Shown in pieces: positions 1-64,000 of a stretch of 64,000 bases of DNA. The notes under the pieces were generated by a model. It saw nothing but the letters and a program-made list of their open reading frames with translations, was not told the origin of the DNA and made no database searches. The position numbers and the translations under genes were made by a program. This DNA is from Tetradesmus obliquus (taxonomy: Eukaryota > Chlorophyta > Chlorophyceae > Sphaeropleales > Scenedesmaceae). The stretch is taken from the NCBI GenBank assembly GCA_030272155.1, contig CP126199.1, positions 3,088,501 to 3,152,500 of the forward strand, written 5' to 3'. How positions within the stretch are numbered: position 1 is the stretch's first letter; every line of letters begins with the position of its first letter.

Positions 1-1788
1 TAGCTAGTAGCCTCTGTTGGCTGCGCAGTATGCTGAGGCCTCATCATCATGCAGGGATGTGGCTTCTGTGGCTGCAATGTTGGCGCTGCGGAACGGCTAG
101 CGAGTGGCAGCCTGGACGGCATGCAGCGGCGGCTGCCTGTGCTTGGCGTAGCGCACAAAGTGTATGCATCACAAGCATGGAGAAGAGATTGCTTTTTGGG
201 TGAAAGCGATACTGCGCAACCGTGTTGTTGTATGTTGGTATTTGGGTTGGAGCCTGCAGAGAGCAGCGTGTGGTGTACAATGGCCTTCTGCCGAAAGCAT
301 TCTGTGGCGCTGCTGCTGTCCCTGCGGCACGCCAAAGCTCGTGCGCAGGAGCGGCACGGTAGCAGTGATTCATTTCAAGAGGTATCGATGTCCTTGGCGG
401 TGCTGCAGCCGCTGCTGCACCTGTCCGCATGGACGCCTTGTGATCTATCCTGAATGCTGCATGGCATCAATGCTGATATCAGCATGGCATCAGCATCCTC
501 ACAGTACATACCTGTTGAACCTGCATACAACGCCAACAACATTATCAGGATGGGCATGCATGCACAGTTTGTTGTCCAGCAATGTTGCTGCAGTACTACT
601 GCCAGCAGTAGCACTTGTTAGTAGTACTGACTGCACGTGATGTGTGAGAGGCCAGCCGTTGTTACCAGAGTATAATGGCCGATCGTTTGCCATGATTGGC
701 GGTCAACAGCTGCCACAAGAGCTTGCGTGTTATTTGGCGGCCAGCAGGCAAGCTGGATTGCTTTAGACCCCTCTGGAACATTTATGCATGTACCAGTTTC
801 GGCAGCAGTCATCTACCTTGAGCTCAGGCTGCTGTAGCAGCTGGCCTGTTGGTCTATAAACTTGAATGGCGCAGCAACACGCCCATAAGGCTAGTTACAG
901 CCAACGACGTTGTTCAGACATGGGTTTGTTGCAAGCACACCAGCGTCAGCAGACAAGCTACCTTGCCAACGTTGGTCCGTTAACGGATGCACGAGGAGGC
1001 GACACTGGTAGTCTCATTGCCAAAAATCCGTTAACAGATGCACGAGGAGGCGACACTGGTAGTCTCATTGCCACAAATCCAAGCTGCTGCGTCCAGCACC
1101 TGCCACCAGACATCTCACTGTTTGCACCAGCCCAAGCCTTGCTCCTTGGTCATCCGTCACAAGAGCAACTGCTACCACATTTTACTAGCCGGTGAAAGTC
1201 ACAGGAGTAACCTCGCCCGTTGGGGAGCCAATGACAGGCTCATTGGGCAGAGAAAAACAGCCCCCGACCGGTCCTTTAAGAAGAACGAAACTACCAGTGG
1301 TGGTGGCACAGCTCCCCTTCATCACAACCTCACAACCTCAAACTGTGCTGCACTGTCAGCACCACGGCAGCAACCAGCACATGGTGCAAAAATACAGCAT
1401 CATGCTCAGCACGCCGGAACGTGCCCTGCAAAAAAGTAGTCCGCACTCACTGAACCACCACCAGCAGCCGCTGTGTCAAGAAGCTTCGTCTAACGACGGC
1501 GCCGTGCAAAAAAGGTCTGCCGCCGTTGCTCAATGCAGACATCAACTCGTGTCCGTAGAACACAACGCACCCCAGTGCATGCGCGCACAGCGACAGCACC
1601 ACAGCTCCTTTGGCCCAGTTTCACCAACAGCAATAACAACCAAAAAGATTGCGAAGCACCAGAGAGCCCTCACAAATGCTCTCAATGCATCCACAATGGC
1701 CAGCCTGAGGTTGCAACTGCTTCGCCAGCAGGCCGCCCAAAAACATCCAGCAGCACCTACACTCTACAGAGCGCAAAACCTCAACCCC
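1..1788. other. Stretch without recognisable gene, downstream of the PPD6-like gene
   Basis: No open frame here shows a domain or a credible exon chain. The segment lies beyond the stop codon of the minus-strand PsbP-domain gene, so part of it is probably its 3' UTR. The only structure I see is a two-copy tandem repeat near 977-1078. The long open frame on the + strand at 1192-2166 runs antisense through the last exon of the PsbP gene and is best explained as a shadow. Confidence 0.5.
977..1078. repeat. Two-copy 51-bp tandem repeat
   Basis: Two nearly identical direct copies of about 51 bp, 977-1027 and 1028-1078, each starting CCGTTAAC and containing GGAGGCGACACTGGTAG. They differ at only a few positions, so the duplication is recent. 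It lies outside any exon I can support. Confidence 0.85.
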
Positions 1789-2787
1789 TCAAGCCCTGAA
1801 GGTCTCCGCTGCCTTTCTCAGCGCGTCCTTGCTGTTGGCCCACTGCTTCTCGTTTGCAGATGCAATGAACAGCAGCGCAATGTCGCCCTTGGTGGTGCAG
1901 GCGCTGTAGCTGTGGGGCCCCAGCGTGCCGTAAGGAGCATTCAGCTCGTAATAATAGTAGGTGCGGCCGTCCTCCTGCAAGCAGTGCGGCACACATCACA
2001 ACACAGCACAGCGCGGCACTGTTACAATCAGCCTTGTACAACTGTGGGGGCCCAGCGTGCCGTGCAGCGCATTCAGCTCATAGTAGTAATTGTTGCGGCC
2101 TTGCTCCTGCAAGCGTTATTGTTGCGTGCAGCACAGTGCATACACAATGACGTTGTTCTGCTGTGAGAAACATAAGCTCTGGTGGCAACAGAGCCGATTA
2201 CCCCGCACCGCACGGCTGTTGCTTGATTTTTAAACCTGTGAATGCGCAAATACCACCACACAGTTGGCCTAGTGTGTGGCTGCTGCTGAAGTGCTACTCA
2301 GCAGAGCGCAACATGCTTGCTGGCGGCGCACCTGCTGCTTGCTGGTTGCTGACACCACGTCATCCTCCTCAATGTATGTGCCAGTGATGTAGCTGCCAAG
2401 GCTGCAGCAGCAGCAGCAGCAGCAGCAGCAGGCAAACGATTGGTGTGACGGGTGGAGCTTGTCGAACCACAGCAGAGGGCGGTGATGTGGTAAAAGACGG
2501 AACACAAGTCACAGGTCAGCAGGTCGACCGCTGGTGCAGCAGCTGCGGCACGTACTTCCGTGCGCATGCACGCACAAGCGATACAGCAAGCAGTGGCTCA
2601 ATGCAGTTGCCACATAGTTGCAGCTGGCCAGCGCACCTGTTGAGGATGCCTTGTGGCGTGCCCACATCCTCGATGCGTGCATCCTTCTGCCTGGTCAGCT
2701 TCACCAGTGGTGACACAATGACTGCGATGCGGCCCTCTGTGGATGACTCAAAGATGACCTCAGTCCATGGCTCATCACAGCGGGGCT

Positions 2788-2855
<68 letters not shown>

Positions 2856-3206
2856 CGTCGTGTCACGGTTTAGTGCTTGTGCTCCTGACACCTTGCTACT
2901 GTTGCTGTTTCATACTGGTTTGCTGGCCTTGCTCTGCTGCTGGTGCTGCTGCTGTGCATTGGCAAATAACAGTTGTCCAGCACTTAGCAGCTGCTCAAAG
3001 GCTGGCTGTTCTCTGTGCCAGGCCCGACAGAACTGTGCATGCTGCAGCTTACCCGTGCTGCCTTTGCATGCGCTGCTACGGCCGCCGACGCTGGTGCCGC
3101 CTCAGGTCAATCTGCTGTTGCTGCTGCTGCTGCTGCTGCTGCTCGTTGCACACCTGGCAATAGTTGCAGCCGAGGTTGTTGGCTGCCTTGCCCGCTGGCC
3201 TTAGTG

Positions 3207-3239
<33 letters not shown>

Positions 3240-3427
3240 GCCCACCTTCCCCACCACACACTGACACACCTTGCAGTAGTTGCCGCTGAGGATGTTGGCC
3301 ACCTTGCCATCCCTGAACTGCCCCGTGCTGCCCTCTGCATGATCCTGCTGGCGTGCTGCTGGTCTTCCCCTTTGCAATCTGCTGCTGCTACTCTTGCATG
3401 CTGCTGCTGTTGTTGCTGCCCTTTGCA

Positions 3428-3459
<32 letters not shown>

Positions 3460-4607
3460 CTGATCCCTTCGCTGCAACCTCAGCTATGCCAAAGACTTCT
3501 ACAAGCGGTATCACCGCTCTCTTCCCCCCGCACCTGGCAGTAGTCGCCGCTGAGGATGTTGGCCACCTTGCCCTCCTAAACCTCGCGTGCTGCAGCTTAC
3601 CCCTCCCGCCCTGCAAAAGCTGCTGGCGCTGCTGCTGGTGCTGCTGCTGGCACTGCTGCTGTGGCTGCTGCTCACCCTGCCCGCTGCTACCTCATCAGAG
3701 CACACCACTGCTATGCCCCGGCCCCATCCCCCCAACACACACCTGGCAGTAGTTGCCGCTGAGGATGTTGGCAACCTTGCCCTCCCTGAACTTAGGTGGC
3801 AGCGCAAAGCGGTACGGCGAGTCCGGGTTGACTGTGCCGGCGCGAATTGCGGGCGTCTTTTTTGAGTCTGGCACGAACAGCACGAGGTCATCTACACCTG
3901 CTGGGGGAAGGTAGGTGCCTACCATAGGCACCTGTCCCGGCGGGCCTGCACAAGCAAACGTGAGAAAGGCAGTGAGAGGCATGTGGCAGTGAGAGTGCAG
4001 TTTTGCTGGTGGTGGGAAGGAGGCGCTGTGATGCACGTGGTAGCCGGAAAATGACTGCAGGCATGTGCTTGTGACGAATGTGAAATGCCAGGCGCTCGTG
4101 CAGGTTATTAAAATGCTGCACTGCACTTGGTGCATCACGCAAAGAGCAGAATTTTGCAGTGGTTCAGTGCCGAAGAAATGCAGCAAACTGCAACACAGGC
4201 CCTGAGGGCGCGGAGGCACCGCTGGTTGTTTGGCAAGCACAGACCACACCAGTCCTGCACAGCTGTTGCCTGCCACCAAGCTCCTTAAGAACGAACAAAC
4301 AAGACATGACATCAAACTACTGTGCAACAGGGCGATCTGCAAGCTGCTACGCGGCATAGCCCCAACCCATGAACTGTGCATGCCCACCTGCAGTTGCTGC
4401 TGCTGGTGCCAGGCCCCACGCTGCAAGCCCTGCAGCCAAGCTGCTCAGCTCCAGCAGGCAATCCCGACGTGACGTTACATCTATTTCGCTGTTGCTGGTT
4501 GCTGCTCTAGTCGTGATAGCTGCTGGCCTTGGTCCAGTGCTGAACTTGGTGCTGCTTGTGGTGGTGCTTCCGAAAGCACGAGCGTTTTGAGGCAGCGCAC
4601 AGCGCAT
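1789..4607 (-). CDS. PPD6: PsbP-domain protein of the thylakoid lumen, PPD6-like
   Basis: Five exons in transcript order: 4388-4607, 3743-3945, 2637-2785, 2332-2401, 1789-1974; phases agree and give 275 residues. Residues 1-45 are a Ser/Thr/Ala-rich plastid transit sequence. A twin-arginine (S-R-R-D-C-L, Arg 47-48), a hydrophobic stretch and an A-T-A end follow, which is the pattern of a Tat-routed lumenal signal. The mature part matches the PPD6 subgroup as I know it: DDLVLFVPDSKKTPA, VANILSGNYCQPRCDEPW, ARIEDVG and a C-terminal ANEKQW segment. PsbP-domain proteins assist photosystem assembly; the exact role of PPD6 is not settled. An in-frame ATG at 4658 would add 17 residues; I chose 4607 because the plastid-like part begins there. 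Introns 2 and 4 carry damaged copies of the neighbouring exon edges. The 5' end faces the hydrolase gene at 5594. Confidence 0.87.
2045..2106 (-). repeat. Intronic copy of the 5' half of PPD6 exon 5
   Basis: A copy of the start of exon 5 together with its TTGCAG acceptor lies about 130 bp upstream (transcript sense) of the real exon at 1974. It would read EQGRNNYYYELNALHGTLG against EDGRTYYYYELNAPYGTLG in the real exon. No donor follows it, so it is probably a pseudo-exon. Confidence 0.8.
2787..2853. repeat. CAG/CTG microsatellite at the acceptor of PPD6 exon 3
   Basis: A nearly pure tract of about 22 CAG units on the + strand, which is CTG in the transcript. It ends directly in the CAG acceptor of exon 3 and so forms the 3' end of intron 2. 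Confidence 0.95.
3156..3580 (-). repeat. Three intronic copies of the 3' end of PPD6 exon 2
   Basis: The last ~48 nt of exon 2 (3743-3790), with its donor site, recur at about 3533-3580, 3270-3317 and 3156-3190, spaced by CTG/CAG-rich sequence. Each copy keeps a GT directly after the repeated exon end. The middle copy encodes FRDGKVANILSGNYCK in phase 0; the first has lost one base; the third is the most diverged. All lie downstream of the intact exon, within intron 2. Confidence 0.85.
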
Positions 4608-5593
4608 TGTGGTTGATCTTGGTTGTAATTGTTCCGTGTGAAGGCGAAGGTGCTTCACGCTTTTCGAGCAGTGCGGGCACCCTGTGTGTATGCGTGGGCC
4701 AACAAATCGTGCTTAGCAGAGGGCACTCGATGCACAGGTCGCTGAAGTAAACATTACACGACAGCTTCGCCGCCTGTAGGCACGGAGAAGCGCTGTCATC
4801 CATTGTTAGTGGCGGGTTCAGGCCAGAACCCTCAACTGCTGTGGTTATGGTTGTCATCATCAAGCCAGACTGTACGCCGCCAGATTCATAACGCTAGTCC
4901 GACAAACGTTTCTTGCTGGTGTTGCTAACATCTGTGCACTGGGCTTGTGCATGCATACAGCCAGTGTATCGGCTTGCTGGCTCACGCAGCGCTGGCTAGC
5001 CGAACAGCACAGCCTGGATCCTGACATGACACACACACCCTGCAGGCTGAATAGTCGTCAAACGCCTCAAACCATATAGATAAACGGTACTTCGTCATGA
5101 CTGAGACGTCTGTAGCAGTGGCCGCGCTGTAGGTGGAGTTCACTGCAGCTGAAGCAGAAGCGAAGGCATCTGGGCGGCCCACCTGGCCAGGTTGGTGCAT
5201 TGACGACGTTGATGGTGCAGGTCATGCTTCAAGCAGGCCACAGGCCTGTTGGTGGCACAGTGAAGGGTTCAAAAAAGGCTTCAAAAGGTGGCTGGAAGGC
5301 TGCACGGGACCTGGTACCGTGCCCGGGAGATCTGTTCTGACTGACCCAAAGTCACACTTCTGCTTGGTCACTCTGCAGCCAGAATCCAGGACTCCTGTGA
5401 ACCCTCCACAGCCTCGCCATGCTCTGACCTTGTTTACCACAGTAAATACACGCATACATGAATCGGGTCGTCTGTGTCACCCGATACCGCACGATACGGC
5501 ATCACCCGCCATCGCCGGAAACCATCGGCCTCAAAGCACACATCGTCGCACTGCAGCCATCAACAGCTGCTTACTCTTTTATGTTTTGTCGTA
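4608..5593. promoter_or_regulatory. Divergent spacer between PPD6-like gene and serine hydrolase
   Basis: About 1 kb separates the two divergent start codons, so both promoters and 5' UTRs should lie here. No TATA box or other motif stands out. A + strand open frame at 5133-5594 covers part of it but has no domain and ends at the hydrolase start codon, so I do not annotate it. Confidence 0.4.
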
Positions 5594-8500
5594 ATGATTA
5601 ACCGACGTTGCTGCAGCATGGCTGTCCTGACTGTGCTGCTGTCAGTGCAGCTGCTGCTTGTTGGGCAGCTCACAGCCAGCCAGGGCTTGTCTGAAGTGGA
5701 GCAGTATGCACAGCAGCTTGCTCAGCAGCGTCTGTTTGCGGGAATGCTGCACGTGGAGCAAGGTATGACAGGTCAAAGCATGACAAACATGTGACCCATG
5801 TGTCAGGCTCAGCTGTACATTGGCCTGTGCATATTGTCAATATACGGCTTAGGAAGGGCAAAAGGCGCAGTGTATCATTCAGCAGCCGTTGCTTGTCCAA
5901 GTTGGCGGTTGATTGGGAAGCGACTGCCCTTGTGTCTGTGCCGCTACATGCCACCGGGCTTACATGAAGTTGACAGTTGCGTCAGCATGCCTGGCTAATG
6001 CTAGCAGCAGCAGCAGCAGCAGCAGCACTTACTGGCAACAACAACCTTCCAATCCATCGCAAGGTGACTCCTCATCCTCATATTCATGTGTTGCCTGCCG
6101 CTGACCTCAGGCAACACTACTGTCCTCAGCCGGGGCTTTGGCTTGGCAAGCTACGAGCTGGGCGTCCCAATGCGCGATGACCACAGGCAAGTAGAGCTGC
6201 AGATGGACAAACTTTAAATCTTAAATCATTATTTATTTGTATTTATTCCACAAAACTCGCCTGACTTTGGCAGCCTCGCCATGGTACAGCTGCATCTTGC
6301 TGTGTCAGCACGCTGTGCTGATGAGTCGGCGCGCCAGGCTGCCGTTTGCCACCTCCTAACTCAGTCGTACTGCTGATGGCGCCTCTGACTCTCCTCGCCC
6401 TCGCTGCTGCCGGTTGTTTTTACTCACAGGTACTAGTGTAAGTGCTCATCACAGGTACCTTACTCACAGGTATCAGTAGAAAGTTGCCGGTTGTGTTTTT
6501 CTCACAGGTACCCGATTGGCAGCAACACCAAGCTCTTCACTGCTGTGGCAGCCTGGCAGCTGCACCGTGCCGGCAAGCTGAGCGTGTACGAGCCAGCAGC
6601 CAAGTACATGAATGCAAGCGAGCTGGGGCTGGGTGGCCCCCGGTGCCCCAGGCTGCACGGGGAGGCAAAGACAGGTGAGCAGAGCAGGCACACTCAAGTA
6701 CAGACAGCAGCTTGTTGTAGAGGATCTGCAGTGCCACATTCTGCAGCGGCAGTTTCCCGAGTAATGACTCATCACTCGCAGGTGTGGTTTTTGCGTGTTT
6801 AGAGCAACACAAGCGTGTTAGAGCAACACAAGCGGCATCTGCTTCCAGTCTCCCATTGGTAGTGGTGCACCATCATGCGGTTGGTCAAGCGAGCTGTTCA
6901 TTTCATCATGGTGCATACACTTCACTTGGTTTACCATTGCCGCAGGGCCCTGCCAGCAGCCGCAGATCCAGCACTTGCTGAGGATGTCCGGGGGAGTGAT
7001 GGGCATCGATAACTGCGCCTACAAGGACGATGCCTGGCAGCAGCAGTACTGCATGTGAGCAAACAGCCTACCGGGCAGTAGCTGGCCACAGCAAATGCCG
7101 GGGCTCCATGTGTGCTGTTGCGCATGACATGCTGATTTGACGCGGCTCCATGCTCTGGTACCTTGCGGAGTTTGCGTACAGATTCAATGCTTCTTGCTGC
7201 TGTGACTGTTCCTGCCGCTGTACAGCAGTTCATTATAGCTGCTGCCTGGGATGCTGCTGCTGCTGCTGCTGCTGCTGCCGCTTCTCACTTCTGCAGGGAC
7301 AGCCCCACCTCCCCAATGCACCTCAACTTCACTGAGTATCAGACCACGCAGCTTGGCGCTGCCAGCATTGCTGACTACCTAAGGCTGACTAGCGTGCTGG
7401 CCATGCCGCTGGAGTTTGCGCCTGGCGCCAGCTACCACTACAGCAACCCAGGGTACAGCATTGTGGGGCACATCATAGAAAAGGTGAGCTGCTGCTGGCA
7501 AGTCACAAGTTACAAGTCCTACGCATCAGAAGCAGCTCTATTGTGAGAACTCATGCATGGTGTTACACATGGCGTGTGGAGTGAAGTGTAGATGCTACTC
7601 AGCATTTGAAGTGCTGGTACACGTCAAGGTTTGCGCCTGCATGCTAGAAAGTCAGTTGATGCGGTGTGAACCACTGCCACTGCTGCAGCGCGGGCTAGAA
7701 AAGGATGAAGCCAACTTTGATACCACGAGTATCTTGACGCCTGCTCTGCTCACTAGCACATGCTGGCTGCTGCTGCCAACTGCTGCTGCTGGTGCTGCCA
7801 CTGCTACCGCATACGCAGGTGTCTGGCATGCCGCTTGCGGATTACTTCCGCATCAACATCTTTGAAAAGCACGGCCTCAGCTCTACCCTGTATGACCCCA
7901 CCACTGGAGTGCTTGGCCTCCACAAGCAGCAGCTGCCCTACCCTGCATACATAACCTACCTGCAGCCCAGCCAGGACGCTGCTGTAGCAGACAATACTGG
8001 TGCAAGCATCAAACAACTTGAGGCCTCAGCTGGCAGCGCACGCTACTGGGGAGGCGATGTGCAAGGCAGTAAAAGCAATGCAACTGCAGCAGCAGGGGAG
8101 CTTAAGAGTGGCAATGTGTCTGCGGGCATGACAGCAAAGTACCCAGGGACCTCAGGGTTCGACTGGACGCTTGCAAATGCGGCAGGTGCAATAGTCAGCA
8201 CCCCGCAGGACATGGCAAATTGGTTTAGGGCTCTGCTTGTGCATCCCGACCACTTGGGGCTAGGCAAGGAGCTGTTGAAAGAGTTCCTCACTCTTTCGAC
8301 TGACGTCCCTGGCATGCCACGGCTCAATGTGTTGGCTGGCAATGGCAGCACTGTGAATACCACGCTGGTGTTTGCTCAGGGGTTGGTTGTGTTGAAGGAT
8401 CCAGATCATGCTAGGGGATTAGGTGTGTCCAATGTTTACTACCTGGGCTCGCTCGGAGGCTTTCAAGCTTCTGTGTATATGCGGCTGGACCCAAAAGATA

Positions 8501-8922
8501 CAGCAAAGGATGTGTTTGTCAATGCTGTGGGTGCAACTGTGCTGCCAGAGCGTAGCAATTGGCCGGCGGCAGCACAGAACCTGACTGATACGGAGTGTGC
8601 ACAGGACCAGCACAATGCCACAGCGAACGGCAGCACTCTCAGTCGTAAGAGTACCAGCAGCAGCAGCAGTGCAGCAGTCGGTGGGCGTCATCGCCGCCTA
8701 TTGCGTAGTGACATTTTCAAGCTGGTGGCTGGAACAGCGTCAGGTGCTGCAGCTGCCTTTGCAGAGCAAGGAGATGTTGCTGCGGCCAGCAGCGTCTCAA
8801 TTGACGGTTTGCTGTGCGAGCTGAGCAACATGGTGCCCAGCGCGATCAAGACGGTGCCTGACATGCTTGCTAGGAAGGCATTCAGAGGCTTGATTGGTCG
8901 CGATTGGTTTGACTTACAGTGA
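5594..8922 (+). CDS. Secreted serine beta-lactamase-like hydrolase (PF00144 type)
   Basis: Six exons: 5594-5762, 6111-6186, 6508-6674, 6946-7054, 7297-7483, 7819-8922; 603 residues. The N-terminus (MINRRCCSMAVLTVLLSVQL...) is a signal peptide. The serine hydrolase motifs are present: S-N-T-K at 87-90 (SxxK nucleophile and general base), Y-S-N at 222-224, and a C-terminal L-G-S-L-G-G-F segment in the place of the third motif. The family includes class C beta-lactamases, D-aminopeptidases, esterases and LACTB-type proteins; the substrate cannot be told from sequence. The last ~100 residues (Ser- and Ala-rich, ending RDWFDLQ) extend beyond the usual fold. Intron 2 uses a GC donor (AG|GCAAGT). 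The start at 5594 was chosen because it begins the signal peptide; the ATG at 5474 would add an unrelated 40-residue leader. Confidence 0.86.
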
Positions 8923-9908
8923 GACCTGCGGAAACTGGCTGGCTGATGGCAGTGTCATCTCATTTGAATAAGGGTTGCCCACATTTGGCAACAGCTGAAC
9001 CAGGATGCTTTTGACGTACGTGGAAATCAATCAGATCAGATTCGCACTCTACGAGTGCAAGCATGGGTAGGCAACAATATGGCAGTCAAGATGGTGTTGC
9101 AACCATGACGCACCATGCGCTTACAACAAGACAGCAGAGCTACGCTGAGGAATAGCAGCAGCCATACTAGAGGTACCAGGTGCCAGATGCAGTGCAGCAC
9201 GGCGAGTCAATCAATCAACAAACACAATGCATTAAAAAAGCAACCTGCGTACATCCTGCACCTGCCAATTTTTTATATATAGGTGGACTGGCAGTTGTCA
9301 TTTGCCACCAGTCATGCAAACAGTAAGGCAAGAGAGCAAACCGAAACTTGCAAAGCTCCTCACCATCTGATGGCGGGCTGCCAACACATTTGCAGATCAG
9401 CCCGCACCTCCTCAGCCACATTACGATATCAATGCCTGCTACCCTTGCAATTGCACAGCTGCAGCTGGGGTCTGCAGGCAACCAAACACTGCAGCAAAGA
9501 ACGCACCAGCCCGCTTCTCACCCCAGTCTGCCACGACACCTAGTTGGCTAGCCGCTGCATGCACAATGCTGCTGCACTGGCAACAGTCATCACGCAGCAG
9601 CAGCTTCTTGCACCATGCGTCCAACACCATGCTCCGCACTTATCACGCACGATACCAGTCACAGACAGGCACACTGCGCCAGCAACAGTCTAGAGCATGT
9701 GGTACCCGGCCGGAGACACGGCGGCAAAGCAAGTGCACGCAGCCGAGCAGCTTAACACCAGCTTCCACCACCCAGCCTGCAGCACCCACACACACAAATC
9801 CACACGCCTTCAAACACACCCCCAGGCTGCACATCACTGCCTGCTCCATTGCACTGTACCAGGTGGAACCTCCACTTTTGAATCACTCTTGGTGCCATCT
9901 TCCACACC
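8923..9908. other. Spacer between convergent genes
   Basis: About 1 kb between the stop codon of the hydrolase (+) and that of the coiled-coil gene (-). It should hold both 3' UTRs. I see no exon, repeat or RNA gene in it. Confidence 0.5.
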
Positions 9909-12900
9909 CTACTTGTTGCCAAAGCCCTTGCCGCTGCTGGTAGGGCTCGCACTGCGCGTGGCACCCCGCTTGCCTCCCTTCTTCCCACCCGCAGCAGCAC
10001 CTGCACCTGCACCCGCAGGCACCTTGAAGCTCTCACCATTGCCAGATTCATCACCTCCAGCTGCCTCTGCACTTGCCGCACTAGCCGCAGCTGCAGCAGG
10101 TGCACCGGATGCTCCGGATGCGGCTTGCGCCTTCACACTGTCCAGCTTTGTGCGCAGCTCTGCCACAAGCTTCTCGGCTGCCAGCCTGCTGCGGCGCTCC
10201 TCGGAGAGCTCCTGCTGCGCTGACTCAGCGCTGCTGCGGGCCTGGTCCATGTCAGCACGCGCCGCTGCCAGCTGAGCCTCAATCTGCGGCATGCAACATG
10301 CAGGAGATTGATGCCGCACGACAGGGCAGCAGGGTTGATATCATACAGGGCGAGGATGCAAAGGTTCAGTAGGTGCCTGGATGTTGTGCAGGGTACTAGT
10401 GCGATGTTTGGTGTGTGGGGCCGCAGTCTGTGCTGGCTTCCTGCAAGCATCCACCCCAGATCATGCCACTGGGTCATGTCTGGCTCCGCCGTAACCAATC
10501 AAGCACCCCAAATGTGCACAAGGTTGTATCTGACCAGACTGCGCTGCAGCACGCGGCACGCACCTGGCTCAGCTGCTCGCGTGCGCTGTTGCCCTCCGCC
10601 GTTGCTGCCTCTGCGCGCGACTGCGCGTCGTTCAGCTGCTGCTGCGCTGCCTCCAGCTTGGAGGCCACCTCCTGCTGCTGCCCCAGCAGCTCAAACTCTG
10701 CAGCAGCACGCAGCAAATCACATCGCTCAGCCAAACCCAACCAACAAGAAGGGCGATCCAGAATGATGGTGGAATGCAGATACTGCCTCAGTCACCGCTG
10801 CAGCAAACAGCACGCTCCACATGCCTGCCTCATACAAGGTGCATCCGCCTGCAGCTCTTCTCTTTCCTGCCAGCTACACAAACATGCGCGTACACCAGCT
10901 GTCACAACCCTGGACCCCTAGGCGCTCACCTGCGGTGCGGCTAGCAGTGCGCAGCTGCACCAGCTCCCGCTCCGCGCTGGCCAGCTTGGACACCATGTCC
11001 TTCTGGCTGTCCTGCAGCCGCGCCAGCTCAGCCGCGCTGCTGCTGGTGCTCTGCGAAAGCAGGGAGAAGCGCAGCAGAGTAAGCTGTGAGCGACAGCAGG
11101 CAGGGGGGCCATGACAGGCACAGTAACAAGCAGGAGGAGCACAGCAGGGGCAGCCACAAGCCGTCCGCTGCAAATGTGGGTTTAAGGGTTGCATGAGTCC
11201 AGCTGAGCACCAGAAGCAGCAACAGCGCAGTGCAGCTGGACAGCAGCAAGGTGTCGCTGCATTATTGATGGGCTGAACTGTGCCGCACAGCAGCCAGGCA
11301 ACTGCCTCCTGTGCTCATGTCAGCAATCTGAAGTCGTGTGTGCGGTGATACGACCCAGCACATGCGTCTGCATTTGGCATCACAGCTGGCTCATGCATAA
11401 TGCCTAATCACGCACCTGCTCCGCGAGGGCCTGGCTGCTCTCCAGCTGCTGCTGCAGGGCCTGCGCCTGCTGCTCTGCTGCTGCGCGGGCAGCCTCGATG
11501 TCAGCAACGCGGGCCTCAGCAGCAGACAGCTGGCGGGCGTAGTCGGCCTTCAGCTCGTTAACCTGCAGAGACACAGTCAGCACAACACAGTGGCAGATAT
11601 GCCAGTGGGCAGCCCAGCAGCATGGTAGTGGTGCATCAGCGGCAGACAGCTGGCGGGCATAGTCGGCCTTCAGCTCGTTGACCTGGGAGTGAGGCACAAG
11701 CGGCACAACACCACAATGCCAGATATGTCGCAGATGTCAGAGCGCAACCCAGCAGCACGGTAGAGATGTTGGCATTCTGGAAAAGGAAGCAGTGAAGTGC
11801 GGTTCACCCCGGGTGCGGCATTGACAGGTGATGCTGGTGCAAGGTCAGCGGCATGGCAAACAGTCTTTGCAGATCGAGCCTCGTCACGTTCTGGTCTGGC
11901 AGATGTGTTGCATCACCACTGTTTTCTTGAGCCGCCACACATGCACAGACATGTACAACATGCTGCACCATGCCCAGCAGCAGTGCACAGAGCAGCACAT
12001 GCATTCAATGTGCTTGACATTGCAGTTATAGTGAGGTGCCCCACACAGGTGTACCGCATGTATGCAGTGCAGCCACTGCATGTGTGCCGCATGCCTCAAA
12101 GCTCTCACCTGCTTGCCCAGGCTGCTGTTGCTGCTCTCCAGGTCCCCAACCTGCCGCTCCAGCTCGCTCACGGCGCGCTTCAGCGCCATGCTGCTGTTCT
12201 GCTCCGCCTCAAGCAGGTCCCCTGGCAGCAGCAGAGGCAACACAAGCTTATAGAAGATGCATAACAGGGGAGCAATACTGCATAGAGGGATTATCACCTT
12301 GCCGTGCAGGCCCAGCTGTTGAACACTGCAGCCATGCAGCACAACAACTGCTTCATCTCTCAATGTCCTCAGCTCGAACGCACGCACCTGCGGTGATGTA
12401 CTCGCTCTTGATGGCCTCCAGCGCAAGTCAACCTCCGCGCACACATACCTACAGTAAAAAACGTCGCTAGTCTGGTGGCATGTCTGCAATTCAAATACCT
12501 CCCTCAACGCACCCGCGGTGATGTACTCGCTCTTGATAGCCTCCAGCTGGCTGCGCAGCTCGCTGCTGCTGCTGCGCTCCTCCTCCAGCTGCGCAGCAGT
12601 GTCAGCCAGCGCCTCCTTCACACTGCCCAGCTCACTGGTGAGCTCGCTGGTCTGGGCACGCAGCCCGGAGTTGGCTGCCTGCTCGGCACTCAGGAGCTTC
12701 TCAGTAGCCTCCACCTGGGCCTGCAGGGCAATGGTTTGATGTGTGAAGTGTTATGCAACGGTGTGCGTTCTACGCAACAGGCGCTAACTGATTGAAATTT
12801 GCTCAGAGCCACGCATCTGCATCTGCTTGTCTTCTACAATCACTTTTTTTGTTGATGCCGCGCAACAATCACCTGCAGGTTGCGCATCTCGCGGCGCAGC

Positions 12901-15900
12901 TTCTCTGCTGTGTCCTGCGCTGCCTCCAGCTCAGCGCTGAGGCTGACAACCTTGCCCTCAGCATCCTCCAGGTCGGCCTGTGCTTGAGTGTACAGGCTCT
13001 GCAGCTTGGAGGCCTGCAGCAGCAGCAGCAGCAGTAGCAGCAGCAGCAGCAGGTGCTAGGTCAGCACGAAACAGCTGACGGCACATACTGCGCGTGGAAG
13101 CAGCGCAGCAGCTGCGGCCAACGGGCCAGGGCACTGGCAACACCCTGACATGATGTGGAACTGCTGCGGCACCTGTGTTGGCAGCCGGCAGTTCACAAAA
13201 GATGGACAATGTGTCTTGCAGGAAGGTGCAGCACAGCCAGGTACCACACCAGCTAGCTTGATCATGCTTCAAGTACATGGAAGCTGCTTGTGAAGCCCCA
13301 CCAACAGAACAGTAGGGGAACTGACTACAAAACTGAATACACATGCAGCAAAGTACCAAACTCAGCAGCACCTAGGGGTGCTGCACCAAACCCTGCACAA
13401 GGTGTCCACAACGGCATGCAGCAACACAGCGCAGCGCTGCACCTGCGCCCGCTGCTGCTCCAGCTGCGCAGCCACATCATCGTTTCAAGCCATGCCACAG
13501 CCCGGGCTAGGACAGCAGCATGCCAAAACACGACACATATGCATGTGATCAAAGTGCAGCGCCGCACCTGCGCCCGCTGCTGCTCCAGCTGTGCAGCCAC
13601 ATCGTTGTACTCTGCCTCCGCCTGTGCCCTGAACTTGCTGGCCTCCTCAGCCTCTGCTGCTGCGCGTGCAGCAAGCTCAGCTGCCTGCTGCTTCAGCTTT
13701 GTCATGGCATCCTTCATGCCTGCAGGAGCAGCAGCAGCATGCAAGGAAACGGTTGACTAACGGTTGACTTAGTGCCGAGGCTTTGTGCTTGGCTGGATGG
13801 GCAGCGTACTAAACTACCTAGTAGGTGCATGTATCATTTGACATCGACTGCCAGCTGGCAAACTAGAGCTTCGCATACCGTACTTTCAAGCGTACGATCT
13901 GACATGCACGAACAGGCTGTAGGCAAGCTTGCAGGGAGCCCCAATTGCATCTGTATATATGCACATGTGAGCCAGGTGGGTTGCGCACCTGTGCCCTCCA
14001 CCTGCAGGTTGTTGATGATCTCCTGCTGCTCAGCCACGCTGGCAGTGGCAGAGTCAAGGCTGGCAAGCGCATTGGACAGCTGCGCCTGCAGGCGACAGCA
14101 ACGGCACGCAGGGTGGGCAGACATTCAATACACATGCGCCGGCGGCGTCCGGCTGCAATATTTGGTTTCACACAGTACATGGAGCTGTGGCAGCAGCAAT
14201 GGCACAGCATTGCAGATTACCTGTGCATCAGTGCAGGACGCAGCGGGGACCTGAGAGCCTAGGATAGAGCTCGCTGCTGCCACGCCATCACTTAACCAGC
14301 CAGGTCTGGCATCATGTATGCGCCCCGCACCTGTGCTGCCGCAAGCTCTGCCGCCTTGGCGTCCGTCTCCTCGCCCATGCTGCTGAGGGCAGCCGCCTGC
14401 TGCGCCACCTGCGCTGAGGCCTCCTCCAGCATGCGGCGCACCTCGCCAGCCTCCGCCTGCAGCAGCAGCATGAGAGGCAGTTGGTATGCTAAAACACATG
14501 TACACTCAATTGTCAAAGCCCGACAGTGCTGACGCCTCCTCCAGCATGCGGCGCACCTCGCCAGCTTCCGCCTGCAGCAGCAGAAGAGGCAATTGGTATG
14601 CTAAAACACATGTACAATACAATCCCAACTGCAGCTGAACCGTGCTGAGGCCTCCTCCAGCATGCGGCACACCTCGCCAGCTTCCGCCTGCACGGCAGCA
14701 TGAGAGGCAATTGGTCTGTTGAAACACATTTACAATTGATTGTCAAAGCCCGACAGTGCTGACGCCTCCTCCAGCATGCGGCGCACCTCACCAGCCTCCG
14801 CGTGCGCGGCAGCAGAGATGCACGTACATGCTACAACTCTCAGCTGCTTGCTATCTTAGACAATGTTGCAGTTCTGAGGCAGCAGACACAAATACCTGCA
14901 GTTCCTTGAACACACACTCCCCATGGCTTCTGCCGCGACGTGCTCGCTCCAAGTGAACAGCACAGGCAGTACAAGCAATACACCACACGCACGCACGCAA
15001 ATCCACCCCCTGCTTCCACAAGCACTCTGCATAGCTCCTGCCACGACACACTCGCTCAAGCGCCGAACACCAGCAACACAAATACACATACATCACACAC
15101 ACCTGTGCGGCAAACTTTGCGGCGCGCTCCGCCTCCAGCAGCTCCGCTGACGCAGCCGCCTCGTCCTTCATTGCCTCAACCAACCACCATATATGTGCCA
15201 ATCCTGAGGCAACATACCATGCAAATACACGCAGAACCCCGACCTCCTCGGACACAGACTCCCTACGGCTTCTGCCATGCCGTGCTCGCTCCAAGTGTAC
15301 AGCACAACCAATACAAACACAGATAAATCATGCCCCCATCTGTGCGGCAAACTTTGCGGCGCGCTCCGCCTCCAGCAGCTCCGCTGACGCAGCCGCCTCG
15401 TCCTTCATTGCCTCAACCACCCGCTATAGTCCACTGCCTCCTTTCACAAACACTCTGCATAGCTTTACGCTACGACACGCTCGCTCAAGCGCACAACACA
15501 AGCAGTACACATACAGCAGTAAACAAATGTTCTGCGCGCCCGCCTGCGCAGCAAATTTTGCTGCGCGCTCCGCCTCCAGCAGCTCCGCCGACGCAGCCGG
15601 GTCGTCCTTCATCGCCTCAACCATCCACCATATATGTGCCAATCCTGAGGCAACATACCATGCAAATACAGGCAAAACATCTACCTCCTCGGACACAGAC
15701 TCCAAACGGCTTCTGCCACGCGTGCTCGCTCCAAGTGCACAACCAATACAAACACAGATAAACCATGCACCCACCTGTGCGGCGAACTTTGCTGCGCGCT
15801 CCGCCTCCAGCAGCTCAGCTGAGGCAGCCGCCTCGTCCTTCATTGCCTCAACCAGCCGCTTCTCAGCAGCCAGCGCACGCGTGGCCAGCTCAGCAGCACG

Positions 15901-16230
15901 CTGCGCAGCCTCGCGCTCCTGCAAGCAGCGCCAGGGCATGCAGATGATGGCTACACGCAGCGCAACGCCAGCCTGCAGCGCGGCCATCATTGCATCCTTC
16001 CCAGTTGCTTGCCAAGGTACAGCTGCCTGCTCTGCTGCACCAACATTGCGCGCAACCGTAATATGATTTGCTTGACGGCTTAAACCCAACAGCCCCTGCA
16101 GCGCTGCATCCCACCTGCTGCTCGATGCTCATCAGCTGCGCTGATGCTGCTGCGCTGATGGAGGCCTCCTCCTTGAGCTGCCCCACCAACGCCTGCTCGG
16201 CCTCCAGCGCTGCACGCGCAGCGGATGCCT

Positions 16231-16305
<75 letters not shown>

Positions 16306-17363
16306 CAGATGCAGCAGCAACACGTTCATCTTTTTGAGTGCCTGGATGTGTTGTTTGAGCCGTTGACGCAGCTGCTCTGCAACCCAGGCCTTTGTACGAA
16401 CACTCTGGCAAGCAGATGCTGGTTAGGCCCATGTGCTGCTGCTGGCCATTGCCCATGAGCACACTACAGCTGCTGTTCTGCAGATTGCGGCACTTGAAAC
16501 ATGTTTGCTTTGCATGGCACAGCAGTTGCTGCAGCGCGCACCTGCGCCTTCAGTGCTTCTACTGCTGAGCGCTCAGCAGCCAGCTTGTCATCCAGTGCAG
16601 CCTGCAGGAAGCACACAAGCGAGCATGAGTCAGCAATCACGGGCGCTTCAGCAAAGCACAAGCCGCAGCAAAAATGAAGCAAGCTTATACATCCTTTGGT
16701 GAATGCTGCTTGATCTGAACAACTCAGGAGGCTGCCTGCTGCTGGTCAGCTCAAGCAGCTCTTAGTAGCTGTTAGCGGTCCAGCCAGGCCCCAAGCATTC
16801 AGATGCGCGTCGGCATACAATCAGCTGTCTTGAAACTCGCTCAGAGACTGTGACTGTGATGCCTGTCTGCTGGTCGAGAATCTGAAGCCCAATTGCTGCG
16901 GCTGTCTGAAGCTGTCTGCTGGGAAGTGCTTTCGCACCTCTGATTCCTTCTTCTGCATGGGTGCAATGCCTGCCGCGCCTGACTGAATGCATGATGCCGG
17001 CAACTCTGGCAGTAGTACAATAGGTGCACCCACTTCACTACTCTGGCTGCTGTAGCTATCTGCGGCTATCTGCAGGGGCAAGTTGCCTGCTGCCTGTCAG
17101 CTGAAAGGCCGTCAATTCAATGTGGAAGTGGCTGAGCTGCATGTAATGCACATGTGACTGCTGCATGGCTGTCTGAAGGCGAGCAGTGTCACACACCTCA
17201 GTCTCCTTCTTCTGCATCAGCACCACGCCTGCTACACCAGCTCCCAGCAGCAGCCCAATGGCAGCACCAGGGTTGATGAAGCTGCTGGCCTCCAGGTCAG
17301 CAGCATCCACGGCAACGGACGGCGCCGGCTGCACATGTTTGACCAACGTTTGACCACAGGTTT

Positions 17364-17412
<49 letters not shown>

Positions 17413-18712
17413 GTCAGCAGGGCAGCCACTGCAAAAGGTGGTCGGCAAGTTGGTGCATGGTCAGTTGCTGAAGGCACTGTTGTGCGGGCAGCATGGACGA
17501 GCCTTCTGACCGTCACAGCTGCTGTACAACATGACATAGAGCCCAAGTCTGCAGACGCGCATATTGACCGCAATTCATGTGTGCAGAAAGCATGCATATT
17601 ATCCAAAGGCGATCACCAACTGCAGCAGTGCACTCTCAGGCAGCTACCCAGGCCAAACAGCAAGCATCCGCCGCAGAATCGCTGCCATTGCTTGACCGGT
17701 TTTAGGCCAGCACAGCCTGTAAACTACCCTCACCCTAGAAGCAGCGACCAGCTCAGCGCGGCGTGCAGCTTCCTTTGCCTCTGCCTGCGCTGCCTGCGCC
17801 TGCGCCTGTGCTCGCTGCAGCTCCTGCTGCGCTGCATCCAGTTGCTTCTGCAGGTCGCCCAAGCGCTGCTTGTCCTCAAAAGACAGCTGCGCAACTGGCT
17901 TTGACTGCAGGGCCTCATACTCCTGTGCAGCAGCAGCAGCAGCAGCAGTTGAAGAGCATACCCTTGATATCCTTGCAGTCTGCTGTGGATGAAGGTGGCC
18001 AGACTTCAGCACCAGAGCCAATTGCAAGTCGATGATGATAAGTGCTCCTGCGTGTGGGTCTCAGGCCTCAGAGGCGCCCACACAAGCTGACTTGTGCTGC
18101 CCATCTACGCCTGGCAGCTGCATCTTGCATGCCAGCCTGACCATCTGCTTGGACTCAGCGCTTGTCAGGCCCCGGCTTGCGTCTTTAAAGCACCAATAAT
18201 GGGTCAGGTGTGGTATGCGATCATAAAACATCTAAAGCAGCTGCAGGTTCACTCGCTACCAATTCACAGATTGTCAGCAAGGCAGTAACAGCAAGAGTGG
18301 CACCAGCAGCAGCAGCACTGGTGCTTCACCCAGCAAGCTCACCAGCATTGCAGGAGACCGTGTCAGCATCGGCAGGGCCCTCCCATTGCCTGTGCGTGAG
18401 GCAATTATCTCCTCCATTGCCGCAGCTGCGTTTTGGGACTCGACATATGAGCTGGCCACTGCCGGCTGCAGTGCCTGCAGGTACACAATTGCGGTGTCGG
18501 CGCAAATGATCGGAACATAATTGCTTGACAGCAGCACTTTATCAGCCTACCAACAGCACGGAGGCCACGCCAGCCAATCCCGCTGCAGCAGCTTGGTCAA
18601 GGCGAGTGCTGTGGGGCCTGATGACGTTGCATTGTACGCTTAAACGGATGCATCGAGAATTGCGAGCAAGAGGCCGGCCCAGTGGGCGGCACGTCTGCCT
18701 GTGCACAAGCAT
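9909..18712 (-). CDS. Organelle-targeted, membrane-anchored long coiled-coil protein (MFP1-like architecture)
   Basis: Seventeen phase-consistent exons: 18551-18712, 18343-18474, 17734-17922, 17197-17328, 16542-16601, 16115-16228, 15775-15918, 14331-14456, 13989-14085, 13568-13719, 12873-13013, 12513-12720, 12109-12221, 11416-11562, 10930-11050, 10564-10697, 9909-10283; 848 residues. The N-terminus is rich in Arg, Ser and Cys and acid-poor at first, like a transit peptide. One hydrophobic segment lies near residues 180-200 (NPGAAIGLLLGAGVAGVVLM), followed by about 550 residues of Ala/Glu/Gln/Leu heptads predicting a long coiled coil. The tail is basic (GGKKGGKRGATRS). Transit peptide, one membrane span and coiled coil recall MFP1, a thylakoid nucleoid-associated protein, but I cannot show homology. 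At least six exon edges are duplicated in the adjacent introns. The GTG-containing first exon start at 18712 is the first ATG of the open leader. Confidence 0.82.
11637..13480 (-). repeat. Single partial exon copies in introns 10, 12 and 13
   Basis: Three separate events. 13443-13480 repeats the 3' end of exon 10 with a GT donor. 12388-12427 repeats the 3' end of exon 12 (LEAIKSEYITA) with a GT donor. 11637-11682 repeats the 5' start of exon 14 (VNELKADYARQLSAA) with an AG acceptor. The first two are downstream and the third upstream of the intact exon. Confidence 0.82.
14529..14800 (-). repeat. Three upstream copies of the 5' end of exon 8 with acceptor
   Basis: The acceptor and first ~43 nt of exon 8 (encoding AEAGEVRRMLEEAS; real exon 14331-14456) recur at about 14529-14571, 14645-14687 and 14759-14800, with a period near 115 bp. 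Two copies keep a CAG directly before the repeated exon start; the outermost has lost it. All lie upstream of the intact exon. Confidence 0.88.
14880..15774 (-). repeat. Higher-order tandem array of exon 7 copies
   Basis: The 3' ~80 nt of exon 7 (encoding VEAMKDEAAASAELLEAERA) recur at about 15544-15624, 15341-15420 and 15103-15183, all downstream of the intact exon in the transcript. The spacers alternate between two types: CCATATATGTGCCAATCC recurs near 15188 and 15628, while CTCTGCATAGCT recurs near 15031 and 15453. The array is therefore an ABAB structure with a unit of about 435-440 bp. Copies 15103 and 15341 are nearly identical over 80 nt. Donor positions differ: GT in copy 15103, AT in 15341, GC in 15544. 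Confidence 0.88.
16232..16303. repeat. CAG/CTG microsatellite at the acceptor of coiled-coil exon 6
   Basis: About 24 CAG units on the + strand (CTG in the transcript). The tract is the 3' end of intron 5 and supplies the CAG acceptor of exon 6. A similar tract at about 17370-17411 lies in intron 3 some 40 bp before exon 4. Confidence 0.93.
16938..16985 (-). repeat. Copy of the 3' end of the transmembrane exon
   Basis: A diverged copy of the end of exon 4 (17197-17328), reading GAAGIAPMQKKESE against GVAGVVLMQKKETE, followed by GT. It lies in intron 4, downstream of the real exon. Confidence 0.75.
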
Positions 18713-19888
18713 GTCTGCTGCTGCTTCCCCTGTCTTGCTGCCCAGCCAAGCAGTGGATTAAACAAAGATAGGAGGTTGTTGTGCAGCGTTCATGGGCAAT
18801 TGGCTCGGATGGTGCTAGTTCTGGTCAGCTAGGGTTCTGAAGGTGCACATGTGCAGAGGTGTGCTGGGTGCTGAGCTGTACTGCAGCAGGCCAGTGACAG
18901 AGGCTGTGCAGGCCCGGCTGCTGCAACACCTCGTGTATATGTCAGTGATGGTTTGATGACGCTTCATAAGCGCATTGCTTGCTTTGTATAATACCTGGTG
19001 CAACGGTGCAGGCATAATTGATCATACCATGTCTGTGTTGTGTTGTTGAACCTCAGCAATGGTAGGCTGCATTTCGTCGTGGGCCTGCAGGAAGACGGAT
19101 GGATTCATAGCACAACAACAGCATCTGCGCCTGACTCGAGATCTATCAGTCGACCCATTAGTATGGGTCACTGTGAACAGCTGGTGCTCCAACCAGCGAG
19201 GTGTGGTTACACCCTCCAGCAAATCTAGACACGATACCACGATCCAACAATCTCGGAGGGACTGGAAGCCTCGACGTTGCACGACGACGCAGCTGCATCA
19301 GATAATCCTTGGCAGTAAGTATCAGGGTGACTTCCAAACCAAGGACAATGAGCAAGCCGGCAACGCGGGCTTGGAGACGTAAGTGCGCCCTAATCAGCGG
19401 GATTATATTGTGTCAAATGGAGCGCGTGAGATGGATAGGTCAAGCAGGAGCGCTGTGACCTGTGCAGCGGGCGACCGCCAGTAGCTCAACATTTGGCCGA
19501 TGACATACCACTCTAATGTGTGTCTCGACCCTTCTTAACATTTTGTGTGATCCATGCTTACATTACTACATATCCCCTAGGCCTCCTGAACTACTTGCGT
19601 TCACATTGACAGCTTCCCCGGGCCACAGCGGTCCCAGCTCTTTCGTGTCCAGATCTGAATTGGTTTTGGCAGCATCTGCATTTATCTTTTGCATTCACGG
19701 CTGAACATCTGCTGCACAAACGACGGTTCTCTCGTGCGCATTTGCTGTCGCGTTGTGCTGATCGCGGGTGACAGACGAGCGATCATAGCAGAATAAGCAG
19801 CCTCGACAACTCGCGGCATGCTGCGTGCAGCCTGGCTGCCGCACCAGCAGTGCTAACCAGCTACTGCACAGCAGCAGCAGCCCTCCAC
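18713..19888. promoter_or_regulatory. Divergent spacer with a short upstream ORF
   Basis: About 1.2 kb between the start codons of the coiled-coil gene (-) and the membrane protein (+). No coding exon is supported. Near the right end a 12-codon ORF (ATG 19818, TAA 19854-19856) precedes the main ATG at 19889 by about 30 nt. If it is transcribed it could lower translation of the membrane protein. Confidence 0.4.
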
Positions 19889-22178
19889 ATGCAGCAGGGC
19901 CGGGATGGCGCAGGGCCCAGCAACGCGCCCGTGCTGCACCGGCCGGCAGCAGCCCAGCCCGCCCCCTTCCACATCAGCTGCCTGCTGGAGTTCCAGGATG
20001 CCCGCATCGAGGCAGCCTACCAGCACTACATGTACAAGATGCAGCAGACAGCAGACGTGTGCCTCATCATCATCAACGTATTCGCAGTGCTGGTAGCACT
20101 GGTCAAACAATACGCAATGCCAGTCGCCAGCGGCCCGCCCACAGCAGCACTCTACCTGCTGTCAGGCAGCCAATCCCTTGCGCTGCTCGCGCTGCTGCTG
20201 ACAGCGCCAGCTGCATACGCGCGCCACAGAGGGCTCATCATCGGCTGTACACGCATGTACCGCCTCGCAGTATGGCTGCTGTACCTGCGAGAGCCTTATC
20301 CGCCGCGGCTCTTCCGGCGTAACTTATCGCTGCGGTTGTTTCTGCTGTCCCCTGCGGGCGGCAACGTGTGGCTAGCGCTGTTTTATCCGCTGCCGCTGTC
20401 GCTGCACCTGCTGCTGCTGGGGCTGTCTTCACTGGTGGCAACTTGGAGGAGCTCAGCCTTGCAGGAGCCGCTGTCACACCTTGATATCTCACAGGAGCAG
20501 CTGGCACACGCGTACAAGCAGCTGTCACGCTTCTCAAAGTGAGTGTGTGTGACGTGTTGTTACGAGTGTGTGACAAACAGCGTCTGATGAGCTGCGCGTG
20601 CTGAGGCTTGCTGCGATCCTGGTGCTGGCTGCAGCAGCTGTAGCAGCTTGTGTGCAGATGTATCTGGAAGAGTTCACCGGGGCACCACCAATAGAGCAGC
20701 TGTTGCAGCCAGTGGGCAGCAGCAATAACAGCTATGTTACCTCTGAAGCTCAGCTGCAGCGGTTGCCAAAGGTTTGTCAATTGATGGTCATCGGCACCAT
20801 GGATGGGCATGTTGCCAGCTGCAGAAGCACGGCAATCATTGATGCTCATGACATGCCAGTCAATTGCAGCTAGCAGCCAGCAGCAGTGTGGCTTCATGTT
20901 ACTGCTGTTGCCATGTGCGGGTTGCACGGTTGCCTTGCACATGCATGCCTAGTGGGGCTGCATGTGGGGCGCACTGCCCATACAAACATGCGGGTTCATC
21001 GTCACTGCTTGCTACAAACCCTGGTCACCTATAACTCTCTGCTGCTGCCTGTTGTCACTGCTGCTATTGCTGCAGGTTTTTTGAGATGCCGAGTGGCCGG
21101 CTGCTGCAGCGCTGGCCGGCGCCCTCCCTGACAGACGCGGACCGCGTGTGGTGCATGTACGCATTCGTGGCGCTGGTGTACGGCCTGCTGCTGCCGCTGC
21201 TGCTGCTGTTCATCAAAGAGGTGCACTTTAGAGGTGAGGCCTGCTGCTGATTGGCCAGCTGGCAGCATCGCAACATGTGTGTTGGATGTGCCTTGGTGTG
21301 CGCAGCAGCTGTTGCGTATCATGTGTGCGCTGCGTGAGTTCTGCTGGTAGCAGATTGCTGTGTCACCGCCAGGTGCCGTGCGACTCTGCAACACCACATA
21401 CTCTTGGTGCAGCTTCCCTTGCATGCCCAGCACCGCCAGTGCTGACTTGTACTGCGTGGCCTGCTGCAAACTGTACTGCCTGCACTCCGCTTCCTGCACT
21501 GCCTGCATGCTCCACATTGTACTGCCTGCACCAACGTGGTTGGTTTGTACTGCCTGTCCTGCCGCCACTTGTACTGCCTGCACCAACGTGGTTGGTTTGT
21601 ACTGCCTGTCCTGCCGCCACTTGTACTGCCTGCACCAACGTGGTTGGTTTGTACTGCCTGTCCTGCCGCCACTTGTACTGCCTGCAGTCCGCTTCCTGTA
21701 CTGCCTGCGGCCAGCCGTCAGCGAGTCTCACATGAACAGCCTGCGCAACGCGCTGTACAGCATCACCACAGCAGCTTGCTTCCTCACCGTCACAATGGTG
21801 CCATGCGCTTGGAGCCTCGTCCAGCTTGCCTCCCGCTACCTTGCAGCACAGCAGGGCCAGCTGAAGGCAGATGGCGTGCTGTTTTTGTTCACTGTCGTGA
21901 GCTTGGAAGTCTTCATGCGCTTCTGGCTGCTGGCAGTAATGCAGCAGGCAATGCAGCGCGTGGTGAGGCCAGGAATGTTGTGGCTGCTGCTGCGGATGTC
22001 GGGGCCGCAGGCGCGCAGCGCGGCGCCACTGGCGGCGGCTGCGCCAGGTCAGCAGCAGCAGCAGCAGCTGCAGCAGGGGGCGGGCAGTGGCGTGGCTGCT
22101 GGCGTGAGTGCAGCAGGGCTGCGGCAGCGGCCTGCAGCAGCAGCAGCAGCAGCAGCGGCGGCGGCGGCAGGCATGTGA
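19889..22178 (+). CDS. Polytopic membrane protein, family not recognised
   Basis: Proposed exons: 19889-20538, 20606-20771, 21086-21233, 21688-22178; 484 residues. Hydrophobic segments suggest roughly seven or eight membrane spans, for example TADVCLIIINVFAVLVALV, LAALLA-like runs near 20160-20220, LFYPLPLSLHLLLLGLSSLV, LAAILVLAAAAVAACV and VYGLLLPLLLLFI. The tail is a low-complexity Gln/Ala run. The N-terminus (HISCLLEFQDARIEAAYQHY) precedes the first span. The start at 19889 is the first ATG of the frame; upstream codons in frame lack one. Borders of exons 2 and 3 are the least certain: their acceptors (CTGAG, TTGAG) are weak but keep the frame. Nothing identifies a substrate or partner. 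Confidence 0.62.
21517..21672 (+). repeat. 52-bp tandem repeat forming the end of intron 3
   Basis: Three direct copies start at 21517, 21569 and 21621, each beginning TTGTACTGCCTGCACC. A fourth, partial start at 21673 (TTGTACTGCCTGCAG) is the acceptor used for exon 4. The repeat unit thus derives from the intron end and multiplies acceptor-like sequence just before the exon. Confidence 0.93.
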
Positions 22179-22194
22179 AGTGCACCAGTGCTTT

Positions 22195-22275
22195 TGGGTT
22201 TGTGTGTGTTGCAGCAGGGCTGCGGCATCGGCCTGCAGCAGCAGCAGCGGCGGCGGCGGGCATGTGAAGTGGGCA
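22195..22275 (+). repeat. Copy of the 3' end of the membrane-protein ORF
   Basis: The segment around GCAGCAGGGCTGCGGCA and the Ala-rich CAG/GCG run ending GGGCATGTGAAGTG repeats the last ~75 bp of the coding region (about 22110-22190), including the stop codon. Confidence 0.8.
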
Positions 22276-24738
22276 GGCGCTGGTGGTGGTGGTGTGAGTG
22301 GGGGTGTGCCATGGGTTCAGTTGTTAGGATAGCGCAATGGGGTAGATCGGCATGAATTGGTGATGGTTCAGGTGGTGGAAGTGACGTGCGCCACGAGTTG
22401 CTTTGAGGTTGGTGTGTGTTGCAGATGGCGTGGCAATGCTGGCCTGGCACTTTCAAACAATATGATCAGGCAGCTTTTGTGGCGATGATTAGGCACAGCT
22501 GTGCGCATAAATGGAAGGTTCCCCTTTATGGCAGGTTGCGGTGTGCATACCTGCATTTGTGTCTTGCATGGCGGAGGCACAGCTAGTCACAGAGCCAGCT
22601 CGCATGATGTGCCGCTGTTGTCGCTGCAGCAACTGCGTCCTATCATCAGTGACAGCATATGCGGTACACTGTATAGTGGACGTACAGCAGCACGGGGTGT
22701 GCGCGCCGGTGTGCGTGCGCGTGCATGCGGAAGTGTGTGCAAGGTCCTGGGTGCTGCCCTGGCAACCTTTGGCAGGGCTGCGTCTGGAGCAGTACATTGC
22801 ATGCATGGAATGAGCTTGCGTGGGCGCCTGGATGGAAGGGTTACATTGGTGTCTTCATGCGGCTACGCCACGACAGGCACCTGGACAAGTGGGAAGCCTC
22901 GTGGGCGCGAGCTGCGCGCTTGCTGTGTGTCTTTGGCAGGCGGCAGGGCGTTGAGTGAGGCATGCGCATGGCGCGTACTTGCGCTTAGCTGTGCTTGGTT
23001 TTGCAGCTTGTTGCGTTGTGCCAGAATGCTGGCGCAGGGCGACAACTCGCGGGCAACTGGACTAGCAGCGTGACGCGTAGGTGCTGGTAGCAGCTGGGGT
23101 TTGTTTGCAGCTGTCATGTGAGCAGGCAGGCAGGCATCTGGCTGCTTGTGGTGTTGTGTGGCTCACAGGTCCTTGCCTGACGGCGTTAGTTACAGCGTGG
23201 TTCTGTTTGTGTGGCGAATACTTCAACACGTGCGTAGCAGCTTGCCTCCTGACGTTGCTTACAGGAAGTGGCAGGTTGCAGAACAGGCGTCAACACATGA
23301 ATCAGCCCCCACTATTGGCACGCGGCATATTTGGGGATTGAACTACAACCAGGTACATTATGGCAGCAGTACGGCTGCTGTTGCTGCTGCTTGCAGCATC
23401 AGGTTATGGATGCTGAAGGCGACTAGCGCGCAACATTGCTCAGGCCACTGTTACAGGAAGCTGCTGTAGCATCTTGCTGCCACTAGCTGCTGCAAGCATC
23501 TTCAGATGCTGCCACTACTTTCTCTGAACCAGCTGCTTGTGTCCCGTGTTATGGGAAGGGCAACTGATGGCGTCGCTGTGGATTGGAGGCAGTACGGCTG
23601 TGCTGCATATGTGTTATGTGTGCTGTACGTGTGACGATGTCTCTTTTTTGGACCCCGTAGCGGATTGTGTGTGCTGTTAGGCGCTCCACTTTGTGCTCAA
23701 AGCCGCACTTGTTTTGGGGGTGAACTTGTTAAAGCCATAGCAGCAGCAGCAGCAGCAGCAGCGGCAGCAGCAGCAACTGTTGCTGGCAGCACCGGCAGAG
23801 TAAGACCTACTCTGCAGGCAGTGCTGCTAGCTGACTGCATCTGCAGGGCCAAGCACAGCACTGTGTGCTGCTACATCGCACCGAGCCGTGTGCGGCCCGC
23901 TGGTGCGCACACGCACCCAGGCATGGGATAACAACCTGGCTTTGGTCTGCTGGTGCCGGTTGCTGTTGAGACTGTAGCGGGGCGGGGTTTGGTTGAAGGG
24001 TGGCGCCTGTTCCTGCAAAGTGCATCGGTTTCTGGCAGTACTGCTGCGTGATTGCCTGGTGCTTGCATCTTTCGTGTGATATTGTGGATGTGCGCGCGAG
24101 TGCTGCTTATTTAGTGCTCGAGTTGTTTGAAGCAGCGTCACTGACGCCAGCAGACTGCACAAGTGAGCCAGTGCCAGGCTTGCTTACTTGTGCAGATCAT
24201 CATCATGTTACCCATCAAGCCATAGCATCAACGCCATGCTACTTGTGCAGATGTTGTGCTGTGGCAGTGCACTGCTATCAGCCCAATTGCCATGTGCAGG
24301 CAGTGTATGTCAAGATGTTTTATGCAAGGGCTCGCGCGCCCATTCCTGTTTGCGGAATGTTTTACCAGCTGCAGCTCTAGCCACAGCTACGGCTCAAGCT
24401 TGCCGCTGCTGGTATACTGTGATTGTCAGAATGGCATCAGTGATCTTGATACCTACCCTTCAGGCGCGTGGGCATCCCTGCTGAGCATCTGTGTCATAGG
24501 ATCGTCTATTATGCATGTTCCAGCATCGTGTAATCACCCGAACATGCAACGGCCAAGTGGACGCAGCTATGCATATACCTTGGTTTTTGGGAGTTAAAGG
24601 CCCGTCTTAACTTCGGCGGCCTTACAAGTATCCAGCCGTATAAGCAACAGCGAGATGCATCAAGCCGCCACACTCCCCACACATACGAAGCAACAAGCAG
24701 CCCCAAACACTAGTACTGCGCTGAACAACAGCACCCCA
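22276..24738. other. 2.5 kb without supported gene
   Basis: This is the shared downstream region of the membrane protein (+) and the decayed MYND gene (-). A 190-codon open frame at 22501-23073 (+) is Cys-, Arg- and Val-rich, lacks a domain and has no clear splice partners, so I leave it out. The segment is GT-rich on the + strand, with a short CAG tract near 23740-23775. It may hold 3' UTRs or an unrecognised gene. Confidence 0.4.
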
Positions 24739-24933
24739 TCAGCATCTGTTTGCTGTCACAGCTCTATGGTAGAGCACATGTGCAACGTGCTGGCTATCAG
24801 CTGTCATGCTGTGAGAAGCTATTCCTGCTGCTGGTCCCTGCGTGCCGCGGCGATGCGCTTGCACACCGGCGCGTGCTGCCCTTTCCAGCACTGCTGCTGG
24901 CAGGACTTGCTGCTGAGCCTGCTGGCCTTCAAA

Positions 24934-25004
<71 letters not shown>

Positions 25005-25713
25005 TGTTGCCATGCTGCTGTTGCTCTTCTAGCTGCTCAGTGTCTTGTTTGTTGCTGGCGCTGCCAGGGGCAATGGTGCTGCTGCACCTGCGCTGCTCGA
25101 TTTGCCCTTTCCCTTGCTGATGTTCTTGGTCTGTCTGCTGCGGCAGTTGCTGCTTGCTGCTGCCACCGCCGTCACCTCCGCTGGCATGATTGTCCAATGC
25201 ATCACTGCATTGCTGCTGTTGCACCTGCTGCTGTGACAGGCCTTTGTAGAACAGCAGCTGCTGCTGCAGTGCCTTGCCCTGCCGCTGAAGCTTTGCCAAA
25301 GCCTTTGCAGCAGCTGCTGGCTCACCCGGCAGCTGCAAGCCTGCAGCAGCCAAGCTGGCCGTGCACGCGCTAACAGTCTGTTGCAAGTTTGCAGCGCAGA
25401 CCTCCAAGGCCGTGCTCGCGCATGCTGCATCTTTGACTGCATCTGCCAGTGGAGCCACTGCTTCCCCGCTGTCCTGCTGCTGGGCTGCTGTCGCCCACAG
25501 CGTTGCAGCCGTGCGCTGCGCAAACAGTGCATGCTTTGCCAGCTGCAGCAGCCTTGCATACTGCGCCAGCTGTGACAAGCAGCGGCCCTGCAGCAGCAGC
25601 TGCGGCAAGCCCTCAACATATCGACTGGCCTGTACCACCAGGCAGCACAGCTTCAGGGCATTGGGCAGTTCCGCCCAGCACGTGTTGACGTCAGAAGCTC
25701 GGCTGCCACTACC

Positions 25714-25744
<31 letters not shown>

Positions 25745-27235
25745 AGCTGCTTGCCAGCAGCTTTCAAGCACGTCACCAGCAGCGAAAACAACTGCTTGGC
25801 TGCAGCACTGCTTACAGTTGAGCCCACATAGCTGCTGCTGCTGCTGCTGCTGTTGCTGCTGCTCGGCGCGTCAGGCCCGCAGCACACACAGACGCATGCT
25901 GCTTCAACAAGCGTGGAAATCCTGTAAACGCCGTCCTGCAAGGCGTGCCGTGCCTGCATCAGCAGCGTGAAGCGCAGCGCTGCCTCCAAGCTGCGGCACA
26001 CCTGCTGCTGGTGGCTGGCGTATGCCTCCTGCAGCTGGGATGCAGCGCCTGCAGGCAGACCCAAGCACCGCCAAACAGCATCAACCCTTGCGCAAGGCAA
26101 TCTTCAGGCAAATGTCACAAGGTTACTACAGCAGTGCCAAGGAGCAGTCTGGAGTGTGGACCTTGGCACATGGCTGTGAGCATGTGTGGTTCAAGAGGCA
26201 CAGCACAGCCATGCTATGGTGGCAGTCACCCCTCAACCCCTGCTATCTTGCAGGCGCACTGTGCAGCCGGCACCAGACTGTGCAACAGGTGGCAGTGAAG
26301 CAACGGGCGTTGCGACCAAGGCAGCAAAACAACATGCACAACAAGCGCAGAGATCATGGGATGACTCTGTGATATTGATAGTCCACACCAATGCCCACCT
26401 GTGCAAAGCAACACATGCAGAGATCCAGTTGCCAAGCTGAACCGTTCCGCCTGCACAGCTAGCGCCTGGTATGATGTGCTAGCGCTGGCTGCTGCTAGCC
26501 AGGCTGGTCTGCCCGCTGCTGCTTGTATGCCAGCTTTCGCAGCCGTCAGGCTTGCTGGCAGCAGCTGCGTGAGCACTGGCTGCAGCAGCACCGCTGCTGC
26601 TGCCTCACGGGCTGAAGCGCTGAGCCTTAAGAGGAAGCTTTCGGCAAAGCACATCATGCCCAACCCCCTCTCTGCTGCAGAGTCGTGTACCAGCAGCAGC
26701 ACCACCTGCAGCAGCGTCAGCATTGCTGCAGCATCCACAGCACTGCAGCTGTAGATGCTGCTGCTGCCGCTGCTTGCAGCAGCTGCTGTTCAGGAGGAGG
26801 ATGCCAGCACAGCCACGCTGCTGCTGCTGCCACTGCTGCCGCCAATGTCACGCTCCGCTGCTGCCAGATTCATGTGCTGCCTCAGCGCCACAGCTGCTGC
26901 AGCAATGTCCCTCCAAGACGGCGAGGTGCTCTCGCGCAGCTCGCTGTGCGCCAGCCACTCCACGCCCAGCTCCTGCAGCAGCAGCCTGTGGTGCTGCTGC
27001 GGCAGCGCCTTCTGCCCGCTGCTCTGCTCTGCTGCACTGTCATGCGCAGCCATGCAATGCATCGCCAGGTTCACCAGCAGCAGGCTGCGCACTGCAGTTC
27101 CAGCCGCCGGGTCTGTCAGCTGCGGCAACTCCATGTCAACCTTCCAGCCTGTTGTCAGCTGCTGAGCAAAGCTTCCTGCAAAGCCTAACACTCCGGTGGC
27201 TGAGGCTGTCAATACCTGCTTGGCAAGGATGTATG

Positions 27236-27271
<36 letters not shown>

Positions 27272-29077
27272 TGCTGCTCCTGCTGCGGCCTTCCTCGTAC
27301 TGCACCAAAGCCCAAGCAAGCCGCAACAGCAGCCCCATGTGGTGGGCCAGAGGTCCAGTCAGCAGCTCATCGCCACAGCACTCAGCCAGCGCTGGGAACA
27401 TGGTGATGTAGCTGTTGATCCGGAAACACGCCGCTGCGTCTGCCTGGGCAGCAGTGAGGCCGCCTGCTGCCTGCCGCTGCTTCTTGGCTGCCTGCTTCTT
27501 TCCTTTTGGCTGCTGCTGCTGCTGCTGCTGCTGCCTGGTGCGCTGCTGCTGCAGCAGCTGTTCTAGCCAAGCTGTGTCGCGCTCGCATGCTGCAAAGGAT
27601 GTCTCTAACAAGTCTGCAGGCGGTGCAGGTTGCAGTTTATAGCAGAACAAGGAGCACGGATGTATGTCGGTGCAACACTCAACAGTGCTTCCTTGCGAGT
27701 GTGCTACAGGCCGGCACAGAGCAGGGCATGTGTCGCTAAGAGTTCTGCAACAGAGCAGGACACAGCAACGGCAGGTGCTGCGAGTGACTGACTACACCTG
27801 TACCATTTGCCTGAGCACCTGGTGGCTGGATGCAGCTGAATTGCCAGCAGCACACTTTGCACACATGTCACAATGCCAAGTAATCACAGCGTGTGGTTGG
27901 CCAAACAAGCGAGGACTGCTGCCGACGCATCTGCTCCTCACCTGTTGCCTGCAGCTGCTGCAGTTCCAGGTGCCGTAACGTGTGTGCTTCGGCTACAGAC
28001 AAGTCTTTCATGCAGCGTGTCCAGGTGATATGGAAAACCTGGCAGCAGCATCTGTGCCTGCCCAAATGCAAACAGCAGCTCCGGCCTGCTTTTCTCTGTG
28101 CTGGTGGCTTCCAGCATCAGCTGCAGTGCCCTGCTGCTGGCCTGTGCCAGCAGCTTGAAGATGCTGTGCTGCTGAACATGCTCCTGCAGGCCAGCGCAGC
28201 AGCACAAGGCAGAAGCGTCTGCCCTGCTGGCGTAGAAGAGTGAAAGTGGTTGATTGCAGGATACAGCCATATGCAGACTGTGGTGATCGTGCTGCGCCAG
28301 ATCATGCATGTGAGGTGCTGTCAACAAAGGAGGAAAACATAACAGGTACAATGCACGGCTCACAGCTACCTGCATGGAGGCTCACAGGTCGCTGGTCAAG
28401 GGGCCTGTTTGAGCTGTGTGGAAGAATGCCACCAGCTGAGTGACTTGCGGCGCGATGTCGAAGAGGCATGCCAGGCCTGGAGCGTCGATGATCTGCCGCG
28501 ACACTTCCACCACATTCATTGCTGCATTGCGAGAAAGCGGATGCGGCGGCATCAAGCTGATAGCGGACCTTGTCCGCTGCGAATGCTGCTGCTTTGGTAG
28601 GAGTGCTGCTACTGCTGCTGCTGCTGCTGTGCTGCTGGTGCTGGTGCTTCTGCTGTTGGTGGTGCTGCTGCTGCTGCTGCTGTTGCTGCTGCTGGTGGTA
28701 GTGATGGTGGTGGTGGTGGTGGTGCCGCTGCTGCTGTTGCTGTTGCTGCCGCTCCCCCTGTTCGAGCAGTGGCGTGCCTCGTAAGGCGGCCCTTGTGTGT
28801 GATTTGTAGACGAAATTTCAGCATGCAACTCGTTCGCTAAGCGCCGCCCTGCTTTGCACAGAGCAGGCAACCAGTCCCGTAGTTGCTGCGGGCGACGATG
28901 TTCAGCAGCGGTTGCAACGACGCAGAGATGCTGCAAGGTATACGATTGATTGAGGGAATGTTCCATGTTCCCAAGCCGTCGAGTGTTATGTGTTGAGGTT
29001 CTTGCGTCTGGTTCCAGATCAAACAGAGCGCACCGTACTGGCGCTGCCTCGTATGGTGCAAAAAGGCAATAAACCAT
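24739..29077 (-). pseudogene. Decayed paralogue of the neighbouring MYND-finger gene
   Basis: Segments collinear with the gene at 29578-33800 are readable: about 28005-28195 (IFKLLAQASSRALQLML), 26790-27640 (LLETSFAACERDTAWLEQ...), 26398-26738 and 24739-26060 (LQEAYASHQQQVCRSLEAA). Three lesions are visible. Relative to the paralogue a one-base shift lies near 28035. An in-frame TGA sits at 26790-26792, although a small intron there cannot be excluded. The MYND finger is truncated: roughly the first 45 residues of that region are missing after the Gln tract, and only SKSCQQQCWKGQHAPVCKRI remains, in a different frame. The N-terminal part at 28382-29077 contains a Ser/Thr/Asn microsatellite. 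It is either a pseudogene or a gene with a radically altered C-terminus. Confidence 0.62.
24943..25005. repeat. CTG/CAG tract in the decayed MYND gene
   Basis: About 20 CTG units on the + strand. In the frame of the upstream exon they encode poly-Gln; in the frame of the MYND remnant they encode poly-Ser. The tract lies at the breakpoint where most of the zinc finger has been lost. Confidence 0.9.
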
Positions 29078-29577
29078 GTATCACATACACTGGTATTGCA
29101 TTGATCGCAGAGGTGCATGATGCTGATCGCAGACGCAGCATATGGTATGCATCGTCCGTCATCCGACGTGTGACGGTGGGTCACTGTCACCGCAGCACGG
29201 AGTGTACGGTGTACGAAACACATCACATACCGCATGCATACAGGAGGGCTTGGAGGTAATACATGAGATTTGAAAGCCTTTACCTGCTCTGGCCATGCAT
29301 TCACTTATTATTATTCGGGGCATAGCCTTGACCCAGCTAAGCAGGTGACCCCGCTGGCGATACTGCCTGGGATCAAAGCACTGTAAAAAAATTGCAGGTG
29401 ACACACGTTGTAGTAGCACAAAGCAGCATAATGCGTCACTCACATAACTAGAAGTGGTTCCCCCACCCCACAATGGCTGTTGGACCGCACTGCTTCCACA
29501 CCATTTCAAAGCAGTAGCTGCGCTTAGAGCCGCAACCCAGCGTCATCTACTCAGCGTGCCATTGCCACTGACACGTG

Positions 29578-32500
29578 CTACTCCTGCTGCTGGCCCTTGC
29601 GTGCTGCTGCAATGCGCTTGCACACTGGCGCGTGCTGCCCCTTCCAGCACTGCTGCTGGCAAGACTTGCTGCAGAAGCGCGCAGCAGCGCAGCCGGAGCA
29701 CCTGCTGCCCTGGCGGGACACCAGCTCAAGCTCGCTGCACTCAACCACGTTGCTGCAGGCGGGGTTGCAGCACCAGTAGGGCACAGGCAGCTGCAGGCAG
29801 ATGGCTTTCCCAAACTGCTGCAGCGCCTGGGCCAGCTGCTGAGCCTGCTGGCCTAGGAAACCTTGTTGTTGCTGTTGCTGCTGCTGCTGCTGCTGCTGTG
29901 CCTGCTGTGGAGAGCCTGTGTGTGCCTGCAGCAGCTGCTGCAGTGCCTTTCCGTGCTGCTGAAGCTTTGCCAGTGCCTTGGCAGCAGCTGCTGGCTCACC
30001 CGGCAGCTGCAAGCCTGCAGCAGCCAAGCTGGCCGTGCACGCATCAACTGCTAGCTGCAGGACTTCAGGCATAGCCTCCACGACCCTGCAGGCGCATGCT
30101 GCACGATCTGCGGTGTCTGTATATTCTTCTTCCCTAACACCCTGCTGCTCAGCTGCTGCAAGCTGCTGTGTTGCAGCCTGACGCTGCGCCAGCAGTGCAA
30201 GCGTGGCAAGCTGTGCCAAGCAGCGGCCCTGCAGCAGCAGCTGCAGCTCCCCTTGTACATGCTGGCTGGCATGCAACACCGCGCAGTATTCGTCCAAGGT
30301 TTTGCCCAAGGCTGTCCAGTCATCAACGTCGCTGCCAAAGTCATCGCTGCTGCTTTCGGCATCACTGCTACTGCTGCTGTCGCCGTCACCGCAGCTGCTG
30401 TCGCCATCACCGCTGCTGCTGTCGCCGTCACCGCAGCTGCTGTCGCCATCACCGCTGCTGCTGTCGCCGTCACCGCAGCTGCTATCGCCATCACCGCTGC
30501 TGCTGTCCCAATCACTGCTGCTGCGGTCACCATCATCGCTGCTGCTGTCGCCATCACCGCTGCTGCTGACGCCATCGTCGCAGCTGCTGTCTCCGTCACT
30601 CCTGCTGTCGCCATACCCGCTGCTGCTGTCATGACTGTTGCCGCTACTGCTGCTTCTGCTGCTGCTGCTGTCAGCGCGCTGGCCGGCAGCTTTCAGGCAC
30701 GTCACCAGCAGCGAGAACAGCTGCTTGGCTGCAGGGCCGCTTGCAGACTGCGTCACCCTGCTGCTGCTGCTGCTGCTGTCAAGCTTGCTGCACACACAGG
30801 CACATGCCGCTTTGACAAGCGTGGTGATCCTGTCAGCGCTGTCCTGCAAGGCGTGCTGGTCCTGCAGCGTGAAGCGCAGTGCTGCCTCCAAGCTGCGGCA
30901 CACCTGCTGCGGGTGGCTGGCGTATGCCCCCTGCAGCTGGGCTGCTGCAGCGCCTGCAGGCATACCATGACACCCCACCAGGCACTTGTCAGGCAGTACA
31001 TCACATGGCAAAGAAGCAGTGGAACGGCAGCATCTCTGAAATCACACGCAGTGGTGCAAAGATAAAGCTGAGTGTGCGAGGCATTTCACAGTTGCTGTGC
31101 TTAAGGCCTGCAACGCATTTCCACCACACCTCAGAAAAATCCGAGGACCAGCTCCCTTTGAGCGCTGTGCTTGCTGCAAGTTGTATACAGATGGATTGGA
31201 TTTAAATGCATGCAAGCTGGACAGCAATGCCGCAGGTATATCAAACAACAAAAGCACTGTGCAGTCTTTGCAGCGGGCTTTGGCAGCAGCCATGCAACAG
31301 CCGCCGCAAACACGGCAGCACCCCAGCATGCACAGCAGCGTAGCACCAAGCGCAGACACGAAACACTTGATTGGGGGATCCTCAGCTGTTGGTGCCCACC
31401 TGTGCCAAGCAACACATGCAGAGCTCCCGTCACATCTCTGAGGCATTTTGATGCATGCTCCGCTAGCTGCTGCTGTGATGCCCCAGCACTGGCTGCTGCA
31501 GCAAGAGCTTCTGCCTGTCCTGCAGACGCAGCCAGCTGCTGCAGCACAGGGTCATGTGCACCTGCTGCTGCTGCTGCTGCTGCTGCTGCTTGCCCACCAG
31601 CCTTGACATGCACAAGGCTTGCTGGCAGCAGCTGAGTGAGCACTGGCTGCAGCAGCACAGCTGCTGCTGCCTCACGCACTGGCCGCTTCAGGCGTGAAAG
31701 GAAGGCTTGCAAGAGGTTGGTCATGGCCCAAAACCATTGCTTGCCGTAACCCTCTGCCCGCAGAAGCACAGCCTGCAGTAGCGTCAGCATCGCTGCCTCC
31801 TCCGTTGCGCTGCTGCTGCTGCTGCTACTGCTGCTGCTGCTGCTGCTGCCGCAGCGCGCCGCTGCTGCCAGGTTCATGTGCCTTCTCAGCACCATTGCTG
31901 CTGCAGCGACGTCCGCAGCTTCTGGTGACTCATGCTTGCGCAGGTCACTGTGCACCAGCCACGCCACTCCCAGCTCCTGCAGCAGCAGCCTGTGGTGCGG
32001 CTGCGGCAGCGCCTGCTGCCTGCTGCGCTGCTCTGCTGCGCTTTCATGCACCGCCATGCAATGCAATGCCAGGTTCACCAGCAGCAGGCCGTACAGCGCA
32101 TTGCCGGTTGCCTTGTCTGCACACTGCGCAAGCTCGGTGCTGCGAGGGTAGGTGCATGCCACCTGCTTGGCCAGGCTTCCTGCAAGACCAGTTGCTGAAA
32201 TGCTTGCATGGGTGATCTCACACCTGGCACAATCCTCTGCAGTGTCGTGCGTGCCGCTGCTGCTGCTGCTGATGCGGCAGGCATCCTCGCAGCGCAGCAC
32301 TGCCCAGGCAAGCCGCACACACGGCTGCATGTGGGGCGCCATCCGGCCAGCTAGCCACGCATCACTGCAGCAAACAGCCAGCAGTGAGTACACGCTGAGG
32401 TACATTTTGATCCGCAAACACGCCGCTGCGTCTGCCTGGACAGCGGTTAAGCTGCCTGCTGCCTGCCGCTGCTTCTTGGACGCCTGCCTCTTTGCCCCTG

Positions 32501-33800
32501 GTTGCTGCTGCTGCTGCTGCTGCTGCTGACTTGACTGACGCTGCTGCCTGCTTTGCTGCAGCCGCAGCTGCTGCTCTAGCCAAACTGTGTCACGCTGACA
32601 TGCTGCTGCGCAGACATGTAACAAGTCTGCAAGCAGCGCATCACGGCAACAGGCAAGGACGCAGGAGAGATGACCGGTTAGCAGGTGCACAGATGCAGAG
32701 CGATGGCTGACTGCCTCACCCATTGCTGCCTAGCTAGAAGAGCATGGAACATTCTGAAGAACACTGTGTTCCTGTCACATGATCACGCAATCATCTTCAT
32801 TTGCAGGTAAAGCTGCTGCTGAGTCCACTCCGCACCTGATTCTTGCAGCTGCTGCACTGCAAGCTGCCGCTCTCCAGCGGATCCTGCTGCCGCCAGGTCA
32901 GCAGTGCATCGGAACCAGGCCACATGGAACATTGGCAGCAGCCCCTGCAGCTGCATGAAGCTGTAGAGCAGCACGGGCTTGCTCCTCTCCCTGTCAGTGG
33001 CTTTCAGCAGCAGCTGCAGCGCCCTGCTGCTGGCCTGGCCCAGCAGCTTGAAGATGCTGTGCTGGTGAACCAGCTCCTGCAAGCCAGCACAACAGCACCG
33101 GAAGGAACGAGTCGGGTGCTAGCTGCAAGCAGATGCATCATCCTGTCAGCAGCATACGTTTGAGCACGTGGCTCAGCGCAGCATGCACGGCATGTGCGCT
33201 GCTGTCAGTGTCGGGTTGGCATTGCAGGAGCAGCATGTCCACACAGCAGACTGTCCACACTCACCTTCACAAGTGCTTGCGTGTCGGGGCTTGCAGATTG
33301 TACCTCCATATTCTTGAAGATAGCCTGCAGCACTACAACATCATGGCGTTCGTCTGACCCCACGTACTTCAGGTAAGCCAGGTCGGGAGCCGCAATGAGC
33401 GTTTGCAGCAAGCGCGGCACTCCCGCTGCACTGCCGCCATGTCCTGAAGTATTGCCATGGCACTGATACTGGCGCTGCTCTCGCTGCTGCTGCTGCTGCT
33501 GCTGCTGATGCTGCTGGTGTTGATGGTGATGTTGATTTTGGAGGTGGCTTTTGCTGCTGCTGCTGCTGTTGCTGCTGCTCTCTGATTGCAGTTGTGCTGC
33601 GCCTTGTCAAGCACTGCTGGGCATGGACTGTTGCAGCACACAAGACTCAACTCTGCCGTCAACCTGCTTGCTACAGCGCAGACAAGAAGCTGCTGTACTG
33701 AGGGCACGCGACAGCGCTGAACTGAAGCGGCGATGTGAAGGCGAGGCGTATGAAACCCTATTGTGCAACTGACTGTCAGTGACATGTTAGCAGGCCGCCG
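29578..33800 (-). CDS. Large protein with C-terminal MYND zinc finger
   Basis: Supported exons, transcript order: about 33265-33448, 32836-33076, 31400-32626, 29578-30953; one or more 5' exons up to about 33800 are unresolved, so the start is uncertain. The body is helical and Ala/Gln/Leu-rich (LLHVCAAACQRDTVWLEQ, LLLQELGVAWLVHSDL) with several homopolymer runs. The last exon carries a Ser/Asp/Gly acidic repeat, a Gln run and then a MYND finger: CNPAC, CSGC, FCSKSC and HAPVC supply the usual Cys/His ligands, followed by a short KRIAAARKGQQQE end. MYND fingers bind proline-rich peptides in partner proteins; many algae carry large families of such proteins of unknown role. The paralogue lies directly downstream in the same orientation, so the pair arose by tandem duplication. 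Confidence 0.75.
30350..30625 (-). repeat. In-frame minisatellite encoding acidic Ser/Asp/Gly repeats
   Basis: A 42-bp unit encoding SSSGDGDSSCGDGD is repeated at least three times almost perfectly between about 30390 and 30500, with degenerate units on both sides. It preserves the reading frame of the MYND exon and is absent from the decayed paralogue, so it expanded after the duplication or was lost there. Confidence 0.88.
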
Positions 33801-33996
33801 AGCCACCTAGCTTTACAGCCGTTCTGGCCTTCCGAAGGGTAACTGCGATGGTCAAGCACAAGATAATATCTTTGAGGAACAACTGACTATTTTTATGCTG
33901 TCAGTCCTCCTGTACATTTGGCCGCAAGCACTTCCGGCGCTGCAACACGCGTTGATTTTGGTCTGTGCTGTACTATAGGTTGTATATTGAACACCA

Positions 33997-36900
33997 ATGG
34001 CTAAGCAGAGCAAGAAGGGTGGGTCTGGGGCGGGTGGCAGGACTCCCAAGCACAGCAATGATGCCAAGCGCTCAAACAAAGCCGTCAAGGGCCAGCGCGA
34101 TGCCAACACAGTAAGTATAGTTTAGGCCTCGTGAAGTATACCTTCTGCTCCCCGCTGCCGTCACTGAATCGGTCTTTCCTGTGCAGGTCCGCCGCCTGGA
34201 AATGTACAAAACAAGAGCCGTGCGAGACAAGAAGGGCAAGATTCTACACGAGGTGAGGCATCATTTAGGTTCTATCGGCTGGTTGGCATTGATCCAGCGC
34301 ACCTGCAGCCTCGCTCGGCAGCTGCTGGGTAAGCTGCAGCAACTCACCTACTGCTGCTGCTGCTGCTGCTGCGTTGCAGGACCTGCAATCCAAGGACCTG
34401 CCCACCACACGCATCCAGCCAGACCGCCGCTGGTTCGGCAACACGCGTGTCATCGGCCAGAAGCAGCTGGAGCAGTTCCGTGAGGAGATGTCGAGCAAGA
34501 TCAACGACTCCTACACAGTGCTGCTGCGAGAGAAAAAGCTGCCGCTGCAGCTGCTAGAAGATCCAGAAAGAAAAGTTGGCGGCAAGCAGAAGCGCGTAGA
34601 CCTGCTGAGCACGCAGCCGTACGGGGAGACCTTTGGGCCCAACCGGAAGCGCAAGCGCCCCAAGCTGGCTGCTGATGGCTATGATGATCTGGTGCAGGCA
34701 GCAGCAGCAAAGGAGGAGAAGTGAGTGGCTGCTAGTGCGTCTGATGTGGCACTTTGCATTGCAAAATATCTGGCGGCAGGTGTTTGGTTATGGCAGCAGT
34801 GTGTCAACAACGGGTTGCTACCCGACTGTGCTTTGTTGTCAGCAGCAGCTGTGTGCTGATTGGCCGTGGCAATACAGCTTGGTAATGCACATAGCGCGTG
34901 CATGCCCTCCTCACGGTGATCACCTCTGACCCATTTGCTGCTATCCTGCCTGCCTGCGTTGCTGTTTGCTGCTGCAGGTTTGATGCCAAGGGCAAAGACG
35001 TGGTGCTGGGAGAGTTCAGCGAGTTCAAGAATGCGGTGAGCACTGGGCACAGGGAGTGAGGTGGCAGGGATGGCACCACCAAAGCATGGACGCACAAGTA
35101 GAAGCAGCAAACCCCTGTTTCTTTCGCATTGTTGGGACCCACCAGGGGTGGTTCCCTTGTTAGCAGCAGCAAGTGGATGTTGCTCCAGGTACCATGCAAG
35201 GTGGTGTGGTGTGTGCTGACTAGAATCCTTGCGCTGCTGCTGCCCTGCTGCTGCTGCTGCCCTGCTGCTGCTGCTGCTGAAGGCCAAGGATGCCATCTTT
35301 GACAAGGGCCAGAGCAAGCGCATCTGGGGAGAGCTGTACAAGGTGCTGGACAGCAGCGACGTGGTCATACAGGTGAGGCGGCAGCCAATTCTGTATAAGT
35401 AATGCATCAGATTTGTGTGCTGCTGCCATGAGCTAGCTGCTTGTTTTGTTGGATGGTGAGGAGTATGCATCAACCCCAGGCACAGGGACAGCCCGCATAG
35501 GGTGCATCCTAGCAGCAGCTGTGGGTGCATTCCAAAGTGCTTTCAGCAACTTTGTGCAGCGACAGTTGCTGAGTTATCCAGGTTGTGATGAGCTGCTTTG
35601 TATGCCATTAATCCTGCTGCTGCTGCTGTTGCTGTTGCCTTTACACCAGGTGCTGGATGCGCGCGACCCAGAGGGCACGCGCTGCAAGTTCCTGGAGCAG
35701 CACATACGCAGGAATGCACGCCACAAGCACCTGCTGCTGCTGCTCAACAAGTGCGACCTGGTGAGTGATGTTTCTGGCAGCGCAGCAGTGTGGCTGTCTT
35801 GAAGCTTTGCTTGCTTTAATGTGCGTGATGTGCGTGTGATGGGCTGAAGGTGTGTGCAGTGTGATATGTCAAGTTGCTGGTGTGGCTGCAGCTGTTGTGG
35901 CGGTGGGGGCGATGATGACCCAACGTTTGTCCGTACCATCCGAGGCTTCGGCTGCTGATGAACAAACACGTGGAATCTCGTTTATCTGAGTCACCCACTG
36001 CCACTGTTGTTGTGTTCTTGGAGTTTATTGGTGTCTAGGGTGCAGTTGGTGCTAACAGAGTCGACTGTTTAGGAGTCAGACATGCAGGGTGCACTCGTGT
36101 GGCTGAAGTGATGGCAACTCAACTTAAATATACACCGAGCGTTGCATCAAGTGTGCACTCTGCATTGAGAGACAACATTTCCTGATCAGCCACACAGTGC
36201 ACCGTGCTGCTCGTGCTGCTGCTTTGCTTTCTTCCCCCTGCGTCACTACTCTTATCTCACCTGCTTTTACATAACCAAAATCAAACGATCCATACTCTTA
36301 TGGTTTCCCCTGCCTTGCTTTGTGTGCCCCTTTCCCTCCTCCCACCACCCCTGCAGGTCCCAGCCTGGGTGACCAAGCGCTGGCTGCACACGCTGTCCCG
36401 GGAGTACCCCACCCTGGCCTTCCACGCCTCCATCACCAACCCCTTTGGCAAGGGCGCGCTGCTGTCGCTGCTGCGGCAGCTGGCGAGGCTGCGCAGCGAC
36501 AAGCAGGCCATCAGCGTGGGCTTTATCGGGTACCCCAATGTGGGCAAGAGCAGCGTCATCAACGCACTGCGCACCAAGAAGGTGAGGGGACTGCGTTATC
36601 AACGCTGCGCCATGTATGAGTACGTCGTGAAAAACTTTTTTGTGCCGATACCGCTGTTTTTGCTGTGCCGATAGCCTGGGTTTGGGCCGCCCGCTGCCGC
36701 CCCCCCAATACAGTGTGGCAATACAACAACCAACTCACACTCCCTGTTTGCCTTCTGCCTCTCCCCTCCTCCCACTGCTGCTGCAGGTGTGCAAGACCGC
36801 CCCTGTGCCTGGCGAGACCAAGGTGTGGCAGTACATCACGCTCATGAAGCGCATCTTCCTCATCGACTGCCCAGGAGTGGTGTACCACCGCACCAACGAC

Positions 36901-39191
36901 AGCGAGAGTGATGCTGTGCTGAAGGGCGTGGTGCGTGTGGAGGGCCTGGAGGATGCCACGCAGCACGTGCAGGCCGTGCTGGAGCGCATCAAGCCTGAGT
37001 ACCTGGTGAGTGCTGCTATGCTTTGGCTGCACTTCTGCTATGTGGTTTTGTTGTCGTTTGTTGCGTCTGGATTGCTTCTAGCCTGAGTGCCTGGTGAGCT
37101 GTGTACTTCTCGGTGCACACCTGTTGCCTGGTGTCTGTGGGGTGTTGGCTGTCTTACCTCAAAGACGGGTAGCACCCCACAGAAACCAAGTATTCTGTGC
37201 TGCTTTGTAATACATGGCAGCAGGCAGTAGTTGCTGAAGTGAAGTTGTGTTGTGGAGTGCTGCAGCTGGCTCGTGGCTGGTGTTGTGGTGTGATGTAGCC
37301 TGGCAGGGCTTGTGTGGTGATGATGATTCAACAATTTATAGTAGATATGGACATCTGAAAATCAATGAAGATGTATTGTTGTGGGAATCTCACTGAGCCA
37401 CCAAACCCTGCCATATTCTGTGCGTGTGAGGTCACTCGTTGTCGTGCTGCAGTCATTGCAATAATCCTCTTTTGGTTTTATGTGCAGCTCGGCTGGAATG
37501 GGATCACTGCAGCTGGACTTCATGTCAGTTAGCATGTCAACATCATTCTGCCGACAACTCCTCCTCACCACCGGCCTGCCTCCTGCCCTGCATCTGCCAC
37601 TACCATCCACTCTCCACACACGCGCGCAGCGCCGCGCCTACAAGCTGCAGGCCTGGGAGGATCACGAGGACTTTCTGGCACAGCTGGCCCGCAGCACAGG
37701 CAAGCTGCTTAAGGGAGGAGACCCAGACCTCAACACAGCAGCACGCATCGTGCTGTACGACTGGCAGCGAGGCAAGATCCCTTTCTACACCCTTCCGCCA
37801 GGGTACAGTGAGCTGCCGCCGGGCGCTGCTGCTGCAGATGCAGCAGCCGCAGCAGTGGAGCAGCAGCAGCAGCAGATGTTTGCGGCAGCGGTGACGGAGG
37901 ACGCAGCAGCAGCAGAGGCTGGTGCGCGGCCGGAGAATGCAGCTGCTGCAGCGCAGGCGCTGCGAGATGCTGCTGCTGCTGCGCTGCGCAAGCAGCGGCA
38001 CAGTGCGATCCCAACCAAGGAGGATTACTACATGCCTGATGATGAGCGGGGTGATGGCAAGGGTGGCAGCGATGAGGAGATTGAGCAGGGCAGCAGCAGC
38101 GAAGATGACAGTGACAGTGAAGCTGGGGAGGGTGGGAGTGAAGTTGAAAGTGAAGATGAGCAGCCGCAGGATGGGGATGGGGAGCCTGGCAGTGAAGCCG
38201 GCTCGTCAGAGGATGAGGCTGCTGCTGCTGCTGGGAAGCACAAAGGGCAGCAGCAGCGTGGCAAGAAGCAGGCTGCAGCAGCAGCGGATGACAGTGGTGA
38301 TGACAGTGATGGCTATGGAGAGGCTGGTCTGTCTTGGGAGGCAGTGCTGGAGGCTGTGCAGGTGGGTGCTGCTGGCCTGGCATGTTGTTTCGTCTGTTTG
38401 TGTTGGGTGCAGGCTATTCCCATGCATTCTGAGGATTTGCTGTGTTGCTGCTGCCACGGCTGTTGGCTTGTGCTCCTACTGTGTGTGTGTTGTGTGTGTG
38501 TATGTTTGTTGTGCTCCTCTCTGCCCGGCAAGGATGGCTTGTCTCGTTCGGCGTATAGGCGAGTCCCACCAAGACATAAAGCCATGCCGACAAGAATTAC
38601 ATCACCACCCATTGTCTGAGCCTAGTGCGGGAGGAGCACGCAGCTATGCATTTGTTGTTGGATACTTGTGTGAGCAAGTTTTTGCTGTTGATGTCGCTCA
38701 TGTCGCATGTTGTTGCTGGCGCATGTGGTGTCAAGGCTGGGGTTGCTTGCTGGGGTGATGAATACAGTTTTTACCTGTTGCCTTCCTAAGTAGCTTCGGC
38801 AATGACAAACTTCTACACGAGATTACTGACCAACAAGCAACCCCACCTTGACACACTTGTTCAGATGCGTGATACACTATGCCACAGCACGCGTTGCCTG
38901 ATCTGCAGTGCATGCAGCATGGCTCCATGCTGCTTCTGTCCTGCAATGAACTTGATGCTCTGTTTGCTGGCGTGCCCGTGAACTGACATATTTGATGTTG
39001 GCTGCTGCTGCTGCTGCTGCTTTTTGTAGGGTGGTGGTGAAGAAGCCGCTGCTGCTGCTGCTGAGCCTGACAGCAAGCAGCCGGCTGCAGCAGCAGACGC
39101 GGCAGAAGCTGCTGCTGCTCCTGCTGCCAGCAAGCGGAAAAAGGGCGGAAAGAAGAAGGGTGCGCTCACTGGCATGAAGACGCTGGATTGA
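33997..39191 (+). CDS. NUG2: Nucleolar GTPase 2, circularly permuted, 60S ribosome biogenesis
   Basis: Ten exons: 33997-34110, 34187-34252, 34380-34720, 34978-35035, 35283-35372, 35650-35760, 36357-36581, 36787-37005, 37630-38361, 39030-39191; all phases agree, 705 residues. The N-terminal half matches NGP1NT of NOG2/NUG2/GNL2 ([32 protein letters not shown]). G motifs run in permuted order: NKCD (256-259), the HASIT region, GYPNVGKSS (P-loop, about 318-326), then DCPG (about 362). The protein is known from yeast and plants to act in the nucleolus and nucleus on late pre-60S particles. The C-terminal ~250 residues are acidic and Ala/Gln-rich, then end in a Lys-rich [10 protein letters not shown] nuclear-localisation-like patch. 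A TGTAA follows the stop by about 315 nt. Confidence 0.95.
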
Positions 39192-39505
39192 GCTGACTGG
39201 TCTCGTTGTCAGCAGCATGCTCATCTCCGCCATCTGTGGGGAGACGTTGTGGTTGACCATAGAGTTGTCCCTGTCAACAGCTGGTCCCAGGGCTCGCCTG
39301 CAGCTGCAGGCACTTGGGTCTGAGCTGCACGCTGTAGCTGCGCTGGCTGCGGCTGGGGCTTGTTTGCCCTTCACAGCTACGATGGTGCAACAGTGACTGT
39401 GATCATGTCATTCACATTGGGTGTATCGGCATGCATTCCGCTGTGTGCTTTGCGCGCCTCTTGGCAAGTGTCAGTTGTTGATCATTGAAGCCTACCCGGC
39501 TGGCT

Positions 39506-39510
39506 TGTAA
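39506..39510 (+). promoter_or_regulatory. Possible polyadenylation signal of NUG2
   Basis: TGTAA, the usual chlorophyte polyadenylation signal, about 315 nt after the stop. Five bases occur by chance often, so this is only a candidate. Confidence 0.4.
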
Positions 39511-40100
39511 GCGTCGAGTTATGAACTTGATGGCGACGCCAAGTCTCAGTCTCGTGATGATATCTCTCTCAATGAGCAAAAATCTTCATATGAAAATGTA
39601 ACAGACCTCTCTCAGAAAAGCAAAAAGATAGCTGGAGTGCCAAAAACGTAAATTTGGCGGACTCCGGTGAGCAACTTCGCTGACGACGGCAACAAGTCAA
39701 ACGTCCGTTACTTGGTCAAAGTCACAGATGGCTGCCCATCTGTCACCTGTAACACAAGCTCATTAGCATCAGAGTGTCCAAGTAGTACTTGACTTGCTTT
39801 GCTCGGAGCAATGGCCAGCTGGGCAGCGACGTGTTTGAGTTGCCTCGCATCTGACTACCATTCTGCTTCACCGAACAAGCCTGTAAACACCGAAATAATT
39901 CATTTTCGCCCGATTACACGATTTTAACCGCATCATTAGCGTGGTGTGCCTGTTCTTATCGCACGCCCGTGGCAACAGCATGAGGCCTGCAGCTCATGGG
40001 TCCTGGTTGCTCTGTAAAGCAATCTGACGTTCATTAAACAGTTTTGCAACATACCGACGGGGTCCAGACCTCTTGAGGAATACAGCAGCAGTACACAAGC
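39511..40100 (+). promoter_or_regulatory. Spacer upstream of the MFS fusion gene
   Basis: About 600 bp with noticeably lower GC and few CAG triplets compared with the flanks, lying between the end of NUG2 and the start of the next + strand gene. It probably contains the promoter of the latter. I recognise no specific motif. Confidence 0.4.
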
Positions 40101-43100
40101 ATGTCGTTGGCAAGACTTGTGCTGAACAAGAGCATATTGGTTGGGCTTCGGGTTGTCATAAGGTGCGTTGAGGCGAGCTCAAGGTGTCAGGAGCGCAGCC
40201 GCTGCCGTGGCATGGCCTGATGCCGAAGCTGCTGCTGCTGCCACTGCTGCAGGGAAGAACCTGCTGGCAGCCAGCTGGAGGGCACCATACAAAGATATGA
40301 TGACGAGCAGGATTGCTTCCTGTTGCTTGATGAGTCGTCATCCCTTCAGCATGCGGTGCAGTTCCACCAGTTCACAGTTGAGGAGGAGCAGCGGCAGCTA
40401 GTTTTGAAGGTGACCAGCTGCACACGTGTGAGCTTGATGGAGAACGGCAGCATGTCAACCAGGCTGTCAAGCACAGGCGCAGAAGGCAGCACTTGCTTTG
40501 GGCAGCAAGAAGCTGGTGCAACAGGTGCGTAGAGGAGCTGGAGGCAGCCACATGGCTTGTGGCTACACTCATGCTTCGGCTGCCCTCATGTGCACGAACC
40601 TCAGCGCTGTTGTGGCGTGTCAGGTCACTTTGCTCTGCATCTGGCACAGTATTGTTCGGTGTTCTCACCCTCAGCTGGGCAGCCAAGTGATAAACCCACA
40701 CAGCTCATGCCAATCACTACATGGCATGACCCGCAGTAATCACCATTCCAACACGCATTTGGCTGTTGCTGCTCCTCATGCAACCACTTGTATTTGTGCG
40801 TCAAACGCAGGTCGCCTGTCATCAGACGCATCCACAACTGCAGCAGCTCATTGCCAGGTCAGCGCTCAGATGTCAGAAGAGTTATCGCAGCAGCTGAGCG
40901 GCCTGGTGGGGCGTGCCTTCTCTCACACAGAGGAAGGATTTGAGGTGCTGGTGCCTGCAAGCACAGTTGCGGCAGGAACAGCCGAATCAGCTGACGCTGA
41001 CCTTGCTGCTGCTGAGCTGCTGCTGCCAGCAGCCCCGCTGGCAGTGCCAGGCAGTCCTTCGACAGCAGAGGAAGAGGAAGACGAGGAGGAGAGCTTGTAC
41101 TGGGGCAGCCCTATGAAGCATGAGAGCGCAGGTATGGCAGCTGCAGCTGCTGCTGCTATTGCTGCAGCAGCAGACAGCCAGCTGCAGCAGCACCTGGAAG
41201 CTGACCTGGCACAGCTCAAGGGGCCGGCACCAGCAGCAGCAATGGCAGCTTCAGAGCCTGAAGCAGCAGCGCTAGTTGACACAGCGCTAGCAAGTTCCAT
41301 GCTCAATGGCATCAAAAGCGTTGCTACAGCCCAGGAAGACATGCCAGAGCAGCCCTGCGAGCAGTCACTTGCTGCAGTAGTGACCCCCACCGCCACTGCT
41401 GTTGCAGCAGCTGCGCCTGGTGCGCCTCCTGCTGCCACGCCAGCTGCCTCCTTCACCTCCTTCAAAGAGATATCTCGCATGATCTCAGCAAGCGAGATAT
41501 CTCCAAGCCATTCACACAGCAACAGCAGGCGCGGCAGCGCGCTTGGCTTGGGCGTGCCAAACCTGGCAGCCAGGCTGCTTGACGAGGGTGGCACCTGGGG
41601 TACCCCTCGTGAGGGCAGCTCCTGGGGAACACCACGAGAGCACCAACACGGCACAGAGGGTGCAGCAGCTAACCAGCATGACACAGCTGAAGATGCTGCT
41701 GAAGCCAAGCTGGCACGCAGCAGGCGCTGCAGCAGTGAAGCAGGCATTCCTGCACACCTGGTGCTGCAGGCCAAGCTGGAGGTAGCAGCAGAGCAGCGGC
41801 TGCAACAGCCGCAGACGGAGTCAGAGGAGGGCAGCAGCGCCGAGATACCCCTCAGCATTCGGCAGGCAGCAGCAGCAGAGCCAGCAGCAGGTGTGCCGCC
41901 CAGCTATGATCAGCTGGACTTCACCATAGCAGCGGCGGTGGATGTGCAGCCTATGCCAGCATCGCGCTATTCCAGGAGGAGCAGCAGGGAGTTGTACAGG
42001 GTGAGGTTGTACGAATGTTAACAACATCAGCTTAAAGCTGCACACTGCTTAACGTGCTCTACGAGTTGTTGGCCTTTTGTGGTATCTTTCCCTTTCATGC
42101 AGCCTTTCTTGCTGTTCAACTCTTAGAATGCAGCATGTGCGTGGCTGACGGGCTCATCACTTGAACGTGTGATGTGATGCTTGCAGATTCCCAGCAGCGA
42201 TGCCACAGATGAAGGCATGATGGTGGACATCCCACAGCCGCTCAGCAGCCGGCGAGTGAGCAGGACCTCAATGCGTGCAGTGCACATGCCCTCGGACCCT
42301 GGCTACGCATACGGCATGGCGCCTATGCCAGGCAGCAGCAGCGGCAGCACCTTCAGCAGCAGTGCTGGTGGCGCGCTCGGTGCCGAGCTGCGCAGGGCAA
42401 CTTCAAACAACATCAGCGGCAACAGCAGCAGGCGCATGAGCAGGAACACCAGCAGCCGCATCAATGCAGACCAGGACTGGGCCGTCACTGGGCCTGATGG
42501 GCAACTGCTGCCGCAGCCGATGCAGAGTGGTGGCGGCGCCGCCTTTGCAGTGCAGGCAGGCATGCCACTGCACATGCCAGGCCCCAGCAGCAGGCGCACC
42601 AGCAGGACACTGTCAGGTGGGCATGCCGTACTGCGCTGCATTGTGCCTTCTTTTGCCAGATCTACCCCAATCTTGCACACACGTGCCTTGGCATAACGGC
42701 TTGTCTGCCTGTTACGGTTGCAGATGTTTGATGAACATCATGCAACTGGCATACTCACAGCAGGCTGCGTGATCCTCAGACATGTCTTTTGTCAACTCTG
42801 CTTTGAAACAGGCCGCCTACCTCCAGACCAAGATGCTGCTACTGCAGTGGCGGCGCAGCTGGGCGATGCAGAGTCAGATGTGCTGGCTCGCCCCGTCACA
42901 GCAACATCTGCGGGCTTGGATACCATTGTCAGCAGGCGCACCAGCACCAACGGGCGGCCTGGCACACCAGACAGTGACGGCTTTGGCTACTCTGAGGTAG
43001 GCAGCTGGCTGGCAGGCTGACTCTTGCAGCTGTTATCAGCAAGCAGAGCGGTGCAGCTGTAAGTCGGCCACAATCGTTACACACTTCTGTTGCATCGTAT

Positions 43101-46100
43101 CTGGAAACCAGTGGTGATGCCTCTGTTTTCCTGCTGTTGCATGCCAAGCTGCTGCATTTCCTGCAACCCAACCATGATCTTGTTGCATGCACTGGTGCTC
43201 TTGCAGTTTGAAGGAGAGCCACTGGTGCCACCTGAGCTGGCACAGTGGGATGCGATTGCTGAGGAGGCAGCACATGCAGCAGCAGACAACGAGGCGGCAG
43301 CAGTGGCGGCTGCTGCGGCTGCTGCAGTGCCAGGGCATCAGCGGCACCAGCGGCGCAGCATGCGCAACATGGCTTGCCCAGCAGTGCCTCCTGCTGTTGT
43401 AACAGGACGGGTAGGTCCAAGGCTTAGCGATCAAGATGAGCAGGTGCAGGCTGCGGCAGCAGGCATGGGGACAGCTGGAGGCCCCGGCAGCATCAGCAGC
43501 AGCAGACTGATGCAGCCAACTGTGTCTAGCTCCCGGCTCAGCCAAATCGCTGAGCCGGCGCTAGCCGAGGCAGAGCCAACAGAGCAGGAAGCAGCAGGTG
43601 CAGAGGGTTTGCAGGCAGCAGAGGGTGTGAGCAGCAGCGCCTCCGGATCCCAGCCGGGTTCTGACAGCATCAGCCAGAAAGGCAGCGGCAGGCGAACCAT
43701 GTCGGGCATCCTGCATGCGGCAGCTGCAGTAGCAGCAGCTGCTGAGGCTGCTGCGGCAGCAGCAGTGGGCTTTGCACGGGGCGGCAGGGCAACAGCGGAG
43801 GAGCAGCAGGCCATGCAGGAGAGTGTGGCGGCAGAGGCAGCAACTGCTGGTCCAGAGCAGTTCGCAGCAACTGCTGCCGCCAAGGACAGCATGGAAGCAG
43901 CAGCAGCACCAGCAGCAGCCGCAGTTCTGAAAGACAAGCTGCTATCGGACAGCTTTGTCATTCAGCCAGCAGACAGCTTCAACTGCCCTCCCTTCATACC
44001 CATGGCAGGTGGCAGCGTCAGCAGCAAGTCAAGCTTGAATCCATTTATAAGTGCTGGCTCGGGACTGCTCAGCTTCCCTGCCGGGCAGCTGCAGGGCATG
44101 AACAGCGCCAGCAGCAGCAATGGCAATGTGGGGGCATTCCACATCGGCACTGCTGTGGCTCCAGAGCCAGCAGATGGCTGCACGCCTGCAGCAATACAGC
44201 AGCTGCAGCAGCAGCTGCAGGAATCAGGCAGCCCCAGCGCCGCCACTGCTGCGCTGCTGCGGAAGGGGCAGCTGCTGCCGCCAGCTGCTTCTGTGGAGGG
44301 CTCTGAGTGGGGCAGTGGGGCCCTGCTGGGCCCACACATCACATCAGGCATCGACTCGCCCACAGGCAGTGCGGTGTTCCAGGCTAACCCTTTTGATGCA
44401 GGCAGCGAGTGTGGCAGCCTCCCAGGGGCCGGCAGCGAGCTCGCAAGCGCGTTTGAATCTCTGTCTGCATCAGGCACAGGCATCAAGGCTGGCATTGGTG
44501 CCAGCCGCATGGGCAGGGAGGCAGCAGGGGCTGCAGCAAGCATGCTGCCCTTTGCTGGCTGGGGCACGCCCGGCAGCACGGGTGCCAGCATCCACGAGAT
44601 CGTGCCAGCCAACAGTGACAGCGACAGCGATGGCGAAAGGATCACTAGCGGCTACTATCGCCGCAGCAGCGGGGACATGCACCAGCACTCGCGGCTTGCG
44701 GCTGAAACGCATGAGGAGCAGGCTGACGGCAGCTGTGATGGAACACAGCGAGCAGCGGGGTTTGGGCTGGGTTTTGATGAGCAGCATGTGCAGGGTGTGG
44801 GGTTTGACCGGAAACAGCCATTGGGATTTGAACAGAAGCAAGCTTCACGGCTTGAGCAGCAGCAGCAGGAAAGCTTGGGGTTTGGTCAACTGGGGTTTGG
44901 TGATGCCCAGAGTGACGAAACTCAGGAGTTGGGGTTTAGTCACAGGCAGATGCTGGGGTTTGGCCAGACAGGCCAGGGTGAACCCAGCAGCAGGGCAACC
45001 AGCACCCGCCCATCGGGGTTTGCATCAGCTCGGACAGAGGCAGCAGCAGCTGTCGGACCCAGCATTCGAAGCGCTAGCAGCGGTGGCAGCAGTGCCTGCG
45101 CCCTGCCGCCAACATACTCGGAATCCGTTGCAGGTGTAGATGCAGATGACGAGCGCAGCAGCGCAGGGACATCTCCTAGGCGCGTATGGCCAGCTGAGTA
45201 TGCTGCTGCAGCACCTGGCGCTTCAGCAGCCAGCAGCATAGCAGTGCGGCATGGGGCAGAGCTCGCAGAGCAGCAGCAGCAACAGCAGGAGCAGCAGCAG
45301 CAACAGCAGGAGCAGCAGCAACAGCCAGCTTCAGCAGCAGCAGTGGCCGGGCCAGTGGGCCGTAGCAGCAGCCGGCAGTTGCAGGAAGACAGCAATGCAG
45401 CTGCATCAGTGCTGCACAGCAGTAGCACTGGCCTAGTGCGTCGCGCCGTGTCAAAACCCACGTCGCGCACACCCAGCCAGATTCTGTCGGCTGGCGCAGC
45501 GGCTGGGGCCGCTGCTGCAGCATTAGAGCCTGGTGTTTGCGTGTCATCCATGTCTGTTGATGGCATGGTGCAGCTGCCCGCGCCTGGCTATGAGTATGCT
45601 GATGACGACAGCCAGCCGCTTGTTCCGCACATGATGGGTTATGCAGCAGGCCAGGTGAGCTGCTGTTGAGTGCTGGCTTTGCAAGATTACTGGGATGCTG
45701 GTGATGGGAACAGAGCAGCAGAACGGGAGAGAAACATGTGTGGGTAGCTGCTGTGCTCAATTTGAACTCTGCAATGTCACCACATTTGCTGCTAGCGCTT
45801 GCTTGGAAATGCTGTACGGTAAGCCTGATCCTGCTGTCGGGCTGTCGACGTCGGCCATTCGTTGTGCAAGGCTGCCTTGCATACCTCATGGCACTTCTGC
45901 TTGAACTGACTCTGCCTGCCAACCTTCAATCTGAAGGTGCCTGGCGCGCTTGGTGCAGCGGGCACCCAAGTGGGGCGCGTGGCGCTGCACACGCTCCTCG
46001 CCAACAGCGCGCAGTGGTTTGACCTGCTGGTGTTTGTAGTGCTGGGTGGGCAGCTTGCAGCAGCAATGGCACCGCCGCAGCTGAGTCAGCACCAGCAGCT

Positions 46101-47883
46101 GGGCCTGCTGTTTGCCATCTTTGCTGCTGGGCACGTGCTGTGGCTGGCGGGCTGCTTTGTGTGGCCGTGGCTGGCAGCCAGGGTTGGGCGGCGCACAGTG
46201 CTAGCGTGGACTGTGGGGCTGTCTGCCTTCCCCACAGCACTTCTGGGATGCATGCCGACATATGCAGAGGTGAGGGCATGTGCAGGAGCATTGCATCATG
46301 TGCGTGGTGCACAGTGCGTGCTTAGGACATGCATCTACCGTTCAGTGTGCTTCCAGGGCGTGACCTGTTGCAAAGCACATGCATATGTCCAAATGAGTGC
46401 CTGCTTGCTGATGCTGCCTGTGTTGCCGCCGCCCGCTGCTTGCCGCCGCTGCTGCCCGTGTTCCCTGCTACCTGCAGGGTGGCGCTGCTGGCATCGCCAT
46501 CATAGCCATCCTGCGCTTCCTAGCAGGCCTGTCCATGGGCAACGAAGCACCAGCAGCACTTGCATACCTCACAGAGCACGCGCCGCAGTTCCCCAGCCTG
46601 CATGCGAGCCTGATGCCCTGCTCCATTGCATTGGGAGCGCTGGGCGCTTCGCTTGCCGGGCTGTTCTTTGCCGCGGTGCTGTCGCCTGGCAGCCTTGGCG
46701 TGTTTGGCTGGCGGCTAGCGCTGGCAATGAGCCTGGTGGCGAGTGCTGTCAGTGGAGGCGTGCGGGGCTATCTGCTGCAGGATCCGGAGGACGGCATGAG
46801 CGCGGCAGAGCTGGGTGATCGGCGCAATGACCATGTGTGGAGGGTGCTCAGGTGCGGGGCGCAGGCGCTGTAGTGATAAAGAGACTGACGGCTTAGCAGC
46901 AGCTGCGTATGTGCGCAGAAGTGCTGCAAGAGGCCTGCGAAGGCATAGCGCGAGTTGACAAAGTGTCCTGGCTAACGTTGTTCTTGCTGCTGTGGCGCCT
47001 GCTGCGATTACGATGTCTGCAGATACCATCCTCTGCAGGTGCTGCTGGCAGGCGCGCTGCAGGCCTTTGCCGTCTGCGGGTTGTACTTGCTGGCCGCCTG
47101 GCTGCCAGTGCACTTTGTGCAGCTCACGCACCTGCCAGCCAGCGTGAGCCTCACCGTGCACACCGTCAACATGGCAGTGCTAGCAGGCAGCATCCCCATG
47201 GGCGGCTTCCTTGCAGACAAGTATGGCCGCACCTCCATGCTGCTGTCTACGTCTGCTGCGGCGGCGCTGTTTGCGTACCCGGCCTGGCTGCTGTTCAGCC
47301 TGGCGGAGGCAGGCGTGAGCTGGTTCAGCCAATTCACGCTGGTGGCGTTTGTGGGGCTGCACTGGGGGGCGCTGGCGAGCCTGCTAGTGGAGCAGTTCCC
47401 AAAGGGGGTGAGTGAGGGGCCTGGGGCTGGATTCGGCAGCAGCAGCAGCAGAATGTACATGCGTGCATGAGTTTTGCTGCAACGGGCCTTGATATGAGTG
47501 CAGCTCTGCTAATCAGCTCCCGCTGCGATGCATGTAACCACAGGTTTGTGAGCCGCTGCGTCTGCACACAGGCAAGCAGCAATTGCTGCGACGCTGCAGC
47601 TGCACAAATACAACAGGCCTTTGTTAGCTGTCACTCACCCTGCTGCAAACTTTTCGTTACGCTGCCACTCTGCTGCCGCTCTTTTCTGCTGCAGGTGCGT
47701 GCCTCAGCGCTGACGCTGGCCTTCACGCTGCCCATGGTGCTGCTGGGCAGCATGGCACCACTGATTGCCTTGGGCTTCATCACGCAGACGCACAGCCTGG
47801 CCTCGCCTGCTATCCTCATGATCCTGTCAGCGGTTGTGTCCGGGACCGCAGTGCTTGCGCTGGAGCTGCGCCAGGTGGATTAA
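40101..47883 (+). CDS. Predicted giant MFS transporter with long disordered N-terminal region
   Basis: Ten exons with matching phases: 40101-40162, 40253-40409, 40858-42000, 42187-42616, 42812-42996, 43207-45654, 45937-46269, 46478-46843, 47039-47407, 47695-47883; 1893 residues. Residues 1-73 form a small beta-rich domain (VGLRVVIREEPAGSQLEGTI..YDDEQDCFLLLDE) that resembles a Tudor-like barrel by eye only. Residues about 74-1475 are disordered, Ala/Ser/Gln-rich, with about ten R-R-x-S/T sites. Residues 1476-1893 are a major facilitator transporter with twelve spans and the loop signatures VGRR and DKYGRT, closest by eye to the metabolite:H+ symporter (ProP-like) branch. The join at 45654/45937 is inferred: the transporter exon has no ATG, is phase 0, and the preceding 816-codon frame ends in CAG|GTGAGC. 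Two separate genes remain possible if an unseen 5' exon lies in 45655-45936. Confidence 0.65.
44755..44985 (+). repeat. Degenerate L-G-F repeat region
   Basis: The translated exon contains about nine G-F dipeptides at irregular 5-15 residue spacing (FGLGFDEQ, GVGFDRKQ, PLGFEQKQ, SLGFGQLGFGD, ELGFSHRQ, MLGFGQ). The DNA repeats GGGGTTTG or TTGGGGTTT units. It sits in the disordered part of the MFS fusion protein. Confidence 0.8.
45937..47883 (+). other. MFS transporter domain (exons 7-10 of the preceding gene)
   Basis: Four exons encode 418 residues with twelve hydrophobic spans. Span 1 carries NSAQWFDLLVF, matching the N-x-x-E/Q-W-[FY]-D pattern of ProP/ShiA-type symporters. The conserved loop between spans 2 and 3 reads ARVGRRTVL, and the equivalent loop between spans 8 and 9 reads DKYGRTSML. 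R-F-L-A-G-L-S-M-G-N-E occurs in span 4, where this family has R-x-x-x-G-x-x-x-G. It likely couples proton entry to uptake of a small organic solute; the solute is not predictable. Confidence 0.9.
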
Positions 47884-49639
47884 TCAGCTGGTGGTTTGCG
47901 CTGTTTGTGAAGGGATCCGCGGGTGGTGTGCGATGTGGGACAGAGGGAAGGGACGTAACACATTCACATCACCACATTGCATTGTGTATGTGGATCATGG
48001 GATCTGCATGCTAGTGATGGCAGGGTGTGCTTTGCCGTTCAGCCACAACAGACCTGGCTTGATTGATTTTGCAGGGAGGCACTAGGTGTTGTGGCGCTAT
48101 GCTTTTCATCTGGCGCTTGCGTGGTTCGCTGCAAGGCAGCCACACAACAGGTGTTGCAGGCTGGCACATATCATGTGCAGGGCATGTGCAGGGCGCAACC
48201 AGCGCGTTTGGGCTAATTAGATGCCATCGCTGTGACGTTCATTGGCTGCTTGATTGATGCATCTCAAAGCCACCTAGCAGAAATAGGATGTGTTTAGCAT
48301 TTTTCAGTGGTTGCTGCAACATGCAACCACGCCAGTACTGTGCACTGCAAACAGACCCCCGTCGCTGCCATAGGCCAACAACATGGCCGATGCAGAAGAC
48401 TGCATGCCTTTCTTGGGTGCTGCAGCAGAGGTGCTCCTGCATATCAAAAGTAAGGCTACAGCTGCGCGGCATGCTGAGAGTTCAGAAACCATAGCACTAC
48501 ACACTTTCACTTTGCAATGCCGTGGTTTTTAGCATGCGCCAGCTGCGCTTGCACTCTGTTGTTAGCATACTCTGCCACAGCGGCATTTCTCTTTGTTTGC
48601 TGCTGTTAAATTGCATGTGCGCATGCTTATATCGGAGTCCCATCAAGGGATTACGTCCTTGATGGCGTAGCGGCAGTTCCTAGCATCAATGGCCGCGTGT
48701 TTTTGTGCGCCTTCAGCAAGTCGCTGTTATGATCAGCGTCCAGCTGTTGGCTCAACCCACCTGTCACAGGCGCGTGCTCTGGCTGCACTGTGCAGCGTTT
48801 GCCGCTGATCGCAGGGCATTCATGTTCAATCTGTGGGCTGTCAGGCAGCAATAGGGCTTTCAGGCAGCAATAGTGCTCTTGTAGTTAGGCTGCATCAACA
48901 TAGCATACGTTTGTAGCTTCGCGCATTGCCGGATGCAAGGAAGCAGGTGATATCTCCTGCATGTAGCGGTGGTGCTTGTGTGTACATCAGTTGCCCGTGT
49001 GGTGCTCTGCAGCTTCAGCTGTAGGGCTTGCATCCTTGAGGGACGCGAGATGCTGAGAGCTGTTGCCAGGCTCTGTCCAGTGTCCTGGGCCCCTTCTGTA
49101 ATAGCCCAAGGGCAATTATGTCAGAGTGCTGGGCAATCGACCGCAATATCAAGATGTTGCTGATGCTACCATACCGCATGGCGCGGCGCCAAATTTTCAC
49201 AGGAGCCAGAGACACCAGCACGGGGGCGGCGTTACAAGCTAGCCGTCAACATTATCAAGCTGACGAGGCGGCTTGGTGGCAAACCTGCCAATGTCAGTGC
49301 CCTTCCCTGTTGAACATCAACCAGGGGTTGGCCTTGCAAATGTAAGCTGGCACCACATGGCATGCACACATACGCACGCTATGCAGCGGCGACAATGTGC
49401 AGAGAACCATCACTCGTCTGCGCGTATGAACTGAGCGTTAACGTTGCAGAGGTGTTGGCCATGCTGCAGCACGCAGCAGCAGGCACATTCCAGTGCCGTG
49501 AACAGACGTCTAGCTGGCCCACTGCAACACCGCTGCTGCCGTCATGGTCGTGCAGATCAGCCTGGCTGTAGCAGAACCGGCTGTGCAGACAGAAGTACGG
49601 CCAACACGCGGCCCGTACTTACTGCAAGTACACAACACA
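47884..49639. other. Spacer between convergent genes
   Basis: About 1.75 kb between the stop codon of the MFS gene (+) and that of the aminotransferase (-). No exon chain, repeat or RNA gene is evident. Short open frames here lack domains. A stem-forming CATCAAGG/CCTTGATG pair occurs near 48644-48663, of unknown meaning. Confidence 0.45.
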
Positions 49640-52600
49640 TCACGCAGGCACAGCGCGTGCTCTCAGTCTGTCAGCAAACACCCCCACCGCCTCCGCTGCT
49701 GCTGTGAGCCGCTCAGCAGGCTGCACCAGCGCAAACCTCACAAAGCCTTCTCCCCCGGGACCAAACCCGCGCCCTGGAGCTAGCGCTACACCCGTCTCTG
49801 CCACTAGCTGCTGGCAAAACTGCAGGTCATCCAGCTGCACGCCCTGCGGCAGCTTCGCCCACACATACATGCCTGCAGGGGCGCGGCACATGCAGCGTGG
49901 CCACAGAAGACAGGGGAAAAATGAGCAACCTGTGATAAAGAAAATGGAGAGCTACAGGCTTACAAGCAGGCACTGAAGAGTCACTGGGATTCGCTTTCAT
50001 GCTCACACTGTGTTTCTATATGCGGTGTACATGCAGGGTTCCGTCGCCTGATGCTAAAGCGAGCCACACAGCACATCACTCACATGCCTGGGGCTCCGGC
50101 AGCTGCCAGCCGTGCTGCCGCAGGTGCTGCACCAGCGCTGCAGCGCGCTGCTGCCACACCGCCGCGTAGTCCCTGACGCGCTGCTGCGGCAGCTGCAGGC
50201 AGGCCACGCCCATGGCCTGGATGCCCAGGTACTGGTTGAAGTCGATGCTGGCCTGCACGGCAATGACAGCAGGAGTGTTGCAGGGCAGTGGCAGCAGATG
50301 TGTTGTACAGGCCAGGTGACAGGCTGTGTATGCCCAGATACTGGTTGAAGTCGATGCTGGCCTGCAGGGGAGAGATGCGGAAAGGACGTGTCTGTGAATT
50401 TCAGTATTTGTCTAGTTACACACCTTCCAGCAATGCTGGATCAGGGAATTCCGCCCTTATGTGTTGGTGGCAGCAGCTGCATTGTGGCGGATGCAGGTGA
50501 CCGGCTGTGTATGCGAGTGTTGGCCTCAAATCAAGCTCTCGTCAGCAAGCGCACTGAATAGCCAGCAGGTACAGCAGGCAAAAAGCCATGTGTGGACCAG
50601 AGGTGCCTATTTCAGCTGGTGCTAGGCGGAGCTGTCAAATACCTAATGCCTGACATGCTCAACCCCTGCATTTGCTTGTGCAGTGCACATGCAAAGCCCA
50701 CCAGGCCGCCGTTCGCCACGGCATACTCTAGCACAATCCCCCACTTTAGACCATACCACACCATACAATCTACCCATCTCACTGCACTGCTTGGCAAGCT
50801 GTACAGCCTCAGCCGCACCTTCACTGCTTCGAGTGCTGCTATTGCCTGCTCATTGCCCAGCGCAAAGCCCAGCCTGAAGCCACCCAGCTGGTAGCTCTTG
50901 GCAAAGCTGAACAGCTCCACGCAGCGGGCCAGCGCGCCAGGCAGCACCAGCGGCGACACAGCAGCATCTCTGTCATACACCTGCGGGTGAGGATGAGGTG
51001 CAGCAGGTGCAGAGGCACATGTGGGAGCTGGGCCAGCGCGCCTGGCAGCGCCAGCGGAGGCACAGCAGCATCCCTGTCATACACCTGCGGAGGTATGTTA
51101 TGAGTGTAGGAGCGCAGCACACAAAGGAGCTGCCTTAATGTTGGATGGAAGCTGGCAAGAGTTGTACCAGGCAGTGTAAGCGAAGATACCACTGCTGCGC
51201 TGACGTCTGGGTACCTGTGAGACATTATGCCAGGTGTTAAATCTTTTGCGTTGGCATGCTGCTTTATGCTGCCAAGCAGCTGAGTATATCAAGCAAGCAA
51301 CATTGCAAGCAGCGCTGCTGTGCGTCACACATGCGCCATGCAGCTGACAACACATACGCCACCTCATCATCAGCAACACATGCAACCAGGAGCAGCAGCG
51401 CCGGCTCACCTGGCACACGTACGGGTTGTCGTGTATCAGCAGCAGGTCATGCTGCTCACAGAAGTGCAGCACACCCCGCCAGAAAGCCTCATCAGCAACA
51501 GCGCCTGTGGGGTTGTTGGGGTAGTTGAGCAGCAGGCAGCTGCAGCGTGCTGCTGCAGCAGGGTCCACCCTATTGAGGTCTGCGAGGTGGGTCTCTGGGT
51601 GCAGCGGGATGTACTGTGGCTGCAGCCCAGCCACTTTGACTGCAAGACCAGCAAAGACAGTGAAGCAGCAGTTGCTGAAGTTTGATATAGATGTTGATTG
51701 GTCCCAATCACCACACGCACTGCATGCTGATGGTTATTCCCCGTAAGCTGTGAGAACAGACAGTTCACGCATGGTAAATACAATTGCACAACTGCGCACC
51801 TGCGAGCAATGCTGTATCTATCGTGCGCACTGCATGCACAGCAACGACACAAACGAGGAAAACGCTGTGCAATCCTCCTACCTGCTCCAAAGTAGGAGGG
51901 GTAGGCCACATCAGTCATGAGGATGCCATCTCCCGGGTCTGCAACTGCCATCAGCAGGTGTGCCAGGCCTTCCTGCGAGCCCACCAAGCTCAGCGCTTGC
52001 GTTTTAGGGTCCAGCTTGAGTTTATATGTGCGGTCAAACCAGTCAACGGCAGCTTGCAGGAGCGGCCTGGTGCCGCTCTTGAGGCAGTACTTGTGGCTGG
52101 CTGGGTCATGCAGTGAGGCCTGCAGGAGATGGGAGCAGCGTGCATCATGCCAATGGGCGGGCAGAGATGAGCAGATAGTAGTCGACATCGCAGCACAGCT
52201 CCAACACCACGGCGAACCATGTGGATGGGCAGAACTTGGGTGTGCTGACTGACTTTGTTCAGCAGAGAGCCCTGAAATCAGCAGGGGTGCAATGGGAGCT
52301 CCTGTGCCTCTGTGCTTTAGCAATATGGCTGTCAGGACTTTACAGCTCCCTCTGCTATGAGCACAGCAAGATGTGCATTGTAGTCACAAAGCACTGCGTT
52401 CCAGTGGCAGCAGGAAGCCGCTGCCTGCAGTGCATGTACACAAGCAAATGCTGCTACTGCTGCTGCTGCTGCTGCCGGTGTAAGCGCATGCACAGTCACC
52501 TGCACAGCCTCAAGTGCCTCTGGGGGCGGCGCCACTGCAGTAGCACAACATCAAATAAATTTAACAACCTGCTAATACTCTAGAGTTATATCATGAATTG

Positions 52601-52822
52601 TCGCATGCCACATGTCAGTTGGTTGGCTTTGAAGGTTGGCAGCAGGGGGCATGGGCAGCCTCCAGGCTACAAATTGCACTGCTTGTCCAAGCACTTACAG
52701 TCGCTGCTTCCCACTGACAGGTCCATGATGTCTTTCCCAGCAGCCCTTGCTGAGGACTTTGCAGCATCCATCACCAAGAAGGCCCCAAACTCAGGTGTGC
52801 GTGCTGAGCGTAGCTTGACCAT
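49640..52822 (-). CDS. PLP-dependent aminotransferase, class I/II (fold type I)
   Basis: Seven exons, transcript order: 52699-52822, 52500-52534, 51882-52119, 51410-51639, 50819-50980, 50084-50252, 49640-49872; 396 residues, a normal length. Recognisable landmarks are DIMDLSVGSSDLAPPP near the N-terminus, SLVGSQEGLAHL, YPSYFG (stacking Tyr region), LLLNYPNNPTG (the Asn that contacts PLP), HDNPY, and SFAKSY with the Schiff-base lysine at about 237. The C-terminal MYVWAKLP and FVRFALV blocks are those of cyanobacterial and plant LL-diaminopimelate/aspartate aminotransferase-like enzymes. Substrate is undecided between aspartate, alanine and LL-diaminopimelate. No clear transit peptide precedes MVKLRSARTPEF, so it could be cytosolic, or an upstream exon is missing. 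Exon edges are duplicated in introns 4 and 5. The gene diverges from the photolyase with a 525-bp spacer. Confidence 0.9.
50326..50361 (-). repeat. Upstream copy of the 5' end of aminotransferase exon 6
   Basis: The acceptor and first ~35 nt of exon 6 (ASIDFNQYLGI) recur almost perfectly about 110 bp upstream of the real exon start at 50252. Confidence 0.9.
51030..51214 (-). repeat. Two upstream copies of the 5' end of aminotransferase exon 5
   Basis: About 51030-51084 repeats the start of exon 5 with its acceptor (VYDRDAAVPPLALPGALAQ against VYDRDAAVSPLVLPGALAR). About 51165-51214 holds an older, diverged version readable as YPDVSAAVVSSLTLPG. Both lie upstream of the intact exon (50819-50980). 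Confidence 0.8.
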
Positions 52823-53347
52823 GGTGTTCTAGCCTGACTGCAAGTTGGACAGCTGTCCTGCTGCCTACTAGGTAGGTGCTGCTGGCGTGCGGCTACCGCT
52901 GCGTGATCACTAAAAAATAAGTTGATGAAACCAGCAAGCCAGGTGCCTGTCAGCACAGGTGCGGGCTGCTGCTACTGCTGCTGCTGGTATTGCTGGCAGC
53001 ACTACAAGGCAGCCGGCTACAAAGCGATACACAAGGTTAAATCAGAAGTATTCTGATGCTTGACATGCACGAATCGCACAGTTGACCCGTGTTCTGCCGG
53101 TGCGGTGTTCTAGGGGTTGTCATCTTTTTGATTTCTGCATGAGTCCGCCTGCCGATACTCACGGTCTTACTTGAGTTATTTCGCACAACTTCAAAATCCA
53201 CCTCAGGATCACCTGCAAGTTTGTGACAGTGTGTGGCAAAGGGTTATCCTGGCGCCTGTGAGTCCTTCTATCATATATCTTCGTCAAAAGCTTTTGTTAA
53301 GGCCTCAAACCTTCTTCAGACGCAGCGCAAGGCTGCTTTGCTCGGCC
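52823..53347. promoter_or_regulatory. Divergent spacer between aminotransferase and photolyase
   Basis: Only 525 bp separate the two start codons, so promoters of both genes must share it unless further 5' exons exist. The part near 53040-53300 is AT-richer than its surroundings. No specific element is identified. Confidence 0.45.
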
Positions 53348-56300
53348 ATGCCGCAGAGCAAGGGGCAGAAGAACTCGATCATCTGGTTCCGCAAGGTGCA
53401 CTGACCGTGACCATGCACATGTGGTCAATTTTATGTTTGAAACCCAGCTTTATCGATAGCCGCAGTCGCAGCCCAGCACTAAACCTATTGTGCGCCAGCC
53501 CGTGGCCAGCCTGTGGCTGTACTGCATGCCTCATGTGGCCCACAACAACCGTGCAGTAGGGGCCTGGCAAAGCTACAACGTTCCCCTAAGCTGTGCATAC
53601 GCTAACAGAAACTGATGTTCTACCTGGTTCTTTGTTGCAGGGCCTGCGAGTGCATGACAACCCTGCGCTGATCGAGGCTTGCAGGGATGCCCAGCATGTG
53701 TACCCCATCTTCATCATCGATCCTCACTTCCTGCACAACAGCAGCTACAACAGCAGCTACAAGTAAGTTGACGCCCATATTCTTCTTCCAAATCCATTGT
53801 AACCTGCTGCCAGTTATCATATCAGCTGTGGTAGAAGCACATGGCATGGGCACATGGAGGGCATGCATCCCAAGTTACAAAAGTGTTGTTGCTGTGTTCT
53901 TGCTGCTGCAGGGTTGGCGTCAACAGGTACAACTTCCTGTTGGAGTGCCTGACTGACCTGGACCAGAGGTGAGCTTTGGCACCTCGGGGTGGCTTGCAGG
54001 AACAGCCTGTTTTTGAGGGCTTGCAGGAACAGGGCGGGCCCAGCTAGCTGTGTGCAGTGCGCTGCATGGCGCCCTGTGCAGGGCGCAGGAAGAGCACGGA
54101 GATCACAGCTGTTTTCTGGAATGGCTCATGCCCACTAGGGCAGCATCATCGTCGCCAGCGCCAGCCCTTATGTATCTGTCTCTGGTTGTGTACGAAGTTC
54201 AGTGCACAAACCAGTGTGGTTTGTCTGACACTGCGCTGCTGCCTGTGTGCTGTGTATAGCGGACTCCTCTATTGTTACTGTTGTTTTCCAACCTACAGGA
54301 ACTCAGTGTTCAACAGCCTTTAACGCCTGTGTTACATGCCTTGTGCTGCTCTCGGTGTGCAGCCTGAGGGCTCTGGGCTCTCAGCTGCTGGTGCTGCGGG
54401 GCACCCCGCAGGATGTCTTCCCACGCATCTTCAAGGTGCGGAACACATCATTAACACATTATTTTTCATTCATCGAAATATCTGCCCTGAAGCATATCCA
54501 CCACAATGCTGCTGAGGTTGTGTGCTGTGCAGCTGGCTTGAGTAGGCAGCATCAGGTTTGTATGTTAGTGTTTCGTAGCACATTGAGCTGGAGTGCTTGT
54601 AACAGCGCTGGGGTGTGCCAGCTTGCCGGAGCAGCTACGGGCTGCTTGCCGCCAGACTTGACATGAAATCAGAATCATGTCCAGGCTGCTGCCCTGATGT
54701 CGTGTGCCTGCTGCAGCTGTCCGCTGAGTAATCATGTATGCGTGTTGTGTTGCGCTTGCTGCATCATGCTGTTGTTCTGATGCGTGTGTTCACCCTGTTG
54801 TGGCTCGTGGTGCCAGGACCCACGTGTAAATAACATACTCTCTTTTAAAAATGCTTGCAGGAGTGGGATGTGCAGCAGCTGTGCTACGAGGTGGACGTGG
54901 AGCCCTATGCCAAGAGCAGGGATGCTGCTGTTGGTCAGCTGGCTGCTGCTGCAGGCGTGGCTGTGTCTGCAAGCGTTAGCCACACGCTGTATGTGAGTGG
55001 CTGCGAGGGTGATGTATATTTATGGCTTGATCATTTCGCAACTTGGGTTCGGAGGGCATCATGCTGGTGCTGCAGCCCGTGCGTCTTGCCTGACTTCAAT
55101 CAAGAAGGATCATTGATGTTGGCCGGCTGCAGGTGTCTGCAAGCAACCTGTTGTTTGCTAGCAAGGCAGTCAATGCGTTGCTTTTTGGTTTGTGGCAGGA
55201 ACCTTAGCTGAAACGAGCATCGCCTGCGTGCTTAACCTCCTGCCTGCTTTCTGCAACCACCCTTGCTGCAACAGGACACGGACGTGCTGCTGCGAGCAGC
55301 AGGCGGCAGGGCCCCGCAGACCATGCAGGCCTTCACCAAGCTCATCGACAAGGTGGGGGATCCCCCTGCGCCGCTGCCGGCACCTGCAAGCTTGCCACCC
55401 CCTGGGCCTGTGGCAGAGGCCGTCACGAGTGTGCCCACACTGACAGAGGTCGGGTACCAGCAGCAGCCCACTACAGTGTTCAAGGTGAGGCAGGCGGCAG
55501 GCATGGTGGCGTGCTGTTGTGAGGCGTGATCAAGGTCCTCCTGGCATGTCTGCTTGGCCTGTTCCCAGCCACACACCTGTGTGTCAGCTGTAATCTGGCA
55601 GTGCTCTGTGCGTCTTAACACCACGGCTGGTTCAAAACTGTGCTATGTAAGGCTAACAGCTGCTGCCTTTCTGCTGCTTTTTTGTCCGCAGGGCGGTGAG
55701 AGCCAGGCGCTGGTGCGCTTGGGCGACTACCTGGCAGATGCCAAGTGGGTCTGTGCTTTCGAGAAGCCCAAGACAGACCCCTCGGCCTTCGTGCGGCCCG
55801 CCACCACCGTGCTGAGCCCCTACCTCAAGTTTGGCTGCCTGTCGCCGCGGCTGTTCCACGCTCGGCTCATGGCGGTGTACAGGGGGGCCAAGGGCGTGCA
55901 CAGCAAGCCGCCGGTGTCGCTGCGCGGGCAGCTGCTGTGGAGGGAGTTCTTCTACACGGTGCGTGCAGCACAGTGCATGCTGTTGGGACTGCTTGTGTCA
56001 GAGCCTGCTGTGTATAGGCTGTTTATGTTCCTACGTCATCTCCACGTATGCAACTGGTTATTTAACCCTGCGCAGGCTGCCTGCAAGCTGGCGCTTTTTA
56101 CGCAGCGCTGCATCGCTTGCTGGCAGTGCTGCTATCCAACGTGTGCCCCGTCATCATCATGTCGAGTAGCCGCACCATAGTTACACCAAAGCAGTGATTG
56201 CTACACTCAAGGGCGCCTAGGGAGTAGCCAAATTGCTACACCAAACAGTATTGCTAAACTCAAAGTAGCCTATTACGATGTTAAAACGGCTGTGCTCTGT

Positions 56301-58283
56301 GTGGCTGCAGGTGGGGTCGACCACGCCCAATTTTGACGCCATGGCAGGCAACCCACTGGCCAAGCAGATCCCCTGGGACACCAACCCAGCATACCTGGCA
56401 GCATGGAAGGCAGGGCGCACAGGTGCGGCACGCTGCGATGCTTTGCCCCAACTGCAGGTTGATTGAATGCGTGTCAGCACTTGCTACCTTGCCAGCTTTT
56501 CAGGTGTGCCTGTGTGGCCCGTGCTGCGCTGCCCGGGCGAAAAGGCGCCAACTTGCATGCTGGTGGCCAGCAGCCCCACAACTCTCCTCCGATCCATGAT
56601 CAATCGCAAATAAGATCTGACCCTCCTTGCTCATGCTGCGCCCCTGCTTGCCCATCTGCCTGCCGCCAGGCTACCCCTGGATTGATGCAGCCATGCGGCA
56701 GCTATCGGAGTGGGGCTGGATGCACCACCTGGCGCGGCACAGCGTGGCGTGCTTCCTCACGCGCGGCGACCTGTACATCAGCTGGGAGGCGGGCAAGGCG
56801 GTCTTTGAGGAGCTGCTGCTGGACGCGGTGAGACGGTTGACTTATGTGTGTTTGTTTGGTGTTGATGGTGCGGCGGCACTTGCCGCAAGTTTTACAGAAG
56901 CGGGCGAGGCGGCTTTGAGGAGCTGCTGCTGGGCGCAGTGAGGAGCTGGCCACATCACAGTTTGGTGCTGTTGTTTGTGTGCCTTCTCAAATGCTGTTGC
57001 TGCCGCCTACCTTGAGCCGCCTTAGTGCTTCCATACACTGCGTTATGGCACAATGCTAACGCTGCTGTTGCTGCTGTTCTGCTGTGCTGCTGTTGCTGCT
57101 GCCAGGACCACTTCCTCAACGCCGCCAACTGGATGTGGCTGAGCGCGTCGGCCTTCTTCAACCAGTACTACCGCGTGTACTCGCCCGTCACTTTTGGCAA
57201 GAAGTACGACCCAGAGGGCAAGTTCATCAGGAGGTGCGTGACAAAGGGCATGACTGATCCAGCAGTCGAGCTGTGTACATCCTACTTGTGTAATTTGACT
57301 AAGCAAGAAGTACGACTCAGAGGGCAAGTTCATCAAGAGGTGCGTGCTGAAGGGCATGGCTGTTCCAGCAGATGAGCTCGTTTTGCTTCGATGCAGCAAG
57401 GAGTGCGAACCGGATGGCAAGCCAGCAGGAAGTATCTCCTGAAGTGAGTTGCATAAGCGTGACAGTGTGTCAACATTTGGAAATGCACCATGGCAACCTT
57501 TGTATGAATACTTTGCAAATGTTGCGCTTGAAACTTTCAACTGGTTGAAAGTGTGCACTCCTTGTTGTCCGCAGGTTTGTGCCGGAGCTGGCGCTGCTGC
57601 CCACCAAGTACATCTACGAGCCATGGACTGCGCCGCTGGACGTGCAGCAGCGGTGGGTGCTTATTGCTGATGTTTGTTGATGGGTAATTGGTGGGTTTGC
57701 TTGCTGGCTGTTGGCTTACTCAAGGCGCACCTGTTGCAGATTTGTGCATGTACTGGGGGTGGTCCTGACACTGACGTTGCAACGAACATCCCAATAAGTT
57801 TTGGTTTCAAGGAACATCTTGTTCACAACAAACATTGCCGCATGCTTCTGCAGGTGTGGCTGCATCATTGGCAAGGACTACCCCTTCCCTGTTGTCGACC
57901 ACACCACCATCAGCAAGGTCAACATGGGCCGCATGAAGGCGGCCTACGAGGCCAACCGCGAGGCGGCAGGCGCAGCAGCAGCAGCAGAGGCAGGCAGCGA
58001 CGCAGACGGCAGCAGCGACGCAGAGGTGCTGCCTGCAAGCAACAGCAGCAGCCGGCGCAAGGCAGCAGCGGGTGCAGCTGCAGCAGCTGGTGGCAGCAGA
58101 CGCAGGCCAGCTGCGGTAGCGAAGAGGGGAGGTGCTGCTGCTGCTGCCAAGAAGCAGCGCACGGTGATGGACATGTTTGCAGCGGCAGCAGTGACGGCTG
58201 CTGCGAACGGCAACGGCGTGGCTGCTGGCGTTGCTGCTGCGTGTGGCGTTGACGCGGGGGATGCTGTGGTACCTGAGCTGTGA
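53348..58283 (+). CDS. (6-4) photolyase / animal-type cryptochrome (aCRY-like)
   Basis: Thirteen exons: 53348-53395, 53641-53762, 53912-53968, 54363-54435, 54861-54992, 55275-55484, 55692-55958, 56311-56422, 56670-56827, 57106-57233, 57429-57443, 57575-57652, 57854-58283; 609 residues. The N-terminal photolyase domain starts [16 protein letters not shown]. The FAD domain has [19 protein letters not shown] and [14 protein letters not shown]; the two histidines of the (6-4) repair site are present (about 360 and 364), as are GDLYISWE and [10 protein letters not shown]. This places it with (6-4) photolyases and the Chlamydomonas animal-like cryptochrome, which both repairs DNA and senses light. 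Residues about 490-609 form an Ala-rich basic tail with a PIP-box-like QRTVMDMF (568-575). Exon 11 is a 15-nt microexon. Partial exon copies lie in introns 9 and 10. Confidence 0.93.
56890..57339 (+). repeat. Copies of the 3' ends of photolyase exons 9 and 10
   Basis: About 56890-56937 repeats the end of exon 9 (GGCGAGGCGGCTTTGAGGAG..) and keeps a GTGAGG donor. About 57299-57339 repeats the end of exon 10 (AAGAAGTACGACTCAGAGGG) and keeps GTGCGT. Both are downstream of the intact exons. Confidence 0.87.
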
Positions 58284-58428
58284 GCGGGCAGCAAGGTTGG
58301 TGGCGCTGGCTTTGCAGCGGGACGCTACTTGGCGAAGCAGACCTGTTGCAGTCGCAGCCGGCAGCGGCTGGTGTGTGCAGGTTGTGCTGAGTGGTTATTA
58401 GAATGATGATGAGGAGTGTGGGGTGGCT

Positions 58429-58433
58429 TGTAA
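58429..58433 (+). promoter_or_regulatory. Possible polyadenylation signal of the photolyase gene
   Basis: TGTAA about 146 nt after the stop codon, in the position expected for chlorophyte genes. Confidence 0.45.
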
Positions 58434-61109
58434 CAATGAGTCCACCGCCAACCTGGTTGCTGCGTGTTCCGTCACCTGCAGCTTGCAGCTGGCTTAGAGC
58501 TGTGTTGCATTGGCTGCTGCACATTGTTCGAGTGTGAGAGTGTGTGGTGGTGCGAGCTATTGTTGGGTCTGGCTTTTTGGGTTGTGGGCGCCCAAATGGG
58601 GCTGCGCACCTGTATCTTGTTGGGAGGCAGGAGTTGCCACCAGGGTTTGCGGCATGAGCTGTGTGTTTCTTTTGTGCCTGTTTTTGTGTTGTTGAAGCAC
58701 ATTGCTGGGAGCACAGGGCACCAAGCATTGCTGATCCACTCTGCGTTGCTATCAACACATGACATGGTCTGTGTCTGTGGGTGTGGCTGATTTGTACAGA
58801 CTTGACCCCTGTCTGCACCGATTCATTGCTTGTGGCTGTGTTTGCTTACTATGCTGACACACAGCGGTGAGCTGGACATCTGTGATTGTGACAAATTGAT
58901 TAATGTTTCTGCAGGACTTGAAGTGTCTTCATTGAGCATTCCTGTGTACAAGCATTGCTGGGTTGTGTGCTGCTACAGTGGATTAACAAATCAATGAAAG
59001 GGCACATGTTGGCTGTTGCTCGGCATCACAGCAACTGCCCAGGCGCTGCAGCATGCCTACCCATTGGCTTGGGCGTGCTTTCAGCGCCAATCTAGCACTG
59101 TTTGTTGTGTGTTGTATTACATGGCAAGATGGCGAGATATGTCAGGGATCTCTATCCTCCCCTGACACTGCTTGTGGCTCGCAATGCCTTGGATGCTGCA
59201 TGGAATGCATGCAGCATCTGTATGTGTCCCGCAACACGTCCAGTCGCCACTTGCAGGTTGCTACTGTGTGTCTTCTGGTTGCTATGGTGTTTTCCGATTG
59301 TGATGGTGTGTGCACTCTCTCCTTGTGTTGCAGGGTGTGCATGGTTGCAAATGAAAAGCTGTGAGCACATAGCAGCCGCATTGTGCTGCCCTGGCAAGCT
59401 GGCCGCTTTTGTGCTGTGGGGTGTGCTGAGTATCGTAGTGTGTAGCAGTGATTTTGTTTGGCATGGCTTTGATGCTCTGCTGGTGCTCTGCTGTAACAGT
59501 CCATTGCATTAACGTCAAGCTGCTGCCAGTGCACACTGCCACATGTGACTTCTGCATGCGTGTACTTCGGTGGCACTGACTTGGCTTGTTGTTTCTGCGC
59601 AAACGTTGTGCACATGTACGTCGTCTCAGCAGGGCCTGCTTGCATCTGCGCCAGTCAATGTACAGCTGGTGTGCTGCATCGCAGGTCAGCTTGCACGTTT
59701 TGGTTGTTACGTACAAGCCTCTTGTTGACTCTTGAATGGTGCTCCACTGGTTTGCTCAGGTTCAGTTGTAATGTATCATGATAGTTGCCAATGTAGCTTG
59801 AAAATTTACAACAGGCCATACATGGTCACTAGGACAGTCAACTTTGCATGACAGTAGTGCAAAACGGTAAAGCAGGCATACACACTCCCCATTACATGCA
59901 ATTTACACTACTGCCACTCCTGCTTCTTGCGAGGAAAACTTCAACTTCAGTCTGAGCTACGGTGTCAACCAAGTGGAGTCACTGACAAGGTGTCACTACC
60001 CAGGCTACCAAGGACTACAAGAGGATCGAAGACTGTCAGTGCCGTTGCCCCCGAAGGGCATCGTGGCTCTTCGGGACGGCGCTGACCAGGTGTTGTTATG
60101 ATTGCAGGTAATACTAGACGACATAGGAGCAGAAGCAGGAGCTGCACATGCTAATCTGAGGTGCAGCAGCCATGGTGGCCTTTGGGGGGGCCACTTCTTG
60201 CCATGTGAGTGCGCATTATGTTGCATGATGCTTATGCTTGTAATGAATGCAATTCGGCAACTTTCTTTATATTTTGTAGTGGAGGAGTGTCCTGCAAGCA
60301 TGAGCAAGCATGGTGCTGCCACGAACTGAAGGTGATCATTGTCTTGTTCCAGTCATGATGTAACGGCCATAATTCTGACAGGTTGTGTATGGTACAAGTT
60401 TGCGTCACCAGCGTGTACAGCACTTTATGAATATACATTAGTTGCACCACCGGCCAGACTCTGTCAAGCAACACAAAGCAGCGCAGCTTGTGGTAATTCA
60501 CCTCGACCGCATTTGCACGCCTTCCTCGTTACATAGAAGCAGTACAACACCCCATGTCGCAACAGCAGTGACACAGCAGTGACATCACTTTGGCAACACG
60601 ACCAGCGTGAACGGTGTATGCCCACTTAAACCATGGCGCTGTCACACTGCAGCAACTGCACACCCATCATCTCACATTGCACAGCGTGGGTTTGGCCAAG
60701 ATCAACTCCTTCACTTCCTCTGCTCCTCGTGCGCAGCGCCTGATCATGATGTAGATAAGCTATGCACACCGGTAGTGGTACCACTACTTCAGGTGGTGGC
60801 AACAAATAACTCACTTGTAGCTGAGCTATCGCTGTCTTCTGATCCCACAACATGCAGCAACTCATCAACAGCAACAGCAACTTGTGCAAACTCCCTCGCG
60901 GCACTGCCCTGCATCCTAGCACACTAGAAAACGGCCCAGCAAACACAATGACCTTCCTTTCATCCTGCACTTGCCCAGACCTTGCCTGGCAGGTACACAA
61001 CTGCTTTGTGCGGCTCCCAGCACAATAGTAGTCTGACAGAACATGATGTACTACAGCTGGTGCAGGTCAGACTAGCTGCCTGCGCGGCAACCTACGGCAT
61101 GCTGCTGCC
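58434..61109. other. 2.7 kb spacer between convergent genes
   Basis: Region between the photolyase (+) and the dehydrogenase (-). It is TG-rich on the + strand up to about 59800 and CA-rich after that, which is typical of unspliced 3' flanks on opposite strands. Open frames such as 59102-59512 are Cys/Leu-rich without domains. Few CAG tracts occur compared with the gene bodies. I find no RNA gene. Confidence 0.45.
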
Positions 61110-63814
61110 TCAGATGTCCTTTGGAGCGTCCATGAATGCGTAGCGGATTGCAGCCAGGAAGGGGGTGGGGCGGCGCCCAATGTTGGTGGCGCCGCGGCCA
61201 GTGATGCCCTGCACAGCATCAATGCAGCAAGCACATCAAGCAGGGTGCATTGCCTTTACCGCCTGGCCAGTTGAAAGTACCACGCATAACCAGCTGCAGC
61301 ACCATACACGTCAACACACAATCAAGCAGCAGCTGCATCGTGCAGGTCCAGCCAATCATACACGCGTGCTGTCGCCTGGCATGCCTCTGCTTGCTGTCAC
61401 AAGCACTTCTCTTCACGGCGTCAGGCGCGCCCTCTGCACTGCACCAAACATCATCCAGTTCATATGCAAACTGAGCTAGCAAGTTGAGCTATGATTAGCG
61501 CTCACCTGTGCGTCGTGAATGCCCAGGCCCTTGGCGCGCGGCCCCAGCCCTGGCAGTGCAGCGCCGCCAGAGGTGCCATCAGCAGGCAGCACCTTGGAGC
61601 CAAAGTCGTGGTCCAGGAGCACCTGTTGAGCATGGCAGCGACAGAGGCAAGCGCATGAATCAGGCATGCCGGAACACCAGGGTGACATCTCGTGATACAA
61701 GCAGCACCTTGGAGCCATGGTCGTGGTGCAGCAGCACCTGGCAAGCATGGCAACAAAAGAGACAAGTGTGTCAGACAAGTGTGGCAGACCAGCAGACTAA
61801 ATAATATAAAGTTATGCGGGCCCGCAGCACCTTGGAGCCAAGGTTGTGGTCCAGCAGCACCTGTTCAATAGAACAGCAACAGAGGCAAGCGCATGAATCA
61901 GGCATGCCAGAAGACCATGCCACATCAGGTAACGCGGGCAGAACCTTGCGAGCCAAACCGTATGGTTCAGCAGCACCTGCGGCACGACGTTACAAGTTTG
62001 TCCCACAGTTCAAAAGCATGAGGCAAATAAGGCGGTAAACTGGCAGACTGGTGCTCAAAGTCGTGGTGTACCAGCACCTGCTTCCAGCATGTGGCAGCGT
62101 ACACAGCATGGCAACAAGCGGCGGTTGAGGCATGGCAGAGGCAGGCCAAAGGCCTCGTGCCAGTGATGCAAGCGCACACAATCCTTGTTATGCAGCAACG
62201 CCAGCCGAAAGGCAAGACAATTCTGCAGCACCATGCAAATCCCATCAAAACCAGTTGGTCCAGCTGCTAATGCTGCTGCTGCTGCCGTACTGCCTCGACC
62301 CACCTTGCCGTCTGGGCTGATGTCAGCGTTGGGCAGGGCGGGGTCGACCTCCTTGAGGATGGCCAGGCTGGCATCAAGCAGCCGCCTGCAGCAGCAGCAG
62401 CAGCAGCAGCAGAAGCGGCAGCAGCAGCAGCGTGAGTGCAAGCAGCACGCAATATGGTGCTGATGCTACTACTCTACAGGCTCTGTGCGAAACTCTTGCC
62501 AACGCCCACAGCTGGCATGTGCTGCAGCTGTTCACAAAGCCATGCACTACCAGCACTGCCGCGCCACACGCCGCTCACCTGCAGGCCCAGGGGTCGCGCG
62601 CCAGGGGCGGGTTGGGTGTGGGGATGATGCCCGCCTGGAAGTAGTTGACCAGACCCAGCTGCGGCGAGCCGATGTAGGAGCCGGAGCGGCCTGCGTAAAC
62701 AAGGATTGCGGAGTCAACAAGAAGGTGAATAGACAGTGAGACACAGCAGGCACATGCGCATATCAATCACCGTGTGTAGTTTCATAGACATGTGCCAGTT
62801 CTTGAAGTATATTAGCTTACCCTCCGGACGTGTGGTTAATTAAGTGATTGAGTTGTGCGAGCCAAACCGCGCATGCACGCACGCGCGCGTGCGTGCCGGC
62901 AGTCTACAGCACAGAATTCCACACTTTTGCTCACCCTTGAGGGTGGGCTCTGTGAATGCAAACATGAGCGGGATGGCTCCCATGCAGGCGTCAGTGCCCC
63001 AGAAGCTGTTGGCAAACCTTGGCTCTATGCTGGCAAACATACACACCCCATTAGCACTTGTCAGGCGGCGCGCTGGCAACCATACACACCACACTGGCGC
63101 GTATCTACCCTCAAGGGTTTGATACTTGTCCGTGGCTCTGTACATGCACAAAAACCATGCACAAAAAGCCAGTTTCTAAATGCACTCACCCTTGAGGCTG
63201 GGCTCCGTAGATGCAAACATGAGTGGGATGGCTCCCATGCAGGCCTCAGTGCCCCAGAAGCTGTTGGCGAACGCCTCCACGCCCGCGCTGCTCTTCTTGG
63301 CGTCAGTGTCGGCCTTGCCAAAGTGGTCGGTGCGAGTGAGGCCGGGGTGCGCGATGAACACCTGTGTTGCGGCAAAGACAGCGGCAGCAAACATCAAACA
63401 CGCTGCGAACAAGAGGGAAAGCAGATCTAGCCAACGTGTTCAGAGCGGAGCAGGCCTGGGTGCGTGGAGGACACCTGGCAGCACAGCGGCAGTGAAGGGG
63501 CCCGTCTAGCACGATCGAGGTGTACACCTATGGTTTTGCAGATGCACTGAGGTCAAGCCATGCCTGTCAGCAGCAGCTGATGCGGCAAGCGTGCAGCCCC
63601 CTCCTACACGTAACAAGACAAGTAGTGAGTGTCGCATATGATTACTGTGTACCTCAGCCGCCATGCAGCCCGCTGCTGCCCTGTGCGCCTCTCACCTCCA
63701 CGCCGCTGCCAGCCAGGCGTCGCGCCATCTCCTTGCCTGTCATGAGGTTCATGAGCTTGGTGCGGCTGTACTGCCACCAGTCGGAGTCGGGGTACTGAGA
63801 GCCCCTGCAGTCAG

Positions 63815-63869
<55 letters not shown>

Positions 63870-64000
63870 GGCAGATGCAGCAGTCACTTTGTGTCAGCTG
63901 CCGGTTGCTCCACTCCGGTCCTCATCGTGAAGCAACACCACACCCGTGCCTGTTGCAGTCTTACTTGGGAGCTCGCGGCTGCCAGCAGCTGCTAGGCATA
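61110..64000 (-). CDS. Short-chain dehydrogenase/reductase, 5' part outside the window
   Basis: Six exons in transcript order: 63696-63804, 63190-63361, 62579-62690, 62304-62385, 61506-61622, 61110-61208, about 230 residues. Earlier exons, including the Rossmann T-G-x-x-x-G-x-G motif, lie beyond the right edge; a possible donor sits at 63963-63964. The first visible exon contains WWQYSRTKLMNLMTGKEMA, whose Y-x-x-x-K is the SDR catalytic pair. The next carries VFIAHPGLTRTD, the usual H-P-G segment after it. Together these resemble the retinol-dehydrogenase/protochlorophyllide-reductase-like branch that uses NADP(H). The substrate is unknown. The C-terminus (GITGRGATNIGRRP..MDAPKDI) is complete. 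Exon edges are duplicated in two introns, one of them four times. Confidence 0.85.
61706..62077 (-). repeat. Four upstream copies of the 5' end of dehydrogenase exon 5
   Basis: The acceptor and first ~30-38 nt of the exon at 61506-61622 (VLLDHDFGSKVL) recur with starts at about 61737, 61860, 61976 and 62077, period 100-123 bp. Readings are VLLHHDHGSKVL, VLLDHNLGSKVL, VLLNHTVW and VLVHHDFEHQS, so divergence is greatest in the two outermost copies. Each keeps an AG directly before the copied exon start. Confidence 0.9.
62935..63018 (-). repeat. Downstream copy of the 3' end of the dehydrogenase H-P-G exon
   Basis: About 84 nt repeating the end of the exon at 63190-63361, reading NSFWGTDACMGAIPLMFAFT and keeping a GT donor. 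It lies about 250 bp downstream of the intact exon end. Confidence 0.88.
63817..63868. repeat. CAG/CTG microsatellite
   Basis: About 17 CAG units on the + strand (CTG in the sense of the dehydrogenase gene), in the intron just before the exon at 63696-63804. Confidence 0.93.

Follow-up and report, generated by a model that had tools for sequence, protein, structure and literature searches.

Why should exon–intron borders, in one gene after another of a short genomic region, lie beside tandem copies of themselves? The question is raised by a 64-kb stretch of the Tetradesmus obliquus genome (104.7 Mb, 17 contigs), here called the window, for which the first-pass annotation had described border-crossing duplications in at least six genes, about 20 spare copies in all, and had proposed that they survive through splicing. 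We surveyed 314 kb of sequence, made up of the 64-kb window and 250 kb picked on position alone; the window was selected on account of the finding, and the C1 sample serves as the independent check.

Gene models were produced with our own splice-aware gene finder (donor CAG/GTGAG, acceptor CTGCAG/G) at intron costs of 11 and 14, which were concordant, while low costs (including 8) were dropped because they over-predicted tiny exons. Splice-site use was deduced from sequence, and the use of the original edges in the mRNA from protein homology only. Low-complexity runs were masked before the duplicate searches, the cluster and shift tests, and the offset and inverted-copy controls; the pairwise alignments of edges, spares and linkers (identity, codon and flank tests) and the next-exon test used unmasked sequence, and masked bases were scored neutral in the inverted-copy and mid-exon controls. 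An edge score of at least 19 was required for aligned exon–spare pairs, and of at least 20 for the intron counts and the 39 first-copy distances. The loci of the window are the following.

1789..1974, minus strand: last PsbP-like exon, 5' edge copied (gene model)
2042..2114, minus strand: spare of the start of exon 1789..1974, with a GCTTGCAG acceptor, 132 nt away
3743..3945, minus strand: PsbP-like (PPD-type) exon, 3' edge copied (gene model; PF01789)
3534..3595, minus strand: spare of this PsbP exon 3' edge with a GT donor, made into an exon by the gene finder
3270..3319, minus strand: another spare of the same 3' edge with a GT donor, also made into an exon
3154..3204, minus strand: third spare of the same 3' edge (edge-copy search)
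11416..11562, minus strand: coiled-coil gene exon, 5' edge copied (gene model)
11633..11710, minus strand: spare of the start of exon 11416..11562, 120-123 nt away
12513..12720, minus strand: coiled-coil gene exon, 3' edge copied (gene model)
12382..12422, minus strand: spare of the end of exon 12513..12720, GTGCGT donor, linker non-homologous, 125 nt away
13425..13478, minus strand: copy of the 3' edge of exon 13568-13719, partly called as a mini-exon, 125 nt away
14413..14822, minus strand: tandem array in the coiled-coil gene, period 115, ~3.5 copies, with exon-like parts and splice-site motifs
15002..15860, minus strand: larger array in the coiled-coil gene, periods 234 and 428, holding exon copies
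21447..21708, plus strand: array of 98/52 nt repeats in the membrane-protein gene, running up to the acceptor of exon 21688-22178 (the weakest case)
50084..50252, minus strand: aminotransferase exon, 5' edge copied upstream in the gene sense (gene model)
50308..50369, minus strand: spare of the start of exon 50084..50252, acceptor CCTGCAG, 109 nt away
50702..50980, minus strand: aminotransferase exon, 5' edge copied upstream (gene model)
51026..51090, minus strand: spare of the start of exon 50702..50980, acceptor CCGCAG, linker non-homologous, 104 nt away
56670..56827, plus strand: photolyase/animal-like cryptochrome exon, 3' edge copied downstream (gene model; 6fn0 alignment)
56897..56942, plus strand: spare of exon 56670..56827, comprising its last ~40 nt and a GTGAG donor that lies 110-111 nt beyond the true one
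57106..57233, plus strand: following photolyase exon, 3' edge twice copied downstream (gene model; 6fn0 alignment)
57303..57378, plus strand: first spare of 57106..57233, with 37 exonic nt, donor and homologous intron start, 106 nt downstream
57396..57433, plus strand: second, more decayed spare of 57106..57233, 198 nt downstream
61506..61622, minus strand: exon of the same "dehydrogenase" gene as the next two entries, 5' edge four times copied (gene model)
61663..62106, minus strand: four spares of the start of exon 61506..61622, splice sites at -115, -238, -354 and -455
63190..63394, minus strand: exon of the gene that the first-pass annotation called a "dehydrogenase" (no Pfam match), 3' edge copied (gene model)
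62930..63017, minus strand: spare of the end of exon 63190..63394, 83 exonic nt and GTGAG, 92% identical, 255 nt away

About 20 spares were counted in the window, as reported, and five of the six genes (PsbP-like, coiled-coil, aminotransferase, photolyase and "dehydrogenase") score at least 20; the membrane-protein gene is borderline at 19. Some spares were taken for mini-exons by the gene finder. At the larger array, 15002..15860, a stop in the coiled-coil gene model makes the exon assignment uncertain.

Exon-edge copying is confirmed as real, and it extends beyond the window. Copies of an adjacent exon edge occur in 37 of the 326 predicted introns of the 314 kb, about one intron in nine, which bears out the claimed recurrence in many genes. 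When exon edges were compared with their own introns and with control introns, matches scoring at least 20 were found in the own intron for 20/326 donor and 19/326 acceptor edges, and in a random intron for 0/326 and 1/326. Comparison of the window with itself yielded 28 pairs of local direct repeats, many of them offset by ~100-130 nt or multiples of these. Of its 16 duplication clusters, 14 reach a border, against a mean of 5.6 and a maximum of 10 in 500 random shifts. The C1 sample gave 25 clusters of 33 at borders (500 shifts: mean 10.7, maximum 18). Over all 314 kb, 39 of 49 local-duplication clusters lie on borders, whereas 1000 shifts averaged 16.5 and never exceeded 28; with four gene-model settings the count stayed at 39-41, which no shift equalled under any of them. 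Purely noncoding clusters number 3 of 49 against a shift mean of 18.3; exon-only clusters likewise number 3 of 49. The copying is concentrated at the very edge of the exon: intron copies were found for 29 of 445 30-mers at exon offset 0, for 12 at 30 nt, for 1 at 60 nt and for none at 90 nt, and in the mid-exon control, restricted to exons of at least 240 nt, a copy was found for 1 of 89 acceptor-side 30-mers at offset 120.

The copies stand on the expected side of the exon, those of 3' ends downstream and those of 5' ends upstream (30/428 edges on the own side versus 2/428 on the wrong side in a matched test), and an inverted copy was found at 1 of 652 edges. The earlier reading of this one-sidedness as the mark of a splicing filter does not hold: any border-crossing tandem duplication gives the same side and no other is possible, so the pattern shows only tandem origin, not selection. 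Introns with copies are indeed longer, as had been suggested (median 428 nt, versus 281 nt without). The distribution is uneven. A 50-kb sample on C3 contained no clusters in the 60-400 nt range, where the C1 rate would predict ~8, and none of its 49 introns reached a score of 22; no such arrays were found at the D1 protease (a low-complexity match only), plastocyanin and one S41 locus on C1. The empty sample and the array-free loci indicate that the process is regional or gene-dependent. Comparable tandem arrays are present on C5, C12, C14 and C16, several of them at predicted exon edges as judged by eye.

The arrays have a characteristic unit. In 31 of 39 cases the splice site of the first copy lies 94-142 nt from the true site, with a mean of 120.2 nt and an SD of 12.6 that leave out the other 8 distances, all above 150 nt (182-255 nt). 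In the same 31 copies the exonic part measures 50.6 +/- 17.0 nt and the linker 69.6 +/- 20.5 nt, and the two lengths are anticorrelated (r = -0.79), which makes the unit length the conserved quantity. Higher-order copies stand head-to-tail at multiples of this distance. Head-to-tail order and a characteristic unit are shared with minisatellite-like arrays; the border preference (39 of 49 clusters) is not. The copied exon parts belong mainly to the outermost ~60 nt, the longest reaching 103 nt. Past the copied part, the exonic flank showed similarity in 1 of the 34 cases when judged at p<=0.05, roughly the chance rate, and in none of them at p<=0.001; the copied exonic part thus ends sharply.

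Are the spares silent? Exons and spares differ by 151 synonymous and 194 non-synonymous changes, counts that, like those of gaps and linker classes below, are weakened by the non-independence of copies within one array; the synonymous share of 44% compares with 29.5% expected under random change and with the ~43% predicted, assuming an omega of 0.1, for a constrained exon paired with a neutral spare. Gaps occur in 24 of 58 aligned copies, and just one of these 24 has a summed gap length divisible by three. Stops are present in some spares; the photolyase spare at 56897..56942 has a one-base deletion and two non-synonymous changes. Among the 50 spares (out of 57) whose alignment ends no more than 2 nt short of the splice site, a selection favouring kept sites, GT is retained in 22/24 and AG in 22/26, approximately the expectation under neutral decay. 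Median splice-site scores are 6.73 in spare versus 7.04 in true donors, and 5.78 versus 6.68 in acceptors. The photolyase model, aligned to 6fn0, has no insertion at either array junction. This sequence evidence supports spares that behave as non-coding and that splicing would hide, and protein homology points to the original edge as the one probably used in the mRNA. The neutral pattern and the frame-breaking gaps do not fit tandem or mutually exclusive exon duplication, in which copies stay coding.

The linkers fall into two classes. In 29 of 56 exon–spare pairs (19 of 38 loci) they are homologous, with a mean exon-part identity of 0.892; in the other 27 (24 of 38 loci) linker similarity is at the null level, and yet exon-part identity averages 0.87. 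Among spare–spare pairs, exon-part identity is lower in the 14 of 36 without linker similarity (0.836) than in the 22 with it (0.902), a difference that weighs against the reading we favour below. At C1 33614 the identity among three copies is 97-100% across 36-37 nt, while their linkers are near chance. Alike exon parts beside dissimilar linkers suggest either re-synchronisation from the exon or copying of the exon edge alone. Where linkers are homologous, the mean difference is 0.108 in exon parts and 0.181 in linkers, a ratio that simple divergence between a constrained copy and a neutral one would produce without any conversion.

On balance we lean towards a local tandem duplication with a ~120-nt unit at exon–intron borders, which leaves hidden, neutral spares and in which the selected exon acts as a master that keeps the copies alike. 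Such a process would act at borders on several chromosomes, each event copying the outer ~50 nt of the exon, the splice site and ~70 nt of adjoining intron, and with recurrence the arrays would grow to as many as seven spares. The original edge would remain the one used by the spliceosome, so that the spares would be hidden and evolve neutrally as the intron lengthened. The intact exon, fixed by selection, would be a permanent master whose homology to the spares allows template switching, slippage or gene conversion, which would prevent the exon parts from diverging and keep the arrays active even as the linkers decay. We infer both the re-synchronisation step and an agent directing duplication to borders, and a mechanism common to all loci is presumed; we know of no mechanism that accounts for the border focus. 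A more far-reaching version, which we offer tentatively, would make the junctions transcription- or splicing-coupled duplication hot spots (about -50 to +70 nt at 5' splice sites, mirrored at 3'), each exon edge an immortal master with conversion-synchronised spares, and the whole a self-renewing reservoir of splice sites in about one intron in ten.

Could the pattern reflect survival alone? If ~120-nt duplications landed anywhere, exon-internal ones being purged and those in introns or at borders persisting because splicing masks them, the rarity of exon-only clusters and the neutral evolution of the spares, including the retention of GT and AG near neutral decay, would follow. The same idea predicts noncoding and border clusters in similar numbers (shift means 18.3 and 16.5), against the 3 and 39 found, and exonic parts of up to ~115 nt, against the rarity of copies past 60 nt (1/445 at offset 60). 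By our reasoning, a detection bias towards constrained copies would be at most about twofold, and 120-nt intron pairs of the observed ages should clear the score threshold easily. We therefore regard this explanation as unlikely. The first-pass annotation's interpretation is thus partly supported: non-coding spares hidden by splicing fit the data, survival alone does not, and the deficit of noncoding clusters together with the confinement of copied parts to the outer ~60 nt requires a border-focused birth or maintenance beyond what was proposed. Repair or template switching that places a copy of the edge into the nearby intron, leaving the linker unduplicated, would explain the sharp boundary of the copied part and the 24 of 38 loci with at least one pair combining null-level linkers and ~87% identical exon parts; it would also yield unrelated linkers, which weakens the case for re-synchronisation. 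Free insertion, however, would not give distances of ~120 nt or the length trade-off (n=31), the distances are similar in both linker classes as judged by eye, and linkers are homologous at 19 of 38 loci, and we find this route doubtful.

The remaining alternatives fare worse. Arrays that are relics of duplicated exon segments turned into introns, the route of Rogers and Hellsten, would share with ours tandem, locus-specific copies with splice sites; the start of the intron resembles that of the next exon in just 1 of 20 donor-array introns (p<=0.05), which is chance, and most first spares stand a single unit away from the edge they copy, not at the intron's opposite end, making this origin very unlikely. 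It is similarly improbable, in the extreme, that the spares are in use as alternative or constitutive exons or as selected decoy splice sites: their splice-site scores approach the true ones and several were called exons, but against this stand the neutral codon pattern, the frame-breaking gaps, the stops in some, motif retention close to neutral decay, and photolyase homology that excludes room for an insertion. Insertion of a mobile intron element (an introner) or other transposon at borders is scarcely conceivable, although introners were reported in 5% of the species surveyed in PMC9860276, since what is repeated at each locus is its own exon. A mobile-element origin of the linkers was also considered and rejected; among the matches listed for the 314 kb, only their own locus and short or low-complexity matches appeared.

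Intragenic duplications are common, and to our knowledge none has been described whose unit is fixed, which is anchored on exon edges or in which exon part and linker are decoupled. Among the literature matches listed, no description of exon-edge arrays of this kind was found, a weak absence given that these are open-licence papers only. A close parallel is the potato RdRp gene, in which one tandem duplication over an intron–exon border carried splicing signals along and made a new intron via a cryptic donor (Ma, Lan & Niu 2016, PMC4974935); in contrast to that single case, the present one involves 37/326 introns, seemingly skipped spares, arrays of up to seven and a ~120-nt unit. Tandem duplication of AGGT exon segments leading to intron gain (Rogers 1989; Hellsten 2011; both as presented in parts of PMC4974935 and PMC3443670), with similar cases in Drosophila (excerpts of PMC2891723), likewise supplies extra splice sites locally with the protein unaltered, but there the duplicated segment is exon-internal and becomes the intron, a signature that failed here (1/20). 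Introners, in the portions of PMC9860276 consulted, also affect intron content genome-wide in algae and others, but they are repeated families at many loci, whereas every array here is built from its own exon. Small tandem duplications are also known to arise when breaks with protruding ends are filled in during repair (Schimmel 2021, PMC8355091); the passages seen of that paper neither connect them with exon borders nor describe homogenisation of a portion of the unit.

The growth of introns and the source of new splice sites are long-standing open questions. With about one intron in nine carrying neutral, datable copies of its own edge, it becomes possible to test how fast splice sites are supplied, how the spliceosome chooses when almost identical sites lie 120 nt from each other, and whether a copy under selection can keep its silent neighbours homologous. 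In practical terms, spares are readily mis-annotated as exons, as happened with PsbP in our own models.

The assembly comprises 17 contigs totalling 104.66 Mb, and the window corresponds to C9:3088501-3152500. One D1 protease exon of this genome is identical to PDB chains 1fc6/1fc7, which come from Scenedesmus (Tetradesmus) obliquus, across 61/61 aligned residues (query 62), and on this ground the DNA was taken as that of a Scenedesmaceae green alga. The sample of 314 kb consisted of the window, 200 kb of contig C1 and 50 kb of contig C3, the latter two picked by position only. A self-trained, splice-aware gene finder predicted 58 genes and 384 exons in this sample, with a splice consensus of CAG/GTGAG at donors and CTGCAG/G at acceptors. 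The gene models hold up well where tested. The first 498 residues of the photolyase model cover residues 6-496 of 6fn0 (E 1.5e-242), one C1 gene model aligns with pyruvate dehydrogenase E1 alpha, and PsbP, aminotransferase and aldo-keto reductase Pfam domains were found. The predicted gene that the first-pass annotation had named a dehydrogenase gave no Pfam match. The models also contain errors: some spares (intronic copies of the adjoining exon edge, splice site included) were predicted as exons, among them two out of three for PsbP as well as 15-49 nt mini-exons on C1 and within the coiled-coil gene.

Comparison of each exon edge with its own intron (score of at least 20) revealed copies at the donor side of 20 and the acceptor side of 19 of the 326 introns, against 1/232 for both donors and acceptors in a wrong-side control and 0/326 and 1/326, respectively, in random introns. 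When identical edges were tested on both sides across the 314 kb, 30 of 428 had a copy on their own side (downstream of the exon for donors, upstream for acceptors) and 2 on the wrong side; four model settings gave 30-37 own-side and 2 wrong-side copies among 408-498 edges, and inverted copies were found for 1 of 652 edges. Altogether, 37/326 introns and 16/52 multi-exon genes carry copies, bearing out the earlier claim that exon-edge copies lie next to their own exon and recur across genes. The one-sided arrangement also stands as an observation (30:2), but not as the sign of splicing-filtered survival that it had been taken for: when a tandem duplication spans an exon-intron border, one exonic part stays on the exon and the other falls on the intron side, so that spare ends lie downstream and spare starts upstream. 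Since any border-crossing tandem duplication yields this rule, it is uninformative about selection, and one-sidedness is a geometric outcome.

Duplication clusters (groups of local direct repeats, counted at offsets of 60-400 nt) concentrate at borders: of 49 in the 314 kb, 39 were border, 4 mixed, 3 exonic and 3 noncoding, against border and noncoding means of 16.5 (maximum 28) and 18.3 (minimum 9) in 1000 random shifts. Three other model settings gave 39-41 border and 2-3 noncoding clusters. The C1 sample alone, picked independently of the finding, had 25 border clusters out of 33 (shift mean 10.7, maximum 18 in 500 shifts) and 3 noncoding ones (shift mean 13.1). For exons of 120 nt or longer, intron copies were seen for 29, 12, 1 and 0 of 445 30-mers at edge offsets of 0, 30, 60 and 90 nt, respectively, an inward fading which indicates that it is mostly the outermost exon part that takes part, both at donors and at acceptors. 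Other repeats in the window include long trinucleotide runs of the GCA/CTG type at many sites (e.g., 2788-2854, 16231-16319 and 28604-28753), an array of about 14 copies of a 21-nt unit wholly within a predicted coding exon (30341-30630), and a nearly perfect 51-nt tandem duplication (976-1080; 2.1 copies, 96% matches) that falls in none of the genes predicted by the model used.

The splice site of the first spare lies 94-142 nt from the true site in 31/39 cases (mean 120.2, SD 12.6) and 182-255 nt away in the remaining 8, while the seven spares of the exon at C1 101024 are found at -125, -249, -374, -499, -624, -750 and -863. Copied exon length ranges from 27 to 103 nt and the length of the linkers (the intron stretches between copies) is also highly variable; the two trade off (r = -0.79), so that unit length is the fixed quantity. 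The seven-spare array (C1 sample 100157-101089) suggests growth in multi-unit steps; by eye, it holds about three linker types in the order A,B,C,B,C,A, and a two-unit pattern also occurs at C1 22952. Among the 31 first-copy distances below 150 nt, 4 are multiples of three where about 10 are expected (post-hoc, hand-estimated binomial p ~0.01); if this deficit is real, in-frame inclusion of a spare could harm more than frameshifted inclusion.

The spares look silent. Exon-spare differences comprise 194 non-synonymous and 151 synonymous changes (44%; random change would give 29.5%), distributed over codon positions as 93, 77 and 175, with copies within one array being non-independent in these counts. 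About 43% would be predicted for a constrained exon whose spare is free of constraint (hand calculation, assumed omega 0.1). Gaps occur in 24/58 aligned copies, and their summed length is divisible by three in 1/24. GT is retained in 22/24 spares and AG in 22/26, close to our neutral expectation, as counted in the 50/57 spares whose alignment stops no more than 2 nt short of the splice site, a choice biased toward kept sites. The photolyase homologue has no insertion at either array junction, from which we infer that the original (first) splice site is presumably the one used.

Homologous linkers were found in 29/56 exon-spare pairs (19 loci), with a mean identity of 0.892 for exon parts and 0.819 for linkers, and these pairs fit plain decay with one constrained exon. 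In the other 27 (24 loci) linker similarity is no better than chance and the exon parts are still 0.87 identical, a combination that plain decay does not produce. Where neither copy is constrained, 14/36 spare-spare pairs (9 loci) have chance-level linkers beside exon parts 0.836 identical (0.902 in the remaining 22), and the three copies at C1 33614 share 97-100% identity alongside near-chance linkers. Two explanations remain: either the master exon keeps exon parts in step through conversion or template switching, or the linker was left out when exon edges were copied. The fixed unit length favours conversion or template switching over linker-free copying, and by eye unit length is alike in both linker classes.

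Conversion could let border arrays persist for long. Loci with homologous, and hence young, linkers number 19 against 3 noncoding clusters where similar numbers would be expected, a rough comparison of counts made by different criteria; birth or re-expansion of arrays thus seems to favour borders as well. Small tandem duplications are a known product of fill-in repair of breaks with protruding ends, an account that, in its passages on such repair, states no link to splice sites (PMC8355091).

Tandem arrays with periods of about 90-165 nt and their multiples were also among the loci listed on contigs C5, C12, C14 and C16, several of them at predicted exon edges as judged by eye only (locus L006 was viewed mainly through the overlapping L012). 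No arrays were seen at plastocyanin (L003/L004, C4) or one S41 locus on C1, the D1 protease locus (L007/L010, C3) gave a low-complexity match only, and C3:4000001-4050000 (L033-L037) contained 0 clusters in 50 kb, compared with roughly one every 6 kb of the C1 sample. The process may depend on the region or on the gene. Among the matches listed in open-licence literature, we did not find the combination at exon edges described; the component processes, namely tandem duplication, neutral decay and homogenisation, are already known. Exon-edge copies are a real and strongly non-random pattern seen on several chromosomes of T. obliquus.
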